Assembly (NCBI GenBank): GCA_031213475.1
Contig: JARUPZ010000003.1
Span: 8,424,313 to 8,488,312 of the forward strand
Origin: Nereocystis luetkeana
Taxonomy: Eukaryota; Sar; Phaeophyceae; Laminariales; Laminariaceae
Direction: 5' to 3'
Length of the DNA stretch: 64,000 nt
Shown: positions 1 to 64,000 of the stretch, one piece after another
Layout of the letters: the number at the start of each line of letters is the position of its first letter
How positions within the stretch are numbered: position 1 is the first letter of the stretch
Made by a program: the position numbers and the translations under genes
The notes under the pieces: model-generated
Seen by the model: only the letters and a program-made list of their open reading frames with translations
Databases searched by the model: none
What the model was told of the DNA's origin: nothing

Positions 1-268
1 AACTCAGATCCGGGGTCACATAGCAGGCTCTTCTACCCCCTTCCCGCTACGGTACGTGCCTTCATTTTTATCGCGAGAAAATTTCAGCCTTTTCTTCCCT
101 CGTCGACTCGCATCGAATTGTGCCTACCCACGCTGCAAGGCGCTCTCAACAATTAATTGAACCTTTTTTTTATTTTTTGCAAATAAAGTCAAAGTCCGAC
201 CCACCTGGGGCTCGAACCCAGGACTCAAACAAGTAGAATTCGAGGTTAACCACTTGAAGCACCGGGGC
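1..268 (-). mobile_element. tRNA-derived SINE, copy 1 (cut by the window edge)
   Basis: The tRNA-like head lies at the right (about 185-268) and the body runs left to base 1, so the A-rich 3' tail is outside the window. On the - strand the head carries a box-A-like stretch and the box B GGTTCGAGCCC. The body is near-identical to the copies at 759-1118, 61,622-61,957 and 62,692-63,031. The head loses similarity to the other copies just before the doubled TACCWGGTA motif at 275-290. Confidence 0.85.
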
Positions 269-758
269 TTATTATACCTGGTACCAGGTATGTCACAAAT
301 GAACGTAGAATGGAACAACAATGTACGTATACAGACAAAGTTAGACCAGGTATTTGCGAGACAAATCGGGAACCCTGCAAAAGCCAAATATAGGTACGTA
401 TACCTATGGCATTTATTTGAGCCATTCACGGAGCACGGAAATTATACCGTACGTACGTGGCACTCCGAAAAGACCTTCCTGGCAGGCCCTCGCTCAGATT
501 GTTGTTTGTGTGATCGGCCAGCGCCCGATCGTACCTGTGAAAAATATTCGATGAAATATTGTAAATTACACCCCTCCCCTTCTGTGCCCGCTCTTCCTAC
601 TGGTACGGCTATAGGTACACTGAATAGTAGCTAGCTTTAGACCACAGATTATCCATCAGCCCTGCCAGACTGGTGAGGAGAGGGCCCGCCGAAGGCGCCT
701 CAGGAGGACCCCGTAGAGCGGCTTCTTTGCCAGAGCCACGTAGATACAGTGCGTGCCG
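269..758. other. unrecognised spacer between two SINE copies
   Basis: I recognise no gene here. It begins with the doubled footprint motif (TACCTGGTA 275-283, TACCAGGTA 282-290). A degenerate copy (GACCAGGTA) lies near 344-352. The open frames across it have no protein-like character. Confidence 0.4.
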
Positions 759-1118
759 CCGGTCGCCCCGGTGGTTCAAGTGGTTAACCTCGAATTCTAC
801 TTGTTTGAGTCCTGGGTTCGAGCCCTAGGAGGGTCGGACTTTGACTTTATTTGCAAAAATAAAAAAAGGGATTCAATTGTTGAGAGCGCCTTGCAGCGTG
901 GGTAGGCACAATTCGATGCGAGTCGACGAGGGAAGAAAAGGCTGAAATCTTCTCGCGATAAAAATGAAGGCACGTACCGTAGCGGGAAGGGGGGAGAAGA
1001 GCCTGCTATGTGACCCCGGATCTGAGTTACGAGTTGGAAGGAGAGAGAGAAGAAGATGTGCGAAGATAATGAATGGGATGGAAAAAAACAACAAAAAACA
1101 AAACAAAACAAAAAAAAA
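759..1118 (+). mobile_element. tRNA-derived SINE, copy 2 (full length)
   Basis: This is the best full-length copy. The tRNA-like head starts at CCGGTCGCCCCGG (759). Box A is TGGTTCAAGTGGTTAA (about 771-786) and box B is GGTTCGAGCCC (815-825), spaced as in a tRNA-type RNA polymerase III promoter. A body of about 260 bp unrelated to tRNA follows, then an A-rich tail (1080-1118). The predicted acceptor stem does not close, so this is not a working tRNA gene. No clear target-site duplication was found. Confidence 0.9.
771..825 (+). promoter_or_regulatory. internal RNA polymerase III promoter of SINE copy 2 (boxes A and B)
   Basis: Box-A-like TGGTTCAAGTGG and box B GGTTCGAGCCC are about 45 bp apart, as in tRNA genes and tRNA-derived SINEs. 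Function is inferred from this match only. Confidence 0.6.
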
Positions 1119-2163
1119 ATATCATACATACATATAATACAAAGTACTTGATTTAACCTCAACACAGCGAAAATCTCACAGGCGGCTGGGGGTCAGGCAT
1201 GGCGGCAGTATACGTAGCCGTTGCACTTTTCGGCCGAGTATAATAACTAGATATTATACCGGTTACTACCCGTAGTATGCAACGATGATAGTAGCAGTAG
1301 TTAGTGTGATACACTCATTTAGGTCGGTCTTTATGTATGTATTTATGTAGTATATATATCGGTCTTAGGGTTATTAGGTAGGGCCATTTTTATCGGAGAG
1401 ATTCTAATCGGAGAGTTTTTTTTTTTTTTGTCGTTGGCAGCATGTATGTTTGAGTGGGGCACCCGATGCCCCCAACGGTATTTGATATTTGTCGTGGTAA
1501 TCTTATTCCCGGTTTTCCGTTTTCCCTCTTCGGAGTAATCTAGACACTCTCCTGAGGCCTGCGAGCGTCTGTTTGGCCACAGAAAAGGGGTCAAATTGAA
1601 CCCTTAAATAATCTACTCGTAGATGAAAGTACAACTAAACTGAAACCAGCAATATGTAGGACCCAACTTGAATACTGCTGCAGGCACGGAGAAGTGCATC
1701 TGGAAGTTAACCTTCCACCCAACTCTATAATAAGGTACGATCGGGAGTTGGACAATCACATTAAAAAGGCCGGGACCCCGTTGCCCCAGGGCAGCATGTA
1801 GTGTACCTATAAATGGCTTAAAATGATTCGGTTTACTCAGTTTTGGTTTTCACCCAAATATAGATGTTACAGCCCGCCGTATATTAAACTATTTTTCGCT
1901 TACCTATACGTGGTATTATGCCAGGTACAGAAGAAGTAAAGTGAACGCCAGTGATCGAACAGCAGTCAGTGCTTTCAGCTTGCAACAGCCACACAACAAG
2001 ATGCCGTGGCCGTGTCAACGTACTGCTGTACCAGGTTTAAGACTCGGCTGTGCTTTTGTTTTTGGAGTTTAGCGTGTAGCACCAGGGAGGTGCAGAGCGG
2101 TCTTCTCCAACAGTCTAACAGTGGGGCACACAGTTGTGCCGTTACAGTGCTTCATATAAAGAT
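1119..2163. other. unrecognised intergenic sequence
   Basis: No gene is recognisable. Near 1383-1425 there is a short match to the terminal repeat of family D (TATCGGAGAG twice, followed by a T run), perhaps a decayed end. Degenerate CCAGGTA motifs lie near 1921 and 2031. Confidence 0.35.
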
Positions 2164-2254
2164 ATGTCGTCAGACGTGGTCGTGGTCGAAGGCCCCGGTG
2201 GAGGGGGCGAATATCAGCAGCAGCTGGACCAGCCTGTGGCGGAGGAAATATCAG
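2164..2254 (+). CDS. possible first exon, paralogous to the one at 59,967
   Basis: An ATG opens a 30-codon acidic peptide starting MSSDVVVVEGPGGGGEYQQQ. It ends at G|GTGGGC, a plausible splice donor in phase 1. A paralogous segment at 59,967-60,054 has the same start (MSSDVV), the same LDQ and AE positions and the same donor in the same phase. This conservation of frame is the main reason to think it codes. The product is not recognised and no downstream exon could be assigned. It could be the first exon of a duplicated host gene or of a transposon gene. Confidence 0.4.
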
Positions 2255-2595
2255 GTGGGCCCCTGGGAGTTTTTCTGCTGAATTAGGGGGTATGCAAAGT
2301 ACTCACTCTAGAGTCCCGGTGCGTCTACGTCATCGGGAGATGGTATCATTGACGACTTACTTGATCCTATTAAAAACATATACCACAGGACCGGTATTAT
2401 TATAGGTGCCTGGTACGGTAATAAGGTGAATACTGTATGCATTCGTTGTATCGGTGGCGCCTAATTTTCGGTCGTTGGCGATACTTGAGTTGGTAAGTGC
2501 ATACCTGGTACCTGGTACATGGTATGTATGTATGTATTGGGTTGCAATCACCTCCGACAATGAATATATTTATTTACAAGGTATATCAGGTTCGG

Positions 2596-2697
2596 TGTTG
2601 TTGTTGTTGTTGTTGCTGTTGTTGTTGTTGGTGTTGTTGTTTTTGTTGTTGTTGGTGTTGTTGTTTTTGTTGTTGTGTTGTTGTTGTTGTTATTATT

Positions 2698-2728
<31 letters not shown>

Positions 2729-2754
2729 TTTTTGTTGTTGTTGTTGTTGTTGTT
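2596..2754. repeat. (TTG)n microsatellite, 3' tail of B copy 1
   Basis: An almost pure TTG array with a few TTT/CTG interruptions. It is the (AAC)n tail of a B-family retroposon read from the other strand. The poly-Leu, poly-Cys and poly-Thr/Gln frames across it are artefacts. Confidence 0.9.
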
Positions 2755-3173
2755 TTCACATTGACTCTGAAATCAGTGCCGGAGCCCATAAAAGATCAGA
2801 GAAGACTCCTCAAAACTCAAAATTCGGATGAAAAGCACCACGCTTCTCACCTACCTACCAGCCTAAAAAGACTTGAGACGCAGAACTCACACATTATTAC
2901 ATGAAAATAAATAGCAAACTGACCTATTAATAACACGGCCGCGGGTATCCACTCAACTTACAGCGTATTGTTCCCCCGTAACCACAACCAATCAACTGGC
3001 TCTATGACTCTATGAACAACTACCGACTAATTTTAGCGGTTACAACAAAACAGTAACCACAGCTGTCTGGTGTGCTGCCTGTACAGTGCGAAATGCACGG
3101 TTAACAAAAAGAGGAACACACCTACCTCCTGCTGCCTAATAGGGTGCTGCTGTCAGAGTGACGATACGCAGAC

Positions 3174-3212
<39 letters not shown>

Positions 3213-4020
3213 TGAAAAAACATCAATCGAACCTGAACCCACCCTATCTCAACGATCGCCATGTCTCCCGGACTGTCTGACACAAACAAGGTGAAGCACA
3301 GCTATTATTCGAAAGGATACTGCGTACCTGACAAATACCGGGGATCATCCCCCATGAAGGGTATGCAACTTGCCAACTTACGAAGATCAGTGACGGGAAT
3401 AACAGGTACCAGGTACATGCTATAGTACGAGTACAACCTCGTAAAACAGGAAGAACAAACCGTGTTGCTGCTCTCGTGATGGTGTGCGCACCGGTCGCGG
3501 GTCTGTACGTGTGCCGTCTTCTCCTTTCCTCCCCCGTCCCAAAAACACAATGCTCCTGGCAACTAACTTGCGGTTCTGATGTGGAAAAATAATATCGCGC
3601 GAAGGGTGAGTTCAAAACGCCTTCTCCCCTCTCGTCGACCCTCTGTCCCCCCCCCCCTCCTTTGTCGTCGAATCCAGGCTCCTGCCGGCACAGTTAAACT
3701 GTGCCCTAGTCTGGCGTGTGGTGGCGCCTGCCTCCGCGCACGGACATCCCCATTGAGCTTTGCTGCTCTGCCGCTGCTGCCTAATAATGTCGCGAGAATA
3801 ACAAATAATAGGTGTCCGCACCTGACGCACCACGATCGACCCAAGTTTAATATACCACGCCTAAGCCTCGCGGCAGCAAGAAGGTATCACTCGCTGAGGG
3901 TGAGTCCGGCCTCACACCCGCCAAAAACACTTACCCCACTCGCAATCGCCTTGCTTGATAGAGGACACGCCTCGCAGCATCGGCCGCGTGGAGAACGGAG
4001 CATATATGGCGACGCGAATT
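2755..4020 (-). mobile_element. family B retroposon, copy 1 (diverged, about 1.3 kb plus tail)
   Basis: Reading leftward, the copy ends in the (AAC)n tail. It matches B copy 2 (4733-6240) in order along its length, including the shared GCGCCTGCCTC stretch and the GGTATCACTC region near 3880. It is diverged and lacks the part holding GACGAAGGAGTCC. No reverse transcriptase is encoded, so I call it a non-autonomous retroposon. It contains TACCAGGTA at 3407-3415. Confidence 0.65.
3176..3208. repeat. (AT)n microsatellite
   Basis: About 16 perfect AT units inside B copy 1. Confidence 0.95.
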
Positions 4021-4444
4021 CCGGATGAACATCTGGATTAAATTCGGCCCATATTTAAAATTCATACCGGTATGATGAGAGGGAGGGATTCCTTACTATT
4101 CCCCCCGCTTGATTTACCCAGCGTGTTTGGGAGGGGCTCTCGGAATTATCCCGTTGTGCCGCTCGTCGTGATAAATGTGAACTCCCGCTCCCGCACTGCG
4201 CACAGATGAACCACGTGCAAACTATTACGGGGGACCATGGCAAATGAAACACATACCCCAAGTGGTGCCGTATATACGTGTAGTAGGTATAAATAATTAC
4301 CTGGCATTTATTAAGAGTAATTATTTATTTTCCGGTTTGGAAATGCTATCTGACCAAAACAATTGAATACATTGACCACCTCCGTTTCAATTCAATTATT
4401 TCGTCAAGGAAATATAGGTAATTATTTATTTCCGTCTTCGGGCA

Positions 4445-4535
4445 CACGAAAAATAGGACCTACGGTACACACAAAAACCTACATACTTAACGGTTTTACT
4501 AGCAATACTTGGTCCTATTTACTATGGTCCCCCGA
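4445..4535. mobile_element. M1 MITE, partial copy
   Basis: It carries AAATAGGACCTACGGTACAC on the left and CCTATTTACTATGGTCCCCC on the right, as in the M1 copies at 18,091, 36,091 and 61,037, but the left terminus is decayed. It is the clean empty-site reference for the motif insertion at 17,274. A further isolated M1-like end (ACTATTACGGGGGACCATGG) lies near 4224-4243. Confidence 0.7.
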
Positions 4536-4732
4536 TATATATATACCAGTATGGTATATCCTACCAGTATTCCCGCGCCGAGGGAAATCGTAAACCCATT
4601 TCCCGCGCAAATGAGCTCCGGTCCTAAACACGTCTCCTCCATCGTAGCTGATATTTTTTCTATCTTGTTCCCGCACACACACACGTATCGCACATTTCAG
4701 GATCTTATCCCGAATCTGGTGAATAGAGTATT

Positions 4733-6240
4733 ATTGTTGTTGTTTTTGTTGTTGTTGTTGTTGTTGTTGTGGTTGGTGGTGTTGTTGTTGTTGTTGTTGC
4801 TATTATTATTATTTCTCTTGCCATCCGACAATGTGCAGCATGATCTTCAACATGGATCTCTCATAACTTTCCCGAAAGAGTGTTGCTGCTATTATTGTTG
4901 TTGTTCTCACATTATTAGCTCTCTGACGAAGCAATCCGTGGTCACACAAAGGTGGTGGAGCCCTAGCAAGATCAGAAAAACCATAAAAAACTCGAAATTC
5001 GGCTGCCTTAAAAAACAAAAAAAACACGAGACGACGAAGGCGCACACAAGATATTAATGAAATCAACGTGCAAATTGAAGTAACATGACCGCGGGTATAT
5101 CCTCTCAACTACAATAATACCTGGTATAAAGTTGCCCCGTTCCCACCACTTACCAAGTTGTGGCTGCTGACTACAGGGACTGCTGTCCGGAGTGCTGCCT
5201 GCACCGTACGAAACGCACGGTATCATATTTAATAGTCGTGAACACAATCCCTTAAGAGAGGAACACACCTGTCTGCCTGCTATCTCTGGAGTGCTGTCAG
5301 AGTGAAAAGACTCGCGGATATATATGGAGTAAAAAAGGAGAAATCGAACCTTACTTCGTACCACACGAATATCAACGATCGCCATCTCTTCCTGGGCTGT
5401 CTGACACAAAAAGGTGCAGCACAGTTATGTTACCACGTCCCTGATGATTGCGTGGGTTATTCCCCATGAAGTGTATACAACTCGTTAAACTACAAAAACC
5501 AGCGACGTTAATAACAACAAGTATAGATACCAGGTACCTGGTACTATTCTGCCTCGTGAAAATCATACCCAGGAAAAAACAAACTATGACTGCTTCTCTC
5601 GTGTTGATTGTGTGCGCGCCTGTCATAGGTCTCTGTGCACCGTCTTCCTGCCGCTGACCATGGCCGCCTCATCGCCTTGGCCCAATCTGCCCGCTCATCT
5701 GCACGACGTACGTGCTCTCGTTGCCACTCCCTTCCTGCCGATTTCCTTTCTCCGCCATCCCGAAAAACAAAATGCTCCTCGCACTTGCGGTTCTGATCTG
5801 AAAAATATTTAATGAAAATTCTCGCCCAGGGAGAGTTCAATGCTCCCCTTCCCGGCACGTCAACGCTCAGTCCCCCTCCTCCCTCGTGGTCGAATCCAGC
5901 CTCCTACCGGCGCAATAGACTGTGCCGTAGTCTGGGCTGTGGTGGCGCCTGCCTCGGCGCACGGACACCCTGATTGAGCATTGCTGCTCTGCCGTAGCTG
6001 CCTAAAAAAAGACGCGCGAATCGTAGGTCTCCGTGCCTGAGGCATCACGTACAACCCAACTCTACCGCCGCCCGAGCCCCGCGGCCACAGGCAGCAGCAA
6101 GGAGGTATCACTCCTTGAGGGTGGGTCCGGCCTTACACCCGACAGAAAGACCTACCCCACTCGTTATAAGCCTGATAGGGCATGCCTCGCAGCATTCCTT
6201 GCCGAGGCAGCGAGGGGAACGGAGCTATATGATGATACCT
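4733..6240 (-). mobile_element. family B retroposon, copy 2 (about 1.5 kb)
   Basis: The (TTG)n block at 4733-4815 and a second one at 4882-4905 are the tail on the opposite strand. The conserved 3' end follows (CTGACGAAG, the GGTGGTGGAGCCC region), then the middle (ACCGTACGAAACGCACGG), and a GC-rich 5' part to about 6240 that is shared with copy 1. No protein domain was recognised. It holds TACCTGGTA at 5118-5126, a 7-bp insertion relative to B copy 4, and a doubled motif at 5528-5543. Confidence 0.7.
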
Positions 6241-6244
6241 GGTA

Positions 6245-7029
6245 TATATAGCATCTATCTGACGAGGTAAATAATGATGGACGAAGGAACAAACATATTC
6301 CTGGTATACCGGTAGTTCATTTATTTACTTACTTACGTGGTATGCATATTTGTGTTGGATATCTTACCGCAACTTTAAAACAGATCGTTCGATTAAAAAA
6401 TATATTATCGAACCGAAAAATGTTCGGGACTTCGATCCTACTGTATTATAGTTCTATAGTTCGACAAACGACAACGATACGATGAAACGTTAAGGGCCGA
6501 ACGCCTCTTCATAAGGGGACAGGGGGGACACGGTGAATACCCTCGGGTATAATACCAGTATACACCCGTTGTGCGTTGCACTGACCACTAAACACAAAAA
6601 CAACTTAGGGTCGTTATTAATCGGACGTGTTTTTTCGCGTTTCGAGAAAAATTTCCGGATTTCCGCGTTTTTTTTCGCGTTTCGTGGAATTTTTTCAGCC
6701 CCGGCAAAATACCTACAAATTGTATTCCCGTCTCGCGGACAAGTCCGGCATCGTCGCAGAGCATTGGGTAGGCGCACCGTGTGAGCCGTGTGCGCCATGC
6801 CACCACTCGGCACTGTACAGGATAGCTCTGGGCCATCCCCAGGGTCATTTCGTTTATTTGGCACCCATTTAGTTTTTTTTTAAGTTCTCTGGGACTTGAC
6901 AAAAACGAAATGTGAAAACGGAGGTATCGGGATCTCTACTTACTTCTATTTTTTTTTTAATTTGACCAATATAACTCACGTGATCTTTAGTTCTGTTTTT
7001 CATTCTTTCATTTCGCTTTTTTTTTCGTT
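6245..7029. other. unrecognised spacer
   Basis: I recognise no gene. It is AT-rich with homopolymer runs. It begins next to TACCTGGTA (6236-6244) and holds the variant motif TACCGGTA near 6302-6309. Confidence 0.35.
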
Positions 7030-7210
7030 TATTTTACTCTCTCTCGTTAAGACCGGCCCTTAACGACAACAAACACATCTTCTCGGAACCACGTCTGTCT
7101 ATACCGCCGTTGTTTCCACGAGGATATTTCGTTTTCTGCTCTAGCTAGCTCCGGCGGTTCCCATCGAGCCACAGTTCGGCAGGGCAAACATGAGCTCCTT
7201 GACGCACTCT
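7030..7210 (-). repeat. dispersed repeat family H, copy 1
   Basis: On the - strand it reads GCTCATGTTTGCCCTGCC, then GATGGGAACC and GAGCAGAAAA, matching 7965-8050 in the same order. Further on, CAGACGTGGTTCC and GTGTTTGTTGTCG match 10,577-10,605. Its nature is unknown. The copies at 8 and 10 kb sit next to the GGGACGG minisatellite. Confidence 0.5.
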
Positions 7211-7679
7211 CGTGAATGTGCAGTAGTAGCGACAGCACTTACTTTGAAAACAAGTGCGTGTCCTCCTTTTTGATGGGGCGGAGTTCGTCGCTGACATATG
7301 AAAAATCTGGTTCCAGGCGCTTAAAATTTCGGTTTCTCGTACTACCGTTGTAAAGACAAAGTACCAGGTACCAGGTACTTATTTCTGCTGTAGAACGAAC
7401 AGCACAAGGAACGCAGGAGACTCGCTCGTACATACAGAACGTCCAAAATATATGCTCCGTTGTTCTCTCGCTGCTCTTTCTCATAAGAAGAGCACAGCCG
7501 ACCCGTCTAGACTATCGAGAGCAGCGTACTACGTGTTTTATCTGCGTGTGCATCGTGAGAGAGTGCGGGCTTATACGGTATACTCCTACTACTGGGGCAA
7601 GAGAGAACACTCGTTTAACCTCTGCGTCCCTCGTTCTCGTTCTACGGCAGAAAACAAATAGTTGGCTACGTGGATTTTG

Positions 7680-7860
7680 CTTCCCTGGTGTCCGCAGTGG
7701 TGGAGTGCGTATGCTTGTTTTTTTGTTGTTTGCCTCTGTTTTACAACCGAGGTATTTCTTCCACTCCAGAGGTATTAATAATTGGAGCTTGTTGTCCTGC
7801 GACCACGGACTGCATTGTATTGTGAGTTAATGTGAGAACAACAAACAAACAACAAAGTAT
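7680..7860 (-). mobile_element. family C retroposon end, copy 1
   Basis: It matches the + strand segment 63,716-63,860 in reverse, including the stretch spelling GTGTCCGCAGTGGTGGAGTG here. On the + strand its right edge reads GTGAGTTAATGTGAGAAC and then CAA-type repeats. That resembles the 3' ends of family B and the LINE, although most of the match to copy 2 runs the other way. Confidence 0.5.
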
Positions 7861-7959
7861 GATCATAAGCCAGAAATTCAAGCGCCTCTGGAACCATTTT
7901 TAAGAATTGGTCCGCCCCGAAGGAGGACGCGGAAAGTGCTGTCGCTTCGACACACTATC

Positions 7960-8060
7960 GGGAGTGAACCAAGCTCATGTCAGCCCTGCCAATTTTTGCC
8001 TCGATGGGAACGTTCGGCAGTCGGGAATACCTGTTGGAGCAGAAAAACCAAGGCTTATCA
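7960..8060 (+). repeat. dispersed repeat family H, copy 2
   Basis: Contains GCTCATGTCAGCCCTGCC, CTCGATGGGAACG and GAGCAGAAAAACC, homologous to the - strand of 7030-7210. It leads through AGGCTTATCAC into the GGGACGG minisatellite. AGGCTTATCACGG also occurs on the - strand near 10,530. Confidence 0.5.
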
Positions 8061-8069
8061 CAGTGACTG

Positions 8070-8390
8070 AGAATCGTGGCGGGACGGGACGGGACATATT
8101 TTTCTTGTTTGGCGGGAAAAAAAATGACAACGGGACGGTAAAATGAAGAGATAAAAAGTTGGCGGGACGGGATCGGACGGGACGGCGGGTGCACAATTTC
8201 TCGACGGGACGGGACGGTGAAACTCAACGGGACAGATTTTCACGACGGGACGGGACGGCAAATATTTTTACCTCGGCGGGACGGGACGGCAATTTTTTTC
8301 CTCACGACGGGACGGGACGGTAATTAATTTTGTTTTTCTTCGATGGGGCGGGTCGGTATTTTTTTTCCTCGGCTGAACGGGACGGTTAAT
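8070..8390 (+). repeat. degenerate GGGACGGGACGG minisatellite
   Basis: About nine irregular repeats of a G-rich core (GGCGGGACGGGACGG) are separated by 15-30 bp of T/A-rich spacer. The runs of three Gs with 2-nt loops could form G-quadruplexes. A second block lies at 10,312-10,500. The frames across it (poly PSRP on the - strand) are repeat artefacts. Confidence 0.85.
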
Positions 8391-9030
8391 ATACCTTTTG
8401 ATAAATTTCTGCAAGGTCTCGGCGCGGTTGTATGTATGTATGTGAAGACTTTCCCGCACTGCTGATTGCGCGAAGGAAGCCGGCCCGACGCAGACGTTTT
8501 TCTTCTCGACCCGCTGCCCACAACCTCCGAGAAGTGCTACCACTACATGGGCGACGTTTATTTCTGATTTCTTCCCACCCCTGCCCCAAGTACTCTTGCT
8601 GCGGTGCCAGCTCATGGTGGCTGTTACCGTTCTGATGATTATTATTGTGCTTGCGCTGTGTTACTACCACTGACTGGTGGTTGTGGAGGTAGGTACCTGG
8701 TGGAGATAGGTTGTGTGGTGGAGGTGGTGGCGACAGCGGTGATTCTAGTGCCGCTCGCTGCTGATCGATCGACACCCCGCCCGTGAGATAGGCATTCATG
8801 GCGTCCGTACCGGTCATACCAAATATGCTAGGGGACAGCATTTTTACCCCTTGACAAACAGCAAGTTTGCCTTGTTGTGGCACAGACATACATAGTAATA
8901 CAGACATACATACATACATACATACTTGCTTTGACTGACACCAAACTACTAGGTTTAGTGTGGAACACTCGGCACTACATCGTTGACAGCGCACGTTTTG
9001 CGTCTCGCTTGATGACAGGTCACCTGACAT
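8386..9030 (-). CDS. open frame of about 215 codons, unrecognised
   Basis: An uninterrupted - strand frame with an in-frame ATG (KMSGDL) at about 9030. The middle looks protein-like: MLSPSIFGMTGTDAMNAYL, then a proline-rich stretch (SPPPPPHNLSPP) and a His/Asn/Gln-rich stretch (about residues 125-150). The two ends are less convincing and the frame runs into the minisatellite border, so it may be an exon inside a longer spliced gene or a chance frame. No domain was recognised. Confidence 0.3.
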   Translation of the reverse strand: MSGDLSSSETQNVRCQRCSAECSTLNLVVWCQSKQVCMYVCMSVLLCMSVPQQGKLAVCQGVKMLSPSIFGMTGTDAMNAYLTGGVSIDQQRAALESPLSPPPPPHNLSPPGTYLHNHQSVVVTQRKHNNNHQNGNSHHELAPQQEYLGQGWEEIRNKRRPCSGSTSRRLWAAGREEKRLRRAGFLRAISSAGKSSHTYIQPRRDLAEIYQKVY

Positions 9031-9059
9031 CTTTTTGGGCCACACCAAACCGGTATATA

Positions 9060-9414
9060 TACTGGTGGTGCGGCCGTGAGTTGAGTGGTCTCTGCTCTAT
9101 TCGTGTGTACAGTGGCGAGCTTGCGGCTACTACTACTGCTTGCTGTGGCAGTACTTACTTTCATTTCGACATATAAAAATAAAGTCCAGCCATACAGCAG
9201 CTATTATCATCAACGCCAGCACCTTTTGTTAAAAAAGAACTGAAGGTGGTGAGGAGCTAATTCATATTTTTCAATATTAAAGTAATGAAAATACCCCTGT
9301 ACAACTATTTACTCCTACTACTGTGTTCTATACGTATTTCATTCACAGTAGTATATGGTTGGTAGTGTATAATTTATGATACCATGTACTCGTAGTACCT
9401 CGTAGTTTTATACC
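9060..9414. other. unrecognised spacer
   Basis: No gene or repeat was recognised between the open frame at 8.4-9.0 kb and the LINE 3' UTR fragment. Confidence 0.3.
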
Positions 9415-10150
9415 TTGGTGTGTGTGTTCTTCACATTAAACTGTTCTTTCTACCCGTCGACATCCAGCACAACCAGTGTCCGTGCCGATTCTCCAATCCT
9501 AGAAGAGATACAAGTTCTGTGGTCACAAAGCTACGCCACAGAGATACTACGTTGCCACGTGTGCAGTGTGCACTGCAGTGGGCAATGCAAAGCCATGTCA
9601 TCATACTAAATACGACAGGCACGACATACGCAATCTATGAAATAGTGAAACGAAAAGAAACAATCAAAGAGAAAACAAAAACAAGGTAGACAAATCGAAA
9701 GAGAAAAAGAAAAAAATGAAAGCAAAATCTAGGAGAAACAATCTGTCGTGCCCCCCCCCCCGCAGGCGAGGTGGCCAACACTTGAAAAAGAAAGAGCTGG
9801 AAAAAAAGGAAGAAAGAGAACAAGAAAAAACACCGCTTCTTGTAAACAGAGTAAGACAAAGAACCAAGGAAAAAAGTAACAAGGAAAAATAACAAAGGGG
9901 AAATACCAGGCAGACCAAAGCCCAAAGCAGCCTTCCAGGTGGCGGCAGCAGTTTGTGGTACGAGTAGTATAGCTAGGTTCTCCCTGCTAATCCGCCTGGT
10001 ACCTTGCTACCCAGACTGCCGTCTCCGCCCTGCGTTCGTCAACTATGCCCAGCCCCTTGGCGTCAGACAATACGAAACGAGCAGAGCAGGTTCGTCATCC
10101 AACCACGCCACACGGGTCCTTCAGTACGGCTTATCAATCAGAAAAGGAAG
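9415..10150 (-). mobile_element. RTE-like LINE, 5'-truncated copy (3' UTR only)
   Basis: Nearly identical to the 3' UTR of the full-length LINE (11,909-12,650). It reads, on the - strand, from TTGATAAGCCG to GGTTTAATGTGAAGAAC and an (AC)n tail at 9415-9425. It is truncated before the coding region, a typical result of incomplete reverse transcription. Confidence 0.9.
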
Positions 10151-10311
10151 AATTACTATTGATACTGAATTTTAGTACAACTCGATTTTATTTTATTAAT
10201 TTCGTGATTCGTGGTGGGAATGGATGGAAACAGACGACCACGAACGAATGTATCTCGCAGGGGAAGAGGCACGTTATGTCCGCCGGAGGCCATAATTTTG
10301 CGGGAGAGATT

Positions 10312-10500
10312 TAGTCGGCGGGACGGGACGGTAATTGTTCGATGTCACGGCCGGACGGGACGGTAATTTTCAACGGGAGAGATTTTATCGGCGGGACGGG
10401 ACGGTATGTGACGACGGTCAGGGAATTTGTCGGCGGGACGGGACGGGATGGGACTGCGGAACCATTTTGACGGCGGTTTTACCGTTCCGTCCCGCCGCTA
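10312..10500 (+). repeat. GGGACGG minisatellite, second block
   Basis: Four to five cores of GGCGGGACGGGACGG type with spacers such as GTAATTTTCAACGGGAGAG. It is related to the block at 8070-8390. It ends in inverted G/C-rich sequence (CCGTTCCGTCCCGCC) that can pair with the core. Confidence 0.8.
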
Positions 10501-10640
10501 CCGCCGTTACCGCCCCGCCCAAATACCGTGATAAGCCTTCCTTGAGAAAAACAAAACTCAGGAAAGTAACGGCGGCAGACGTGGTTCCAGTGTGTTTGTT
10601 GTCGGGAGTTTTGATATTCTATCACGATCAGCGTTTTTCG
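10501..10640 (-). repeat. dispersed repeat family H, copy 3
   Basis: Shares AACGGCGG, CAGACGTGGTTCC and GTGTTTGTTGTCG with the - strand of 7030-7120, and AGGCTTATCAC (on the - strand) with 8046-8056. Confidence 0.45.
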
Positions 10641-10730
10641 TGGGCAGTGCCACTCAGGTGTACCGTACACCGTATCACTGATCATATCATCTGGTTACGT
10701 GTATACACCATCAAACTCCCTGCTTGCGGC

Positions 10731-11116
10731 CGTTGTTGTTGTTGTTCTCGCATTAACCCTCATACGAAGGAGTCCGTGGTCACGCATTAGTGCTGGAACC
10801 GAATATATATAGGAAGATCCGAAAAACAATTAAAAAAATTGGAATTCTCGGCTGCCTAAAAATACATGCATGAGACGAAGAAAGCGCACACAAGATAAAA
10901 CCAACGTGGAAACTGCCATTAATAAGATAACAGAGTATCCCCGTTCCCACCGCAACCAAGATGTGGCTGTTGACTACAGCGGCGGCTGCTGTCTGGATGC
11001 CTGCGCCGTACGAAACGCACGGTAGTAGTCGTGAACACGAAAGAGGAACAGACCTGCCTGCCTGCTATATGGAGTGCTGTCAGAGTGAAGACTCGCGGAT
11101 ATATATGCAGCGAAAA
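10731..11116 (-). mobile_element. family B retroposon, copy 3 (truncated)
   Basis: A short TTG tail, then the conserved B 3' region (ACGAAGGAGTCCGTGGTCAC), the ACGAAACGCACGGTAGTAG block and GACTCGCGGATATATATGC. It stops abruptly at GCGAAAAAGG, where the tail of copy 4 begins. Confidence 0.8.
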
Positions 11117-11460
11117 AGGTTGTTGTTGTTGTTGTTATTGTTGTTGTTGTTGTTGTTGTTCTCGCATTAACTCTCTGACGAAGGAGTCCATGGTCACACA
11201 AAGGTGCTGGAGCCCTAGAAAAATCAGAAAAAAACAAAAAAGGCTGCCTCAAAATACACGAGACGAAGAAAGCGCACACGAACGAGCTAAAACCAATGTG
11301 CAAACTGGACTAACATGGCCGCGGGTATATCCTCTCAACTATAACATAGAAGAGTACCCCCGTTCCCACCACTAACCAACTCGTAGCTGCTGACTAATGC
11401 GGAATCCTGTCTGAAGTGCTGCATGCACCGTACGAAACGCACTGCAGCGAAAAAGGTATG
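11117..11460 (-). mobile_element. family B retroposon, copy 4 (truncated)
   Basis: Begins with (TTG)n at 11,117-11,160 and the conserved end CTCGCATTAACTCTCTGACG, and reaches the ACCGTACGAAACGCAC block near 11,427. It lies in tandem with copy 3. Both end at TGCAGCGAAAAAGG, so one may have inserted into the other. It is the empty-site reference for the motif in B copy 2. Confidence 0.8.
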
Positions 11461-11504
11461 AAGTGCCAGGTGTATGTACTGGACGTGGTATCATAAATGT
11501 GCTG

Positions 11505-11908
11505 CACCTTTTTGTGTCAGACAGTCCAGGAAGAGATGGCGATCGTTGATATTCGTGTGGTAGTAAGGTTCGATTGCTCCGTTTTTCACTGCATATCCGC
11601 GAGTCTTCACCCTGACAGCACTCCAGAGAGCAGGCAGGTGTGTTGTCCTCTTTCGTTTTCACGACTACCCTGCGTTTCGTACGGTGTAGGCAGTACTTCA
11701 GACAGCATCCGCTGTAGTCAGCAGCCATGAGTTGGTTAGTGGTGGGAACGGTGTTACATTTGAGAGGATACACCCACGGCCATGTTAGTTCAGTTTTGCA
11801 CATTATTATTGGTTTAATCTTTTGTGCGCTTTCTTCGTCTCGTGTATTTTGAGGCAGCCTTTTTTTTTTCTGTTCTTCCTGGGGCTCCAGCACCTTCGTG
11901 TGACCATG
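11505..11908 (+). mobile_element. family B retroposon, copy 5, left part (split by the LINE)
   Basis: Runs from GCACCTTTTTGTGTCAGAC to GTGTGACCATG and stops exactly where the LINE begins. The missing continuation GACTCCTTCGTCAGAGAG is found at 16,690, on the far side of the LINE. Confidence 0.9.
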
Positions 11909-12779
11909 TGTGTGTGTGTTCTTCACATTAAACCGTTCTTTCTACCCGTCGACATCCAGCACAACCAGTGCCCGTGCCGATTCTTCAATCCTAGAAGAGA
12001 TACAAGTTCTGTGGTCACAAAGCTACGCCACAGAGATACTACGTTGCCACGTGTGCAGTGTGAACTGCAGTGGGCAATGCAAAGCCATGTCATGATACTA
12101 AATACGACAGGCACGACATACGCAATCTATGAAATAGTGAAACGAAAAGAAACAATCAAAGAGAAAACAAAAACAAGGTAGACAAATCGAAAAAGAAAAA
12201 GAAGAAAAATGAAACCAAAATCTAAGAGAAACAATCTGTCGTGCCCCCCCCCCCGCAGGCGAGGTGGCCAACACTTGAAAAAGAACGAGCTGTAAAAAAG
12301 AAGAAATAAACAAAAACACCACTGCTTGTGAACAGAGTAAGACAAAGAACCAAGGAGAAAGTAACAAGGAAAAATAACAAAGGGGAAATAACAGGCAGAC
12401 CAAAGCCCAAAGCACCTTCCAGGTGGCGGCAGCAGCTTGTGGTACGAGTAGTATAGCCAGGTTCTCCCTGCTAATCCGCCTGGTACCTTGCTACCCAGAC
12501 TGCCGTCTCCGCCCTGCGTTCGTCAACTATGCTCAGCCCCTTGGCGTCAGACAATACGAGCCGAGCAGAGCAGGTTCGTCTTCCAACCACGCCACACGGC
12601 TCCTTGAGTACGGCTTATCAATCAGAAAAGGAAGAGGAAGAGAAAAAATGAAATGAAAATCACGGAGAGTCAGCGCAAGAAAGAAAAAAAAACAAAACTA
12701 AAAGAGAAGACAAGGGAAGACCACGTTCGAGCCAGCTGCACCAGTTGGTAGCACTAGTAGTATGGTCATATTCTACTTC

Positions 12780-13109
12780 CTAGTCGACTTGGTGCCTTGC
12801 TACCCTGTCTGCCATCTCCTTCCTACTTTCGTCTACCGCCGTTTCCCTTCTACCCCTCCTGTTCCCCCCCCTCTCCGCATTCCCTCGGTCGGGCTTTATG
12901 CCACTTCTCCTGTTGCCCCCTCCCCCCCCGTTCCTTTGGGCACCATCCACGGCGGATGCGCGGCGCTGTCTACTCATCTCAGCCTCAGCCTCGTGCCACC
13001 TCACCATGAACCGTTCGGCTGCTTCAAGGATCCCCCGGTACCACTTCCCCACCTTTTTGGCTGCAGTAGACCACAACGCGGTCTCAACTCCAAACACCAA
13101 GGGGGCAAC
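12780..13109 (-). pseudogene. LINE C-terminal segment after a premature stop
   Basis: In the same frame as the reverse transcriptase, directly beyond the TAA at 13,110, the protein continues (VFGVETALWSTAAK, then WYRGILEAAERFMVRW and a Gly/Arg/Asn-rich tail) to a stop at 12,780. LINE copies at 48.8 and 56.6 kb have GAA where this copy has TAA, so the stop is a mutation and not the family's natural end. Confidence 0.8.
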
Positions 13110-14849
13110 TTACGTTGACCCTTCGGTAGCTCGGAACTCCCTAAGGTCTTCGACTATGCATCTATGCCAAGTCTTACACTGTCCGCCTGGTCTCGGGTTC
13201 TCCCCACCAGCTATCGTCCCGAGCATTACCCGATTGGGTAATCGCTCCTTGCTTTGCCGTGCCACGCCCCCCGCAAAGAAGAGCCGCCGTTTACGAATGG
13301 TCGTTTCGATGCTCTCGCAACGTGTCATCTTGAGGGCCTTCGCGTACGAGAGGGTGGCATGGTCAGTATGAAGTCGGCGCTGGAAGCCAATGACTCGCAA
13401 CAGGACTTGGTGGTGAGCCGTTCGAAGCTTGGCAAAGTGTTCCGCTCTGAGGGTCCACGTCACACACCCGTACAGCAGGGTCTCAATCACCTCGGCCTTC
13501 AGCATTCGGACTTTAAGGCTAAGGGGGGCGGTCGTCCTATCATACAACTCCGGGCCGAACCGTTTGAGGCATGCTCGCATGAGGCGGATCCGTCGGTCGA
13601 TTTCGAGCGAGAGGTCAGCGTTTTCGTGGATAACGCCGCCTAGGTATAAGAACTGGGTCGTCTGCTTATACCTCTGACCTGCCGCTTCGATGACGAGCGG
13701 TGGTGCGAGGGTTGTCCGGTCTGGTGTTTGTAGGACCATTGTCTCAGTCTTCTTTTCCGACACCGTGAGGCCCGTTGCTTCGAAGACAGTCACGATGACT
13801 GTCATCATTTTTGCGAGCCCTTCAGCCGACTTCGAGACAATTCCTGCATCGTCGGCGTACAACATGCCCCATACAGACCTTCGCACGCACGCCAATGGCT
13901 CCTCCTTCCCTGTTCGAACTACTCCAGCTTCCCAGAGTTGGACCAAATCCCTTACAATGGCTTCGTCTTGGCTGAAGCGTACTAGTACGACGTGTAACGC
14001 AGCAGCGAAGAACACGTTGAACAGTAACGGTGATAGTACACAGCCTTGCCGCAGCCCCTGCGTGACATCAAACCATTCCGAGAGCTCGCCGTCATCAGTA
14101 CGCACGCGAGCCCGCATGCCATCGTGGAAATTACGGATAATTCTCAGCATCTTGGTTGGTACACCAAAGCGTGTGAGTACCTTCCATAACAGCTCTCGGT
14201 CGACAGAGTCGTACGCTTTCTGCAGATCGATGAAGCACACGTATAAGGGGATTTTCCTCTGTCGTCCGAGCTCTTGCAGCCGGTGCACGACGAACAACAT
14301 ATCAATCGTTGATCGTGCGGGGCGGAAGCCGCACTGTTCCTCGGGGAGTAGTTCCTCGATCTCGCCGTAGTTGCTCAGACGGGACGCGACGATTTTCAAC
14401 AACACTTTGCCTGCGTGGGCAACAAGCGAAATCCCTCTATAGTTGTTGCAGTCAGTTCGATCCTTCTTTTTGTGAAGGACCTTGATGATCGCATCTTTCC
14501 ATTTCTGAGGGACTTCTCCTGTTAACCAAACATTGACAAGGATGCTGTGAAAGCGCTGGGCGAATGCCGGGTGGTCGATTTTTAGGAGTTCGACCGGGAG
14601 ACCATCTGGCCCGACAGCTTTCCAATTCGACATCCCCTTAAGTGCTTCGGTCATCTCGTCTATGGATGGTTCATCTTCAAGCGACAGTTTAGGCGGTCGC
14701 GGTGGCAAGAGGTCGATGATCGTGGGATCGAGTTTCAGCGAAATCGTGTTCAAGAGTTTGTGGCAAAACCCCGCCCATCGTTCACGAATTCGCACATTAT
14801 CCCGTAGGATCGTGCCATCCTCGTCCCTAATGAACTGTTCGCTCCTCGC
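13110..14849 (-). pseudogene. LINE reverse transcriptase part
   Basis: Copies LINE RNA into DNA at the nicked target. Visible RT motifs in order: [14 protein letters not shown], the [10 protein letters not shown] region, [15 protein letters not shown], the [13 protein letters not shown] catalytic aspartate region, [16 protein letters not shown], and the active-site [14 protein letters not shown]-terminal region ([23 protein letters not shown]) is of the type seen in RTE-related proteins. The frame is open from just after the TAA at 14,850 through [11 protein letters not shown] to a TAA at 13,110. It lies in the same frame as the endonuclease part, so both belonged to one polyprotein. Antisense frames across it are shadows. 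Confidence 0.9.
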
Positions 14850-16520
14850 TTAAGTCCCTTCCAATCCTACCGTACTCTTAAGGTGCTTGTAAAAGCCTCT
14901 TTGGTCGTGGTTCGCTAGGAGTCGTTCGGTTTCGGCAAGGTACGCTTCGAAGTACGCATGCAGTCCTGCGGCAATCACCTTCTGCAGGTTCGCACACGCA
15001 GATCTCAGGGTCTTCCACGCGGTTCTGTCCCGGGGGTGGGCACGCAAGAATTGTCGTGCATCCTCCCTCGCTGTCCGTGCTGGCATGAATGCGGCCAAGG
15101 TTTCGGCAGACTCACACCATCCATGTCTGCGGTGGCGACGTGCAGGGGGTGGTACCTCTTTTTCGACCGCATCAATAACAGCCGTAGTGAAAATCTCAAC
15201 CATACCAGACGTATTACGGGGCTGGATAGGCTGGTTGAGAGTGGAGATGATCCTGGAGACTACTCGTTCACGACAATTTCCATCGGACATAAAAAGCTGC
15301 CTGTCGAACTCTCGGCGTTTCGTCGGTCTACGTATTTGTCTGTTGGGCGCAAAATGACCACCGAGTCGGACTTTGATATACAAGATGTTGTGGTCTGAGT
15401 CAGCCTTAGCTGGGGCAGGAGGCTGTGGGACGACTTTCGCATCTTGTACTCTAGGTCGATGGACTTGACGGGTTAGGATGTGGTCAATCCGCTTACGGTC
15501 ATTCGGGCCGGTGCCGTTGTAAGTATGCGATATTCCACCCTTGCGCGTGCTGAAAAACGTGTTGGTGAGAGCCAACTTGCAATTGGTGGCGAACGACAGG
15601 AGCCGTCTGCCATTATCGTTACGAACATCACGTCCATACGCTCCCAGCACTCTGCTTTCATCATCACCGCACCCTTCCTTCCTCTGTCCAGTTCGCGCGT
15701 TGGCATCCATCAGTACAAACAGACACTCTTTCGTCGGGATTTTTTCCACCAAGTACTCCAGCTTCTGCCAGAAAATACGTTTCAGTTCGGTGTCCTTGGT
15801 ACAATCAGTTGGAGCATACGCAACGACGAAATTGACTGCCTCGCATTTGCCAGCCAGCTCAAAGCGCATAGACATTAGCCGCTCGTCAACGAACTGATGA
15901 GTATACACAGACTTACTGCACAACGATTCCTTGACAGCTAGGCCTACTCCGTACAGCCCTTGCCTGGTGGCTGTTGTTTCCTGTCCTGAACAGAAAACAC
16001 GATACCCTGCCGCACGGAACGTCGTGCTGCCGGACCTCCGAGTTTCTTGCAGGCCAATGAAGTCACAGCCGAGTTGCCGTCCCTTCGCCAGTACCCGCTC
16101 GTCATGTCCGTACCCGTTCTTCCCCTTTACAGCCAGGGTGCGCACATTGTAGGTCGCTACCGTCACAAGTGCCTCCTTCTGTCTCTTACGAGCCTCGCGT
16201 GCTGCTTTCTTTGCCAGCCGACGTGAGGCTCGTCCCCGCCTTCTTTTTTTCTTTTTTTGTTTCTTTCTTTTCTCCATGGCGAAAGTGGCTCTCCGTTTCG
16301 TAGCCCGGTACGCGCCTTGGTTTCCGTTGGCTGGGTGCAGCCGTCCCAACCCACGCCGACAATCCCATCCTTCCTGTCGTGCATGCATACCCACGCTGTG
16401 GCCAGCCTCTCTACTCCACCGGCTGCCCACGTAGCGCTCTCTGCTGTGGTGATGTACCCGTCCCGGCTGAGGGATGAACTCCTCGGCGTCGGGGTTAAGA
16501 AGAAAAAACATCACCACCAC
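14850..16520 (-). pseudogene. LINE apurinic-type endonuclease part
   Basis: Nicks target DNA to prime reverse transcription. After a basic N-terminal region (a Lys/Arg-rich stretch at about residues 80-115), the endonuclease/exonuclease/phosphatase fold is visible: VATYNVRTL, the catalytic Glu in FIGLQETRR, VVAYAPTD, LMDANARTG, the NDNGRRLLSF stretch, RIDHILT and the terminal SDHN. The start is uncertain: the frame opens with GTG at 16,520 and has an ATG three codons later. It ends at an in-frame TAA (14,850-14,852); the next codons continue the same frame into the reverse transcriptase. Confidence 0.9.
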
Positions 16521-16683
16521 CCCACGCGGTCCTCAAAGCGAGCAGGCCACCAGCCGGACCGCGCAAGGTTCCCTACCTACGTAGTCCGAAGCTCGATGTT
16601 CGTGTGACTGTCGCTAGACCGCTGCAGGTCCTGGCAGACTTCCTCGGCCCACCCCAAGGACGGGGCAGGCCGAAGCAGGTCGT

Positions 16684-16717
16684 ACCATGGACTCCTTCGT
16701 CAGAGAGTTAATGTGAG

Positions 16718-16755
<38 letters not shown>

Positions 16756-16758
16756 CCT
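16684..16758 (+). mobile_element. family B retroposon, copy 5, right part with (AAC)n tail
   Basis: Starts with the duplicated ACCATG, continues GGACTCCTTCGTCAGAGAG and ends TTAATGTGAGAAC(AAC)n. Joined to 11,505-11,908 it restores an uninterrupted B 3' end. Confidence 0.9.
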
Positions 16759-16759
16759 G

Positions 16760-17174
16760 GTATGCAGCAGTACAGGGCACCTAAAAAGCGAACGTGCACT
16801 ATTAATGAGAAAAAATAAAGAAAGCTGAGAGCAACAGGAAATACTCGTAAGAATTCGGGAGGAGTAGTTTTACTGGAATTATTAGTGGATGTACCTCGCC
16901 CCCACTCTCGATTACGAAATCTAGCTTGGGCCAAGTTTCTTCTTTCCTTTTGTGTCTCCTGCCGTTCATTTTGTGTCTCCTGCCTTTCTTTTTGTATGCT
17001 GATTCCGGTAAACTACTCCTACCTCCTGGTTGTGTTTTGCCGGCATAGATTTACCATGTTTGTTATGTCGTACATATATTTTAATAGTGCGATAACCAGC
17101 TGTGGGCTATACTATACCTACGATAGTATTTAATAGTATAGCTACACGCTGATTCGTAGTTTCATATGGATATT
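16760..17174. other. unrecognised spacer
   Basis: No gene or repeat was recognised; short frames only. Confidence 0.3.
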
Positions 17175-17299
17175 TCGGGGGACCATCATAGTAAATAGAA
17201 CCTCTACGGTACGCCCAAAAATTACCAGGTACCACGTATATATTTACTTTTTTCCACTGACAGTATTTGTTCCTACCTGGTATTTAGTATGGTCCCCCC
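17175..17299. mobile_element. M1 MITE carrying two motif insertions
   Basis: Ends CGGGGGACCAT and ATGGTCCCCCC match M1. Two copies of the 9-mer lie inside (17,223-17,231 and 17,274-17,282). Removing CCTGGTA from the second restores TTCCTATTTAGTATGG, which equals the sequence at 4513-4528 apart from single substitutions. Confidence 0.75.
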
Positions 17300-17308
17300 A
17301 AAAAGTAG

Positions 17309-17500
17309 GAGTGGGTGTGTTCTTCACATTAAACCGTTCTTTCTACCCGTAGACATCAAGCCCAACCAGTGTCCGTGCCGGTTCTTCAATCCTAGAAGAG
17401 ATACAAGTTCTGTGGTCACAAAGCTACGCCACAGAGATACTACATTGCCACGTATGCAGAAGCCCTGCAGTGGGGAATGCAATGCCATGCCATCATACTA
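17309..17500 (-). mobile_element. LINE 3' UTR fragment, terminal part
   Basis: Matches the last 200 bp of the LINE (TTCTTCACATTAAACCG to CATACTA on the + strand). It is interrupted by a B element; the next LINE segment resumes at 17,795. Confidence 0.85.
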
Positions 17501-17790
17501 GGCAGCACTTCAGACAGCATCCGCGGTAGTCAGCAGCCACGAGTTGGTTAGTGGTGGGAACGGGGGTACTCTTCTATGTTATAGTTGAGAGGATATACCC
17601 GCGGCCATGTTAGTTCAGTTTTGCACATTGGTTTTATCTTGTTGTGTGCGCTTTTTTCGTCTCGTGTATTTTGAGGCAGCCGAATTTTCGTTTTTTTTTT
17701 GTTTTTCGGATCTTCCTAGGGCTCCAGCACCTGTGTGGGACCACGAACTCCTTCGTCAGAAAGTTATTAATGTGAGAACAACAACAACTA
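17501..17790 (+). mobile_element. family B retroposon, copy 6, inserted in a LINE 3' UTR
   Basis: 5'-truncated B copy from GGCAGCACTTCAGACAGC to TTATTAATGTGAGAAC(AAC)n, placed between two adjacent parts of the LINE 3' UTR. Its flanks (CATACTA and TATTAATAG) hint at a short duplication but are not clean. Confidence 0.85.
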
Positions 17791-17794
17791 TTAA

Positions 17795-17945
17795 TAGATA
17801 CGACGGGCACGACATACACAATCTATGAAAAAGAGAAACGAAAAGATACAATCAAAGAGAAAACAAAGTCGTAGACAGATCGAAAGAGAAAAATAAAAAA
17901 TGAAAGCAAAAACTAGGATAAACAATCTGTCGTGTCCCCCAGGCG
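17795..17945 (-). mobile_element. LINE 3' UTR fragment, middle part
   Basis: Resumes at ATACGACGGGCACGACATAC and continues through the AAAC-rich part to CTGTCGTGTCCCCCAGGCGG, where similarity stops. Confidence 0.8.
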
Positions 17946-18090
17946 GGGCTGAAGCCTCTGGATCGCGCTACCCAATCACATACAGACATGGTAGCAGCCT
18001 TCTTATTGTAAGATGAAGCTGTTTCGTGCGACTTGATGTATGCTCCAACGATTTCAGCTTACATGCTCGTACCGGGTAGCAAACAACGCT

Positions 18091-18200
18091 ATTTACGGGG
18101 GACCATAGTTAATAGGACCAAATATTCGTTAGTAGAAACGGTTAAAGATATAGGTTTTTATGTATACCACAGGTCCTATTAACTATGGTCCCCCGTGATA
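18091..18200. mobile_element. M1 MITE (TA target duplication), intact copy
   Basis: A foldback of about 105 bp between TA dinucleotides: left ACGGGGGACCATAGTTAATA, right its near-perfect complement ending GGTCCCCCGT. The core AAATATTCGTTAGTAGAAAC / TATAGGTTTTTATG is shared with the other copies. No coding capacity. Confidence 0.85.
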
Positions 18201-19849
18201 CCGTCGTTGCGTGCCTCCTGACTGGGTTGTTGCTGCACGGAAGCACAACGATACCTTGGCTCGTCTCTCTATCTCGCTTCCCCCCCTTTGCCCGACTCGA
18301 GCTCGCGAGTCGCGGAAAACGGGTTTCTTAGATTTGTCCAATACTTTCATCAACGATTTGACGGGTAGCGGACTGGTATGTCTCAGGTTAGGCTTTGGCG
18401 AACAGCCCGGGAGTTCCAAGCCGGCCAAAAAGGCGGCGCCATGGGCGCGGGTGCAGGACCCAGCGCTTTGGCGCTGCCCGACGTAGACCTTGTCGATGGC
18501 AATGCTTACTGTTGTGCTATTCTCTGCATTGTGTCCTTCTGCCTACCCCTTGCCTACGAACGTCGGCTGCGCGTTTAGCACTAATCGCATGTCCGAAAAA
18601 AATAGTTCGAACACAAAAAGCTGGAACTAATTTTGTTCACAGTCCTGGGTCCATGCTGGGTCACGATATTACTCACGGATGCAGTACGTGTGTTTTTTCT
18701 TCACGTATGACTCTACAAAAACCTTATTACCTGCTTTAACTTGGGACCCAAATGACCTACTGAGAGATACATGGCACTTGGAATCCACGCGGCCTGTTGC
18801 AATCGGTTTTTTGTTTTGACAAAAAATAATCCATACTGTAGACCTACGGTGTGTTTCGTGGATTCCTGGGTGTCGTTTCGTATCCTATTTTCCCCCTTAG
18901 TTTCCTGTTTCCCTATTCCTTGTGTCCTTCCCGTTTTTTTTTTCTCCCCAGAGAAGAGGAAAACTAAAGAACATTGATTGATCGAAACGGGTCCTCGGGG
19001 TCTGATGGATGTGCGGGAGGAGGAGCGGTGGTTGGGACTCGCTTCCGTTGCACGCTTCGAACCTCTTTGCAGCAGTGTCGTGTGGTCTGAGCCAACACGG
19101 TGTACCCAGGGGTACTGGTACTGCTGCCATGCTGAGTACACGAACTGGGATATGCAATGCTTGGAATGGTTGTGCTTGTGATATACCTGGTATGTCCGCT
19201 ACACGTGTTGTATGGCGAGGTGTGTACTGGGTGCCATTTCTATATCCGTCGGTGTGGTTGTCTGTTTCTCGTTCTCTCCACATTGTGATAGTTGAATGCA
19301 TGATCAACAACAAACCACGGCACATCAACCCTCCTTCTTACGGTAGATAACATCACTGTTTTGTTCGTGGGCATAAAGGGGGGACGGTAGTAACGGGAAA
19401 CAAGCCTTGCGAATGCCTTCTCACCTCCGATTTCCCCTTTAGATACGACGAGCAAAGTTTTGATATCTGCACAGACTCTATAGCGACACTCTGATTTCTC
19501 GGAATCGTTTGGGTCCGAATCTACGGTCAAATGCAGGTATCGTAACTTTAGCCCGCATCGGCGCGATATCTGTGTCACCAAGCTGATCCGAGGAGAAGAT
19601 CGGGCTGGCCGTTGCCTGGACGACAGTTTTCCGTTTCCCTCCGGGAACCCCCTGTCTCGTGGTAACGCGGTGTAGGGGAGCAGTTCATGCCTGATCCCGG
19701 ACTGGTCGCAGTACATTACGACAGAGTGAATACAGCAGCAGCTTTCGAAAGCCGAAGAACGATATTAGGAAGAAATATATGTCGGGCGTCCTTACGGAGG
19801 GTTGCTGCTACTTCGTTCGAAAACTTGCTCGCCTTATATCGCTCTCGTG
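18201..19849. other. no recognisable feature upstream of the channel gene
   Basis: Open frames up to 158 codons (for example - strand 19,240-19,716) show no recognisable domain. TACCTGGTA lies at 19,184-19,192. The promoter of the downstream gene could lie here, but I see no motif I can defend. Confidence 0.3.
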
Positions 19850-21245
19850 ATGCATACCCCCCCCCCCCTGTGTCTCTGTCGCGGCCGTCTTTCGCCGTTA
19901 TCCGAACACCGCGCGGTAGGAGGGTCGCGACATTGCCTCCACATATTTTGCAACCCCAGCATCCCAACGTCGTCCTCTAGCGCCAGTAAGAATGCTTCCG
20001 AGCTTGGTTCTATCAAAGGGGGCTTCGATCTTGAGACCCCCGGAGGCACCTCGCCCCCCCAGACCAAGGCAACAAGGGTTTCCGAGAGGTCGAGTGCGAG
20101 GCTGCCGTTGCCACTGTTGCGGGCACACGAGGGGAGCACGCCCGAGCAGAAGGAAGAGGTAGGGGCGCGAACTACCGAGGGTTTTGTCGGGGCGGCGGCG
20201 GCTGTGGCACTAGCTGAAGCATCAGGAGAGCAATCGGCGGCGCCTTTATCACCCGGAGAGTTGACAACCGGCACCGAGTCGCCGCTGGCACCAACGTTCC
20301 CAGGCGCGGCGATCACCACAAAATCAGTAGCAGCCGCAGCGGTCGTGGCGACGGGGCACCGAGCGGCCTCTCCTGCATGGTCTCCGTCGCGGGAAGATGG
20401 CGACCTACAGAAAACCTCGGCGGTGGGAGCGGGTGTGGCCGCGGCGATGCTGTCTTCGGTCTCGGAGACACGTTGTCAACGGGGACACAGCCGGCCTTTC
20501 AAATCGCCCCAACCCGAGCCCCAGTCCGAGCCGCAGCCGCCAGCGCTATCAACACCGTCGCAACAGGCGTCAGGAGCCCGCACGGCGAACGAGGTCCAAC
20601 CTTTGCGGTTTCGGCGAACGGTTGACGGCGGTACGGAAAGGAAGGGGCAGGATCGTAGCTCGACCACCAACGAGCCCTCCACACTCGTGGCGGCCGCGGC
20701 CGCCGAGAGGCTAGAAAGGGAGACGGTTGCAGTGGCAGCAACGGCAAACGAGAAACTAGAGGTAGAAGCGGTGCACCATGATCAGAACGCTCTATCGAAT
20801 GCGGACCCTACCAGCTCGAAGAATCACACTGTCGACAGGATGGCAGCGGCGGTGGCAATGGTTTCGGAGAAAAACAGAAGGCATAGGCGCGGCGCGTTTA
20901 ACGTCCAGGGCGTCAAGGCCAGTGGTGCAGTCGGCCCATTGGGCCCCCGCGCTGCTAGCACCGGCATGAGGTTGTGGCCAGGGCTAGCGGCGGTGCAACG
21001 TGCGCGTCTCCCGCCGAACGCAACAGGTGGACCAATGGACGGTGACGGGTCCTTCAGAGCTAGCTTCACGGAAAGACGAGGCGTATCTGACTCGTGTCTA
21101 CCGAGAGGGGAGGACCACATGGAGACGAATGCACGGATGGATGCGGAGGCAACAAACGAGGCCTGGGAGCGCGTGATGCGGGGAGGTGCTCATCGGGAGT
21201 TCGACGCCAAGGACGAGGCCACTGGCATCGCCATGCTATCGAAAG
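19850..21245 (+). CDS. long Ala/Ser/Pro-rich exon, possible N-terminal exon of the channel gene
   Basis: An open frame of 465 codons from ATG 19,850 to a donor AAAG|GTAGGT (phase 1). It is rich in Ala, Ser, Glu and Pro, for example EGFVGAAAAVALAEASGE, and has no recognised domain, so it looks intrinsically disordered. The end, from METNARMDAEATNEAWERV to GIAMLSK, looks more ordered. The next plausible coding exon on this strand (23,555) begins in the matching phase, so the two splice without breaking frame. That is the only evidence that they belong together. It may instead be a separate gene, and the true start could be elsewhere. If joined, the protein is about 1,540 residues. Confidence 0.45.
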
Positions 21246-21301
21246 GTAGGTCTCCGAGAAGAGCGAAGCCGGGAGGGCGATGGATGGAACCTTTGCGGTG
21301 A

Positions 21302-23554
21302 TCTTGACCTGGTATTGTTTTGCGTGGCCTGATATGGCGGTGTGCACAAACTATTTCCGATATGAAGCCAGCGCCGGCGGGGGACAGCCGCTGTATTTAT
21401 TTAATGACAGCGGAGTCACTTCTCTTAGCTGTTTGCTGTAGGTTAACAGCACCAGGCGACTTTTGTTAACGCCTTGAACGCCGGCAAGCTGTCAATTGGG
21501 GCAAATGTGGGGGGGGGGGGGGTCAAGCATCAGTCTTCCGCAAACGTTGTTCGGTCTGTATACTGTTTAGCCTTCACCTACTGCCGGTACTGCCACAGTT
21601 ACACCCCAAGTTACCCCGGTTGTGATGGCCGGTTTAGCTTGCGATTCGTTCCTCGTCAAGGTCATCTTCTCTCTCTAGTGCTCTTCTGAGGGTTCTGAGA
21701 GCCCATACCGCGTGTCGCGCGGCATCACATTAGCTGTTGTCACACAAGTCAGTAGTACAGTGTTATTGTGTACTTGTACTATAGTTTTCAGAGTTGGATC
21801 CTTCGATACGCTATGGTTTGTTGATGTTTCGGGGTATATAATATATACCATATATACAGGTATATGTGGGTTTGACGTGTGCGTGCTGTCGAGTTTTTTA
21901 TTTGCATATACAAACTCCGTCGTAGAGACAATCATCCGGGACGGAGTGATCAACTTAGCTCCAGGTACGCGAAAGCCAGGGTCGCTTGAACCGCCGCCCC
22001 ATGATAGTAAGTGATCGGGTTCATCCACCGCAGTAGTGCGCAATTCAGAATTGAGTGTTAGATGCATCCCTTCCCACGTTTAGACATCTCGCTGCCGTGC
22101 GCGAGCGGCGACAACCATTCCATAGATGGATGCACGTATTTCTATGATGCCCGATATACCAAATGATTTACAGCGCCACAAACTATCCAGTAGCCACACG
22201 TTGAGGCGCAATATTGTTTTTGTTCGCAGCAGTAGGAACGTGGAACGCCTAGAAAATATTTTGGCAATGGAGCAGGACAACCCCCCTCCCAGCCAACCCG
22301 CGGTATCACAGCCACCCGGCAACCCATTCACCACGCGGATCACGACGACACCACGAAGCGCGAGAGGGGTGACGCCTACGCCTTCCACGACCAGAGAATC
22401 GATGTTCGCCTGACAATGCAGTAGTAGCGCGCCCCTTGAGCCCCACAAAATCGGTAAGACCCCACCAATGCATGCATGCCTCCTTGGCCGTATCGTACCA
22501 ACCGGTAGAGTTTCAAACTGTTGATTGAGACTTCAAACGACAACCCTTGTTGGAAAAATGAGGAGATTGCTCGAAACGAGACAACGGCGATAGCGCGGAA
22601 CGGAAACGAGAAAGTGAGTCTCGAAGCGAGGTCAGAACGATGCGTGTCTGGACTCAGGATTGTGGTACCGTACGCGAAGCCACTTGAGTGGGATACGGAA
22701 AACTAAACGTATCGCCACAGACAGGTGCAAACATGGCGCAAGTCAGGCTTAGGGGGGCAAGGTCGGGGTGCAGGCGGGCGGTTCGTTCGGGCGTAGGGTA
22801 ACTGGCTCGACGAGTAGCTCCCTTCACGGTATAAGCTGAGCGTTCGCGGGCATGGGGCAACTGCAATGTTTGAGGTCGCGATGCTGCGGAGCTCGATTAA
22901 GGAACATGGCTCAGGACCGCACCTATCGAACAAGGATGCGCTGTCAACCACGACTAGAGTGAAACTGCCTCCCCCCACTCCTGGTATGTGTTCGAATTAG
23001 AGCTCCTTGTTCGGCCTCCCTGATTGATGCAGATCGAGGCGATACAATCGAGCTAGACAACGGAGTCATATGTATTTAACTAAATATGACTTATTTTCCT
23101 ACCGCACCTCCTCCCACCCGGGAGAGGACGTACATGCCCTGGCATGATGAACGATAGTTACAGCGACCCCCGCCGTCACTTCTCCCCCATTTGCCGAAAT
23201 ACAAACGGTGGTTCAAAACCGACGTAGAACCGGCTACACGGAAATGTCCCCTCTTTCACTCCGGAGTCCAACCTAGGCAAGGACAAGCTTCTGTGTCGGC
23301 GTTTCGTTTCCCCATCACGCATCACTCTAGTGATATAAATTGTTCGCGGTGCCGCGCCGGGCCCAGTTTCTAGAAAGCAATTTGCTCGAACGAAGATGAG
23401 CACGTGCTGCACATATTCCAAACAATCATGAAAACTCCGGCGCATTGTTTTCATTTACAACTCTGTCCCCTCTCTGTTCTTTCTTTTTCCGCCCTGTGCG
23501 CCCTCGCGTCTTTGCGCACACTCTCTGGACGCCGTTGTTTGACTTGCATTGCAG
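21302..23554. other. intron or intergenic region before the ankyrin exons
   Basis: No coding exon was recognised. Contents: a run of G at about 21,510-21,522, short frames without domain character, and a degenerate CCTGGTA at 21,309. If the long exon belongs to the channel gene, this is its first intron (about 2.3 kb). Confidence 0.35.
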
Positions 23555-23778
23555 ACATGAACACTATCGTCGACGCGGTCAGCAGCGGTGATCCCGGCGT
23601 GGTAGAGACGATGGTTGGCTTGCTTGGGGGCTTCGAGGCTGCCAAACAGCTATCAGCCTTGCGCACGAACGACAACAATCAGCTGGAGACGATCGTTATG
23701 CTGGCGGCTATTGGCGGGGACACGAGTATGTTCCATGCTGTTCTTCGATCCCTCCGGCGCACACTGGCCGAGTGGCAG
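23555..23778 (+). CDS. channel gene exon 1 (ankyrin-like; start Met 23,557)
   Basis: The acceptor TTGCATTGCAG precedes ACATG, so the exon can be entered by splicing in phase 1 or can hold the start ATG. It encodes MNTIVDAVSSGDPGVVETMV and then NNQLETIVMLAAIGGD, two ankyrin-like helix pairs. The donor is CAG|GTACTA, phase 0. Confidence 0.7.
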
Positions 23779-26700
23779 GTACTATACTCGCGGGAAAGGC
23801 AGGCCCGTTGGTCATTATGACCGCGAGCGCGACGTCGATGGAGGTGGTGGTGGTTTCAGGCGGAAGCCATTTTAAATACCCTTGGTGGTAGGGTACGACC
23901 CGTCTCGCGGTGATACAGTAAGCGAATGAACAGGAAATAGGTATAGGGCACGAGGGCTAGTTTCAGTTGGTTTCGGAATGATATTGCCATGTGTGGTATT
24001 CACCTGGGATAGCAGCAGGTGTGCTGAACGACGGAACGGCTGTCGTACTATTAATAGCTTCCTTATTTGGGGTCGATCGTCAGACCTTTTGCTATGCTGT
24101 GGTTGGTATCTGAAATGCGTTATGCACGGCCTTCTATGGACATCTTCAATACAAGCTGTGGTCGACATTTGTACAAGTGCGATCTACCGATCTACCTGCT
24201 TAGGGGCGTGTCCGAGTGTACCATACCATCACGAATCGATGCAACATCATACCTCGGCCGCACACGTTGCGCATTCTCGTTCTGTGATGCTCACTCATGG
24301 CGTTTGTATTCTTATTTTACTATATTGATCTGTTGCGCTTCCGAGGGGACGGCGATCCGAAGAATACCTCAAGTAACAGGCAACATATGTACCACATAAC
24401 GTGTTGCGTGCGGCATTATCGATACCCCAATGAGGTGGCGCTACCCTTTTTGTCATATGCATTGCATACAACGTATGTTTTGAAATGCGTTTGGTTATCG
24501 GCGGGAGGGTCTGGACGCTTTCGTCGCCGTGCCCGTTGAATCTCTCAAGGTACGATAGTAACGGCGGTGCCCGCAGGAAGCACGCTAGCGGTGTACGAGG
24601 TAGTTAGTTAGTGTTGATCGTGGTGGCGACGGTATTACTCGTGACACGTCATCGCACGAGCGACGATCCCTGACTCGACGAACAAAATCCATCGGAACGA
24701 GCCCGTTGGGGTAGACTCTACACCCTATAGAGGTGTCGCGGCTAGACCCCGTCCAAACCTCCATCGTGCACAAGCAATGCAATAACCTAGACGTTTTGTT
24801 CATGCGCTCCCCGAGGCCGATCAACGCTGTCCGGAATCCCGACACCATGGCGTCTTCTACCCACGTCCTCGGCCCCACGATCCACGCCCTTTTTGGAAGT
24901 GCGACGCACTCATGATGTACAAGTATCCTATACCCACCCGGCGGGCGTAACAGCAGCATGTACGACGTGACCCCCGTACAGGTGGCTGACGTGCTCAAGA
25001 CAAGAGGAGAGGACGGGAGTTCGCTGTTAACAGCAGCAGCCGAGGGAGGCAACGAAACCGTCTTCGTGGAGGCTGTCGTTTTCATGGGGGGCGAGGTGAG
25101 CGGTCGCGGCTATGTGAGGGCACTACTTAGGTTTCCACGCCATATCGAGGGCATTTTGTACGTTCTGGTAGCAGCATCAACAGCAGTAACAAAAGCAATA
25201 ACCGCACGTGCTGCTGCTGCTGTACCGTGAGTATGGGGGGGGAGGGGGGGGAAGAAAGGGAGGAAGCCGATCGCTGACATCGTTTAGACTGTGGCGTTCC
25301 ACACGGTAGCTGTATGGTGGACGATACGGGCTGATATGCTCAAGAGGCTACGGTACGACTTTTGTTCTGGTTCTGTTCGACACAAGGAAGAAAGAGTGCA
25401 CCTCAACACGTATGAGTGAGAACGTGTCCCGATGCCGCCACCCATCCATAGAAGCGCTGCTTCAGGTTGCCGCCGTGGTCGATAACCTCAGCACTATCAG
25501 CAACAGCAGGTGTGGCAGTAGCACCAGCAATACCGCCGCCACCACCAATACCACCACCAAGAACGCTTCTCAACGAAGCGGACAATCGGCGTTATGTGTG
25601 TGCATAGCCATTAGAGGCGTACCCGTGATATCACGAACCTTGCCTACGAGGTCAGCCTTTGTCGTCCGGAGCGCTCAGACCACGTTGTAGGGATACTGCA
25701 GTAGTAGACTGATGCTACCCCCCATACGCAGACCACGCAGTAGTGATTCTACAGGTGACTGATGCTACTCCCCTTACGCAGACCACGTAGTAGTGATACT
25801 GCAGTAGACCGATGCTGCTCCCTTTACGCAGAAGACGTAGCGGTGATGCTGCAGTAGACCGATGCTACTCCCCTCCCCCTCCTGTTGTTAAACTCGCGCA
25901 TTTCGCTTCGTGTCAAACTTGTGAGCAAAAGGACGAGGTGTGGGGGGCGCTCTCAAATGGCGAGGCTCGCTGTCTCATGAAAATGGCGGCCAAAAGCGGG
26001 AACGTGGGAATATTCAACAAGGCCAAGGAGGCGGTCCTCCTGAAGGGAAAGGTGAGCTCGACGACCATCAGGGCGATCGCTTTCCCTCAGTGGTACACGA
26101 GGACTGCGGAGGCGGTATTTTTCACGACCAAATTACTGCGTTCGTTGGATCTGAGGCGGACCCGTGGGATGGGTGAGTCTCGGCACGAGAAGTGGTTGTG
26201 GCGTGAATAATTGATAGCGAAGCATGAGCGTTGAGAGGCCAGGCGTCTCGGCTTGGACGGCTTGATCCGGACCCCGTTCGGGAAGAGAACGCTTGGCTTG
26301 CCCCATGCCGTCCTTGGTCTAGCCAGATCACCCGTTGGCCGCCTCACACGCCGGTGTCCACCCGGCACGTTTTTGCTGGCTGTTCAACGCGATAAGCCCA
26401 CGAGCTCCGGCGTTCCTCGTCGGGCATTGCTCGGTCGGACGTATCCCGTCCAGGCAACGAGGCTCCGGCCCCAGCGCGACTCCGTCCGCATGAAGATCCA
26501 AACGCATGCGTTCTCGACGCGTCTTCCACTCGACGTCGCGACGGGACATGTACGTGGCAAGTCCACTATGGGTAGGGATATCAGCCGGGGCATGGAGACG
26601 GTAGGGCACCACGGGACGTTATTGGGTGCCGCGTCGGCGTGTGTTGGTGAGGCACGTTTTTATATCGTTCTTGACAGTACGAGTGGTGTTGTGCTGCTTC

Positions 26701-27845
26701 GGTTGTTGCCCCTCAGGGCCGTCTTCGGTTCGTCACGGTCGTCAACCCACACGAGGTGCTTTGAAGCGGACGGTGAGGTTCCCTCCAATGCTCACCCATC
26801 CGCCTGAGGTATTTGTGGACCCACAACGGAACAACATTGGAACCCAAAACTCACCGATCAACGCGGCTGCTGCACGTTGATGCGTTGGTTTTTCCCTGCT
26901 TCTGCAGCTCTGGCCTACCACACAATCCTCGTCCTGCTTTTTGTCTTCTTGTTTTCGGGGGGTATTACTGAATTAAGCAGCCGATCCCTCACCGCACAGC
27001 GTCCAACCGATCAACCACCCCTCCCCTCTCTTTCGTGCCTTGCTGTAAACCAACGAATCGCGACATAGATAAGCTTACTACGCTACCAGGCAGATCATGG
27101 CCAGAAAACTATCGTCATCCTAAGACGTGGACGATGGCCGCAAAAGACAAACCCGGAAGGGCTTGCGATAGGCAGCACTTGTTTTATGTAGTAGCGAATG
27201 AACGAAACGCGCAGTGAGTGCCGAAGTGTTGGGGGTGTCTCTCTGACGAGTATGAGCGCTGCTCCGTCTGGAAACGGGAATACCAGGTATACGTTATTGG
27301 TAAAATTATCATCACGATAGAGAAACAAGTACAGCCCCTCACGCCCCCCTCCCCTTTCGCTTGGCTGTTTTCGGTCAGCGCACGGGATCGTTTTCGATGG
27401 ATACCAGTCCGGACCCAAGCGAAACGGGCATCGTGGTTGAGGCGGCCAGGAGCGGGAGTGGGGCGATGATAGACCTGGTTCTGGCCGCTATGTTCGAGCT
27501 TTTGACCAACGAGAGGGTGGGTATTGTTGAACTGTACCGTTATCACACAAAATGAATAGGTGGGGAAAAATGAGAGGGAGTTGTGGTGGTGTAGGTGCAT
27601 TTCGCGTTGGTTTTGTGTCCAGGAGCGAGGGCAGGAGATAATTTGGTTCTTCCCAAATAGTTCGCGAGTGCTCTCCGCTTGGTCGTCGGCCAAAGCTGCA
27701 GCGGGCCCACCCGTACCTCAATCCGCCTTTGACGCGGGCCCGCTCTCTTTCCCTCTATCTGTCCCTGCCCCGTCTTGAAAGGGATGCGTGGTCAATGGTC
27801 AAATGGCTGAGGCAAGCAACAAATGAGCCCCCCCCCCCCCTCCGA

Positions 27846-27876
<31 letters not shown>

Positions 27877-30800
27877 TAGGTTGGGTTGGCGTCGGTTGGC
27901 GACGACACTGCAAAACATGCCGCTCACTACGTGAGCTAGGCAACCAGCGTACCGTTTTATGGTTTAGTTTTTTAGGCGGTCGCCTACAGCTAGGCGTCGA
28001 GTTAGATCATTTGTGCGAGGTAAACAACGTTTACTCCGCACCAGGGAATTTATCGTATCACGTAGTGTTTATGGTAGGGCACGCAAGAGGCAGTTACATA
28101 TTACTCTAATTGCTGTCTCTGGAATGGGCTACACCGAAAATTAAAAGAACTCATTGAAGCTGTCATCCATATGCAAGTCCACCTCATAAACGGTTCTTAG
28201 TAGGATGCAGCTCACCCTTCATGCGACTTGCCGGACACCTCACGGCGCTTCGCGTTTGGTGCTAGCAATGTTTGCCTGGTCGGTGAAAAACCCGACATGC
28301 TCCGTCCCGGCCTTGTAGGGATGCGAGGGTCTATGGTCATACGACTACGGCCATGCATGATATCGAGTATTTCTCTCCTATCCAGTACACCCTGACGGAA
28401 ACGTCGGCTCGCCTCCTCCTTTGTACCCTGCATGTCATTTTATGCACAAGCCACAAGCCACTCCCTACTTTCCCTCCCTAAAAAATGTTGCTGGTTCTGG
28501 TGCCGGTTTCCCTTTTTTCTTTTCTGTTTGTTTCGTTTATTGGCCGCTCCAGATAGTAGTTGGGGTTACTTCGTGCGACGGGCCGCGTCACATGTCAGCG
28601 CTAATGGTCGCAGCCGAAACCGGGAGTCTCGAGGCGGTGACCGCCGTCATGAAGGCTTTGGGGGCTGTCTTCGCTAGCGCCAAGGCCATCGTGAGCGTCT
28701 ACAAATGCTTCTTTCGTCAGGAAATTTCTTCCTTCCGTTCGTTCGCCATCATTTCGATATGGCTTCCCGTCGATGCTCCATGACTGATTAGCGCGTCGTA
28801 CAGCTAGCGCAGGCGAGGCCGCTAGCTCCTTGCCGAGTCGATCTATTTGGTGTGGTAGCGTCGTGTGACGTGGCGTGGTGTGGTGTGATGGGGCGGTGTT
28901 GTGGTATGGTGGTGTTGTGCGGCGTTTTGCGGAATATATTTGGCATCGTGAGAGGCGGCAATCTCCCAAGTGTAACGTCTCGATGACACCTGCGGGAAGA
29001 GCTGAAATAGTTGTGCTTGCTAGAAGTCTACCAACAATCCAAGGATGGGCCAGAAATTCCTACGGTGTCTACTACGAGCATTCAGCCTGACTCGCCGGAC
29101 GTCCGGGGCTTATCCCCAGCCCCTGCCCCACGGAACGTGCAGTGTCAGGGCAGAAAAAAGCTCGTCAAGGCACAAGAAATACTCATTAACCTTCCTCCTC
29201 CCCCTCCTCGCCGCCCCTCCCCCCACCCCGCTCCACCTCCGAATTGTCGTCCTTGTCCTAAACGGATGCCCGGGTTGTCGATGAAATCTGCATCTTCACA
29301 CCGCTAACGTAAGCGCAACATGATCGCTGCCAAGGACACCCGCGGAATGACGGCTCTCTACTACGCAGCGAACAGCGGGGTGTTAGAAATCATTCGAATC
29401 GTGTCCGCGTCCATGACTCGATATCTTCGCCCCAGAAAGGTGCGCATTCGTAGCATCCCGGCGAATAGTCAAGCTTTGTGTTCGTGGCTATGGGTTTCGT
29501 GCTCGTTGTGCGAGTATAGCGCACAACATAGAATAGATGAAACAATGCCGTTTCGCGAAGGTTCGCGGAGTTGCAATAAAATCAACGCGAGGAGGCGACC
29601 GTGGAGATCGTCGAGGCAAACCACACTGCGTCGTGTACCCTTCGCCTGTCGTGTCCCCCACGAGCGAGATAGATACTTTACGTTGGTGTGGTAAACAAAT
29701 GGGAACATATTCCACGACCGTGCGGCACAGGGTTTGTTGGGGCGATGATTGTTTCAGGCCTGCGGGGAAATAAGGGGTTGCCCGCAAAGTCCGTTGCTAC
29801 TAGTTTCGCTTCGCTGTCTTTAGTTGCGCGTGGTGTGGAGGGATATCGACCACCTTGGTGTTCAATATGGCGTTCCGCTTGTAGATTTTCTCGCTGTCTC
29901 TCCATCCGCTCTCCTCCACGGTGGGAGATAGACTACCAATGATCAGCATCCATCTCGAGATTGATAGTCGGCACCATCGGTAGCGAGAAACTCGTGTGCT
30001 CGGGCATCTGAATTGTCGTGGTCTTTACTGGATGGTTGGATTTATTCGTACACGAAAGTGTACTGTTGGATGTAATATATGGATATTACAAATATGGATG
30101 TGATGCCCAGCAGCTCAGAAGGCGCCACCGAAATGCTGCGCTCACCGGGTCAAGACGAGAAACGAACTGACCAGGCGGTAATACGACTATCGAACAAGAC
30201 GGTTGTGGCGGGGGGCGAGCATCTCTTTCTGCCGTATGGGGATTAGTTGGTCGATTGGTTCAACCTGAACGAAGCGATCGATCAAGTGAACCTAAACCTT
30301 ATCCCACGGCCCTGATGTTCTACGCTTGGCTCGGGTACGAGGGTATTGCACTCTAGGCTTGCTTCGGTGACTTTTTGGTTGTACTTACTCGTGTATACTT
30401 GGGTCTGGCCTGTCGCCGTTATGATATTTTCACATCGGTTTTGTTCGATGCGTCGTGTTTTAACCGCGTGCGTTTCCATACCGATGGCCGCTGCACTCGC
30501 CTTTTGTTTCGTATACCTGTACCTGTCAAACGACCTCAACGGTGCTTCATTTCCCCGACGGGATGGGACCAATAAGATGTTGGACGAGTACCGCGCGGCT
30601 CTCGCCACGTGCTGCGCCAAGCTCTCCACGCCGGTCAGTGAAAGGGGCCCCTATATGAGCATTGGTGGTGCAGGGCCAATTGTTTGATCGACACGAATGA
30701 TGGGTTCTCCCCGACGTACAGCGGCAAATACAAAGTATTCAGAAGTCAACTTGCTATCCAGCGTACACACGGCCGGTTCCGCGTGGCGTGGGGTACGCCG

Positions 30801-33800
30801 AAGTACAAGCCTGTTTTGCGCCGGACTCGTGCACGTGTTCGGGCGCGGAACAAGTCGCAGAAACATATATCAACCACGTAGGCGGTCGGCCAAACCGCTG
30901 CGATAGACCTCGTTGGCAATGGCCCTTGCGCGTAATACTGTACGACGCGGTATTCAGAATTTATGCATCATGCTGAGCACACTGTTTTGTTACTGGGTGC
31001 GATACGACCACCGAGTGGTCAAGAGGAGGCATACGAGAATCGGGTTGGTTCGCACATGCAGTGGTTTTGCACACGCGGTTGCCCCAACACACTGCATTTG
31101 TCCGACACAGACCCCGAAACGACTAAACACGGCATACTTACCACCGCAGAGTCGATCCAATATATACGATCTCTTGTACACTACCAACATCGTCCCGGAT
31201 AGTTGACGTAGCTGGAAGAGGCCTCGCATTGACCGAATCACCGTCTGCCGGGGCTTCCAGCAAGCACGAACCCCTATGGTTTCGTGTTACCTACGCCCAC
31301 GTGTTTCTATGAACCCGCGCCGACATAAGGTATCGAACGGTAGGCCGGGGCAGCTGTTGAAAAGAGTGCGTCAACAAACGCAGCGGAATGACGCGTCCGT
31401 TCCGACCGGCGCTGTGCTCTGATTGGTGGTTGGACACTGCCTCGGGCCATTGAAACTCAGTACCATCGTCAGAGCTTCGGCGGCAATATTCATTCTTGAT
31501 GTACGGACTCGTTTGTTGTCCGCGTATCGGTTCTGGCGCAGAGATCATCACTAACACTATATATACCGTAGTGCCGTAGTACTTCCCCACCTCGACCTCT
31601 TTCGTAACTCCGATCCGAGGTCGCATACTCGAGCACGCCGCCTTGCCCCCGCCCGCTACGGTGGGTACCTTCGTTTTATCATGGGAAGAGCTCACTGTTT
31701 GTTTCCGTCGTCGATCCGCATGGAAATGGTCGTACACATCGCTAGGCGCGCGATGTGTCCCTTTCTGCACAAACAACATACCAAAAAATCGGGGGGGGCT
31801 CGAACACGCACGCCATCGACCTTTTGTAACTACAAGGCTTGCCACTGGGACACCGGAGACACCACCCTTCCGCCCTACATTTCTGCTTTCACTGAAACAT
31901 CGCTTCTTGCATGCCGTTACGTTGGGTGAGATATCCCAGGTGGAGAGCGAGCTGCTCGGGGCGGTTTCGTATCTGCTACAACACGGCGCGAAGCCGGGGG
32001 CGCTTGATCTTATCCGGCTATCAACTATTGTCCCGTTCCCCCGCTTGAAGGTTGGTTCGACTCTCCCTCGTTGATTTCTCGTTGTATGTTTTTATCCACA
32101 GCCTGATGAGTGCATGGGCTGCCGAGTCAACCCAATTCATCGGCCATTTAGTCTGTTTAAATTTCGAGAGCAAGATCTGTCGCAATTGTTTTGCATGTCC
32201 TCGCGAACGATGTTCGTAGGCACGTGAATAGCACACGCCCTATCACGTTGCACCATGGTCAGTAGGATGATGTCGTCGAGTAAGGCCAAATTCGCCCGAA
32301 CACCGCAGAGCCGAAAGCAACACGTTGTGTTGCTTTTGGAGACACATCCTGTGCACGACCTGATAGAAGTGGGTCAATATGTCACTGGGTGCTTTAAATC
32401 ATGTTGTATCGACTTCCCATAACATGTGCCGATGTGTGCAGGAGTGTCTCTTGGGATCGGTATCCACGGCGACCAACCCGTTCATTCCAGGCATGAGCCT
32501 CTCCGTCGCCCTCACGAAAGCGTCGAGAAGAGCCGTCGAGGGGGAAAAACGCGCTCTACTATTGATGCAGGTTAGGCTACAGTTTGGGGGGCATTGCTGT
32601 CTTTGCTGCGAGCACGTAGTAGACCCACGGAGGTGGTCGTGGGTGCAGAGTGCATGTGTGATTGCACGGGGGAGGCGTTAGTGACGCGCTGATAAGGCTA
32701 GTTGCTCCAGTTGACCGAGGAGCTTTGTGCCATAGTTTCCCGCCAACCCAGTCTGACCAGTTGGGGGTCGAGATATCCCGCCCCTTCAGATCCGTCATGT
32801 TGAACGTTTCAGCTCCAACCAAGGTCACACATAACATCATTCTACACAACGTTTTTCAACCGGAAACACAGGCCGCGGTGGACGATTTACTGCTAGAAGT
32901 CCTAGAGCACCTGCCACGGACCGTTATGGGGTTTGAGGGAGAGATGAAGGCGTGTTCAGCGGTGTTCGAGCCTGAAACCGTCATCTCTCGGCACAACGGA
33001 ACCGTGGGACCCCTAAGCGTGGCCCTCCGAAAGCGCCAACAGATGGATACCTACTGCACGACCCCCTTGGTGCTGAACTTCATGTGGCGGAAGTTCACAA
33101 AAGGCCTTCCCAGCCTCAGGGACACGGAAGGGGTGTTGGAGAATGACAAAACGTTCTCGAACCCCGAACACACTTTATACGGTTAGTCTTGTGCTTTTCC
33201 TCCAGTATTTGCAGCACTACCCGTACGTAGATCTCCCCCAGCAAGTATCGGTTTGAACGTAAGGGCGAACGAAGCCTTCTGACATGTGTTTATCGCGGTA
33301 CTAGACTAGTTTTTGCTGTGTGCCTCGCGTGTCGTTGTGATCCCAACCGCGCCGATCAATGGGAAATATTCTCATCGTAACCATCGCATCCGTTGCGGCC
33401 ACCGAAGTGGCCCCGAAACAAAACGCCACGTCTCCCCATTGTCAAGCTACCACGTTTCAGCAGCTTGGTTGATATGTCGCTCGGTCAGACACCGCGAGAC
33501 GTCGTACTTATTCGTATTGTTCCGTCGTCGACCGTTCTTATTGCACTACACGGCTCCCCAGGCGATGGCATGCTTGCCGACAGTATGCCGCTGCAGAGCG
33601 GCTACGGGGACGGCAAGTTGTCGAGCTTCACCTATTTTCCAGGGGCCCGATTCATCATCGTCGGACTCCTGGCGCGACCGGACAGCTACTACAAAGTGAG
33701 CGGGATACTACTGAGAGGGCGTAGTTGGCGTGCCGCAGTATTGCCTTACACCACAACAGACGCTGGATTTCCTGATCTACTATGCTTATTCTGTTCTCGC

Positions 33801-36800
33801 TGCATTTCCTGATCTACTATGCTCAGAGCGAAAAATGTCTAATCAGTTCTTCGTCGCCCTCCCTCAACAAAATGCTCTTCCCACGTATGTAGGTGCCGGC
33901 CCTGCGGATGGTGCTAGATTTTGTTACGTACGTTAGCATGATGGGGTTTTTCGCCGGCTTCGTTCTTTTGAATGACGAGAACACGTTCGACTGGGCCGAG
34001 ATCGTCTTCGCTTTTTACGTCTGCGTAAGTGCTCCGTTTGGCGTTTTTTTTCGTTTTGCGTTTCTCAACGCGTGCGTTTGTGGATTTGACATAAAGTGTG
34101 TGCGCGAGAGTAGGCGATGTTTTACCTTTTGCCAGCGCCACCCCAGTATTCGCCTCGTCCGGGGAATATATCTGAACACGCGCGTACGTTCTCGTGGAGC
34201 ATCAACAACATTCACGATATAATCGACGAAACCACGACAGTTGACAATATTGTGGGACAACCTCGACGATTTATTCGTCTATGCTGAATCGACCGACTCA
34301 AAAGGATTATGCGCCCACTCTACGAGCGAAGGCCCGGCTGTTGGGGGCAGTACGCAGTATCTCTAGATGTGGACGCAAGTCGCTGACTTTATGCTCCCTG
34401 GTAGAAAAGTAGCACTATTCGTAGGCTTGTGGTGCACTTGATCCGTGGACTCACTTTGATCTTGCCCGCTCTTAATTATTCCGCCCCTCCCCTATTACAA
34501 CATTTACGAAACCAAATCGTACAAGGGAGCAATCCTAGCGAAGACAACAGGCTTTGCTGAAAACCCGCGGGAGTACTTTCTAGACAGGTGGAACGCGGTG
34601 GAGGTGACGTGTCTCTGCCTCATGTTCGTCAGCCTGAGTTTCCGTGCTTTTAGTCCCGCCGACTCGACCTTGTCGAGATCTCTGTACGCTCTGAGCGCAC
34701 CGTTGGCTTTCACAAGGATCCTGTTCTTCGGCCAGATTCTCCCCTCCCAGGGACCCATGATCCAGGTGAGTTGCAGTCCGAGCGGGGACGAGGGCGCTTT
34801 GTGTTACAAACACTTTCACCTAGCGAACAAAGCTTTGTACGGCAGTGTACGGTAGAGCGGGTTAGTACGTGTGGACAAAGGTATTGCTCCGCTTGGGTGT
34901 ACACTGTGTGATGCCGTACAAGCGTTGAGGTAAGTGCGATGAAAGTTATGGGTAAAGGGAGATGCACGGGTTATAGACGGGACGGGAGGTCCCGTCGAAT
35001 CTATGACGAAATTTCAACTTGCGGTAGCGCGCCGGATAGCGTGACTACGCCCTTCGGCGCGACGTGGAGAACGGAAATATGTCCATCCACCGTTGTCTGA
35101 TGCCGAATGCATACCATCCGGCCGTGCGCATCTACCGCCGGCATGCACAAAACGAGGTTGGCGGTGTGGGACAGGCAATGACGTATGCCTTACCGAGCCA
35201 CGATCCAAGCTCCTTCGGCCCTAATAACATTGCAAGAACCTCGACGATGAAACCCTATACACGTTACCCTGGCGGAGGCAGCTAATATAGTATTCCAGCC
35301 GGGGGTTGATGAAGCGATACGCCGAACTCATCCGTCACCAAGAGGTTTCGTTCGCGCTCCACAGGCTGACTTGTTCCGGTCTCGTCTGTGGCAGGTCCAA
35401 TATCTTGTCCACCCCTTTCTACAGGCCTATCGCAATGAAGTTTTATGAATAGAGTTTCATATCGGGGGTTCAATATCCCCTTCCCAATGCTTCCTTTACC
35501 GTGAACCGTTCACTAGGTATTTTTTTCAATGATGGGCGAGCTCGTCAAGTTCGGCGTGGTGATGCTCGTGGTGACGGGTGGTTTTGTGATGGCCTTCTAC
35601 AGTATATTCCATGCCAACGCAACCTTCGACCTGGTGAGGGTTCAGCTGGGTTTGCTACGCAGGCCGTGTGCTCTGGTTTGCGTTCGCCGTGTGCTCGCTG
35701 GTTGTCACCAAGCAAAAGGCAGCAGCTCCTTGTACCAGGGTGCCTCTTTCGCCGACATGAGTCAGACCGTCACAAACGGTCACGTGAACTATTTAAGTTT
35801 CCGCGTGAGCCGCGGCCGTTTGTTGTTTTGCAATAGAAAAGCCCGCCCCGTGTGCTGCGTGCCCGTCGCCGCAGGTTTGGCTGAACGCATTCCGGGCAAT
35901 GCTCGGAGAAGTCAGTTTTTTCCGTGTTTTCTCAGGAAGTGTTTTCGACGCCGTAGCGACGGCGCTGCTGGTGGCGTACCTGATGATCCTGACCGTCATG
36001 ATGCTCAACCTTCTTGTCGCGGTATTGAGCACAGCCCACGCCAGGATCGATATGAACATCGATCAAGAATACAAGGTCAGACAGTTTTCCCTATTACGGG
36101 CGGCCATAGTTAACAGGACCAAATATTGTTAGTAAAAATGGTTAAACATATAGGTTTTTATGTGTACCATAGGTCCTGTTACCTATGGTTCCCCGTAATA
36201 GTGCGTTGACACGACGAAATACAACACGGTACATAATTGATAGCGCTACGCCAAAACGCACACGTTGCAGCTTGGGACTATCGACAAATTGAGAGTAGTG
36301 GTCGTTGGCGTTATGTGGCTAAGGGGGACCGGGTGTGTAAGAGGTCGTGAAGCTGTATCCAACATAATATCCTCCCGACAATGTGGGTATCCAACAAACG
36401 ACAGGACGAGGGCAGCTTGAACAGTTGCGAGAATGCAGTGTAAACGTAGGTGTGGAACGACCCTCCGGCGTGGGTGACTATTAAAATAGAGTGTGAGTCA
36501 ATCATGGGTCTTTCGAGTTGAACTCGAACATTCACTTGCACGTATATGACTGCCAGCCCCGTCTCCGTCGCTCGATATTTCCCCCTTCCTCACTGGTTCA
36601 TATTTGCGATACTACACTTACAACAGTGATATATTACCACGACATGACTGCAGACGCAGCATGTGTCACCCACTTCAAAGCCGAGGCATTGAAGTTTTCA
36701 TCTCGCCGGTCATCAGGGCGACAAGCACAGGTGGCATACGAGCAACGAACGAAGAAAAACATCGATAACATTCCCAACAAAAGAATGTGACAGCGTACAC

Positions 36801-38252
36801 TCACGACCTCTGTCCACTGCCCCACCACCCACGCGTGGTATACGGCCGATCGCGCTAGGTTTCCAAGGCACGGCTGACGCAGCACTACGTGTCCGTCGTC
36901 GAGGTGGACTCGTTGCCTTCACCGTTTAACCTCCTGCAGTGCGTGCTCAGCTCGCCGATGTTGATGGTCGACTCGTGCTGCCACACCACGCTCCACACGG
37001 TCACTAAGCGCTTCGTCGGACGCGTCACATTCTGGGTGATGCTAGGGCCCGTCGCGGTGGCAACGGGGTGGCTGCTATGGTTATCGTCGATGCCGAAGAC
37101 GGTCACGGTGGTGTGGAGAATGCACGCCAGACGAACGATGCTAGAGAAGCTCGGGAGGGTACTCCTTGCCACAGCGAGCTGCACTGTTGTCGCCCCGTTC
37201 TGGCTACTCGCTCTGTGGGTCAAGGGCGGCTTAACGGGGATGCGGAGGGTGATGACTCGCGTAAGAAGCGGGATCGGACGCGTGTGCTGTCTCGAAGGGG
37301 ACAGAGTGACGACGGTGGGTATATCTAATCAGTCGTCTCGACAGGGCCTCGACGGGGGGGCTACTCGAAGGTTTGGAGATGAGCGCGAAGACGTCGTCAC
37401 GACCGTACTAAACAAAGAAGAGGGAGGTGAGAGATGCACTCCTGTCCGCTTGGAAAGGGTCATACCTGTCGGCAGGGGATTAGGCGACGGGAAGGCGTAG
37501 TAGCTGTTGTTGAAGAAGACGTGCACGTCCAGTTCCCAGGAAGGCAAAAAATCGTGCCTAACTGACATCGCTTGCGATGGTCAATGCTAATAGTAAAGAA
37601 AGGATGATCAGAGCGATTGGAGGCAGTGGTTTAAGGCTCGTCAATTTTATGAGTGTGCGTAGAGGTTGAGACGGGTTTACCTAGGAGCGACATCCCTGCC
37701 ATGGGCAAAAGCTTGTCCAATCTTGGGAAACTCTGATACTTGTATCTTCAACGCGCTACCCCCCCGAGTATACCGAACATACACCCAATTTTTTATTTGG
37801 ACCTTTCTCCCGTTGGATCGTTCGCAGGCCTAGGGGTTGGTGAGCTGCAGAAATATCTGGACAATCCTATGAGCGATCCAGACGTTCGACGGGACGAAGA
37901 GACACGAGCTACGACCATGGAGCATATGAAATTGCTGAGGAACAGGCTGGAGGCAACGACGAAGGACCATATCGACGAGCTGCAGGCTTACCTCGTCTGG
38001 GCGACCGAGGAGCTTTCTCGGCAAGGAGATCACAAAGCAGCGAACACAGAGGGGGACACATGCAGAACAGCAAGACACAAGTCGAGATCGAGCGAGCTAG
38101 AGCATACCTTGTACGCCAGGTTCCATGAGCTTGACCGAGAATTGGACAGGAGGACGGAAAAAGTAGAGGAAAGGATGGGGGCGCGGATCGATCAGCGGTT
38201 GAATGATCTAGCGCAGAAGTTGAGTATGTTACTCGGGAAGGTTTCTGGGTAG
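23557..38252 (+). CDS. ankyrin-repeat TRP/polycystin-like cation channel, spliced gene model
   Basis: Exons in my model: 23,555-23,778; 24,982-25,095; 25,926-26,051; 27,379-27,516; 28,553-28,690; 29,314-29,439; 31,940-32,050; 32,442-32,570; 32,872-33,181; 33,562-33,695; 33,893-34,024; 34,526-34,765; 35,517-35,633; 35,875-36,075; 36,859-37,426; 37,828-38,252. All introns are GT-AG and the phases agree throughout, giving about 1,076 residues from ATG 23,557 (more with the upstream exon). Order: degenerate ankyrin-like repeats (1-368), a pre-channel domain (369-516), six membrane segments with a pore loop (about 523-731), two more hydrophobic segments (about 802-822 and 845-866), and a coiled coil (from about 940). 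Expected to be a membrane cation channel, perhaps calcium-conducting; ion, gating and membrane are not shown by the sequence. The earliest exons are least certain. A 57-bp candidate exon at 30,577-30,633 fits in phase. Confidence 0.8.
24982..25095 (+). CDS. channel gene exon 2 (one ankyrin-like repeat)
   Basis: 38 codons, phase 0 on both sides (CCGTACAG|GTG ... GAG|GTGAGC). GEDGSSLLTAAAEGGNETVF follows the ankyrin pattern D-G-x-x-x-L-x-x-A-A-x-x-G. Confidence 0.75.
25685..25880. repeat. 50-bp tandem repeat in intron 2
   Basis: About 3.7 units of period 50 bp. Each contains GCAGTAGACCGATGCTACTC or a close variant followed by ACGCAGACCACGTAGTAGTG. It ends about 45 bp before the exon 3 acceptor. 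Confidence 0.85.
25926..26051 (+). CDS. channel gene exon 3 (one ankyrin-like repeat)
   Basis: 42 codons, phase 0, acceptor CTTGTGAG, donor AAG|GTGAGC. NGEARCLMKMAAKSGNVGIF fits the repeat pattern. The acceptor has a weak pyrimidine tract, so the 5' edge is less certain. Confidence 0.65.
27379..27516 (+). CDS. channel gene exon 4 (one ankyrin-like repeat)
   Basis: 46 codons, phase 0, acceptor TTTTCGGTCAG, donor AGG|GTGGGT. SETGIVVEAARSGSGAMIDL is a degenerate ankyrin repeat. The preceding intron carries TACCAGGTA (27,281-27,289), the only exact copy of the motif inside the gene. Confidence 0.7.
27846..27873. repeat. (TA)n microsatellite in an intron
   Basis: About 14 TA units after a run of C, inside the intron between exons 4 and 5. 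Confidence 0.95.
28553..28690 (+). CDS. channel gene exon 5 (one ankyrin-like repeat)
   Basis: 46 codons, the same length and phase as exon 4. GPRHMSALMVAAETGSLEAV is a clear ankyrin pattern. The acceptor is GGCCGCTCCAG and the donor is ATC|GTGAGC. Confidence 0.78.
29314..29439 (+). CDS. channel gene exon 6 (one ankyrin repeat, best match)
   Basis: 42 codons, phase 0. KDTRGMTALYYAANSGVLEI is the most canonical ankyrin repeat of the gene. The acceptor is CTAACGTAAG and the donor is AAG|GTGCGC. Confidence 0.8.
29440..31939. other. 2.5-kb intron with one possible small exon
   Basis: No clear exon. The best candidate is 30,577-30,633 (19 codons, MLDEYRAALATCCAKLSTP, phase 0, donor GTCAGT). It would fit between exons 6 and 7, but the acceptor AATAAG is poor. 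Confidence 0.4.
31940..32050 (+). CDS. channel gene exon 7 (end of the ankyrin-like region)
   Basis: 37 codons, phase 0, acceptor GATATCCCAG. GAVSYLLQHGAKPGALDLIR resembles the second helix and loop of an ankyrin repeat. Confidence 0.7.
32442..32570 (+). CDS. channel gene exon 8
   Basis: 43 codons, phase 0, between GATGTGTGCAG and CAG|GTTAGG. Encodes PGMSLSVALTKASRRAVEGE, probably helical and linking the repeats to the channel part. No named domain recognised. Confidence 0.6.
32872..33181 (+). CDS. channel gene exon 9 (pre-channel domain)
   Basis: 103 codons plus one base. Contains AAVDDLLLEVLEHLPRTVMG and CTTPLVLNFMWRKFTKGLPS, conserved-looking sequence just before the membrane part. The donor G|GTTAGT is phase 1, which matches exon 10. 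Alternative in-phase acceptors at 32,824 or 32,761 would lengthen it. Confidence 0.78.
33562..33695 (+). CDS. channel gene exon 10
   Basis: Begins in phase 1 after CGGCTCCCCAG and completes the split Gly codon of exon 9. Encodes KLSSFTYFPGARFIIVGLLA and ends PDSYYK|GTGAGC. It leads directly into the first membrane segment. Confidence 0.85.
33893..34024 (+). CDS. channel gene exon 11 (membrane segments S1 and start of S2)
   Basis: 44 codons, phase 0. MVLDFVTYVSMMGFFAGFVL is a long hydrophobic helix (S1). WAEIVFAFYVC begins S2 and stops at the donor C|GTAAGT. Confidence 0.88.
34526..34765 (+). CDS. channel gene exon 12 (S3 and S4)
   Basis: 80 codons, phase 0. The YFLDRWN motif precedes S3 (AVEVTCLCLMFVSLSFRAF); S4 is LYALSAPLAFTRILFFGQIL. 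S4 has only one Arg, so it is not a voltage sensor of the K+/Na+ channel type; this fits TRP and polycystin channels. Acceptor ATCGTACAAG, donor CAG|GTGAGT. Confidence 0.88.
35517..35633 (+). CDS. channel gene exon 13 (S5)
   Basis: 39 codons, phase 0, acceptor CGTTCACTAG. After SMMGELVKFG comes the S5 helix VVMLVVTGGFVMAFYSIF. The donor is CTG|GTGAGG. Confidence 0.88.
35875..36075 (+). CDS. channel gene exon 14 (pore loop and S6)
   Basis: 67 codons, phase 0. The pore loop VWLNAFRAMLGEVSFF has an acidic residue where TRP/polycystin selectivity filters usually carry one. S6 is ALLVAYLMILTVMMLNLLVA, followed by the conserved-looking TAHARIDMNIDQEYK. The donor is AAG|GTCAGA. Confidence 0.92.
36091..36201. 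mobile_element. M1 MITE inside the intron after the pore exon
   Basis: 111 bp with ends CTATTACGGGCGGCCATAGT and CCTATGGTTCCCCGTAATAG. It begins 16 bp after the splice donor of exon 14. TA on both sides is the likely target duplication. Confidence 0.9.
36859..37426 (+). CDS. channel gene exon 15 (post-S6 region with two extra hydrophobic segments)
   Basis: 189 codons plus one base, acceptor ATCGCGCTAG. VSKARLTQHYVSVVEVDSLP continues the S6-proximal helix. Two further hydrophobic stretches follow: FWVMLGPVAVATGWLLWL and VLLATASCTVVAPFWLLALW. The donor G|GTGAGA (phase 1) matches exon 16. An earlier donor at 37,261 would give a shorter exon but a phase that fits exon 16 less well. Confidence 0.82.
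37828..38252 (+). CDS. channel gene exon 16 (C-terminal coiled coil, stop TAG)
   Basis: Starts in phase 1 after CGTTCGCAG. ELQKYLDNPMSDPDVRRDEE is followed by long charged helices with heptad character (EHMKLLRNRLEATTKDHIDE; RFHELDRELDRRTEKVEERM), ending LGKVSG and TAG at 38,250-38,252. The coiled coil could mediate tetramer assembly, as in several TRP channels (inference). Confidence 0.85.
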
Positions 38253-41200
38253 GGTGGACCACGATGTGACCGCACGCGCGCGTCGTGAACGCCATACTCG
38301 GCTTCCTTGCACGTCGTCGTGGATCTCGAAGTTTGTCAATGCCGGCGAGGTTTGGTAGTCTGTTTTCGAACACGGAGCTAAACGAGGGCCGAACGCAACG
38401 TGGCGCGTATCACGCACGGCGTGCAGGTCTCATGCCGAACTTTGTACCCCGACAAGGGACCGATCTACTTGTAGCAACAGACTAGACCCGGAAGATGATT
38501 CAGCCGAGGACAAGTTTGATTGCTCGCTTTATGGATTGTGATTGTTGTTCAGAACACTACTAACAACTCGAAACAAATGGAGCGGCGGTGCAGCGGTCCT
38601 GTGGCGGCAGTCAAGGAAATCGAAGGTCGGTTTTGCCATCTTTGAATTGTGCTTATTGACGGCAAGCGAGCCATGCCGCCGAGGCTTCAAATACATATCA
38701 TTTGGCTAGGTTGGTTATGCGGTGGCCGCAAGCGAACGTGACCAAAACTGACGAAGGCATGTGGATCTGTGTATATGCAGCCGCACAGATTCCGAGTGGT
38801 GACGACGCGCGCTGAGTACATTGCGATGCGCCTGGGTTCGGAAGAAAAGCAAAGATAGGAAGGATTTTCTCTGGCAAGTCGTCAAGAGTTCGCTTAAATA
38901 TCTCTGCTAGTGCGGCGTATGTTCACTACAGTCTGCGGCCTGGTAGTCTACGTACGTCATCGTAGTACAAAAGTATACCCTCCTGAAGTAAGCTTCTCGA
39001 ACCTGTGGATGCACCACTCCTCCTAACTACTGTGACACGGCAAACAGCCACTGTACGGGTTATCGCCACCGAGGGAAGATGTAGGCACAGCCTGACCCTT
39101 TCTGAAGCTACGTGTAACAGCTCGCAAAACACTGTAGTAGGCGTCGAGTCGCTAAGAGTCCTACGATATAAGCTCCGTGACCCTAGCGTTTCAGGGGTGC
39201 ATACCAAAGCAATCCCGTGTCTAGGCGGCTCTTTGCTTATGAACAATCCATGTTTGTGTATGTGAACACGATCAACGCAGTACCAGGTACAAACGAGACG
39301 ACAAGGGGTTTGTCGAATATGTTGAGCTATTTCAGCCCATAGGGCACCGAATCACCTGTGATACGGCAGCCTTCCGCCGTAAAACCATTTACTTGGTCCA
39401 AGCTCCAAACATCTCAGGCAGGATTACCTGTTTGTTGAGCGCAAGCAGACCTCTTGTGGGCAGGCGTGTGGGGGGCCTTATTTGAGTCGGACATTATTGA
39501 TTTTTTCGGTCAAAACATTCAACGCGGCGGATGGACAGCGGTACAACGGACGCGTTGGTGGGTACAGCGGATCATGATAGGCGCGAGTTCTAATGGCCAG
39601 GTATAAAATATATTAGGTCTTATTTTTCTTTTGTGATTGTGTCGAGTAAACACGATGTTGCGTTGCAGCTAGTTTTTGGTTTTCCTGGAATCAGGACGAC
39701 GTGCTCCGTTCGGGAACCTATCTTGGAAACTTCAAGAGCTAGGCTCTTGTCCATATTATTAACCAAACTTCCGCCGGGCGCTCGCAAGTACAGTTAGGGC
39801 CCATCTTAAGGGGGATTTTGATTTTTTTCAATTTGATTTGTTTGTTTGTTTTTTTTAATTTTTGATTTGCATCTGATTGGCCGAAGAGTGAACGACCAAG
39901 CAGGCAAATTAAAAAAATTGAATTTGAGCGAAACGGCTTTTGGGGCTTTTTTCGTGTGATTTTTCGAATTCCTATTTGGAGTTTGGGAGTTCCTCGGACT
40001 TGGCCTAGCATGTTCATGGTGGGTCAACACCCTCGGCGGAGTCTGGGGTGATTTTAGGCCGCTTCGGCGACCACGATCGAGGCGATAAAACCCGAACCTC
40101 AACGAGAGGTGACCGGATCAATACCCGCGCCCACACTCACACACCATAGCACATCGTACCCCGGCGGTGGCGCCTTAAAAGTAATCATGGCGGCCGCAAT
40201 CCCAATTTTGAGGCCTGCTCGATCGGCCAACAATCGCAAAAACCGAGCAAATGAGCAAACCAACGAAGGATACGCTCGGGACCTCGATAGCTGCATCACC
40301 GCTGCTGTTCCGCACGTGGCGCTTGAGGGCTTCCTCCGCCCACCCAAGACCCCCTGAGAGTGATAGCTTCCTATCCTGCGCGACCAAAACGAGAAAGAGG
40401 CTGACGGTGGCGCGCCGGCGGAAGCGCAAACCTTCGCTCTCGTCTACGCTCCTCGCTGTTTGTCTGCTGGGCGTTGTGTGACACGGCACGTTCTTCCTGA
40501 AATATTTTTCGATTGACAACTTGTACGTTGTTCCCCGATAGGACACAAGCACGTTTTGTTTTCGAAATCGAATTAAAATTCATTGAAATTAAATTTTTAC
40601 CATCAAAGAGCGTTCCCCGTTAAAATGGGCCCCTATCCCGCAATCCCGTTTCTAACTCAAAACACCCCGGCGCTGTAGCACCTTACCGTTACCGGCGATG
40701 GAGAGGCCATCTTGATTTTACTCAGCGAGCCCGTCAGAGGAATTTCCTGCTCAAATTCGGCGGCGAGGATCATGTGGCCGCCGGCTTTGAAAGCGGCTGA
40801 TCGAGTGTGAAAACATGAGGCTTATCTCCACATACGTCATCATGGTAATATTTGTCGGATATTTTCGCCTCAAAAGATTGTGCTGCATACCGGTATACTA
40901 TGACCAAGTTACCACACCCCCTGAGACGAATTTCAGACCCGTGTAAACGGAAGTGATGGCTTTGGAAAAATTTCGCCGAGAAGGTTGCACAGACGTATCG
41001 CTCGGTGTATACGCCCTCCCGTTGTCGAAAACCCCAGCCTTGAACATCGTATGGGGGGGGGGGGGTGCGCTCTCTTGCCTATCATTTTTCGAGGTTACAC
41101 CGCATAGATAGGCGTATCGGGTTGAGCCGCATATTTGTGAAACGTACCTTGTCAGATACGTAGGACTAGAGGCTGCATTTGGATGCCGACATCAGTTTAT

Positions 41201-42868
41201 TCCCCCTACCTTGCTTCGTCTACCTTTCCTTGGTTGGCAAGCTCTAGTTATCGGCACCACTGTACTGACACAGAGCGAGCGGCATCGCCGGCATCATTAA
41301 GTACATTATAGTTGGATTGAAGTGAAGACATCAAGATTTCGTGCTCTCACGAGCATTTGTTTCTCGTCTGTGGAACTGCAGCTGTGGTTTCGCCCACACA
41401 GAAGATGCAGACGCCCGTTCTAGTGTAGAACTCGGATCCGTCCGTACTGAATGCGACAGACAGGTAACACCCAGACCATAGTAATTTCGTCAGACATGAG
41501 GGACGAGCCCGTAGCATCACACGAACACTATCAATCCAATAAAACACGAGACGAAATTCGGCTGCTACACGATAATTCGCTATCGTGGGCCAAATTTTTC
41601 GACCTCCCTATCTAACCCTGCCCCTGTCCGCCGGTACTGCATGCAACCCTCTCGGCACTGTATCCGCTGTCCCCGGTGCAAGCGATGGCTCGTGTGTACG
41701 ACACACACACCGTGAAGCAGATATGGTGTTCATCGCGAGATCGTCGACTCCTATCTGGACCGTGGATCCGATCACGGCACTTTTATCTTCTCCCGAGAGC
41801 ACATACTGTAGCCGTTACCGCTGGAGCTAGCCGGTTCAGCGCAAATGTATGTACCGCGTTTGGGATGATCAGTAAGTTTTGCCTGTTGTGCACAATGCCA
41901 GCCACAATTCCTATACAAACTGCGTATCTGCGCTGTGCGTTCGTGGTGGCTGTGTTCCGGTGCTGTGGAACCTTCAGTACGACTCTCTACGTACCAGTGC
42001 CGTATTGTCTCGTTGTATTGCCACAGGTGACCCCTGCAACATACTACGGGATCGATGAAGACAACTACAGAACGTCTACTATAAGGATTTTGTCCTACTA
42101 CTACTAAGTCGCCCAGTGACCGATGTTACGACGTTCGTCGTGGAAGCAAATGCATTTTCTCCCTGCTACATTTACGAACGCTTGCAGTTTATGGTCGTTA
42201 ATGAAAGTTGAAGCCGTTTCGCTGTCGATCCGGAGGACGCTTCGAGGGTGGTTGTACTGGCTACTAGTGGGGCTCGCGACAGTTTGAACTACGTACTTCT
42301 GAAAGGCGGGTGTTGCCCCCACCTGGGTGCACGTTTACTGTAGTTTCGAGACCGCCACGTCGGGTCCATGGACAACGGATATATTAAAGAACGGATGCCC
42401 GCGGACGAGAAAGTGCACAAATCTGTTCTCTCAGTTCGGGGTCTTCTCCCTGAGTGTTTGGCACTGCGATGACGCTATTGCCGGACTTAAGAGTCCCAAC
42501 CTGGGAGGCAGTCGGTATTAAGGACAATTGTTCAGTCGCTACGGCGAACCATTTGCTCGCGCCTCATCATTATTCACACACCCTCCCTCCTATCCCTCCC
42601 ACTCCGACCCCCCCCCCCCCCCCCCTCTCGCCCTCGATCTCGCTTCGCTACCTCTCTCTTCTTTCCAGTGGAGTTGGAATGATATTGATTCAAGCACGAA
42701 AATGTCAGTAAAAACCATTCTTGACATGAAACAAAATAAACACTGGCATGACGACCCTAAAACCACAATGTATGTTTGTAAAATTGTGGCAGGTCCTGCC
42801 ACAAGAAATGCGGGCGTCGTCTTCGTTCCTTCGACTACTGTATGTGTTTTCCTTTTAGCGTGTCGACA
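38253..42868. other. no recognisable gene for 4.6 kb
   Basis: Short frames only. An AT-rich patch lies at 39,810-39,990 and a run of G at about 41,052. TACCAGGTA lies at 39,281-39,289 and the variant TACCGGTA near 40,890. The 3' UTR of the channel gene must begin here, but I see no defensible polyadenylation signal. Confidence 0.35.
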
Positions 42869-43115
42869 CGTTCTATGATAGAGGTAGCACATTTCCGCAA
42901 ATTGGTTTTCTGAACAACGAGGATCCCTGACCCAAAATCGTCGGAATACCAATCTTGTTTCGAAAAAATATGCTTTTGTATACTCGAGGGCGGTGGTGTT
43001 TTGTTTTTCGGGATGGAATTTGAGTTTTTTTGCTGAAGTCATTCTTTGGGTGAGGTGGGGAGGTTCTCAAGTGAGGAGCCTCAGAACATTTAGGGTGAAC
43101 CTCTATCGTAGAACG
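42869..43115. mobile_element. family E element with 16-bp terminal inverted repeats, copy 1
   Basis: Left end CGTTCTATGATAGAGG and right end CCTCTATCGTAGAACG are inverted complements with one mismatch. The 247-bp interior is homologous, reversed, to 63,115-63,363 (for example ATCGTCGGAATACC). No coding capacity: a MITE-like DNA element. Confidence 0.75.
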
Positions 43116-43469
43116 CCTCTGTCCCAGCGGGGCTATGGCGGTGATCATGACCGTGTGGGCACCGCTGCCACCACGGCCAGTCAGCAGGCGACAAACCATA
43201 CGGCAACTTCCTGTTCGCATTGTACATGAGTCACACGCGGAACCCAGGCTAGGTGCTACCTTATTCAACCTACAAGCCTCATTGTTTGCGGTACTCAATC
43301 GCATGGATGATACATGTGGTTGGACATATATATATATATGTCGTCTTCACCTCTTCCGTCGACGGCGAATCGAAAGGTTAGAAAGGACAAGGTAAGCAAC
43401 GCAAACACACGGCTTGAAATTCAGGCCAATTACTAATTACCTCAAGCGGACACCGCTATCCTCGGAGGG

Positions 43470-43612
43470 GCCGACCTCTTGCTCGACGTCGACGGGCGGA
43501 TTAGTCTCGTCTGCGGGAATGCCTCACACGGTTCGACCCGAAGTTGTATGATATGACAACTGCCCCGCTCAGCTTGAAAGTCCGCATGCCAGAGGTCAAC
43601 GTGACCGAAGAC
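43470..43612 (+). mobile_element. LINE coding fragment, decayed
   Basis: Matches the LINE region coding for the stretch before the C-terminal domain: TTCGACCCGAAGTTGTATGA and GCCCCGCTCAGCTTGAAAGT align with the full-length copy. Both ends are lost. Confidence 0.75.
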
Positions 43613-44680
43613 TCGGCATTTGGGGAGTTCGACGTGCGTGGTTTTCAACCGAAAACCGCAAGCCGACTTGTTCGGTCGTTTCTGCGTTGGCTCCCGTATA
43701 CCGAACCAGGGATGGTTTGGTCATTTTTCTTCTCTCGGAGAGCAAACGGAAGGCGTCAAACGGGGTGCCCCTAACGATTGAATTATAATCTGGAGTAAGA
43801 TACGACTATAAGGAAGTTCATCCGTTTTTTATGCTGGGGCAGCGCGTGCCGGTACTATGCTTTGGAGTTAAGAGTACACGGGCGTGTCGAGTGCATTTTG
43901 ATATACGACGAGTTCCGCATACATCAAGAAAAGGACACATATTGAGGCGTTCGACGAGTATTCCCGTTTTTTATCAAAGTTTGATCTTAACAACGTTCGG
44001 CGTAAGTCGGAATAGCTATGGCGCGGATGTCGTACTTCTTGCTAGGCGGTTTGAGCTCACGCGTAACAAGTGTTCAACAGTTTCGACGCGGCGGTCTGCT
44101 GTACGCGTTAATATCTAAGCGCCAGAATCTTTGTCGACACCCAGCCGCCGTCCTCTTAGTCAACGTAGATTGGGCGATCTGTCCGCCCTTTACGTAATTA
44201 TGTGTGATTTGTAGGGTTTTCCTACTGTTCTCGGCGACACGTAGTGCGCCCCTGCTCTCTTATAAAGAAAGGAGTAGGTGTACCTATATACCATGCTACT
44301 CGTGCGCCGGGTGCGGTTGGGTTGTATGTAGCTCGACCTCAACCTATGGCGTGGGAGCAGGAGATAAATACCAAATACCAGGTATAATATTACAGCATAT
44401 ATATATATATATGTAGACCGTTCGGAAAGGCGCCTCGCATCGCCGTGTCGTGGTATCCCTATACGTCATCAACACATAAATATGCATCCCACCCGGAGAA
44501 ATATAACTCTCTCGGCAATCTCCGCAGATGAACTACAGCTATGTACATGGATCACACGCAAACAATAATCATACAACTTGTACATCAGACATCGACGCGA
44601 CTAAGCTGACGAGTGGCGACTATGTTTTACACCATTTATTATCTTCGCCAGACTCTCGCGTTCCCTCCCAGCGGTACCTC
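43613..44680. other. unrecognised spacer
   Basis: No gene was recognised. TACCAGGTA lies at 44,376-44,384 next to a short (AT)n tract (44,397-44,412). Confidence 0.35.
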
Positions 44681-44684
44681 AAAC

Positions 44685-44825
44685 CCAGGGTCAGAGAGCG
44701 GGTATTCCTCTCTCCTTCCGCTACGGCTCTCCTCCCACTACCGTTCGTGCCTTAATTTGGTACGTGGAAGTTATTCAGCGTTTGGCGTTCGTCGACTCGG
44801 GCCCAATCTCGCACACTCACGCGGT
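44685..44825 (-). mobile_element. decayed tRNA-derived SINE fragment
   Basis: The order CCTTCCGCTACGG, CGTGCCTTAATTT, TTATTCAGC, TCGTCGACTCG, then the ACTCACGCGG end follows the SINE body of the intact copies with many substitutions. The tRNA-like head is not visible. Confidence 0.55.
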
Positions 44826-46839
44826 TACTATTAACAGGCAAATTATGCATTTTGTCTCACAAGAAACTAATCCGTCTCGGTTGAACTCGAATAAATGACC
44901 TTGGCTTCAGTTAGTCACGAGGGCCGACCATCCCGCCTACGGGGACGCCGATGTACGACCGAAATCGAGGGAATGGAGATGGCGCATGGTATCAAGCAGT
45001 ATGGCAAGAAGAGGGTTCCACTTTTTTGTAGGAACCCATGCCGCTGCTGCCTCCAGCTCATTGTCTTGATTCCTGTATTTAACTGGTATGCTACGCGTAG
45101 TACATGAGTATGTACGTACGCGGTACCATTACGTTCGTGCACGCTGTGTCTCACTTAGGTGTCGTTCCCGGTGCATTCTTCACAGGTTGAACAAAGCATG
45201 AAGACAGACCCCCCCCCCCCACTTTTTTGTTCTTGGTGTCTTCTTGTTGTAGTTTTTTTCACTTAATCTCATTTTGTTTTACTTCATCTCGTTATTTTAC
45301 TCCATGCAATTTTTCTGGTGTGTGGCATATATTTTTCGGGATGAAGGACATCCGTGGTAGCTCTATTCGTAACCTCGCAAAAACGAAACACGCCTCTTCA
45401 TTCCAAAAATCATTTCTGCGACCCGCGACCTTAACAGCTGGTTCCTACAACTGCGTTCATCTTCCTAGGACAATAAAACAATCAAGGATACTGGATGCTG
45501 ACTACTGTCGCCGTGCATGCTAAGGGTGCGTAGATAGGCGAACACGTGCCTCATGTGTCCGTGTTACAATCTGGTCGCAGGGCCGCTTTCAGAGGGAGTG
45601 GGATAATCCACTTGTTTCCCTCAATTTTGCCGGCTAGGAGGTAGGCAGAAGTTCTTGGCGGGATCAAGGTACCGGCGTAGACCCAACCCAACCCCTAATC
45701 CCAAAGCATTCCTTTATCCCGAACTCTACCCCGAACCGCAACGTGCGGCCAAAGCGGGGGTCAAAAGCGGCCATAACAAAACGCGACTTCGCCGCTTTCG
45801 TACCGAGCGACACAACGCCTGAAATGCGAATCACCATTTGTTCCGACGTTGCGACTAAGCCTCGCCGAGTGATAGGGCAATCCAACTACACGCTCTTAAA
45901 TTGCTAGATCGCCTATTAAATCAGACTGCTGTCTGCTGCTTTAATTGCGTATCATATGCAGCCTGAAGGACTCCTGGCAGGATGGCGTCAGACGTGACGC
46001 CTGACTGCAGCAGTTTCGACGCATTTTTCGAATGCTGATCTTAGAGGTAAGGTAACATGTAAATACAAAAGCCATCACCTGGGTAATATAAAAGAACAAT
46101 ACTGCAGTAGTACTGGTACTCGTACGCAACAAGAAGGTTGTATACACGAATACAAAATGTGGAACCAACAAATACGCAACAGGATATTTGACGTGATATT
46201 GATCCAAGACGAGCACAGTAATAAATACAAGAAACCCATTGGGTTTGCTGAATTTTAGACAACACGCGCATGATGGGTGACTCCTTGCGTACTCGTTATT
46301 GCTGGATATCGAAACCATATTTTTGTCGGTACAATATGGCCTCAATATTATTCTATAACAATAACGATAATTATCATTGCCGAACAGAAATACCCAAACA
46401 GTCGCAACGATAACGACAAGTTAGGTGAGGAAGACGGTACACAAAGCCCGTGAAACCCACCCGCCCGTTTCGCTTGTTTTTGCCTCAGGCCTCAAGGTCT
46501 CCACCGCGAGTTGCATACGTCCTGTCGCTCAGCGGCGTACACAGTGACATTTGCCATGCTACCATGCCATGTGTACCATGTTCCGTATGTGTTCATGCCT
46601 AACGTTTTCATTTCACACACGTACAGACATTAAGGGTCGTTATTTTTGTTCCTCTAATCGTACCGTTTCGACGTGAACTATGACAAAACAAAACTCTATT
46701 CAACACGCCATTTGGTTTGGCCTTCCCTGAAATGAAAATATCACGATTCGTGACTTTCCTCGTGTCTCGAAGTACGCCTGATCAAGGCACTACTACGCAA
46801 CCCACGCGCACCAACAGTATCCGAGTGCAGGCACAGGGG
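44826..46839. other. unrecognised spacer
   Basis: No gene, RNA or repeat was recognised; the open frames are short and lack domain character. Confidence 0.3.
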
Positions 46840-47195
46840 CATGTCGGTGATTACGAACACCGGGTGTTCCTGGAACCTCGGCACTGTCTCTGCACCCGAG
46901 ACCGAAGGCATTCCCACACCGGGGATCCTCCCTGCCCCTACACGATGAGCTCACAGAGAAGTTAATAAATGCTTACCCCCTGCTTATGAAAGAAGACCCG
47001 ACGCGTGACACTGATCAGAACAGTTGTTTAGCGCCGTATCATAGCACTGGTCCCGACCGTTGGAACCCCTGTGAGGCTTTCATTCTGGGGAGATTCGCTG
47101 TAACACCCTCCGTGGCCGACGCATAACCATCGTCGGCGCACAGCGGGCACCCCGGTACTAGCCGGCGACAGCGTGTGTGCTCCTCCTATCAGCAT
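46840..47195 (+). repeat. dispersed repeat family F, copy 1
   Basis: Shares in order with 50,345-51,055: CCGGGTGTTCCTGGAACCTC, GATCCTCCCTG, AGACCCGACGCGTGACACTG, CGCTGTAACACCCTCC and GACAGCGTGTGTGCTCCT. This copy lacks the family G insertion and so shows the empty site. Nature unknown. Confidence 0.7.
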
Positions 47196-47414
47196 TTCCG
47201 ACTATGGGCACAACTTCAAAACTCGACAAAACCAATCCCACGGTTATACTAAACCCGCTACAACCGTGTTGGACTGATGCTGATTAAAAAACAAAAGTAT
47301 TCCACCGATGTGTTACACGCGTTACATACCTGTTGGCCTGGCACTCAGAAGACTGGGCTTCATCGTATATCTATTATACAGTCCGAACCCTCCGAACACA
47401 GAAAGCCACAACTC

Positions 47415-47545
47415 CATAGTATGCCGTGGAGGTCGGTGGAACGTTCGGTGGTACGCCATGAAACATTTTGCTTGCAGGTGGTGCCACGGCAATGCCACGG
47501 CATGTCGCGAAAAAGGACAACAATGCACATCCCTCGTATGCAAGT
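47415..47545 (+). mobile_element. family G element, partial copy
   Basis: ATGCCGTGGAGGTCGGTGGA, GGTGCCACGGCAATGCCACG and CATGTCGCGAAAAAGGACAA match the right half of the G element at 50,426-50,778. The left half is missing. Confidence 0.65.
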
Positions 47546-48317
47546 AGACAATGGTGCAACCAGAGACATCGAAGAGGGTCAAACGTATATCGTATATTCG
47601 ATTGGGTGTGCGTGTCTTCGTTTGGTCGAGTCAGTGTCTTGCTAGAGATGCACAACATATGCACGACGATTGGGCTACTACTATTGATGTAGTCTGGTCA
47701 TCGCAGCGAGAATGCTCGATACCAAACTTTTACGTGGTTCTCGTGAAATTTCCATGTTTGCCAGCCCACATTGCACAGGTTTGTTGACGGGTTCCTCGTT
47801 CTAGAGGGTTTTGTACGCCCGTATGGCGTAAGGCTCAACATTGTTCGTTTCCGGTGTCTCATAACTGAGTAAACGATACAGCAGCGTATGCGCGTAGTCG
47901 TACGTACATCACGTTTGGTTTGTATCGATGCCTGTCGTTTGCATTTGGCTTTTAAGCCAATACCTCAAGGCATGTGTTCAATACTATGTACCAGGTAGTC
48001 ATTTAGTATCGAACAATCATGTGTGCGATCATGAACAACGGGCGAACAGAGATGCTCGAGCAACAAGCGAACAGAGCACGAGCAACGAGTATACCTGCAC
48101 GCATTGGATTAAAACTCTTCACAACAGTACAAAACAATATAGGCGGAAAACCACAGGCAGGGTGCGTACATGACAGCAATGCAAATGTGACCATCATTCC
48201 ACGCAGACAACAACGAAAACATATTTATGTACACATGTACCAGGTATGCCATAAATAAACGTATGCACAATCGAATGTGAGGGGATATACGAGCACAACG
48301 AATACCGGACAAGACAG
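47546..48317. other. unrecognised spacer
   Basis: No gene was recognised. TACCAGGTA lies at 47,989-47,997 and 48,238-48,246. Confidence 0.35.
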
Positions 48318-49955
48318 GCGGCAATATCCTCGAAAATCTGACCTCTAGCTCGAAAGCGACCGGCGGATCCGTCTCATGCGGGCATACCTCCACCGGTTCT
48401 GCCCGGAGTTGTATGATCGGACGACTGCCCGCATTAGTCGTAAACTTCGATTGCTGAAGGGTGAGGTGATTAAGACCCTGTTGTACTTGAGTGTGACGTG
48501 GGCATTGAAAACGGAACACTTCGCAAGGTTTCGAACGGCTCACCACCAAGTTTTTGTGCGAGTCACTGGCCTTCAGCACCAACGTTGTACTGACCACACA
48601 CCCCTTTCTGACGCGAAGGCCCTCGCGACGCCACGCTGCGAGAGCATCGAAACGACCATCCGTAAACGGCGGTTATTCGTTGCGGAGGCCGTCGCACGGC
48701 AAAGCAGGAAGGGATTAACCAATCGGGCAATGTTCGGGACGATGGCTGGTGGGCAGAACCCGAGACGTGGGGGACAGTTTGAGCCTTGGCATAGATGCAT
48801 AGTCGAAGACCTTATGAGTTCCGGAGCTACCGAAGGGTCAACGGAACTTGCCCGCTTGATGTTTGGAGTTGAGACCGCGCTGTGGTCCACTGCAGCCAAA
48901 GAGGCGGAGAAATGGTACCAGGGGTGTCTCGAACCCTTAGAACGGCGCATGGTGAGGTGGCACGAGGACGGGGCACAACTCGGTAGGCAGCTCCGCGCAT
49001 CTGCAGAGGGTGGTATCCAAGGGAAAGGAGGGAGGGGGGGCAACAGGAGGAATGGAAGGAAACCCGACAAAGGGAATGCGGGGAGAAGAGGGAGCAGGAA
49101 GACATGAACAGGAACCGCGGTGGACGAAAGTAGAAAGGAGATGGCAGAGAGGGCAGCAAGCACCAGGCCGACTAGAAAGTAGACCAGGTCTATGCTACTC
49201 GTGCCGCCAATCCCTGCAGCTGGTTCAAACATGGTCTTCCTTTGTCTTCCTCTTTTTCTTCTTTACGCTTGATCCTTCGTGTTTTCAATGATTTATTTTC
49301 CTTTCTTTCTTTGATTAATCAGCTTTGAGGAAGGAGTTGTGTGGCGTAGGTGGATGACAAACCTGTTTTGCTTGTTTCGTATTGTCGGACGCCGAGGGGC
49401 GGGACAGAGTTGACGAACGCAAGACGGAGATGGCAGACAGGGTTCCTATCAAGTTACCAGGCGGACTAGTAGGGAGAACCTGGCTATGCTAGTCGTACCC
49501 CAAACTGCTGCGGCTACCTAAGGGGTGTTTTGAGCCTCGGTTAGCCTGATAATTTTCCTTGGTACATAGTCTTGCTCAATTTACAAGTAGTTGTGTTTTT
49601 CCAGCAGCTCGATATTTTCAAGTGTCTGCCACATCCCCTGCGGGGAGGCACGACAGTTTTTTCTATTATATTTGTTTGCCTTTTTCGTTTGCGTTTTGTG
49701 TTCTTGGTTTTGTTTGTTTCAGACTCCTCTTTGTTTTCTTTCGTTCTTCTCTTTCGTTGAAAGCGTATGTTGTGCCAATCATACCCAGTATGATTACATA
49801 GGGTTACATTGGCTACTGTGCTCACTGCATACGAAACAATGATATTCTGTGGCGTAGTTTCGAGACAAAACTTGTATATCTCTAGCATTCAAGCATCGGG
49901 ACGGACGCTGGTTGTGCTTGATGTCGTCGACCTTTAAACAAGAATGGTTTAATGT
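48318..49955 (+). mobile_element. LINE, 5'-truncated copy with 3' coding end and 3' UTR
   Basis: Opens in the 3' part of the reverse transcriptase gene, passes through the C-terminal region and stop at 49,107, and continues through the 3' UTR (GTCGGACGCC, CTTGTATATCTCTAGC) to GGTTTAATGTGAAGAAAG. It has the codon GAA where the full-length copy has its second premature TAA. Confidence 0.9.
48376..49107 (+). pseudogene. LINE C-terminal coding remnant (open, 243 codons)
   Basis: Uninterrupted frame homologous to the end of the LINE polyprotein: RPTDH-type loop, [45 protein letters not shown], and a Gly/Arg-rich tail. It lacks the RT active site, so it cannot act alone. Confidence 0.85.
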
Positions 49956-50344
49956 GAAGAAAGTCACAACATCCATTTCGCAGTTTTACTAAACGCTCCG
50001 ATCTACTGCAAACGATTGGCAAACACTCCACGCTCTCCTTAAATGCACTGCGATCAGCCCAAGTTCACTATGATAAAGCAGGGTCCGCGCTCGTTAGATA
50101 TCTGAGGCCGGCTCACGTGTTGTTTGAGAGTCGTGAAGTGCTCTTGTGCAGAGAGGATCGGGTCACGCAGAACGTGGATCGATGCAACGCGGTAGATGCG
50201 GGCAGCCAGAGTGACCAATCAACCAAGCACCAGACGTGAGAACGGGCACGACCGGCAAAGCAGGGCTCAAGGCACTGGGGATCGATTGGACGGGTATCGC
50301 CGATCACATGACTTTAGCTTTCTTTATTTTACTTGGTGGTGCTT

Positions 50345-51055
50345 ACCACAGTAAAATACCGGGTGTTCCGGAACCTCGATACTGGCTATGTACCCGAGGA
50401 TATAGGTGTTCCCACGACGGAGATCAGGGTTCTACACTAATTGACGTTTTCGTGGCATACTTCGTATTGCCAGAGTACCACCCAAGGCATCCCCCCGGCA
50501 TCTCATGGTGGGGCATATGATTCCATGGCACGCCAAGGCATGCTATGGGCGGCACCATGGCAACCCCCGCGGCAACAGCCACAGCATCCACGGCACTCCA
50601 TGGAAACTCCCACGGCACCCCAATGTCCACGGCACCCACGGTTAATTTTTCAATGTTAGTGTCCCATGGTATGCCGTGGAGGTCCGTGGAAGGTTCCGGG
50701 GAAGGTTTTGCCGCAGGTGGGGCCACGGCAACGCCGCTGTATGTCGCGAGAAAATACAATAAGGTACATCCCTCTCCCGGAGATCCTCCCTGGCTCTACA
50801 ACATGCGCTCAGAGGAGCGAATCAAAGCGTCACATCTGCTCATACGAATAGACCCGACGCGTGACACTGACCAGAGCGTTGTCACAGACATCTCGCGCCG
50901 GATTGTCCTCCTTGTATCACTTGTCACGACAGTCGCAACGGGTTCACCCTGACATAACTCGCTGTAACACCCTCCCAGACAGACGCAAAACCGCCGTCGG
51001 CACAAAGCGACCACCGCGGTATGATACTGGCCCGCCGACATCGTGTGCGCTCCTT
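50345..51055 (+). repeat. dispersed repeat family F, copy 2 (split by a G element)
   Basis: Left part CCGGGTGTTCCGGAACCTCG, then a G element (50,426-50,778), then GGAGATCCTCCCTGG, AGACCCGACGCGTGACACTG and GCTGTAACACCCTCC, as in copy 1. Confidence 0.75.
50426..50778. mobile_element. family G element, 353 bp, with GGAGATC duplication
   Basis: Flanked by GGAGATC on both sides (50,419-50,425 and 50,779-50,785); family F copy 1 has a single site. The ends read AGGGTTCTACACT and ACATCCCTCTCCC. The interior is built of CCATGGCA/CCACGGCA-like words. No coding capacity: a non-autonomous DNA element with a 7-8 bp duplication. Confidence 0.8.
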
Positions 51056-51574
51056 CTTTCTGCGCCAGCTCCCCACCGTTGTAGCAGCTACTACTCCGAG
51101 AGCTGCTGCTGCAAGAGCCAAGCCCTCCCCCCAGAGGTTTTTCAAAACAAGGCGTCGACCGACAATCCGCTGTTTCTTGCATTGGCCCGGTAATGACTGC
51201 TGTGCTTATGTGTCAACGCCTAGAAGAATGTGCGGTATCACAGTAGCTAGGAGGGTCTCCCCACCGTCCTGTTTCCTCTGTAACGGTATCCCCTCTCTAC
51301 CCCACACCGGGTACCTTGTATACATACACAGCACTCCATCGGAAACAGGAATGCTGGCTCAGGAGGATGGGTGCGTTATGTACTCATTTCAGTCCGTTTA
51401 ACGAATTCTGAATTCCAGGCTTTCTTTTCACGTAAGCATACCATCTGTGCTGCTCATTTTCACAAGGACAACACTCCGTACTGTCCTGTGCTCCTACTCT
51501 TTATATTATTTTACTACGCGTTATGTGTACTACCAAGCCTATCGCATGTGTGTCGAAATATATGTATGAAAAAG

Positions 51575-51580
<6 letters not shown>
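51056..51580. other. unrecognised spacer
   Basis: No gene or repeat was recognised. Confidence 0.3.

Positions 51581-51610
<30 letters not shown>
51581..51610. repeat. (TA)n microsatellite
   Basis: About 15 TA units, followed at about 51,629 by the variant motif TACCGGTA. Confidence 0.95.
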
Positions 51611-51612
<2 letters not shown>

Positions 51613-51719
51613 GTACCGGCATATATACCGGTAAATGCAACACCAGGAGTAGTGTACCGGAATCAACTCACAGGCGCATACGCAGGAGACAAATCAGAAA
51701 ACGAAAAGTTAATCCCATG

Positions 51720-51950
51720 TTGGAGAGTTTTTTTTTCCAATTTTGGGCATTTGTTTCGCGCAATTTTCAGTCTTCCATATTTTCCTGGTTTTGTTTTCCA
51801 AATGTGTAAAATTAAACGAACATGTTTTTTTTTCTTCTGGGGAATTTCACGAATGGTGACAGAACGCCTCCGAATATTGATACTTATCTCCAATTATTTT
51901 TAAACTTTGGAAATTATGGAAAAAATGCTCTGCGATAGGAATAGCCCTTA
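51720..51950. mobile_element. family D element, copy 1
   Basis: Interior TTTGTTTCGCGCAATTTT, CTTCCATATTTTCCTG and GAATTTCACGAATGGTGACA is shared with 55,889-56,120. The right end CTCTGCGATAGGAATAGCCC is the D terminal repeat; the left one is decayed. Confidence 0.75.
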
Positions 51951-52066
51951 GCAGAAGGGTGCGTTATCCACTATTTCTGTTATACGACTCCTGAGGTTCA
52001 CATTTGACTGTGAATGTCAGCCTTCTTTGCATAGCGGTCGTCTAAATTTTACGGGTGCTGTATACA

Positions 52067-52758
52067 TACCAGGTACATAGACTCGGTTCTTCTTCGCGGG
52101 GGGCGTGGCACGGCAAAGCAAGGAGGGAGTTCCCAATCGGGTAATGTTCAGGACGATGGCTGGTTGAGAGAACCCGACACCTGGCTGACACTTCATGACA
52201 TGGCACAAATGCATAGTCGAAGACCTTTGGGAGTTCCGAGTCACCGCGTGGTAAAAACAACTTACCTTCTTGCTGGTTGGAGTTGAGGGCGGGCTGTGGT
52301 CCACTGCAGAACAAAAAATAGAGAAGTGGTACCGGGGGTCCTCGAAGCAGTCGAACGCTCCATGGTGAGGTGGCTTTAGGATGAGGCACAGCTGAGTTGG
52401 CAGCGCCGCGCATCCGCCGTGGGTGGCGCCCAAGGAAATGGATGGAGGGGGTGCAACAGGAGGAGTGGGAGGAAACCCCCCCAAAGGGAATGCGGGAGGG
52501 GGGGGGGGCTGGAGGAGTAGAAGAGGAATCACGGTGAACGAAGTGAGGAAGGAGATGGAAGACAGGGTAGGAAGGCATCAGACCGACTAGGAATCGACAC
52601 ACGTCTATGCTACGCGTGCCGCCAACCGGTGCAACTGGTGCGGACGTGGTCTTCCTTTGTCTTCTTCTTTTTCTTTTTCGCGCTCGATCCTCCGTGGTTT
52701 CGTTTCATATATTTATCTTCCCTTCTTCTACTAATGAACGGAGTTGAGTGGCATGAGT
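52067..52758 (+). mobile_element. LINE, 5'-truncated copy, coding end
   Basis: From CTTCGCGGGGGGCGTGGCAC to the post-coding GTGGTCTTCCTTTGTCTTC and the start of the 3' UTR (GAGTTGAGTGGCATGAGTGG). Frameshifts and stops break the frame. It is interrupted by a G element; the 3' UTR resumes at 53,138. TACCAGGTA (52,067-52,075) lies just upstream of the LINE match. Confidence 0.8.
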
Positions 52759-52765
52759 GGATCAC

Positions 52766-53137
52766 GGAAGAGGGGGGTACATATTTGTCATTATTCGCGA
52801 CATGTCGTGGCAGTGCTGTGGCGTCGCCCACAGCGAAACCTTCCTAGGTATACCGCGGACCATACCTCCACGGCCTACCACGGATTCCGAACCCTAACCC
52901 TAACGCTAACCTTAGGTGCCGTGGGCAGGTGTTGCCACGGAGTATCGTGGGGAATGCTGTGGTTGTTGCCGCGGTGTTTGATATGGTACCACCCATCGCA
53001 TGCCACGGCACCCCCCACGTCGTGCCATGTAATCCTGTGCCACGCCGTGGGATGCCGTGGGGGTGCCGTGGTAAGTCATGGGGGTACTATGGCAATGCTA
53101 CCGCATCCCACGAAAACGTCAAACAGTGTAGAACCCT
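52766..53137. mobile_element. family G element, inverted copy inside a LINE 3' UTR
   Basis: Reverse orientation relative to 50,426-50,778: it ends CGTCAAACAGTGTAGAACCC. Flanked by GGATCAC and GGACGAC, an imperfect 7-bp duplication, at a point where intact LINE 3' UTRs read TGGATGACGAACC. It contains a short CCCTAA-like stretch (52,890-52,912). Confidence 0.7.
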
Positions 53138-53356
53138 GGACGACGAACCTTCATTGCTTGTTTCGTATGCCGCCGAGAGGCGGGATATAGCTGACGAACG
53201 CAGGGCAGAGGGCAGGCAGTGTAGCAAGGTACAAGGTGGGCTAGTAGGGAGGACCTGGCTATGCTAGTGGTATACCACAAACTGCTGCGGCTATACCTGG
53301 AGGGTGTTTAGTGCTTCGGTTTGCCTGTTATTTCCCTTGGTTCTTAGGCTTAGTCT
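53138..53356 (+). mobile_element. LINE 3' UTR continuation
   Basis: GACGAACCTTCATTGCTTGT through GACCTGGCTATGCTAGTGGT to TTCGGTTTGCCTGTTATTTC, then cut by a D element. Confidence 0.8.
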
Positions 53357-53678
53357 CATTCTTATCGGAGAGCGTTTTTTACAAAATTTCCAAAGCTTGG
53401 AAATAATTGGAGTCCACGGCTTGTCCAGAAGGTCGCTGAGGGTAGAACCTCCTACGAGTTGGGCTGGAAAGTAAACGTGTTGATCAAAAGAGAAAAGAAA
53501 ATTAGTCAATATTCAAAGGCGTTCTGTCACTATACGTGAAATTCTCCAGAAGCAAGAAAAACAAATTTGTTAAATTTTCCACATTTGTGGGAAAAATCAG
53601 GAAAATATGGCAGATTAAGAAATTGCTCGAAATTTTTGTCGAAAGTTTGGAAAAAATACTCTCCGAAAGGAATGCCAC
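53357..53678. mobile_element. family D element, copy 2 (about 320 bp)
   Basis: Left CATTCTTATCGGAGAG (53,357-53,372) and right CTCTCCGAAAGGAATG (53,659-53,674) are inverted repeats with two mismatches. The interior is related to the other copies in reverse (GTTCTGTCACTATACGTGAA). Confidence 0.8.
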
Positions 53679-53689
53679 TATTTAGACCT

Positions 53690-55550
53690 CTGCCAATGGA
53701 AGCGCGAAGTCTAAAAGTTTTTTTCAAATATATTGTTTAGAAAAGTCACCAAAACAATCCTCGTACCGCCGTTGAGGGGGAAAAGAGAGAAAATGTATTT
53801 TCTTCTTTTTTTCCCAACGAACGGCTGCAGGCGGCGCAAGTTGTTTTTCTGGTTGCTATTTGTCAACACGTTGGTAAAATACAGATCGTGAGACGGTCGA
53901 CGCTCGATCTCTAGATAGACTCCGCCCACGGCCAACCCGCGTGGTATCCGGCAAGGCCAACGGATGTAGATGGCGGCCTCGAGGGTATGAGGTGGATCCA
54001 AGGTCTAGGGGGCGAGAGCTTGCCGACGCCGTCCTACGGTATCCTCTCAAACCTGAAACAAAAACAGTTGTTAGCCATTCGGGACGGATGGAGAAGTTTT
54101 GTCTTCTGTTTTGAGCGCGCCAGCGCCCAATTGTTTATGCTCATACACCTGGTCAGCTCCGGCCAGATGACGCTGGTCATGTTGTGAATACGGGGATCCT
54201 AGGGTGGGTCGGAGCGCCTAACGAGCGCACTCTGTTCAGAATTCATGACGCAGTCGTTGGTTTTGTCGATCGATGTTTGTCAAGGACTTGGCAATGTGGG
54301 AGAGAAGGTAAGGTGCCAGAGATGATGATCCGCAGAAGAAGAGTGACACATGTGCCTGTGCTTGGCCAAACGCAGACGCAGTTAGTTCGTGAGACGTTCT
54401 CTTTTATTATGAGTGTACGGCTTGCACGAAGGGGCAAGCGACAAGTGAGCAGAGGGGGGGCGGGGCAGATGGTTTTCGAGGACAGAAGTATCATCTGTCT
54501 TTAACCAGCTATAACCTACTGGCAAGGGAACACATCTTATCCTCAACTTTAATAGTACAATACCCCGTAAAACCTGACGTATGAGCATACCTCGTGCGTA
54601 CATCTATCTCTCCTCGGCTACTCTGATACTATTATGCGTATCCTTTCTGCGAATACAAAATATCTTATTCCAGACGGTAAACGGGGTACGTGTCTGGGGA
54701 ATACAAGCCTGCGTACTACCGGTATTACAAATACGAGATATCTTATTCCAGACGGTAAAAGGAGTTAGATCCAACTACTAGAATATTATCTAACGGTCCC
54801 TGCTGGCGGTTGGTCTATATACTAGAAACCAGGGTACTCTATCACATTAGCCCACCCTGAATAGCCGTAGGTGCAGATCCCACGACGATACAGAGATGGC
54901 TACTATGACATTAGAAATTCGGAAAAGGGGGTCGAAGACACTGCTATTCAAAACAAACGGCAACCCAAATAGACCATAGACCAACCCACACCTCGTAAAT
55001 GAGGCTAAGACGCCTCTGGTAGGCAGTATAGAGTCGAATTTTGCTGACAAGAATGGAAAAAGACTGCCCCCTCTACTCGTACATCTGATCATCACCTTGC
55101 CAGCAAGGACAACAACAGCAGCAGTGGCCGCCACGACTTGGTTGAATGAGTACGGCAGACGGGTGTTCCCTTGGTCGAGCAGGGGCGCGTGCCCGGGAGG
55201 CCCGGGTTCAGCGGCACCAGCACATCATCCAGTACTCCGGCTGGGCGTCTTTCTGTCGGAGTTGCTCCAAACAAATGTCCCAAACACACGGCACGCCCCA
55301 CCCTGCCCGGGAATAACCGTGGGTAGCGCCAACCAGACCTTTGGTTTTTGGTGGACACGTCTCAGCACGAGCACCCGACGCGTCCGCGCTGCGGTCTCGT
55401 CTATGCCAAGAGCAAGTGGTGTACGTGGGCGATGTAGCCAACCGAGCTACCAAGAGAAGCAGACGCAGCAGCTACGTTCTCCAGCCCATCCATGCTGTTT
55501 ACTTCATGGTATCCTTCGTGTTTGTTGGTGATTGCTGACTATTCATTTTT
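53690..55550. other. unrecognised region
   Basis: No gene was recognised with confidence. The + frame 53,987-54,187 looks slightly protein-like (IRDGWRSFVFCFERASAQLF) but has no known domain. A direct repeat with TATCTTATTCCAGACGGTAA lies near 54,659 and 54,738. Confidence 0.35.
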
Positions 55551-57815
55551 TCAAAAACGAAGCCAACGTAAGGGATTTGGTCCAACTCAGTGATGCTGGA
55601 GTAGTTCGAACAGAGAAGCAGGAGCCGTTGGCGTGCGTGCGAAGGGGTGTAGGGGGCATGTTGTACGCCGATGATGCAGGAATAATTGTCTCGAAGGCGG
55701 CTGAAGGGCTCGCGAAAATGACGACAGTCATCGTGACTGTCTTTGACTCAGCAGGCCTCACCTTGTCGAAAACGAAGACAGAGACAATGCTCCTACAAAC
55801 ACACGTCCAGACAACCCTCGCATCACCGCTCGTCATCGAAGCGGCGGGCCAGAAGTATAAGCAGACGACCCACTTCTTATACTTAGGGTCATTCTTATCG
55901 GAGAGCTTTTTTCCCAATTTTTTGACATTTGTTTCGCGCAATTTTTGAATCTTCCATATTTTCCTGTTTTTTTTTTCCAAATATTGGAATGTTAACGAAC
56001 TTGATATTTTTGCTTCTAGGAGAATTTCACGAATAGTGACAGAACGCCTCCGCATATCGATACATATCTCCAATTATTTCCAAACTTTGGAATTTTTGGA
56101 AAAAGAGCTCTCCGATAAGCGGCATTATACACGAAAACGCTGACCTCTCGCTCGAACTCGACCGACGGATCCGCCTCTTGCGAGCATGCCTCAAAAGGTT
56201 CGGCCCGGAGTAGTATGATAGGACGACCGCCCCCCTTAGCCTTGAAGTCCGAATGCTGAAGGCCGAGGTGATTGGTTCACTACTGTACGGGTGTGTGACG
56301 TGGACCCTCAGAGCGGAACACTTTGCCAAGCTTCGCACGGCTCGCCACCAAGTCCTGTTGCGAGTCATTGGCTCCCAGCGCCGACTTCCTACTGACCATG
56401 CCACCCTCTCGTACGCGAAGGCCTTCAAGATGACACGTTGCGAGAGCATCGAAACGACCGTTCGTAAACGGCGGTTCTTCTTTGCGGGGGGCGTCGCACG
56501 GTAAAGCAAGGAGCGATTACCCAGTCGGGTAATGTTCGGGAAGATAGCTGGTGGGGAGAACCTGAGACCAGGCGAGCAGCGTAAGACTTGGCATAGATGC
56601 ATAGTCGAAGACGCTAGAGAGTTCCGAGCCACCGAAGGGTCAACGGAATTTACCCCCTTGGTGTTTGAAGTTGAGACCGCGTTGTGGTCCACTGCAGACC
56701 CAACGGCGGGGAAGTGGTACCGGGGGATCCTTGAAGCCGCCGTACGGTTCATGGTGAGGTGGGACGAGGCTGAGGCTGAGATGAGTAGGCAGCGCCGCGC
56801 ATCCGCCTTGGATGGTGTCCAAGGGAATGGGGGGCGACGGGGCAACAGGAGAAGTGGCAGAAAACCCGACCAAGGGAATCCGGAGAGGGGGGGGAACAGG
56901 AGGAGTAGAAGGGAAACTGCGGTAGAAGAAAGTAGCAAGACGATGGCAGACAGGGTAGCAAGGCACCAGGGCGACAAGGAAGTAGAACATGACCGTACCA
57001 CTACTAGTAGTGCAACCAACTGGCGCAGCTGATTCGAACGTTGTCTTCTTTTTCTTGCGTTGATTCTTCGTGAATTTCATTTTATTTATTTCTGTCCCTT
57101 TCTTACTGATAAGCCGCATTGAAGCAGTCGTGTGGCGTGGTTGGATGTTGAACCTACTCTGCTCGTTTCGTGCTGGGCATAGTTGACGTATGCAGGGCGA
57201 AGACGGCAGTCTGGGCAGAAAGGTACCAAGCGGAAAGCAGGGAGAACCTAGCCATACTACTCATACCACTAACTGCTGCCGCTACTTGGAGGGTGCTTTG
57301 GGCTTTGGTCTGCCTGTTATTTTTCCTTTGTTATTTTTCCCTTGGTTCTTTGTCTTACCCTGTTTACAAGCAGTGGTGTTTTAGTTATTTTTTCTTCTTT
57401 TCCCAGCTCGTTCTTTTTCAAGTGTTGGCCACTTCGCCTGCGGGGGGAAAACACGACAGATTGTTTCTTCGAGTTTTTCTTTCATTTTTTATTTTTCTCT
57501 TTCGATTTGTCTTCTTTGTTTTTGTTTAATCTTTGATTGTTTCCTTTTGTTTCTCTTTTTTCTAAAAATGTGTATGTCGTGACTATCGTATTTATAAATA
57601 GTATCATGACATAGCATTGCATTGCCCACTGCTTCTGTGCTTAGCGTTAGTGCGTACCAGGAAACGTGGCAACGTAGTGTCTCTGTGGCGTGTAGCTTTT
57701 GTGACGACATAACTTGTACCAGGTATATCTTATAGGATTGAAGAATCGGCACGGACACTGGTTGTGCTGGATGTCGACGGGTAGAAAGAACGGTTTATTG
57801 TGGAGAACACACACA
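55551..57815 (+). mobile_element. LINE, 5'-truncated copy with coding end and full 3' UTR
   Basis: Begins in the reverse transcriptase gene (GTAAGGGATTTGGTCCAACT), includes [10 protein letters not shown], and runs through the C-terminal part to the 3' UTR and an (AC)n tail at 57,806-57,815. Interrupted by a D element (55,889-56,120). A CAA-to-TAA change near 56,503 and other lesions make it a pseudogene. Its 3' UTR carries the motif insertion TACCAGGTA at 57,717-57,725. Confidence 0.9.
55889..56120. mobile_element. family D element, copy 3, inserted in LINE coding sequence
   Basis: CTTATCGGAGAGC on the left and GCTCTCCGATAAG on the right are perfect inverted repeats. Removing the element restores the LINE reading TTATACTTAGG...CGGCATTATACACG, which corresponds to the full-length copy. 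Confidence 0.85.
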
Positions 57816-58811
57816 CTAGATACGACAGGCACGACATAAACATTCTAGGTAATAATAGAGAAACGACAGGAAACAATCAAAGAGAGAACAAAAACAAAAA
57901 AGACAAATCGAAAGAGAAAAAGAAAAACACATGAAAGCGAAAACTAGAAGAAATAATCTGTCGTGCCCCCCCCGCCCCGCAGGCGAGGTGGCCAACACTT
58001 GAAAAAGAACGAGCTGGAAAAAAAAGAAAAAATAACTAAAGCACCACTGCTTGTAACCAGAGTAAGCAAAAAACCAAGGAAAAAATAACAAATGGAAAAA
58101 AAACAGGCAGACCAAAGCCGAAAGCACCCTCCAGGTGGCGGCAGCAGTTTGTGGTACGAGTAGTAAAGCCAAGCTCTCCCTGCTAATACACCTGGTACCT
58201 TGCTACCCAGACTGCCGTCTCCGCCCTGCGTTCGCCAACTATGCCTAGCTCCTTGGCATCCGACAATACGGAACGAGCACAGCAGGTTCGTCATCCAACC
58301 ACGCCACACGACTCCTTCAATACGGCTTATCAATGAAAACAAGGAAAAGAAAAAAAAAGAAAAAGAAAAGAAAAAAAAACACGGAAAATCAGTTTATTCT
58401 CTTTGGCGAAAGTGGCTCTCCGTTTCGCATCCCGGTACGCGCCTCGGTTTCCGTTGGCGGGGTGCAGCCGTCCCAAGCCACGCCGACACTCCCATCCATC
58501 CTGTCGTGTGCATGCATACCCACGCTGTGGCCACCCTCTCCACCCCACCGGCCGCCCACGTAGCGTTCTCTGCCGTGGTGATGTACCCGTCATGCCTGAG
58601 GCATGAACTCCTTGGGGTCGGGGTCCAGAAGAAAAGACATCACCACCACCCCACGCGGTCCTTGAAGCGAGCAGGCCACCAGCCGGACCGCGCAAGGTTC
58701 CCTCCTATCCCTCCTAATAGTCCGAAGCTTGATGTTCGTGTGACTGTCGCGAGACCGCTGCAGGTCCTGGCGGACTTCCTCGCCCTACCCCAAGGACGGG
58801 GCAGGCCGAAG
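57816..58811 (-). mobile_element. internally deleted LINE: 5' end joined to 3' UTR
   Basis: In LINE sense it starts at 58,811 with the same 5' end as the full-length copy (CTTCGGCCTGCCCCGTCC) and keeps about 410 bp. It then passes through a pyrimidine-rich stretch directly into the 3' UTR (TTGATAAGCCG at about 58,330). The endonuclease and RT are absent, and the last 210 bp of the 3' UTR are missing. It lies tail to tail with the copy at 55,551-57,815. Confidence 0.8.
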
Positions 58812-59064
58812 AGAGTACAGAGTTACTTCGTCGTCGTGTCCCTTGTCTCTTTGTTACCAGGTATCTCCCTGCGAGACATTCGGAATGTTTTTGATTTTTT
58901 TAACGTAGTAAGTTGCATGTTTTCCGAAGTAAGTATCGAAACTAGTAATACCGAAACATCGCACTTGTTCCGGTTAGAAACTCGTTTTTTCGTCGAATGA
59001 TGTGGTGTATAGAATGTTTTAGTTCGATATTCACCACAAACGTGTACGTACTCGTACTATTAAA
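58812..59064. other. unrecognised spacer
   Basis: No gene. TACCAGGTA lies at 58,855-58,863. Confidence 0.35.
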
Positions 59065-59168
59065 TATTACGGGGGACCAAAACTTGTTATTAATAGTCAA
59101 ACAGGAAAATATGTAGGTTTTCGTCTATACCGTACCAGGTAGGTCGTATTTACTAGGTCCTCCGCAAT
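59065..59168. mobile_element. M1 MITE with a motif insertion
   Basis: TATTACGGGGGACCA on the left, TAGGTCCTCCGCAAT on the right. TACCAGGTA at 59,134-59,142 interrupts ACCGTAGGTC, which is intact in the copy at 61,037. Confidence 0.8.
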
Positions 59169-59193
59169 CTATACATAAATTCCAGGTATTTAT

Positions 59194-59199
<6 letters not shown>

Positions 59200-59255
<56 letters not shown>
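59200..59255. repeat. (TA)n microsatellite, longest in the window
   Basis: About 28 uninterrupted TA units. A shorter tract follows at 59,324-59,349. Confidence 0.97.
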
Positions 59256-59260
<5 letters not shown>

Positions 59261-59436
59261 CTATTAAAAGTGAACATACCTGGTACAACTCATCTCCCAC
59301 TCTTTTTAATCTCCAGATTTTACTAATATATATATATATATATATATATTCCTGAGATTTCCGCTTTGGGAGAAACTAATGACTTGTGATCGGAGGCCTG
59401 CAAATCTTGATGTATACCAGGTACGTCCAATTATTT

Positions 59437-59498
59437 CAGGTTTTTTCCAAACTACTTGGGAAATTCTGGGCAAAAAACTCTCCGTTCAGAAGGAGCCA
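59437..59498. mobile_element. family D element, right end only
   Basis: TTTTTTCCAAACTACTTGGG and AACTCTCCGTTCAGAAGGAG match the right part of D copies. Confidence 0.5.
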
Positions 59499-59966
59499 TA
59501 CCAGGTACTCAGGTTTTTTTTTTCCTCGAAACTCACCTTTGCAAGATCGCCGGTGTGATGCTTCGGTCGCGCGTACTACGGGGTGTGTGGTAATATTATT
59601 TTGAGTAATCTACAGCATCTGCCAGGTTTCTTCGCGATGCCAATGGACACAACATGTCAGAAAAGGCGTGTTTGAATACCTGAAATATTTCAGTACATCT
59701 TACAACAGCAGCAACAATATACCTGGTACGATAATATTAATAATAGTGAAAATTTCTACTGGTACAGGGGTGGTTTACGTAGCAAATTGCGTACAAATAA
59801 ATGAAGCAAATGCCTATATACGCAACACCATCATAACACAGCTTTATACTGACTACTCTGTACTCGTTTGGACACTGCTGCTGCTGTTGTCGGGTAGTGT
59901 GTAGTGGTGGGTAGAGCCGAGGGCCCACGCAGCGCCCCGCCAGGATATAGTGCCGTAGTGGGCGAA

Positions 59967-60054
59967 ATGTCATCAGACGTGGTCGACGCCGAAGGCACTG
60001 GTGGGGCCACCGAATATGGGCATCTGGACCAGTGCATGGCGGAGGACGCATCAG
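59967..60054 (+). CDS. possible first exon, paralogous to the one at 2164
   Basis: ATG opens MSSDVVDAEGTGGATEYGHL and ends at G|GTGGGC in phase 1. It aligns residue for residue with 2164-2254 apart from substitutions and one codon difference. No later exon was assigned. Function unknown. Confidence 0.4.
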
Positions 60055-61036
60055 GTGGGCCTCTGTGATGATTGTTTTGCTGGATCCAGCTTTATTGAGG
60101 TGCCCGTACGTGTTATCAGGTTTGATCTTTTTGTACGGCATCCGTATAATATTAATAACACCGACACGCAACGAGGTTTATTTTTACCGGACACGGCTCC
60201 AAACGCAGAGTATTTCCACGGCACGGAACCACGACGGCAGCGGTACCACACGCAGACGACACGAGACTCCCTAACGTTTATTCGCGGTTTGTTGTACGGA
60301 CGACAAACACACGTCTATCCACTGTGCAGGGTGGTTCTATACAGCCGACAACACGAAACACGTCGTGTAGTACAGCAGTGAGCGCGCGGTGTTGAGAGAC
60401 GACACTTTGATGGTGTCCAGGATTAAGGTCTTATTTTTCTCCCGACATTGACCCGCGAGAAACTCCGTTGTATCGGATGCAGAGTAGGTCCCACCGCCGA
60501 GCTGTGTTTCTTAACCCTATTTTCCTATGGTTCGTACCGATCTGAGTCTTATTTTTTTCCAACATGATGTTTCTCACACAACAGTAGTAGTATTATAGTA
60601 GTAGCTGCGGGCGCCCCCTGCTTGGTCTTATTTAATAGTTAGTTGCTTCGTGGAGAACAATATTTACAGTGTGTTGGGATGCAGAACACGATGATAGCTG
60701 TACATCGAATTTACGAATGATCAACCGGCTTCTTTCGCGCAGTAGTAGTTGAGTTGCGCGACGACGTGGCGCCTCTCTCTATTTATTCCTGGACAATGTT
60801 GGGGCCAAATAATACCGGTGTTCATTTACGTTGAACCTGTTTTCCTGTCGGTATCATCTGATGCAAAATCGATAACTACTTCCGGTTGGAGAAAATTGTC
60901 GAATTTATAATCAAGCACGACAGAAACCGCTATTAATAATCCATCGGCCCGGCTCTGTTGGCACTATCAACCAAAACAAAATAAAACCCCAAGCATACGA
61001 AATGAAATACTGGTATATTTATATTCATCGACAGAT
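60055..61036. other. unrecognised spacer
   Basis: The + frame 60,001-60,381 is open for 126 codons without a known domain. It may hold later parts of the gene beginning at 59,967, but I cannot place exons. Confidence 0.3.
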
Positions 61037-61146
61037 TATTACGGTGGACCATAGTAAATAGGACCAAATATTGTTAGTAAAAATAGCGAAATGTATAGGT
61101 TTTTGTGTTTACCGTAGGTCCTATTTAATATCGTCCCCCGTAATAG
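61037..61146. mobile_element. M1 MITE, intact, motif-free reference
   Basis: TTATTACGGTGGACCATAGT on the left and ATCGTCCCCCGTAATAG on the right, flanked by TA. The centre TTACCGTAGGTCCTATTT is uninterrupted. Confidence 0.88.
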
Positions 61147-61359
61147 TGGCGTTCTGCAAAGTTTTGAACATTCGCAAGTATTTGGTGAATAGTGGGGACG
61201 GCCCCAACCTTTCGAAACGTCACTTCTTGGTCGAAATAACTATTCGAAGTGCTATACAGCTGTACCTCCAAAACAAAATGAAACTATTCGTGAATATTTT
61301 CGAACGCAGTTTTTTTTTACAAGGGCCGGGAGATCTCGTCCAGTATACCAGGTATCATA

Positions 61360-61606
61360 TACCATATAATGTGTATGTCGTGCCTGTCGTATTGGTAGTA
61401 TGATGGTATGACCTTTCATTGCTCACTGCTTGCTGTTCCTCATATCAGATATATTACTGCGTACGTGGCAACGTACGTAGTATCTCCGTGGCGTAGCTTT
61501 GTGACCACAGAACTTGTATTTTTTTAGGATTGAAGAGTCAGCACCCACACTGGTTGTGCTGGATGTCGACAGGTACAAAGAACGGTTTAATGTGAAGACA
61601 CACATA
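61360..61606 (+). mobile_element. LINE 3' UTR fragment
   Basis: In LINE sense on the + strand: TGTATGTCGTGCCTGTCGTA to GAACGGTTTAATGTGAAGAC and an AC/AT tail. Confidence 0.8.
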
Positions 61607-61621
61607 TATATATATATTTTG

Positions 61622-61957
61622 CTTTTTTTTTTTTTTTTTCATCCCATTCATTACCTTCGCACATCTTCTTCTCTCTCCTTCCAACTCGTAACTCAGATCC
61701 GGGGTCACATAGCAGGCTCTTCTTCCCCCTTCCCGCTACGGTACGTGCCTTCATTTTTATCGCGAGAAGATTTCAGCCTTTTCTTCATTCGTCGACTCGC
61801 ATCGAATTGGGCCTACCCACGCTGCAAGGCGCTCTCAACAATTGAATCCATTTTTATTTTTGCAATTAAAGTCAAAGTCCGACCCACCTGGGGCTCGAAC
61901 CCAGGACTCAAACAAGTAGAATTCGAGGTTAACCACTTGAACCACCGGGGCGACCGG
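61622..61957 (-). mobile_element. tRNA-derived SINE, copy 3 (full length)
   Basis: The T run at 61,622-61,640 is the A-tail. The body and head are intact up to GGGGCGACCGG. TACCAGGTA (61,961-61,969) follows within 4 bp of the head. Confidence 0.9.
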
Positions 61958-62221
61958 CTATACCAGGTATCAAATAGTACGGCTGTAGTCTCATGCTTCA
62001 GTTCGAACGTGGCTCTTTTTCCTGTAGGAATTTCGCGATTTCTCACCCCTAGAGGGCAAACGTTTTTTTTCGCGGCCTTCACTCAACACATTTTGATTTC
62101 CCGGTACAGGGAGCTGAAACACTCATATGTTTTGCACCCAGAAACACTTTTTTTTCTCTTATTAATAATCGACAAAGCAACCCAACGTTCTCTGTCAGGG
62201 GTCAGGAACTGCTGTGGCAAT

Positions 62222-62346
62222 ATTGCTGGGGGGTCGATAGCAAATAGGCCCTACGGAAAAACAAAAAAAAAACTAATACCTGGTATTTGCCTATTTCTAC
62301 TAACTACATTTGGTCATATTTACTATTATTGTCCCTCGTAATAGTA
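62222..62346. mobile_element. M1 MITE, diverged, with a motif insertion
   Basis: Ends TATTGCTGGGGGGTC and GTCCCTCGTAATAG. TACCTGGTA at 62,277-62,285 lies inside. Without its 7 bp the spacing matches the copy at 4445 to within one base. Confidence 0.7.
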
Positions 62347-62691
62347 CGTTCTTTTCAACGATATACCATCGATATTATTTTATCCCCTGTATGTACTCAT
62401 CTGCCAACAACATCGTCAAAGCTTTCTTTGGACTTCCGATGAGACAATGCACGATAGACGATTTCAGCTACGGCACCTGCTGCGTGAGTGGGGAATGACA
62501 CGCACGCACACGCATGGATGCGTGTCCGATCTGCAGAGGAAGTAGGAGTCGTACGAGACGGGCGTGCCGTGAGTCTACCAGGGTTTCGTTTGGCGCTCAC
62601 GCTAGCAGACGGTTGGTTGCTTCGAAGTTAGCTCTGAGAGTCCCAAAGGGGTTATTGATAGGAGGCATCCTATATATATATATATATATAT

Positions 62692-63031
62692 TTATTTATT
62701 TTTTTCTCATCCCACTCATTATCTTCGCACATCTTCTTCTCTCTCTCCTTCCAACTCGTAACTCAGATCCGGGGTCACATAGCAGGCTCTTCTCCCCCCT
62801 TCCCGCTACGGTACGTGCCTTCATTTTTTATCGCGAGAAGATTTCAGCCTTTTCTTCCCTCGTCGACTCGCATCGAATTGTGCCTACCCACGCTGCAAGG
62901 CGCTCTCAACAATTGAATCCCTTTTTTTTATTTTTGCAAATAAAGTCAAAGTCTGACCCTCCTGGGGCTCGAACCCAGGACTCAAACAAGTAGAATTCGA
63001 GGTTAACCACTTGAACCACCGGGGCGACCGG
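62692..63031 (-). mobile_element. tRNA-derived SINE, copy 4 (full length)
   Basis: T-rich tail (62,692-62,706), body and tRNA-like head as in copies 2 and 3. A mutated plus an exact motif (TATCAGGTA, TACCAGGTA; 63,032-63,047) touch its head end. Confidence 0.9.
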
Positions 63032-63114
63032 TATCAGGTACCAGGTATACAGTAGCATACCTCAAGACACAATGGAAACCCCATTACTTTCAGTCGACGC
63101 AGCAATAAGGAGGG

Positions 63115-63363
63115 TTCTACGATATATATATGTATTATCTCACAAAAACATATATCAGGCTCCATACTTGAGGTGCTCTTTGTCTCACCCGAAAACATGT
63201 ATCTCACTCAGCAAAAATCAAATGGCATCCCGATGAAGAATCCTAGGCATGGACAAGTATCCGAAAACATAATTTTTCAAAACAAGAGAGGCATTCCGAC
63301 GATATTATGCCCCGTTGCTCAAAAACATGTCAGCGGAAATGTTGCTTCCTCTATGGCAGAACG
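63115..63363. mobile_element. family E element, inverted copy 2
   Basis: Ends GGGTTCTACGATA and CCTCTATGGCAGAACG; the interior reads as the reverse of 42,869-43,115 with moderate divergence. Confidence 0.65.
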
Positions 63364-63382
63364 CGTCTGTCTGTCTGTGTGT

Positions 63383-63592
63383 GTTCTTCACATTAACCCT
63401 TTTAGCACTGCAGTCCCGTTTTGGGGACAACTTACTTGAAATTTGACTGGTTTGTTCCCGAAATGGGACTGCAGTTCTAAAAGGGTTAAACCGTCCTTTC
63501 TACCCGTCGACATCCAGCACAACCAGTGTCCGTGCCGATTCTTCAATCCTAGAAGAGATACAAGTTCTGTGGTCACAAAGCTCCGCCACAGC
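63383..63592 (-). mobile_element. LINE 3' UTR end, interrupted by a TTAA MITE
   Basis: (GT)n, TTCTTCACATTAA, then an 89-bp insertion, then ACCGTCCTTTCTACCCGTCG to GCTCCGCCACAG. Just after, 63,593-63,690 carries the middle of the 3' UTR in the opposite orientation, so the locus has been rearranged into an inverted junction. Confidence 0.85.
63397..63485. mobile_element. piggyBac-like MITE, 89 bp, TTAA duplication
   Basis: Left CCCTTTTAGCACTGCAGTCC and right GGACTGCAGTTCTAAAAGGG are inverted complements with one mismatch. TTAA on each side (63,393-63,396 and 63,486-63,489). Other LINE copies read CACATTAAACCG here, so the empty site is known exactly. CCC...GGG ends and TTAA are the piggyBac hallmarks. 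Confidence 0.9.
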
Positions 63593-63700
63593 TTTCATTT
63601 TTTGTCTTTTTGTCTTTCGATTTGTCTACTTTGTTTTTGTTTTCTCTTCGATTGTTTCCTTTCGTTTCTCTATTTCATAGATTGTGTATGTCGTGGTTGT
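63593..63700 (+). mobile_element. LINE 3' UTR middle segment, inverted relative to its neighbour
   Basis: TTTCGATTTGTCTACTTTG through CATAGATTGTGTATGTCGTG in LINE sense, next to the opposite-sense end fragment at 63,383-63,592. Confidence 0.75.
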
Positions 63701-63715
63701 CGTATCTAGTTTGTT

Positions 63716-63860
63716 GATGTTCTCAATACAACGCAGTCCGTGGTCGCAGGACAGGCTCCAATAACTCTGGAGTGGAAGAAATACCTCGGTAGTAAAACAG
63801 AGGCAAACACAAAACACAAGCATACGCACTCCACCACTGCGGACACCAGGAAAGCAAAAA
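63716..63860 (+). mobile_element. family C retroposon end, copy 2
   Basis: GATGTTCTCAATACAACGCA, GGTCGCAGGACAGGCTCC and CACTCCACCACTGCGGACAC match the - strand of 7680-7860. Confidence 0.55.
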
Positions 63861-64000
63861 AGAGACTATTAATAGCAGACAAAAACCTAAAAAAGAAGAT
63901 GAAGCGAAGCAAAAAACAAAACAAAACAAAAACAGAAGCAGGTAGCAAAACGCAAAAAAGGCAAAACGGACCATACTAACAGAGACACTAAGAGGTACAA

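Follow-up and report, generated by a model that had tools for sequence, protein, structure and literature searches.

The locus considered here raises the question of why a single palindromic 9-mer, TACCWGGTA, should recur so often and how it came to be there. Pattern matching of the window (the whole 64,000-nt stretch of DNA analyzed) returned exactly 31 copies, in agreement with the original prediction of at least 31, with 30 of the 31 positions given at that time being exact and one, 59134, in fact lying at 59133 (Table 1). The dense occurrence of TACCWGGTA, as first noted, is confirmed to be real. Rfam and tRNA scans of the 64,000-nt window returned no match.

Table 1. Copies of TACCWGGTA in the window, with stacked and one-mismatch neighbors.
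Position	Strand	Feature	Basis or comparison
275..290	.	two stacked units, TACCTGG-TACCAGG-TA	pattern match
2502..2524	.	two stacked exact units and a one-mismatch unit, TACATGG-TA	pattern match
3400..3415	.	one-mismatch unit TAACAGG, then exact unit (exact copy 3407)	pattern match
5118..5126	.	unit TACCTGGTA	absent from paralogues 11251-11442 and 17500-17672
5528..5543	.	two stacked units, TACCAGG-TACCTGG-TA	pattern match
6236..6244	.	single unit TACCTGGTA	pattern match
7362..7377	.	two stacked units, TACCAGG-TACCAGG-TA	pattern match
17223..17238	.	unit TACCAGGTA, then one-mismatch unit TACCACG-TA	pattern match
17274..17282	.	single unit	sample-locus paralogues without the 7 bp (15 alignments)
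19184..19192	.	single unit TACCTGGTA	pattern match
27281..27289	.	single unit TACCAGGTA	pattern match
39281..39289	.	single unit TACCAGGTA	pattern match
44376..44384	.	single unit, TACCAAA in register before it	pattern match
47989..47997	.	single unit TACCAGGTA	pattern match
48238..48246	.	single unit TACCAGGTA	pattern match
52067..52075	.	single unit TACCAGGTA	pattern match
57717..57725	.	single unit inside LINE-related repeat	repeat copies without the 7 bp here
58855..58863	.	single unit TACCAGGTA	pattern match
59133..59141	.	single unit	paralogues 61061-61144 and sample loci without the 7 bp
59277..59285	.	single unit TACCTGGTA	pattern match
59415..59423	.	single unit	paralogue 55943-56119 without the 7 bp; weak alignment
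59499..59507	.	single unit TACCAGGTA	pattern match
59720..59728	.	single unit TACCTGGTA	pattern match
61346..61354	.	single unit TACCAGGTA	pattern match
61961..61969	.	single unit adjoining short repeated sequence (CCGGGGCGACCGG)	pattern match
62277..62285	.	single unit	9-10 bp difference from paralogues instead of 7
63032..63047	.	one-mismatch unit TATCAGG, then exact unit (exact copy 63039)	pattern match

Across the 465-Mb genome, 182,395 copies were counted, as compared to 1,744 for a reversed-pattern control, corresponding to a 105-fold difference and a density of approximately one copy per 2.55 kb; this rules out that the motif falls to chance level outside the window. In a 264-kb set comprising the window and 20 samples of 10 kb, 100 exact copies were found where a second-order Markov model predicts 2.8. 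Given how the individual samples contained between 0 and 9 copies (mean 3.45, variance 6.05), the motif is dispersed and the window is not special. TACCWGGTA lies far above other TA-flanked 9-mers, and the 3-nt form TACAGTA shows little enrichment (1.4-fold). The proposal that the central position is restricted to A or T agrees with the 264-kb set containing just 7 S-centred forms (2.8 expected). One-mismatch forms, which number 29 in the window, had been taken to reflect decay, and their modest excess in the 264-kb set (98, with 57 expected) is in line with this, with decay estimated at roughly 5%.

Repeat copies (paralogues) spanning motif sites were compared in terms of length with the copies bearing the motif. 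Of the 100 copies, 99 were retained for the flank comparison and a looser paralogue test and 97 for the spanning-paralogue test, the remainder being removed by locus ends. A spanning paralogue existed at 11 of these 97 sites, with the modal difference being +7 bp in six, zero in none and -4, +4, +5, +9, and +10 in the other five. By contrast, random 9-mers treated in the same manner yielded a modal difference of +7 in 5 of 407 cases and of zero in 266 of 407 (Fisher p = 2.8e-8 and 1.2e-5, respectively). Among the six +7 sites, the one in a repeat array (L013:7419) shows a tie between +7 and -22, while at L004:7563, one of nine paralogues is of equal length. The looser test gave a poorer separation, with 10 of 99 motif sites as compared to 40 of 898 other TA-N5-TA sites.

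Gapless single examples of the absence of 7 bp were seen among paralogues both in the window and in the sample loci. At 17274..17282, the best paralogue is identical at 28 of 30 positions across the junction, and +7 was obtained in the one paralogue of the spanning test. The unit at 5118..5126 corresponds to a net +7 in both of two paralogues, with BLAST placing the gap at 8 bp. At 57717..57725, the 7 bp are missing from repeat copies near 9.5, 12.0, 17.4, and 63.5 kb, and the spanning test gave +7 in three paralogues and +8 in two. The unit at 59133..59141 lies outside the 11 spanned sites, and the paralogue of 59415..59423 aligns weakly (61% identity), with another gap close by. Because the shorter paralogues carry a single TA and lack 7 bp, TA became TA-CCWGG-TA. 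As such, the earlier claim of a 7-bp insertion with duplication of the TA is borne out by paralogous empty sites, and alignment of these copies showed that, at sites amenable to testing, TACCWGGTA arises by 7-bp insertion at a TA dinucleotide. L031-L033 correspond to one region on identical contigs with two inverted LINE-related ends; in this inverted pair, the motif at L031:1241 lies opposite TACCGGTA, a 1-bp difference, and therefore a clean insertion of 7 bp does not account for all copies. Among the 120 matches listed for the LINE protein, the two with a named organism are from Ectocarpus sp. CCAP 1310/34, at 52 and 57% identity, making a brown alga the likely source.

The surroundings of the motif were similarly considered, with microsatellite locus L017 being left out of the context counts, as well as of one 9-mer ranking and two inverted-pair searches. 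A purine before and a pyrimidine after the unit, i.e., a palindromic target, was found in 67 of 100 cases, as compared to RTAY at 36% of 12,979 other TAs. A further TA lies 7 bp out on 33% of motif-site sides, relative to a background of 6.5%, and six adjacent stacked pairs occur among the 100 sites, where about 1.3% would be expected from TA counts. In 15 stacked pairs (seven from the loci and eight among the genome-wide matches listed), the central letters are the same in eight and different in seven, as expected with separate resolution of each unit and unlike tandem duplication. Together, the palindromic target, the 7-bp stacking and the independent choice of A or T fit a scheme in which two 5-nt 3' overhangs anneal and the central mismatch is repaired either way.

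TACCWGGTA is thus probably the excision footprint of a TA-targeting element of the Tc1/mariner/pogo type that bears CCWGG tips and is cut with a stagger of 5 nt, where excision itself is what we infer. The source would be a DNA transposon with tips reading 5'-CCAGG (or CCTGG), the transposase of which would cut 5 nt inside each end, leaving a CCWGG 3' overhang on both broken flanks. These overhangs would anneal as C-C-[A.A or T.T mismatch]-G-G, and repair of the mismatch to A or T, followed by ligation, would yield TA-CCWGG-TA. Later insertions would favor TAs in the same context, including those of older footprints, generating stacks in 7-bp steps. The form of the footprint, a palindrome with a free center, would fit annealed tips of a putative parent, as would the independent central letter in stacks. 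The original proposal of Tc1/mariner-type excision is in part supported: the insertion at TA held up, and the target preference, stacking and A/T choice fit it, whereas excision is a putative step.

Elements of the form TA-CCWGG...CCWGG-TA, expected as the source, were sought by scoring inverted TA-CCWGG pairs in the window, the samples, the ten DDE_1 loci L021-L030, and L034-L037. No intact element with convincing inverted repeats was accepted in this approximately 0.32 Mb (~0.07% of the genome). One scan of the window and samples considered the top 40 of 144 pairs, while the widest covered 485 pairs over about 317 kb, without overlapping loci or flanks consisting of stacked units. All high-scoring pairs but one proved to be stacked footprints, LINE-related copies, poly-T, or weak matches (11 of 16-18). 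The exception, in L036 (2562-8691), shares 14 of 18 letters beyond CCAGG and encloses a DDE_1 gene. This sole candidate was rejected as parent, with same-strand control pairs also having reached 14, 17, and 18 (3 of 1,051). Searched genome-wide, the L036 end had 137 forward and 147 reverse matches (0 and 1 for the control); among the matches listed, zero mismatches were seen only at its own two ends and none had one mismatch, such that L036 is not a repeated family. The others listed were for the most part stacked footprints, along with one tandem array on C29 and a few small repeats. Moreover, both L036 ends resemble decayed stacked footprints, and its DDE_1 frame has, by eye, lost acidic catalytic residues. 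As for the matching transposase, the Tc1/IS630 (PF13358) and mariner (PF01359) models had no match in the genome, with the controls of the second search also being silent, while pogo-type DDE_1 (PF03184) had 28 matches; no transposase, DDE_1 genes included, was linked to the CCWGG motif. That footprints are so many, while the sequence read contains no intact element, points to prolonged cut-and-paste movement with little increase in copies.

Some copies adjoin repeated sequence (61961, 63039) and stacks exist, as might be seen were the motif a heptamer microsatellite or else the end, or an inner portion, of a short inverted-repeat element or of a repeat that persists. Yet among the pairs compared from 198 flanks (comparisons between flanks lying within 8 bp being skipped), none had more than 17 of 25 letters in common. 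As the flanks are unique, the motif is not part of a longer repeat, and its lying inside one longer conserved repeat is ruled out. In addition, 94 of the 100 sites do not follow directly on another exact unit. Enriched control palindromes that are repeat-borne mostly show a size difference of zero, as was the case with AGCTAGCT (9/12), CATGCATG (12/16), TAGGWCCTA (7/9), GGTTAACC (9/13), and CAGCTAGCTG (9/12); GTACGTAC offered no spanned site, leaving five of six testable. Such an origin is hence scarcely credible. Equally hard to credit is a functional site under selection, bound by a transcription factor or serving an insulator or origin. A palindromic 9-mer with 100 exact copies and only a modest one-mismatch excess would suit this, but not the presence or absence of 7 bp among paralogues, the sheer number of copies, or units that stack every 7 bp and whose central letters vary independently. 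Nor would it suit the similar behavior of a second palindromic TA-flanked motif, TATTAATA (93,112 copies genome-wide vs 10,689 for its control). At the four spanned sites among 53, this motif showed +6 bp in three and +10 in one; it too behaves as an insertion and, read as a footprint, would be 4 nt.

Two further alternatives were considered. Direct insertion of the 7-bp unit, as a templated or aborted-integration product with no long element at most sites, would explain the absence of intact elements from the sequence read and the predominance of one form over all other TA-flanked 9-mers. However, overhang annealing after excision is what yields a palindromic insert whose central W is free, a duplicated TA and a palindromic target, and we know of no direct mechanism for inserting such a unit; we therefore regard direct insertion as unlikely, albeit the least so of these alternatives. 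Programmed excision, in which germ-line elements are reproducibly cut out in the sequenced tissue and leave a 5-nt scar, recalls the TA-flanked sequences eliminated in ciliates. The density of sites, the single dominant scar and the absence of intact elements would be in line with such a process, but the one-mismatch excess suggests inherited, ageing scars, and to our knowledge, no programmed excision of this sort exists in algae. It is accorded a very low probability.

Transposon footprints, the favored reading, are of a known kind. The usual Sleeping Beauty footprint, TA-C(A/T)G-TA, is likewise palindromic with a free central W, although the stagger is 3 nt rather than 5 nt, and no intact element or transposase is tied to the motif here. 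The footprints of TA transposons correspond to the 3' overhangs of the element tips, and Sleeping Beauty and mariner elements (Tc1/mariner) share with the present case the TA target, its duplication and a footprint of this origin, according to excerpts of PMC7827188. The footprints found here far outnumber those of any report encountered. In excerpts of PMC9632168, the plant mariner-like Osmar5 and Ppmar2 also target TA and undergo staggered cuts leaving element tips, yet with varied footprints of 1-4 nt, as opposed to one 5-nt form here. Passer, of the pogo superfamily, similarly leaves short footprints, of 0-4 bp rather than 5 nt (PMC9976928, excerpts). The 5 nt between TAs thus falls outside the 0-4 nt range of staggers and footprints given for characterized TA elements in these excerpts, a point against the favored reading. 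In the brown alga Ectocarpus, 17 Mariner-Tc1 families with 11,912 copies, most non-autonomous, are described, and the words footprint and excision are absent from the main text (PMC12477816). No published report of such number, uniformity or stagger was found, and the motif string used as a literature term returned no related report, judging by title.

One might tentatively go further and envisage a very mobile, low-copy TA-transposon system with a 5-nt stagger and near-uniform annealing repair, in which some 180,000 moves without copy build-up act as an odometer, alongside a second system (TTAA tips) with about 80,000; such uniform healing would possibly involve dedicated or domesticated excision-repair machinery. 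In the literature cited, footprints are examined in small numbers, through assays or the comparison of strains, whereas here, one genome contains approximately 180,000 footprints sharing one form and probably tens of thousands more of another, and the sequence read is free of intact elements. If the favored reading is correct, sequence by itself would reveal transposition rate, target choice and repair fidelity through evolutionary time; moreover, a cut-and-paste element would be seen to mark the genome every 2.5 kb and yet largely escape repeat annotation. In rice, excision is reported to be repaired in varied ways, which counts against the footprint reading given the one form seen here. That one form dominates raises, in addition, the concrete question of how such breaks heal in this lineage.

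The palindromic 9-mer TACCWGGTA, predicted to occur at least 31 times in the window, is present there in exactly 31 copies, 30 of them where they were expected and one off by a single base, and is the commonest 9-mer of the window, repeats of one to three letters excepted. The excess extends outside the window (C3:8424313-8488312), with the 465,085,209 bp of the Nereocystis luetkeana genome (1,987 contigs) containing 182,395 copies, as compared to 1,744 of a control pattern in which the motif is read backwards. By this control, some 1,744 of the 182,395 copies, a small share, will be due to chance. In 20 10-kb stretches sampled from seven contigs, between 0 and 9 copies per stretch were found. 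Given the genome-wide counts and this spread, the motif is a genome-wide feature, without focus in the window. One 10-kb locus rich in TACTAC/TACTCC-type microsatellites (L017, near 2.0 Mb of contig C4) contains no copy. The motif does not belong to a longer repeated sequence: in a set of 198 outward flanks, taken from the window and the samples, no compared pair had more than 17 of 25 letters in common, and flank columns past about 9 bp were near background.

Examination of repeat relatives, which display the site as it was before the event, revealed the motif to be an insertion. At 57717, the window copy reads CTTGTACCAGGTATATCTT, whereas CTTGTATCTCTT stands in its relatives near 9.5, 12, 17.4 and 63.5 kb; at 59133, the window copy reads TACCGTACCAGGTAGGTC and a relative at 61061-61144 reads TACCGTAGGTC. 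Across the junction, 29 of 30 positions are identical between the copy at L004:7563, a locus elsewhere in the genome, and its empty relative, as are 28 of 30 for the copy at 17274.

In an unselected size test, the sequences to the left and to the right of each site served as separate queries, and their spacing was compared with that in relatives. A relative spanned 11 of 97 motif sites, where the modal difference was +7 in six, -4, +4, +5, +9 and +10 in one each, and 0 in none. Among the six, +7 was tied with -22 at L013:7419, in a repeat array, and one of nine relatives of L004:7563 was of equal length. For random 9-mers, 407 of 1,990 sites were spanned, with 0 at 266 and +7 at five (Fisher tests against the motif, p = 2.8e-8 and 1.2e-5). 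For other TA-N5-TA sites, 142 of 898 were spanned, with 0 at 71 and +7 at nine, three of the latter being shifted views of the 57717 event. Counting against the transposon reading given below, together with the lack of a parent element, are the five of 11 spanned motif sites with other values, the copy at L031:1241, where the difference from the relative TACCGGTA is 1 bp rather than 7, and a looser paralogue test that separated motif from control more poorly (10 of 99 as compared to 40 of 898). L031, L032 and L033 are one region at 100% identity, found on C2 and the small contigs C809 and C1099, and are probably redundant contigs in the assembly.

The target is not simply any TA. On its outer side, the TA is bordered by a purine (left) or a pyrimidine (right) in 82% of cases per side (200 flanks), and both occur together at 67 of 100 motif sites; among 12,979 other TAs the share is 36%. 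Another TA is located precisely 7 bp outward on 33% of sides, against 6.5%. Among the 100 sites, six adjacent pairs of stacked exact units were seen, against about 1.3% stacking expected under random placement (15,323 TAs in 264 kb). In 15 stacked pairs, seven from loci and eight among the genome-wide matches listed, the central letters were the same in eight and different in seven, as expected if every centre were resolved separately.

A second palindrome, TATTAATA, is likewise dispersed and over-represented, with 52 copies in 254 kb, where 5.3 are expected, and 93,112 genome-wide, as compared to 10,689 of its reversed pattern. In the size test, four of 53 sites were spanned, with +6 (TA-TTAA) in three, most clearly at L018:4568, and +10 in one; for five other enriched, testable palindromes, the difference was mostly 0. 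The genome thus probably holds two or more families of small palindromic insertions at TA, of which the second is supported by few sites.

The original prediction had read the motif as what excision of a TA-targeting (Tc1/mariner-type) transposon would leave. Of this reading, the insertion, TA duplication and target preference were observed, whereas excision, the stagger and mismatch repair are what we infer from them. According to the portion of PMC7827188 available, a TA-targeting transposase cutting inside both ends yields 3' overhangs that are copies of the element tips. Two CCAGG overhangs would anneal as C.G, C.G, A.A, G.C and G.C, and repair of the central mismatch would give CCAGG or CCTGG; TTAA overhangs would pair perfectly. 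Overhang annealing would hence yield both the CCWGG and TTAA classes by one rule. In the accessible parts of the respective sources, Sleeping Beauty and mariner are reported at 3 nt (PMC7827188), Osmar5 and Ppmar2 at 1-4 nt (PMC9632168), and Passer with footprints of 0-4 bp (PMC9976928). As all are below the five proposed here, a 5-nt stagger would be new to us. Excision products in rice are described, in the text available, as complex, with a perfect footprint possibly rare (PMC4423477); the one dominant form seen here is unusual by comparison, although a 9-mer search takes in sites of exact form alone, such that other outcomes may exist unseen. No comparable report was apparent, judging by title and opening of the abstract, among the open-access papers listed on the motif, algal transposons and mariner footprints, and one may exist elsewhere; the words footprint and excision are absent from the main text, as far as available, of an Ectocarpus transposable element paper (PMC12477816).

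About 0.32 Mb was searched for elements with CCWGG ends, and none that was convincing emerged; as this is some 0.07% of the genome, a parent present at tens or hundreds of copies would escape notice. Searches for DDE_3 (PF13358) and Transposase_1 (PF01359) gave no match, the controls of the second search also being silent. DDE_1 (pogo/CENP-B type) gave 28 matches genome-wide, and a protein search with one such protein (L026) returned 68 relatives, 58 carrying DDE_1. Among the long DDE_1 open frames of loci L021-L030, those of L022 and L024 lack the acidic catalytic residues by eye and that of L026 retains DETG and MDS; the copies having lost these residues may be domesticated or decaying. An element-like structure in L036 was dropped as a parent after a genome-wide search of its end revealed no repeated family.

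Features of the window and of two further loci
Feature	Location	Strand	Remark
LINE-like element	window 13110-16532	-	two adjacent long frames
LINE-like frame 1	window 13110-14849	-	reverse transcriptase domain in relatives among matches listed
LINE-like frame 2	window 14850-16532	-	endonuclease-like by eye
Short TA-flanked inverted-repeat sequences	window 63394-63488; L018:387-463; L019:406-482		77-95 bp
Exon-like frame	window 35809-36129	+	hydrophobic segments; by eye, resembles TRP/polycystin-type channel pore end
TATTAATA, 10 copies	window 2925, 7773, 17789, 24049, 59088, 59735, 60150, 60931, 62160, 63867

Sequence related to the LINE-like element also lies at about 9.5-13, 48.3-50, 52-53 and 56-58 kb of the window. 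The short TA-flanked sequences, whose inverted-repeat ends in L018 and L019 resemble GAACCGCAGTCCCGTTTTGG, are possible small inverted-repeat elements. Finally, the 25-mer TACCAGGCACCTCTCACTAAATAGC occurs at least 23 times among the matches listed on contig C29 (G000:C29:785088-1507571), at a spacing of roughly 31-34 kb, apparently as very long units repeated in tandem.
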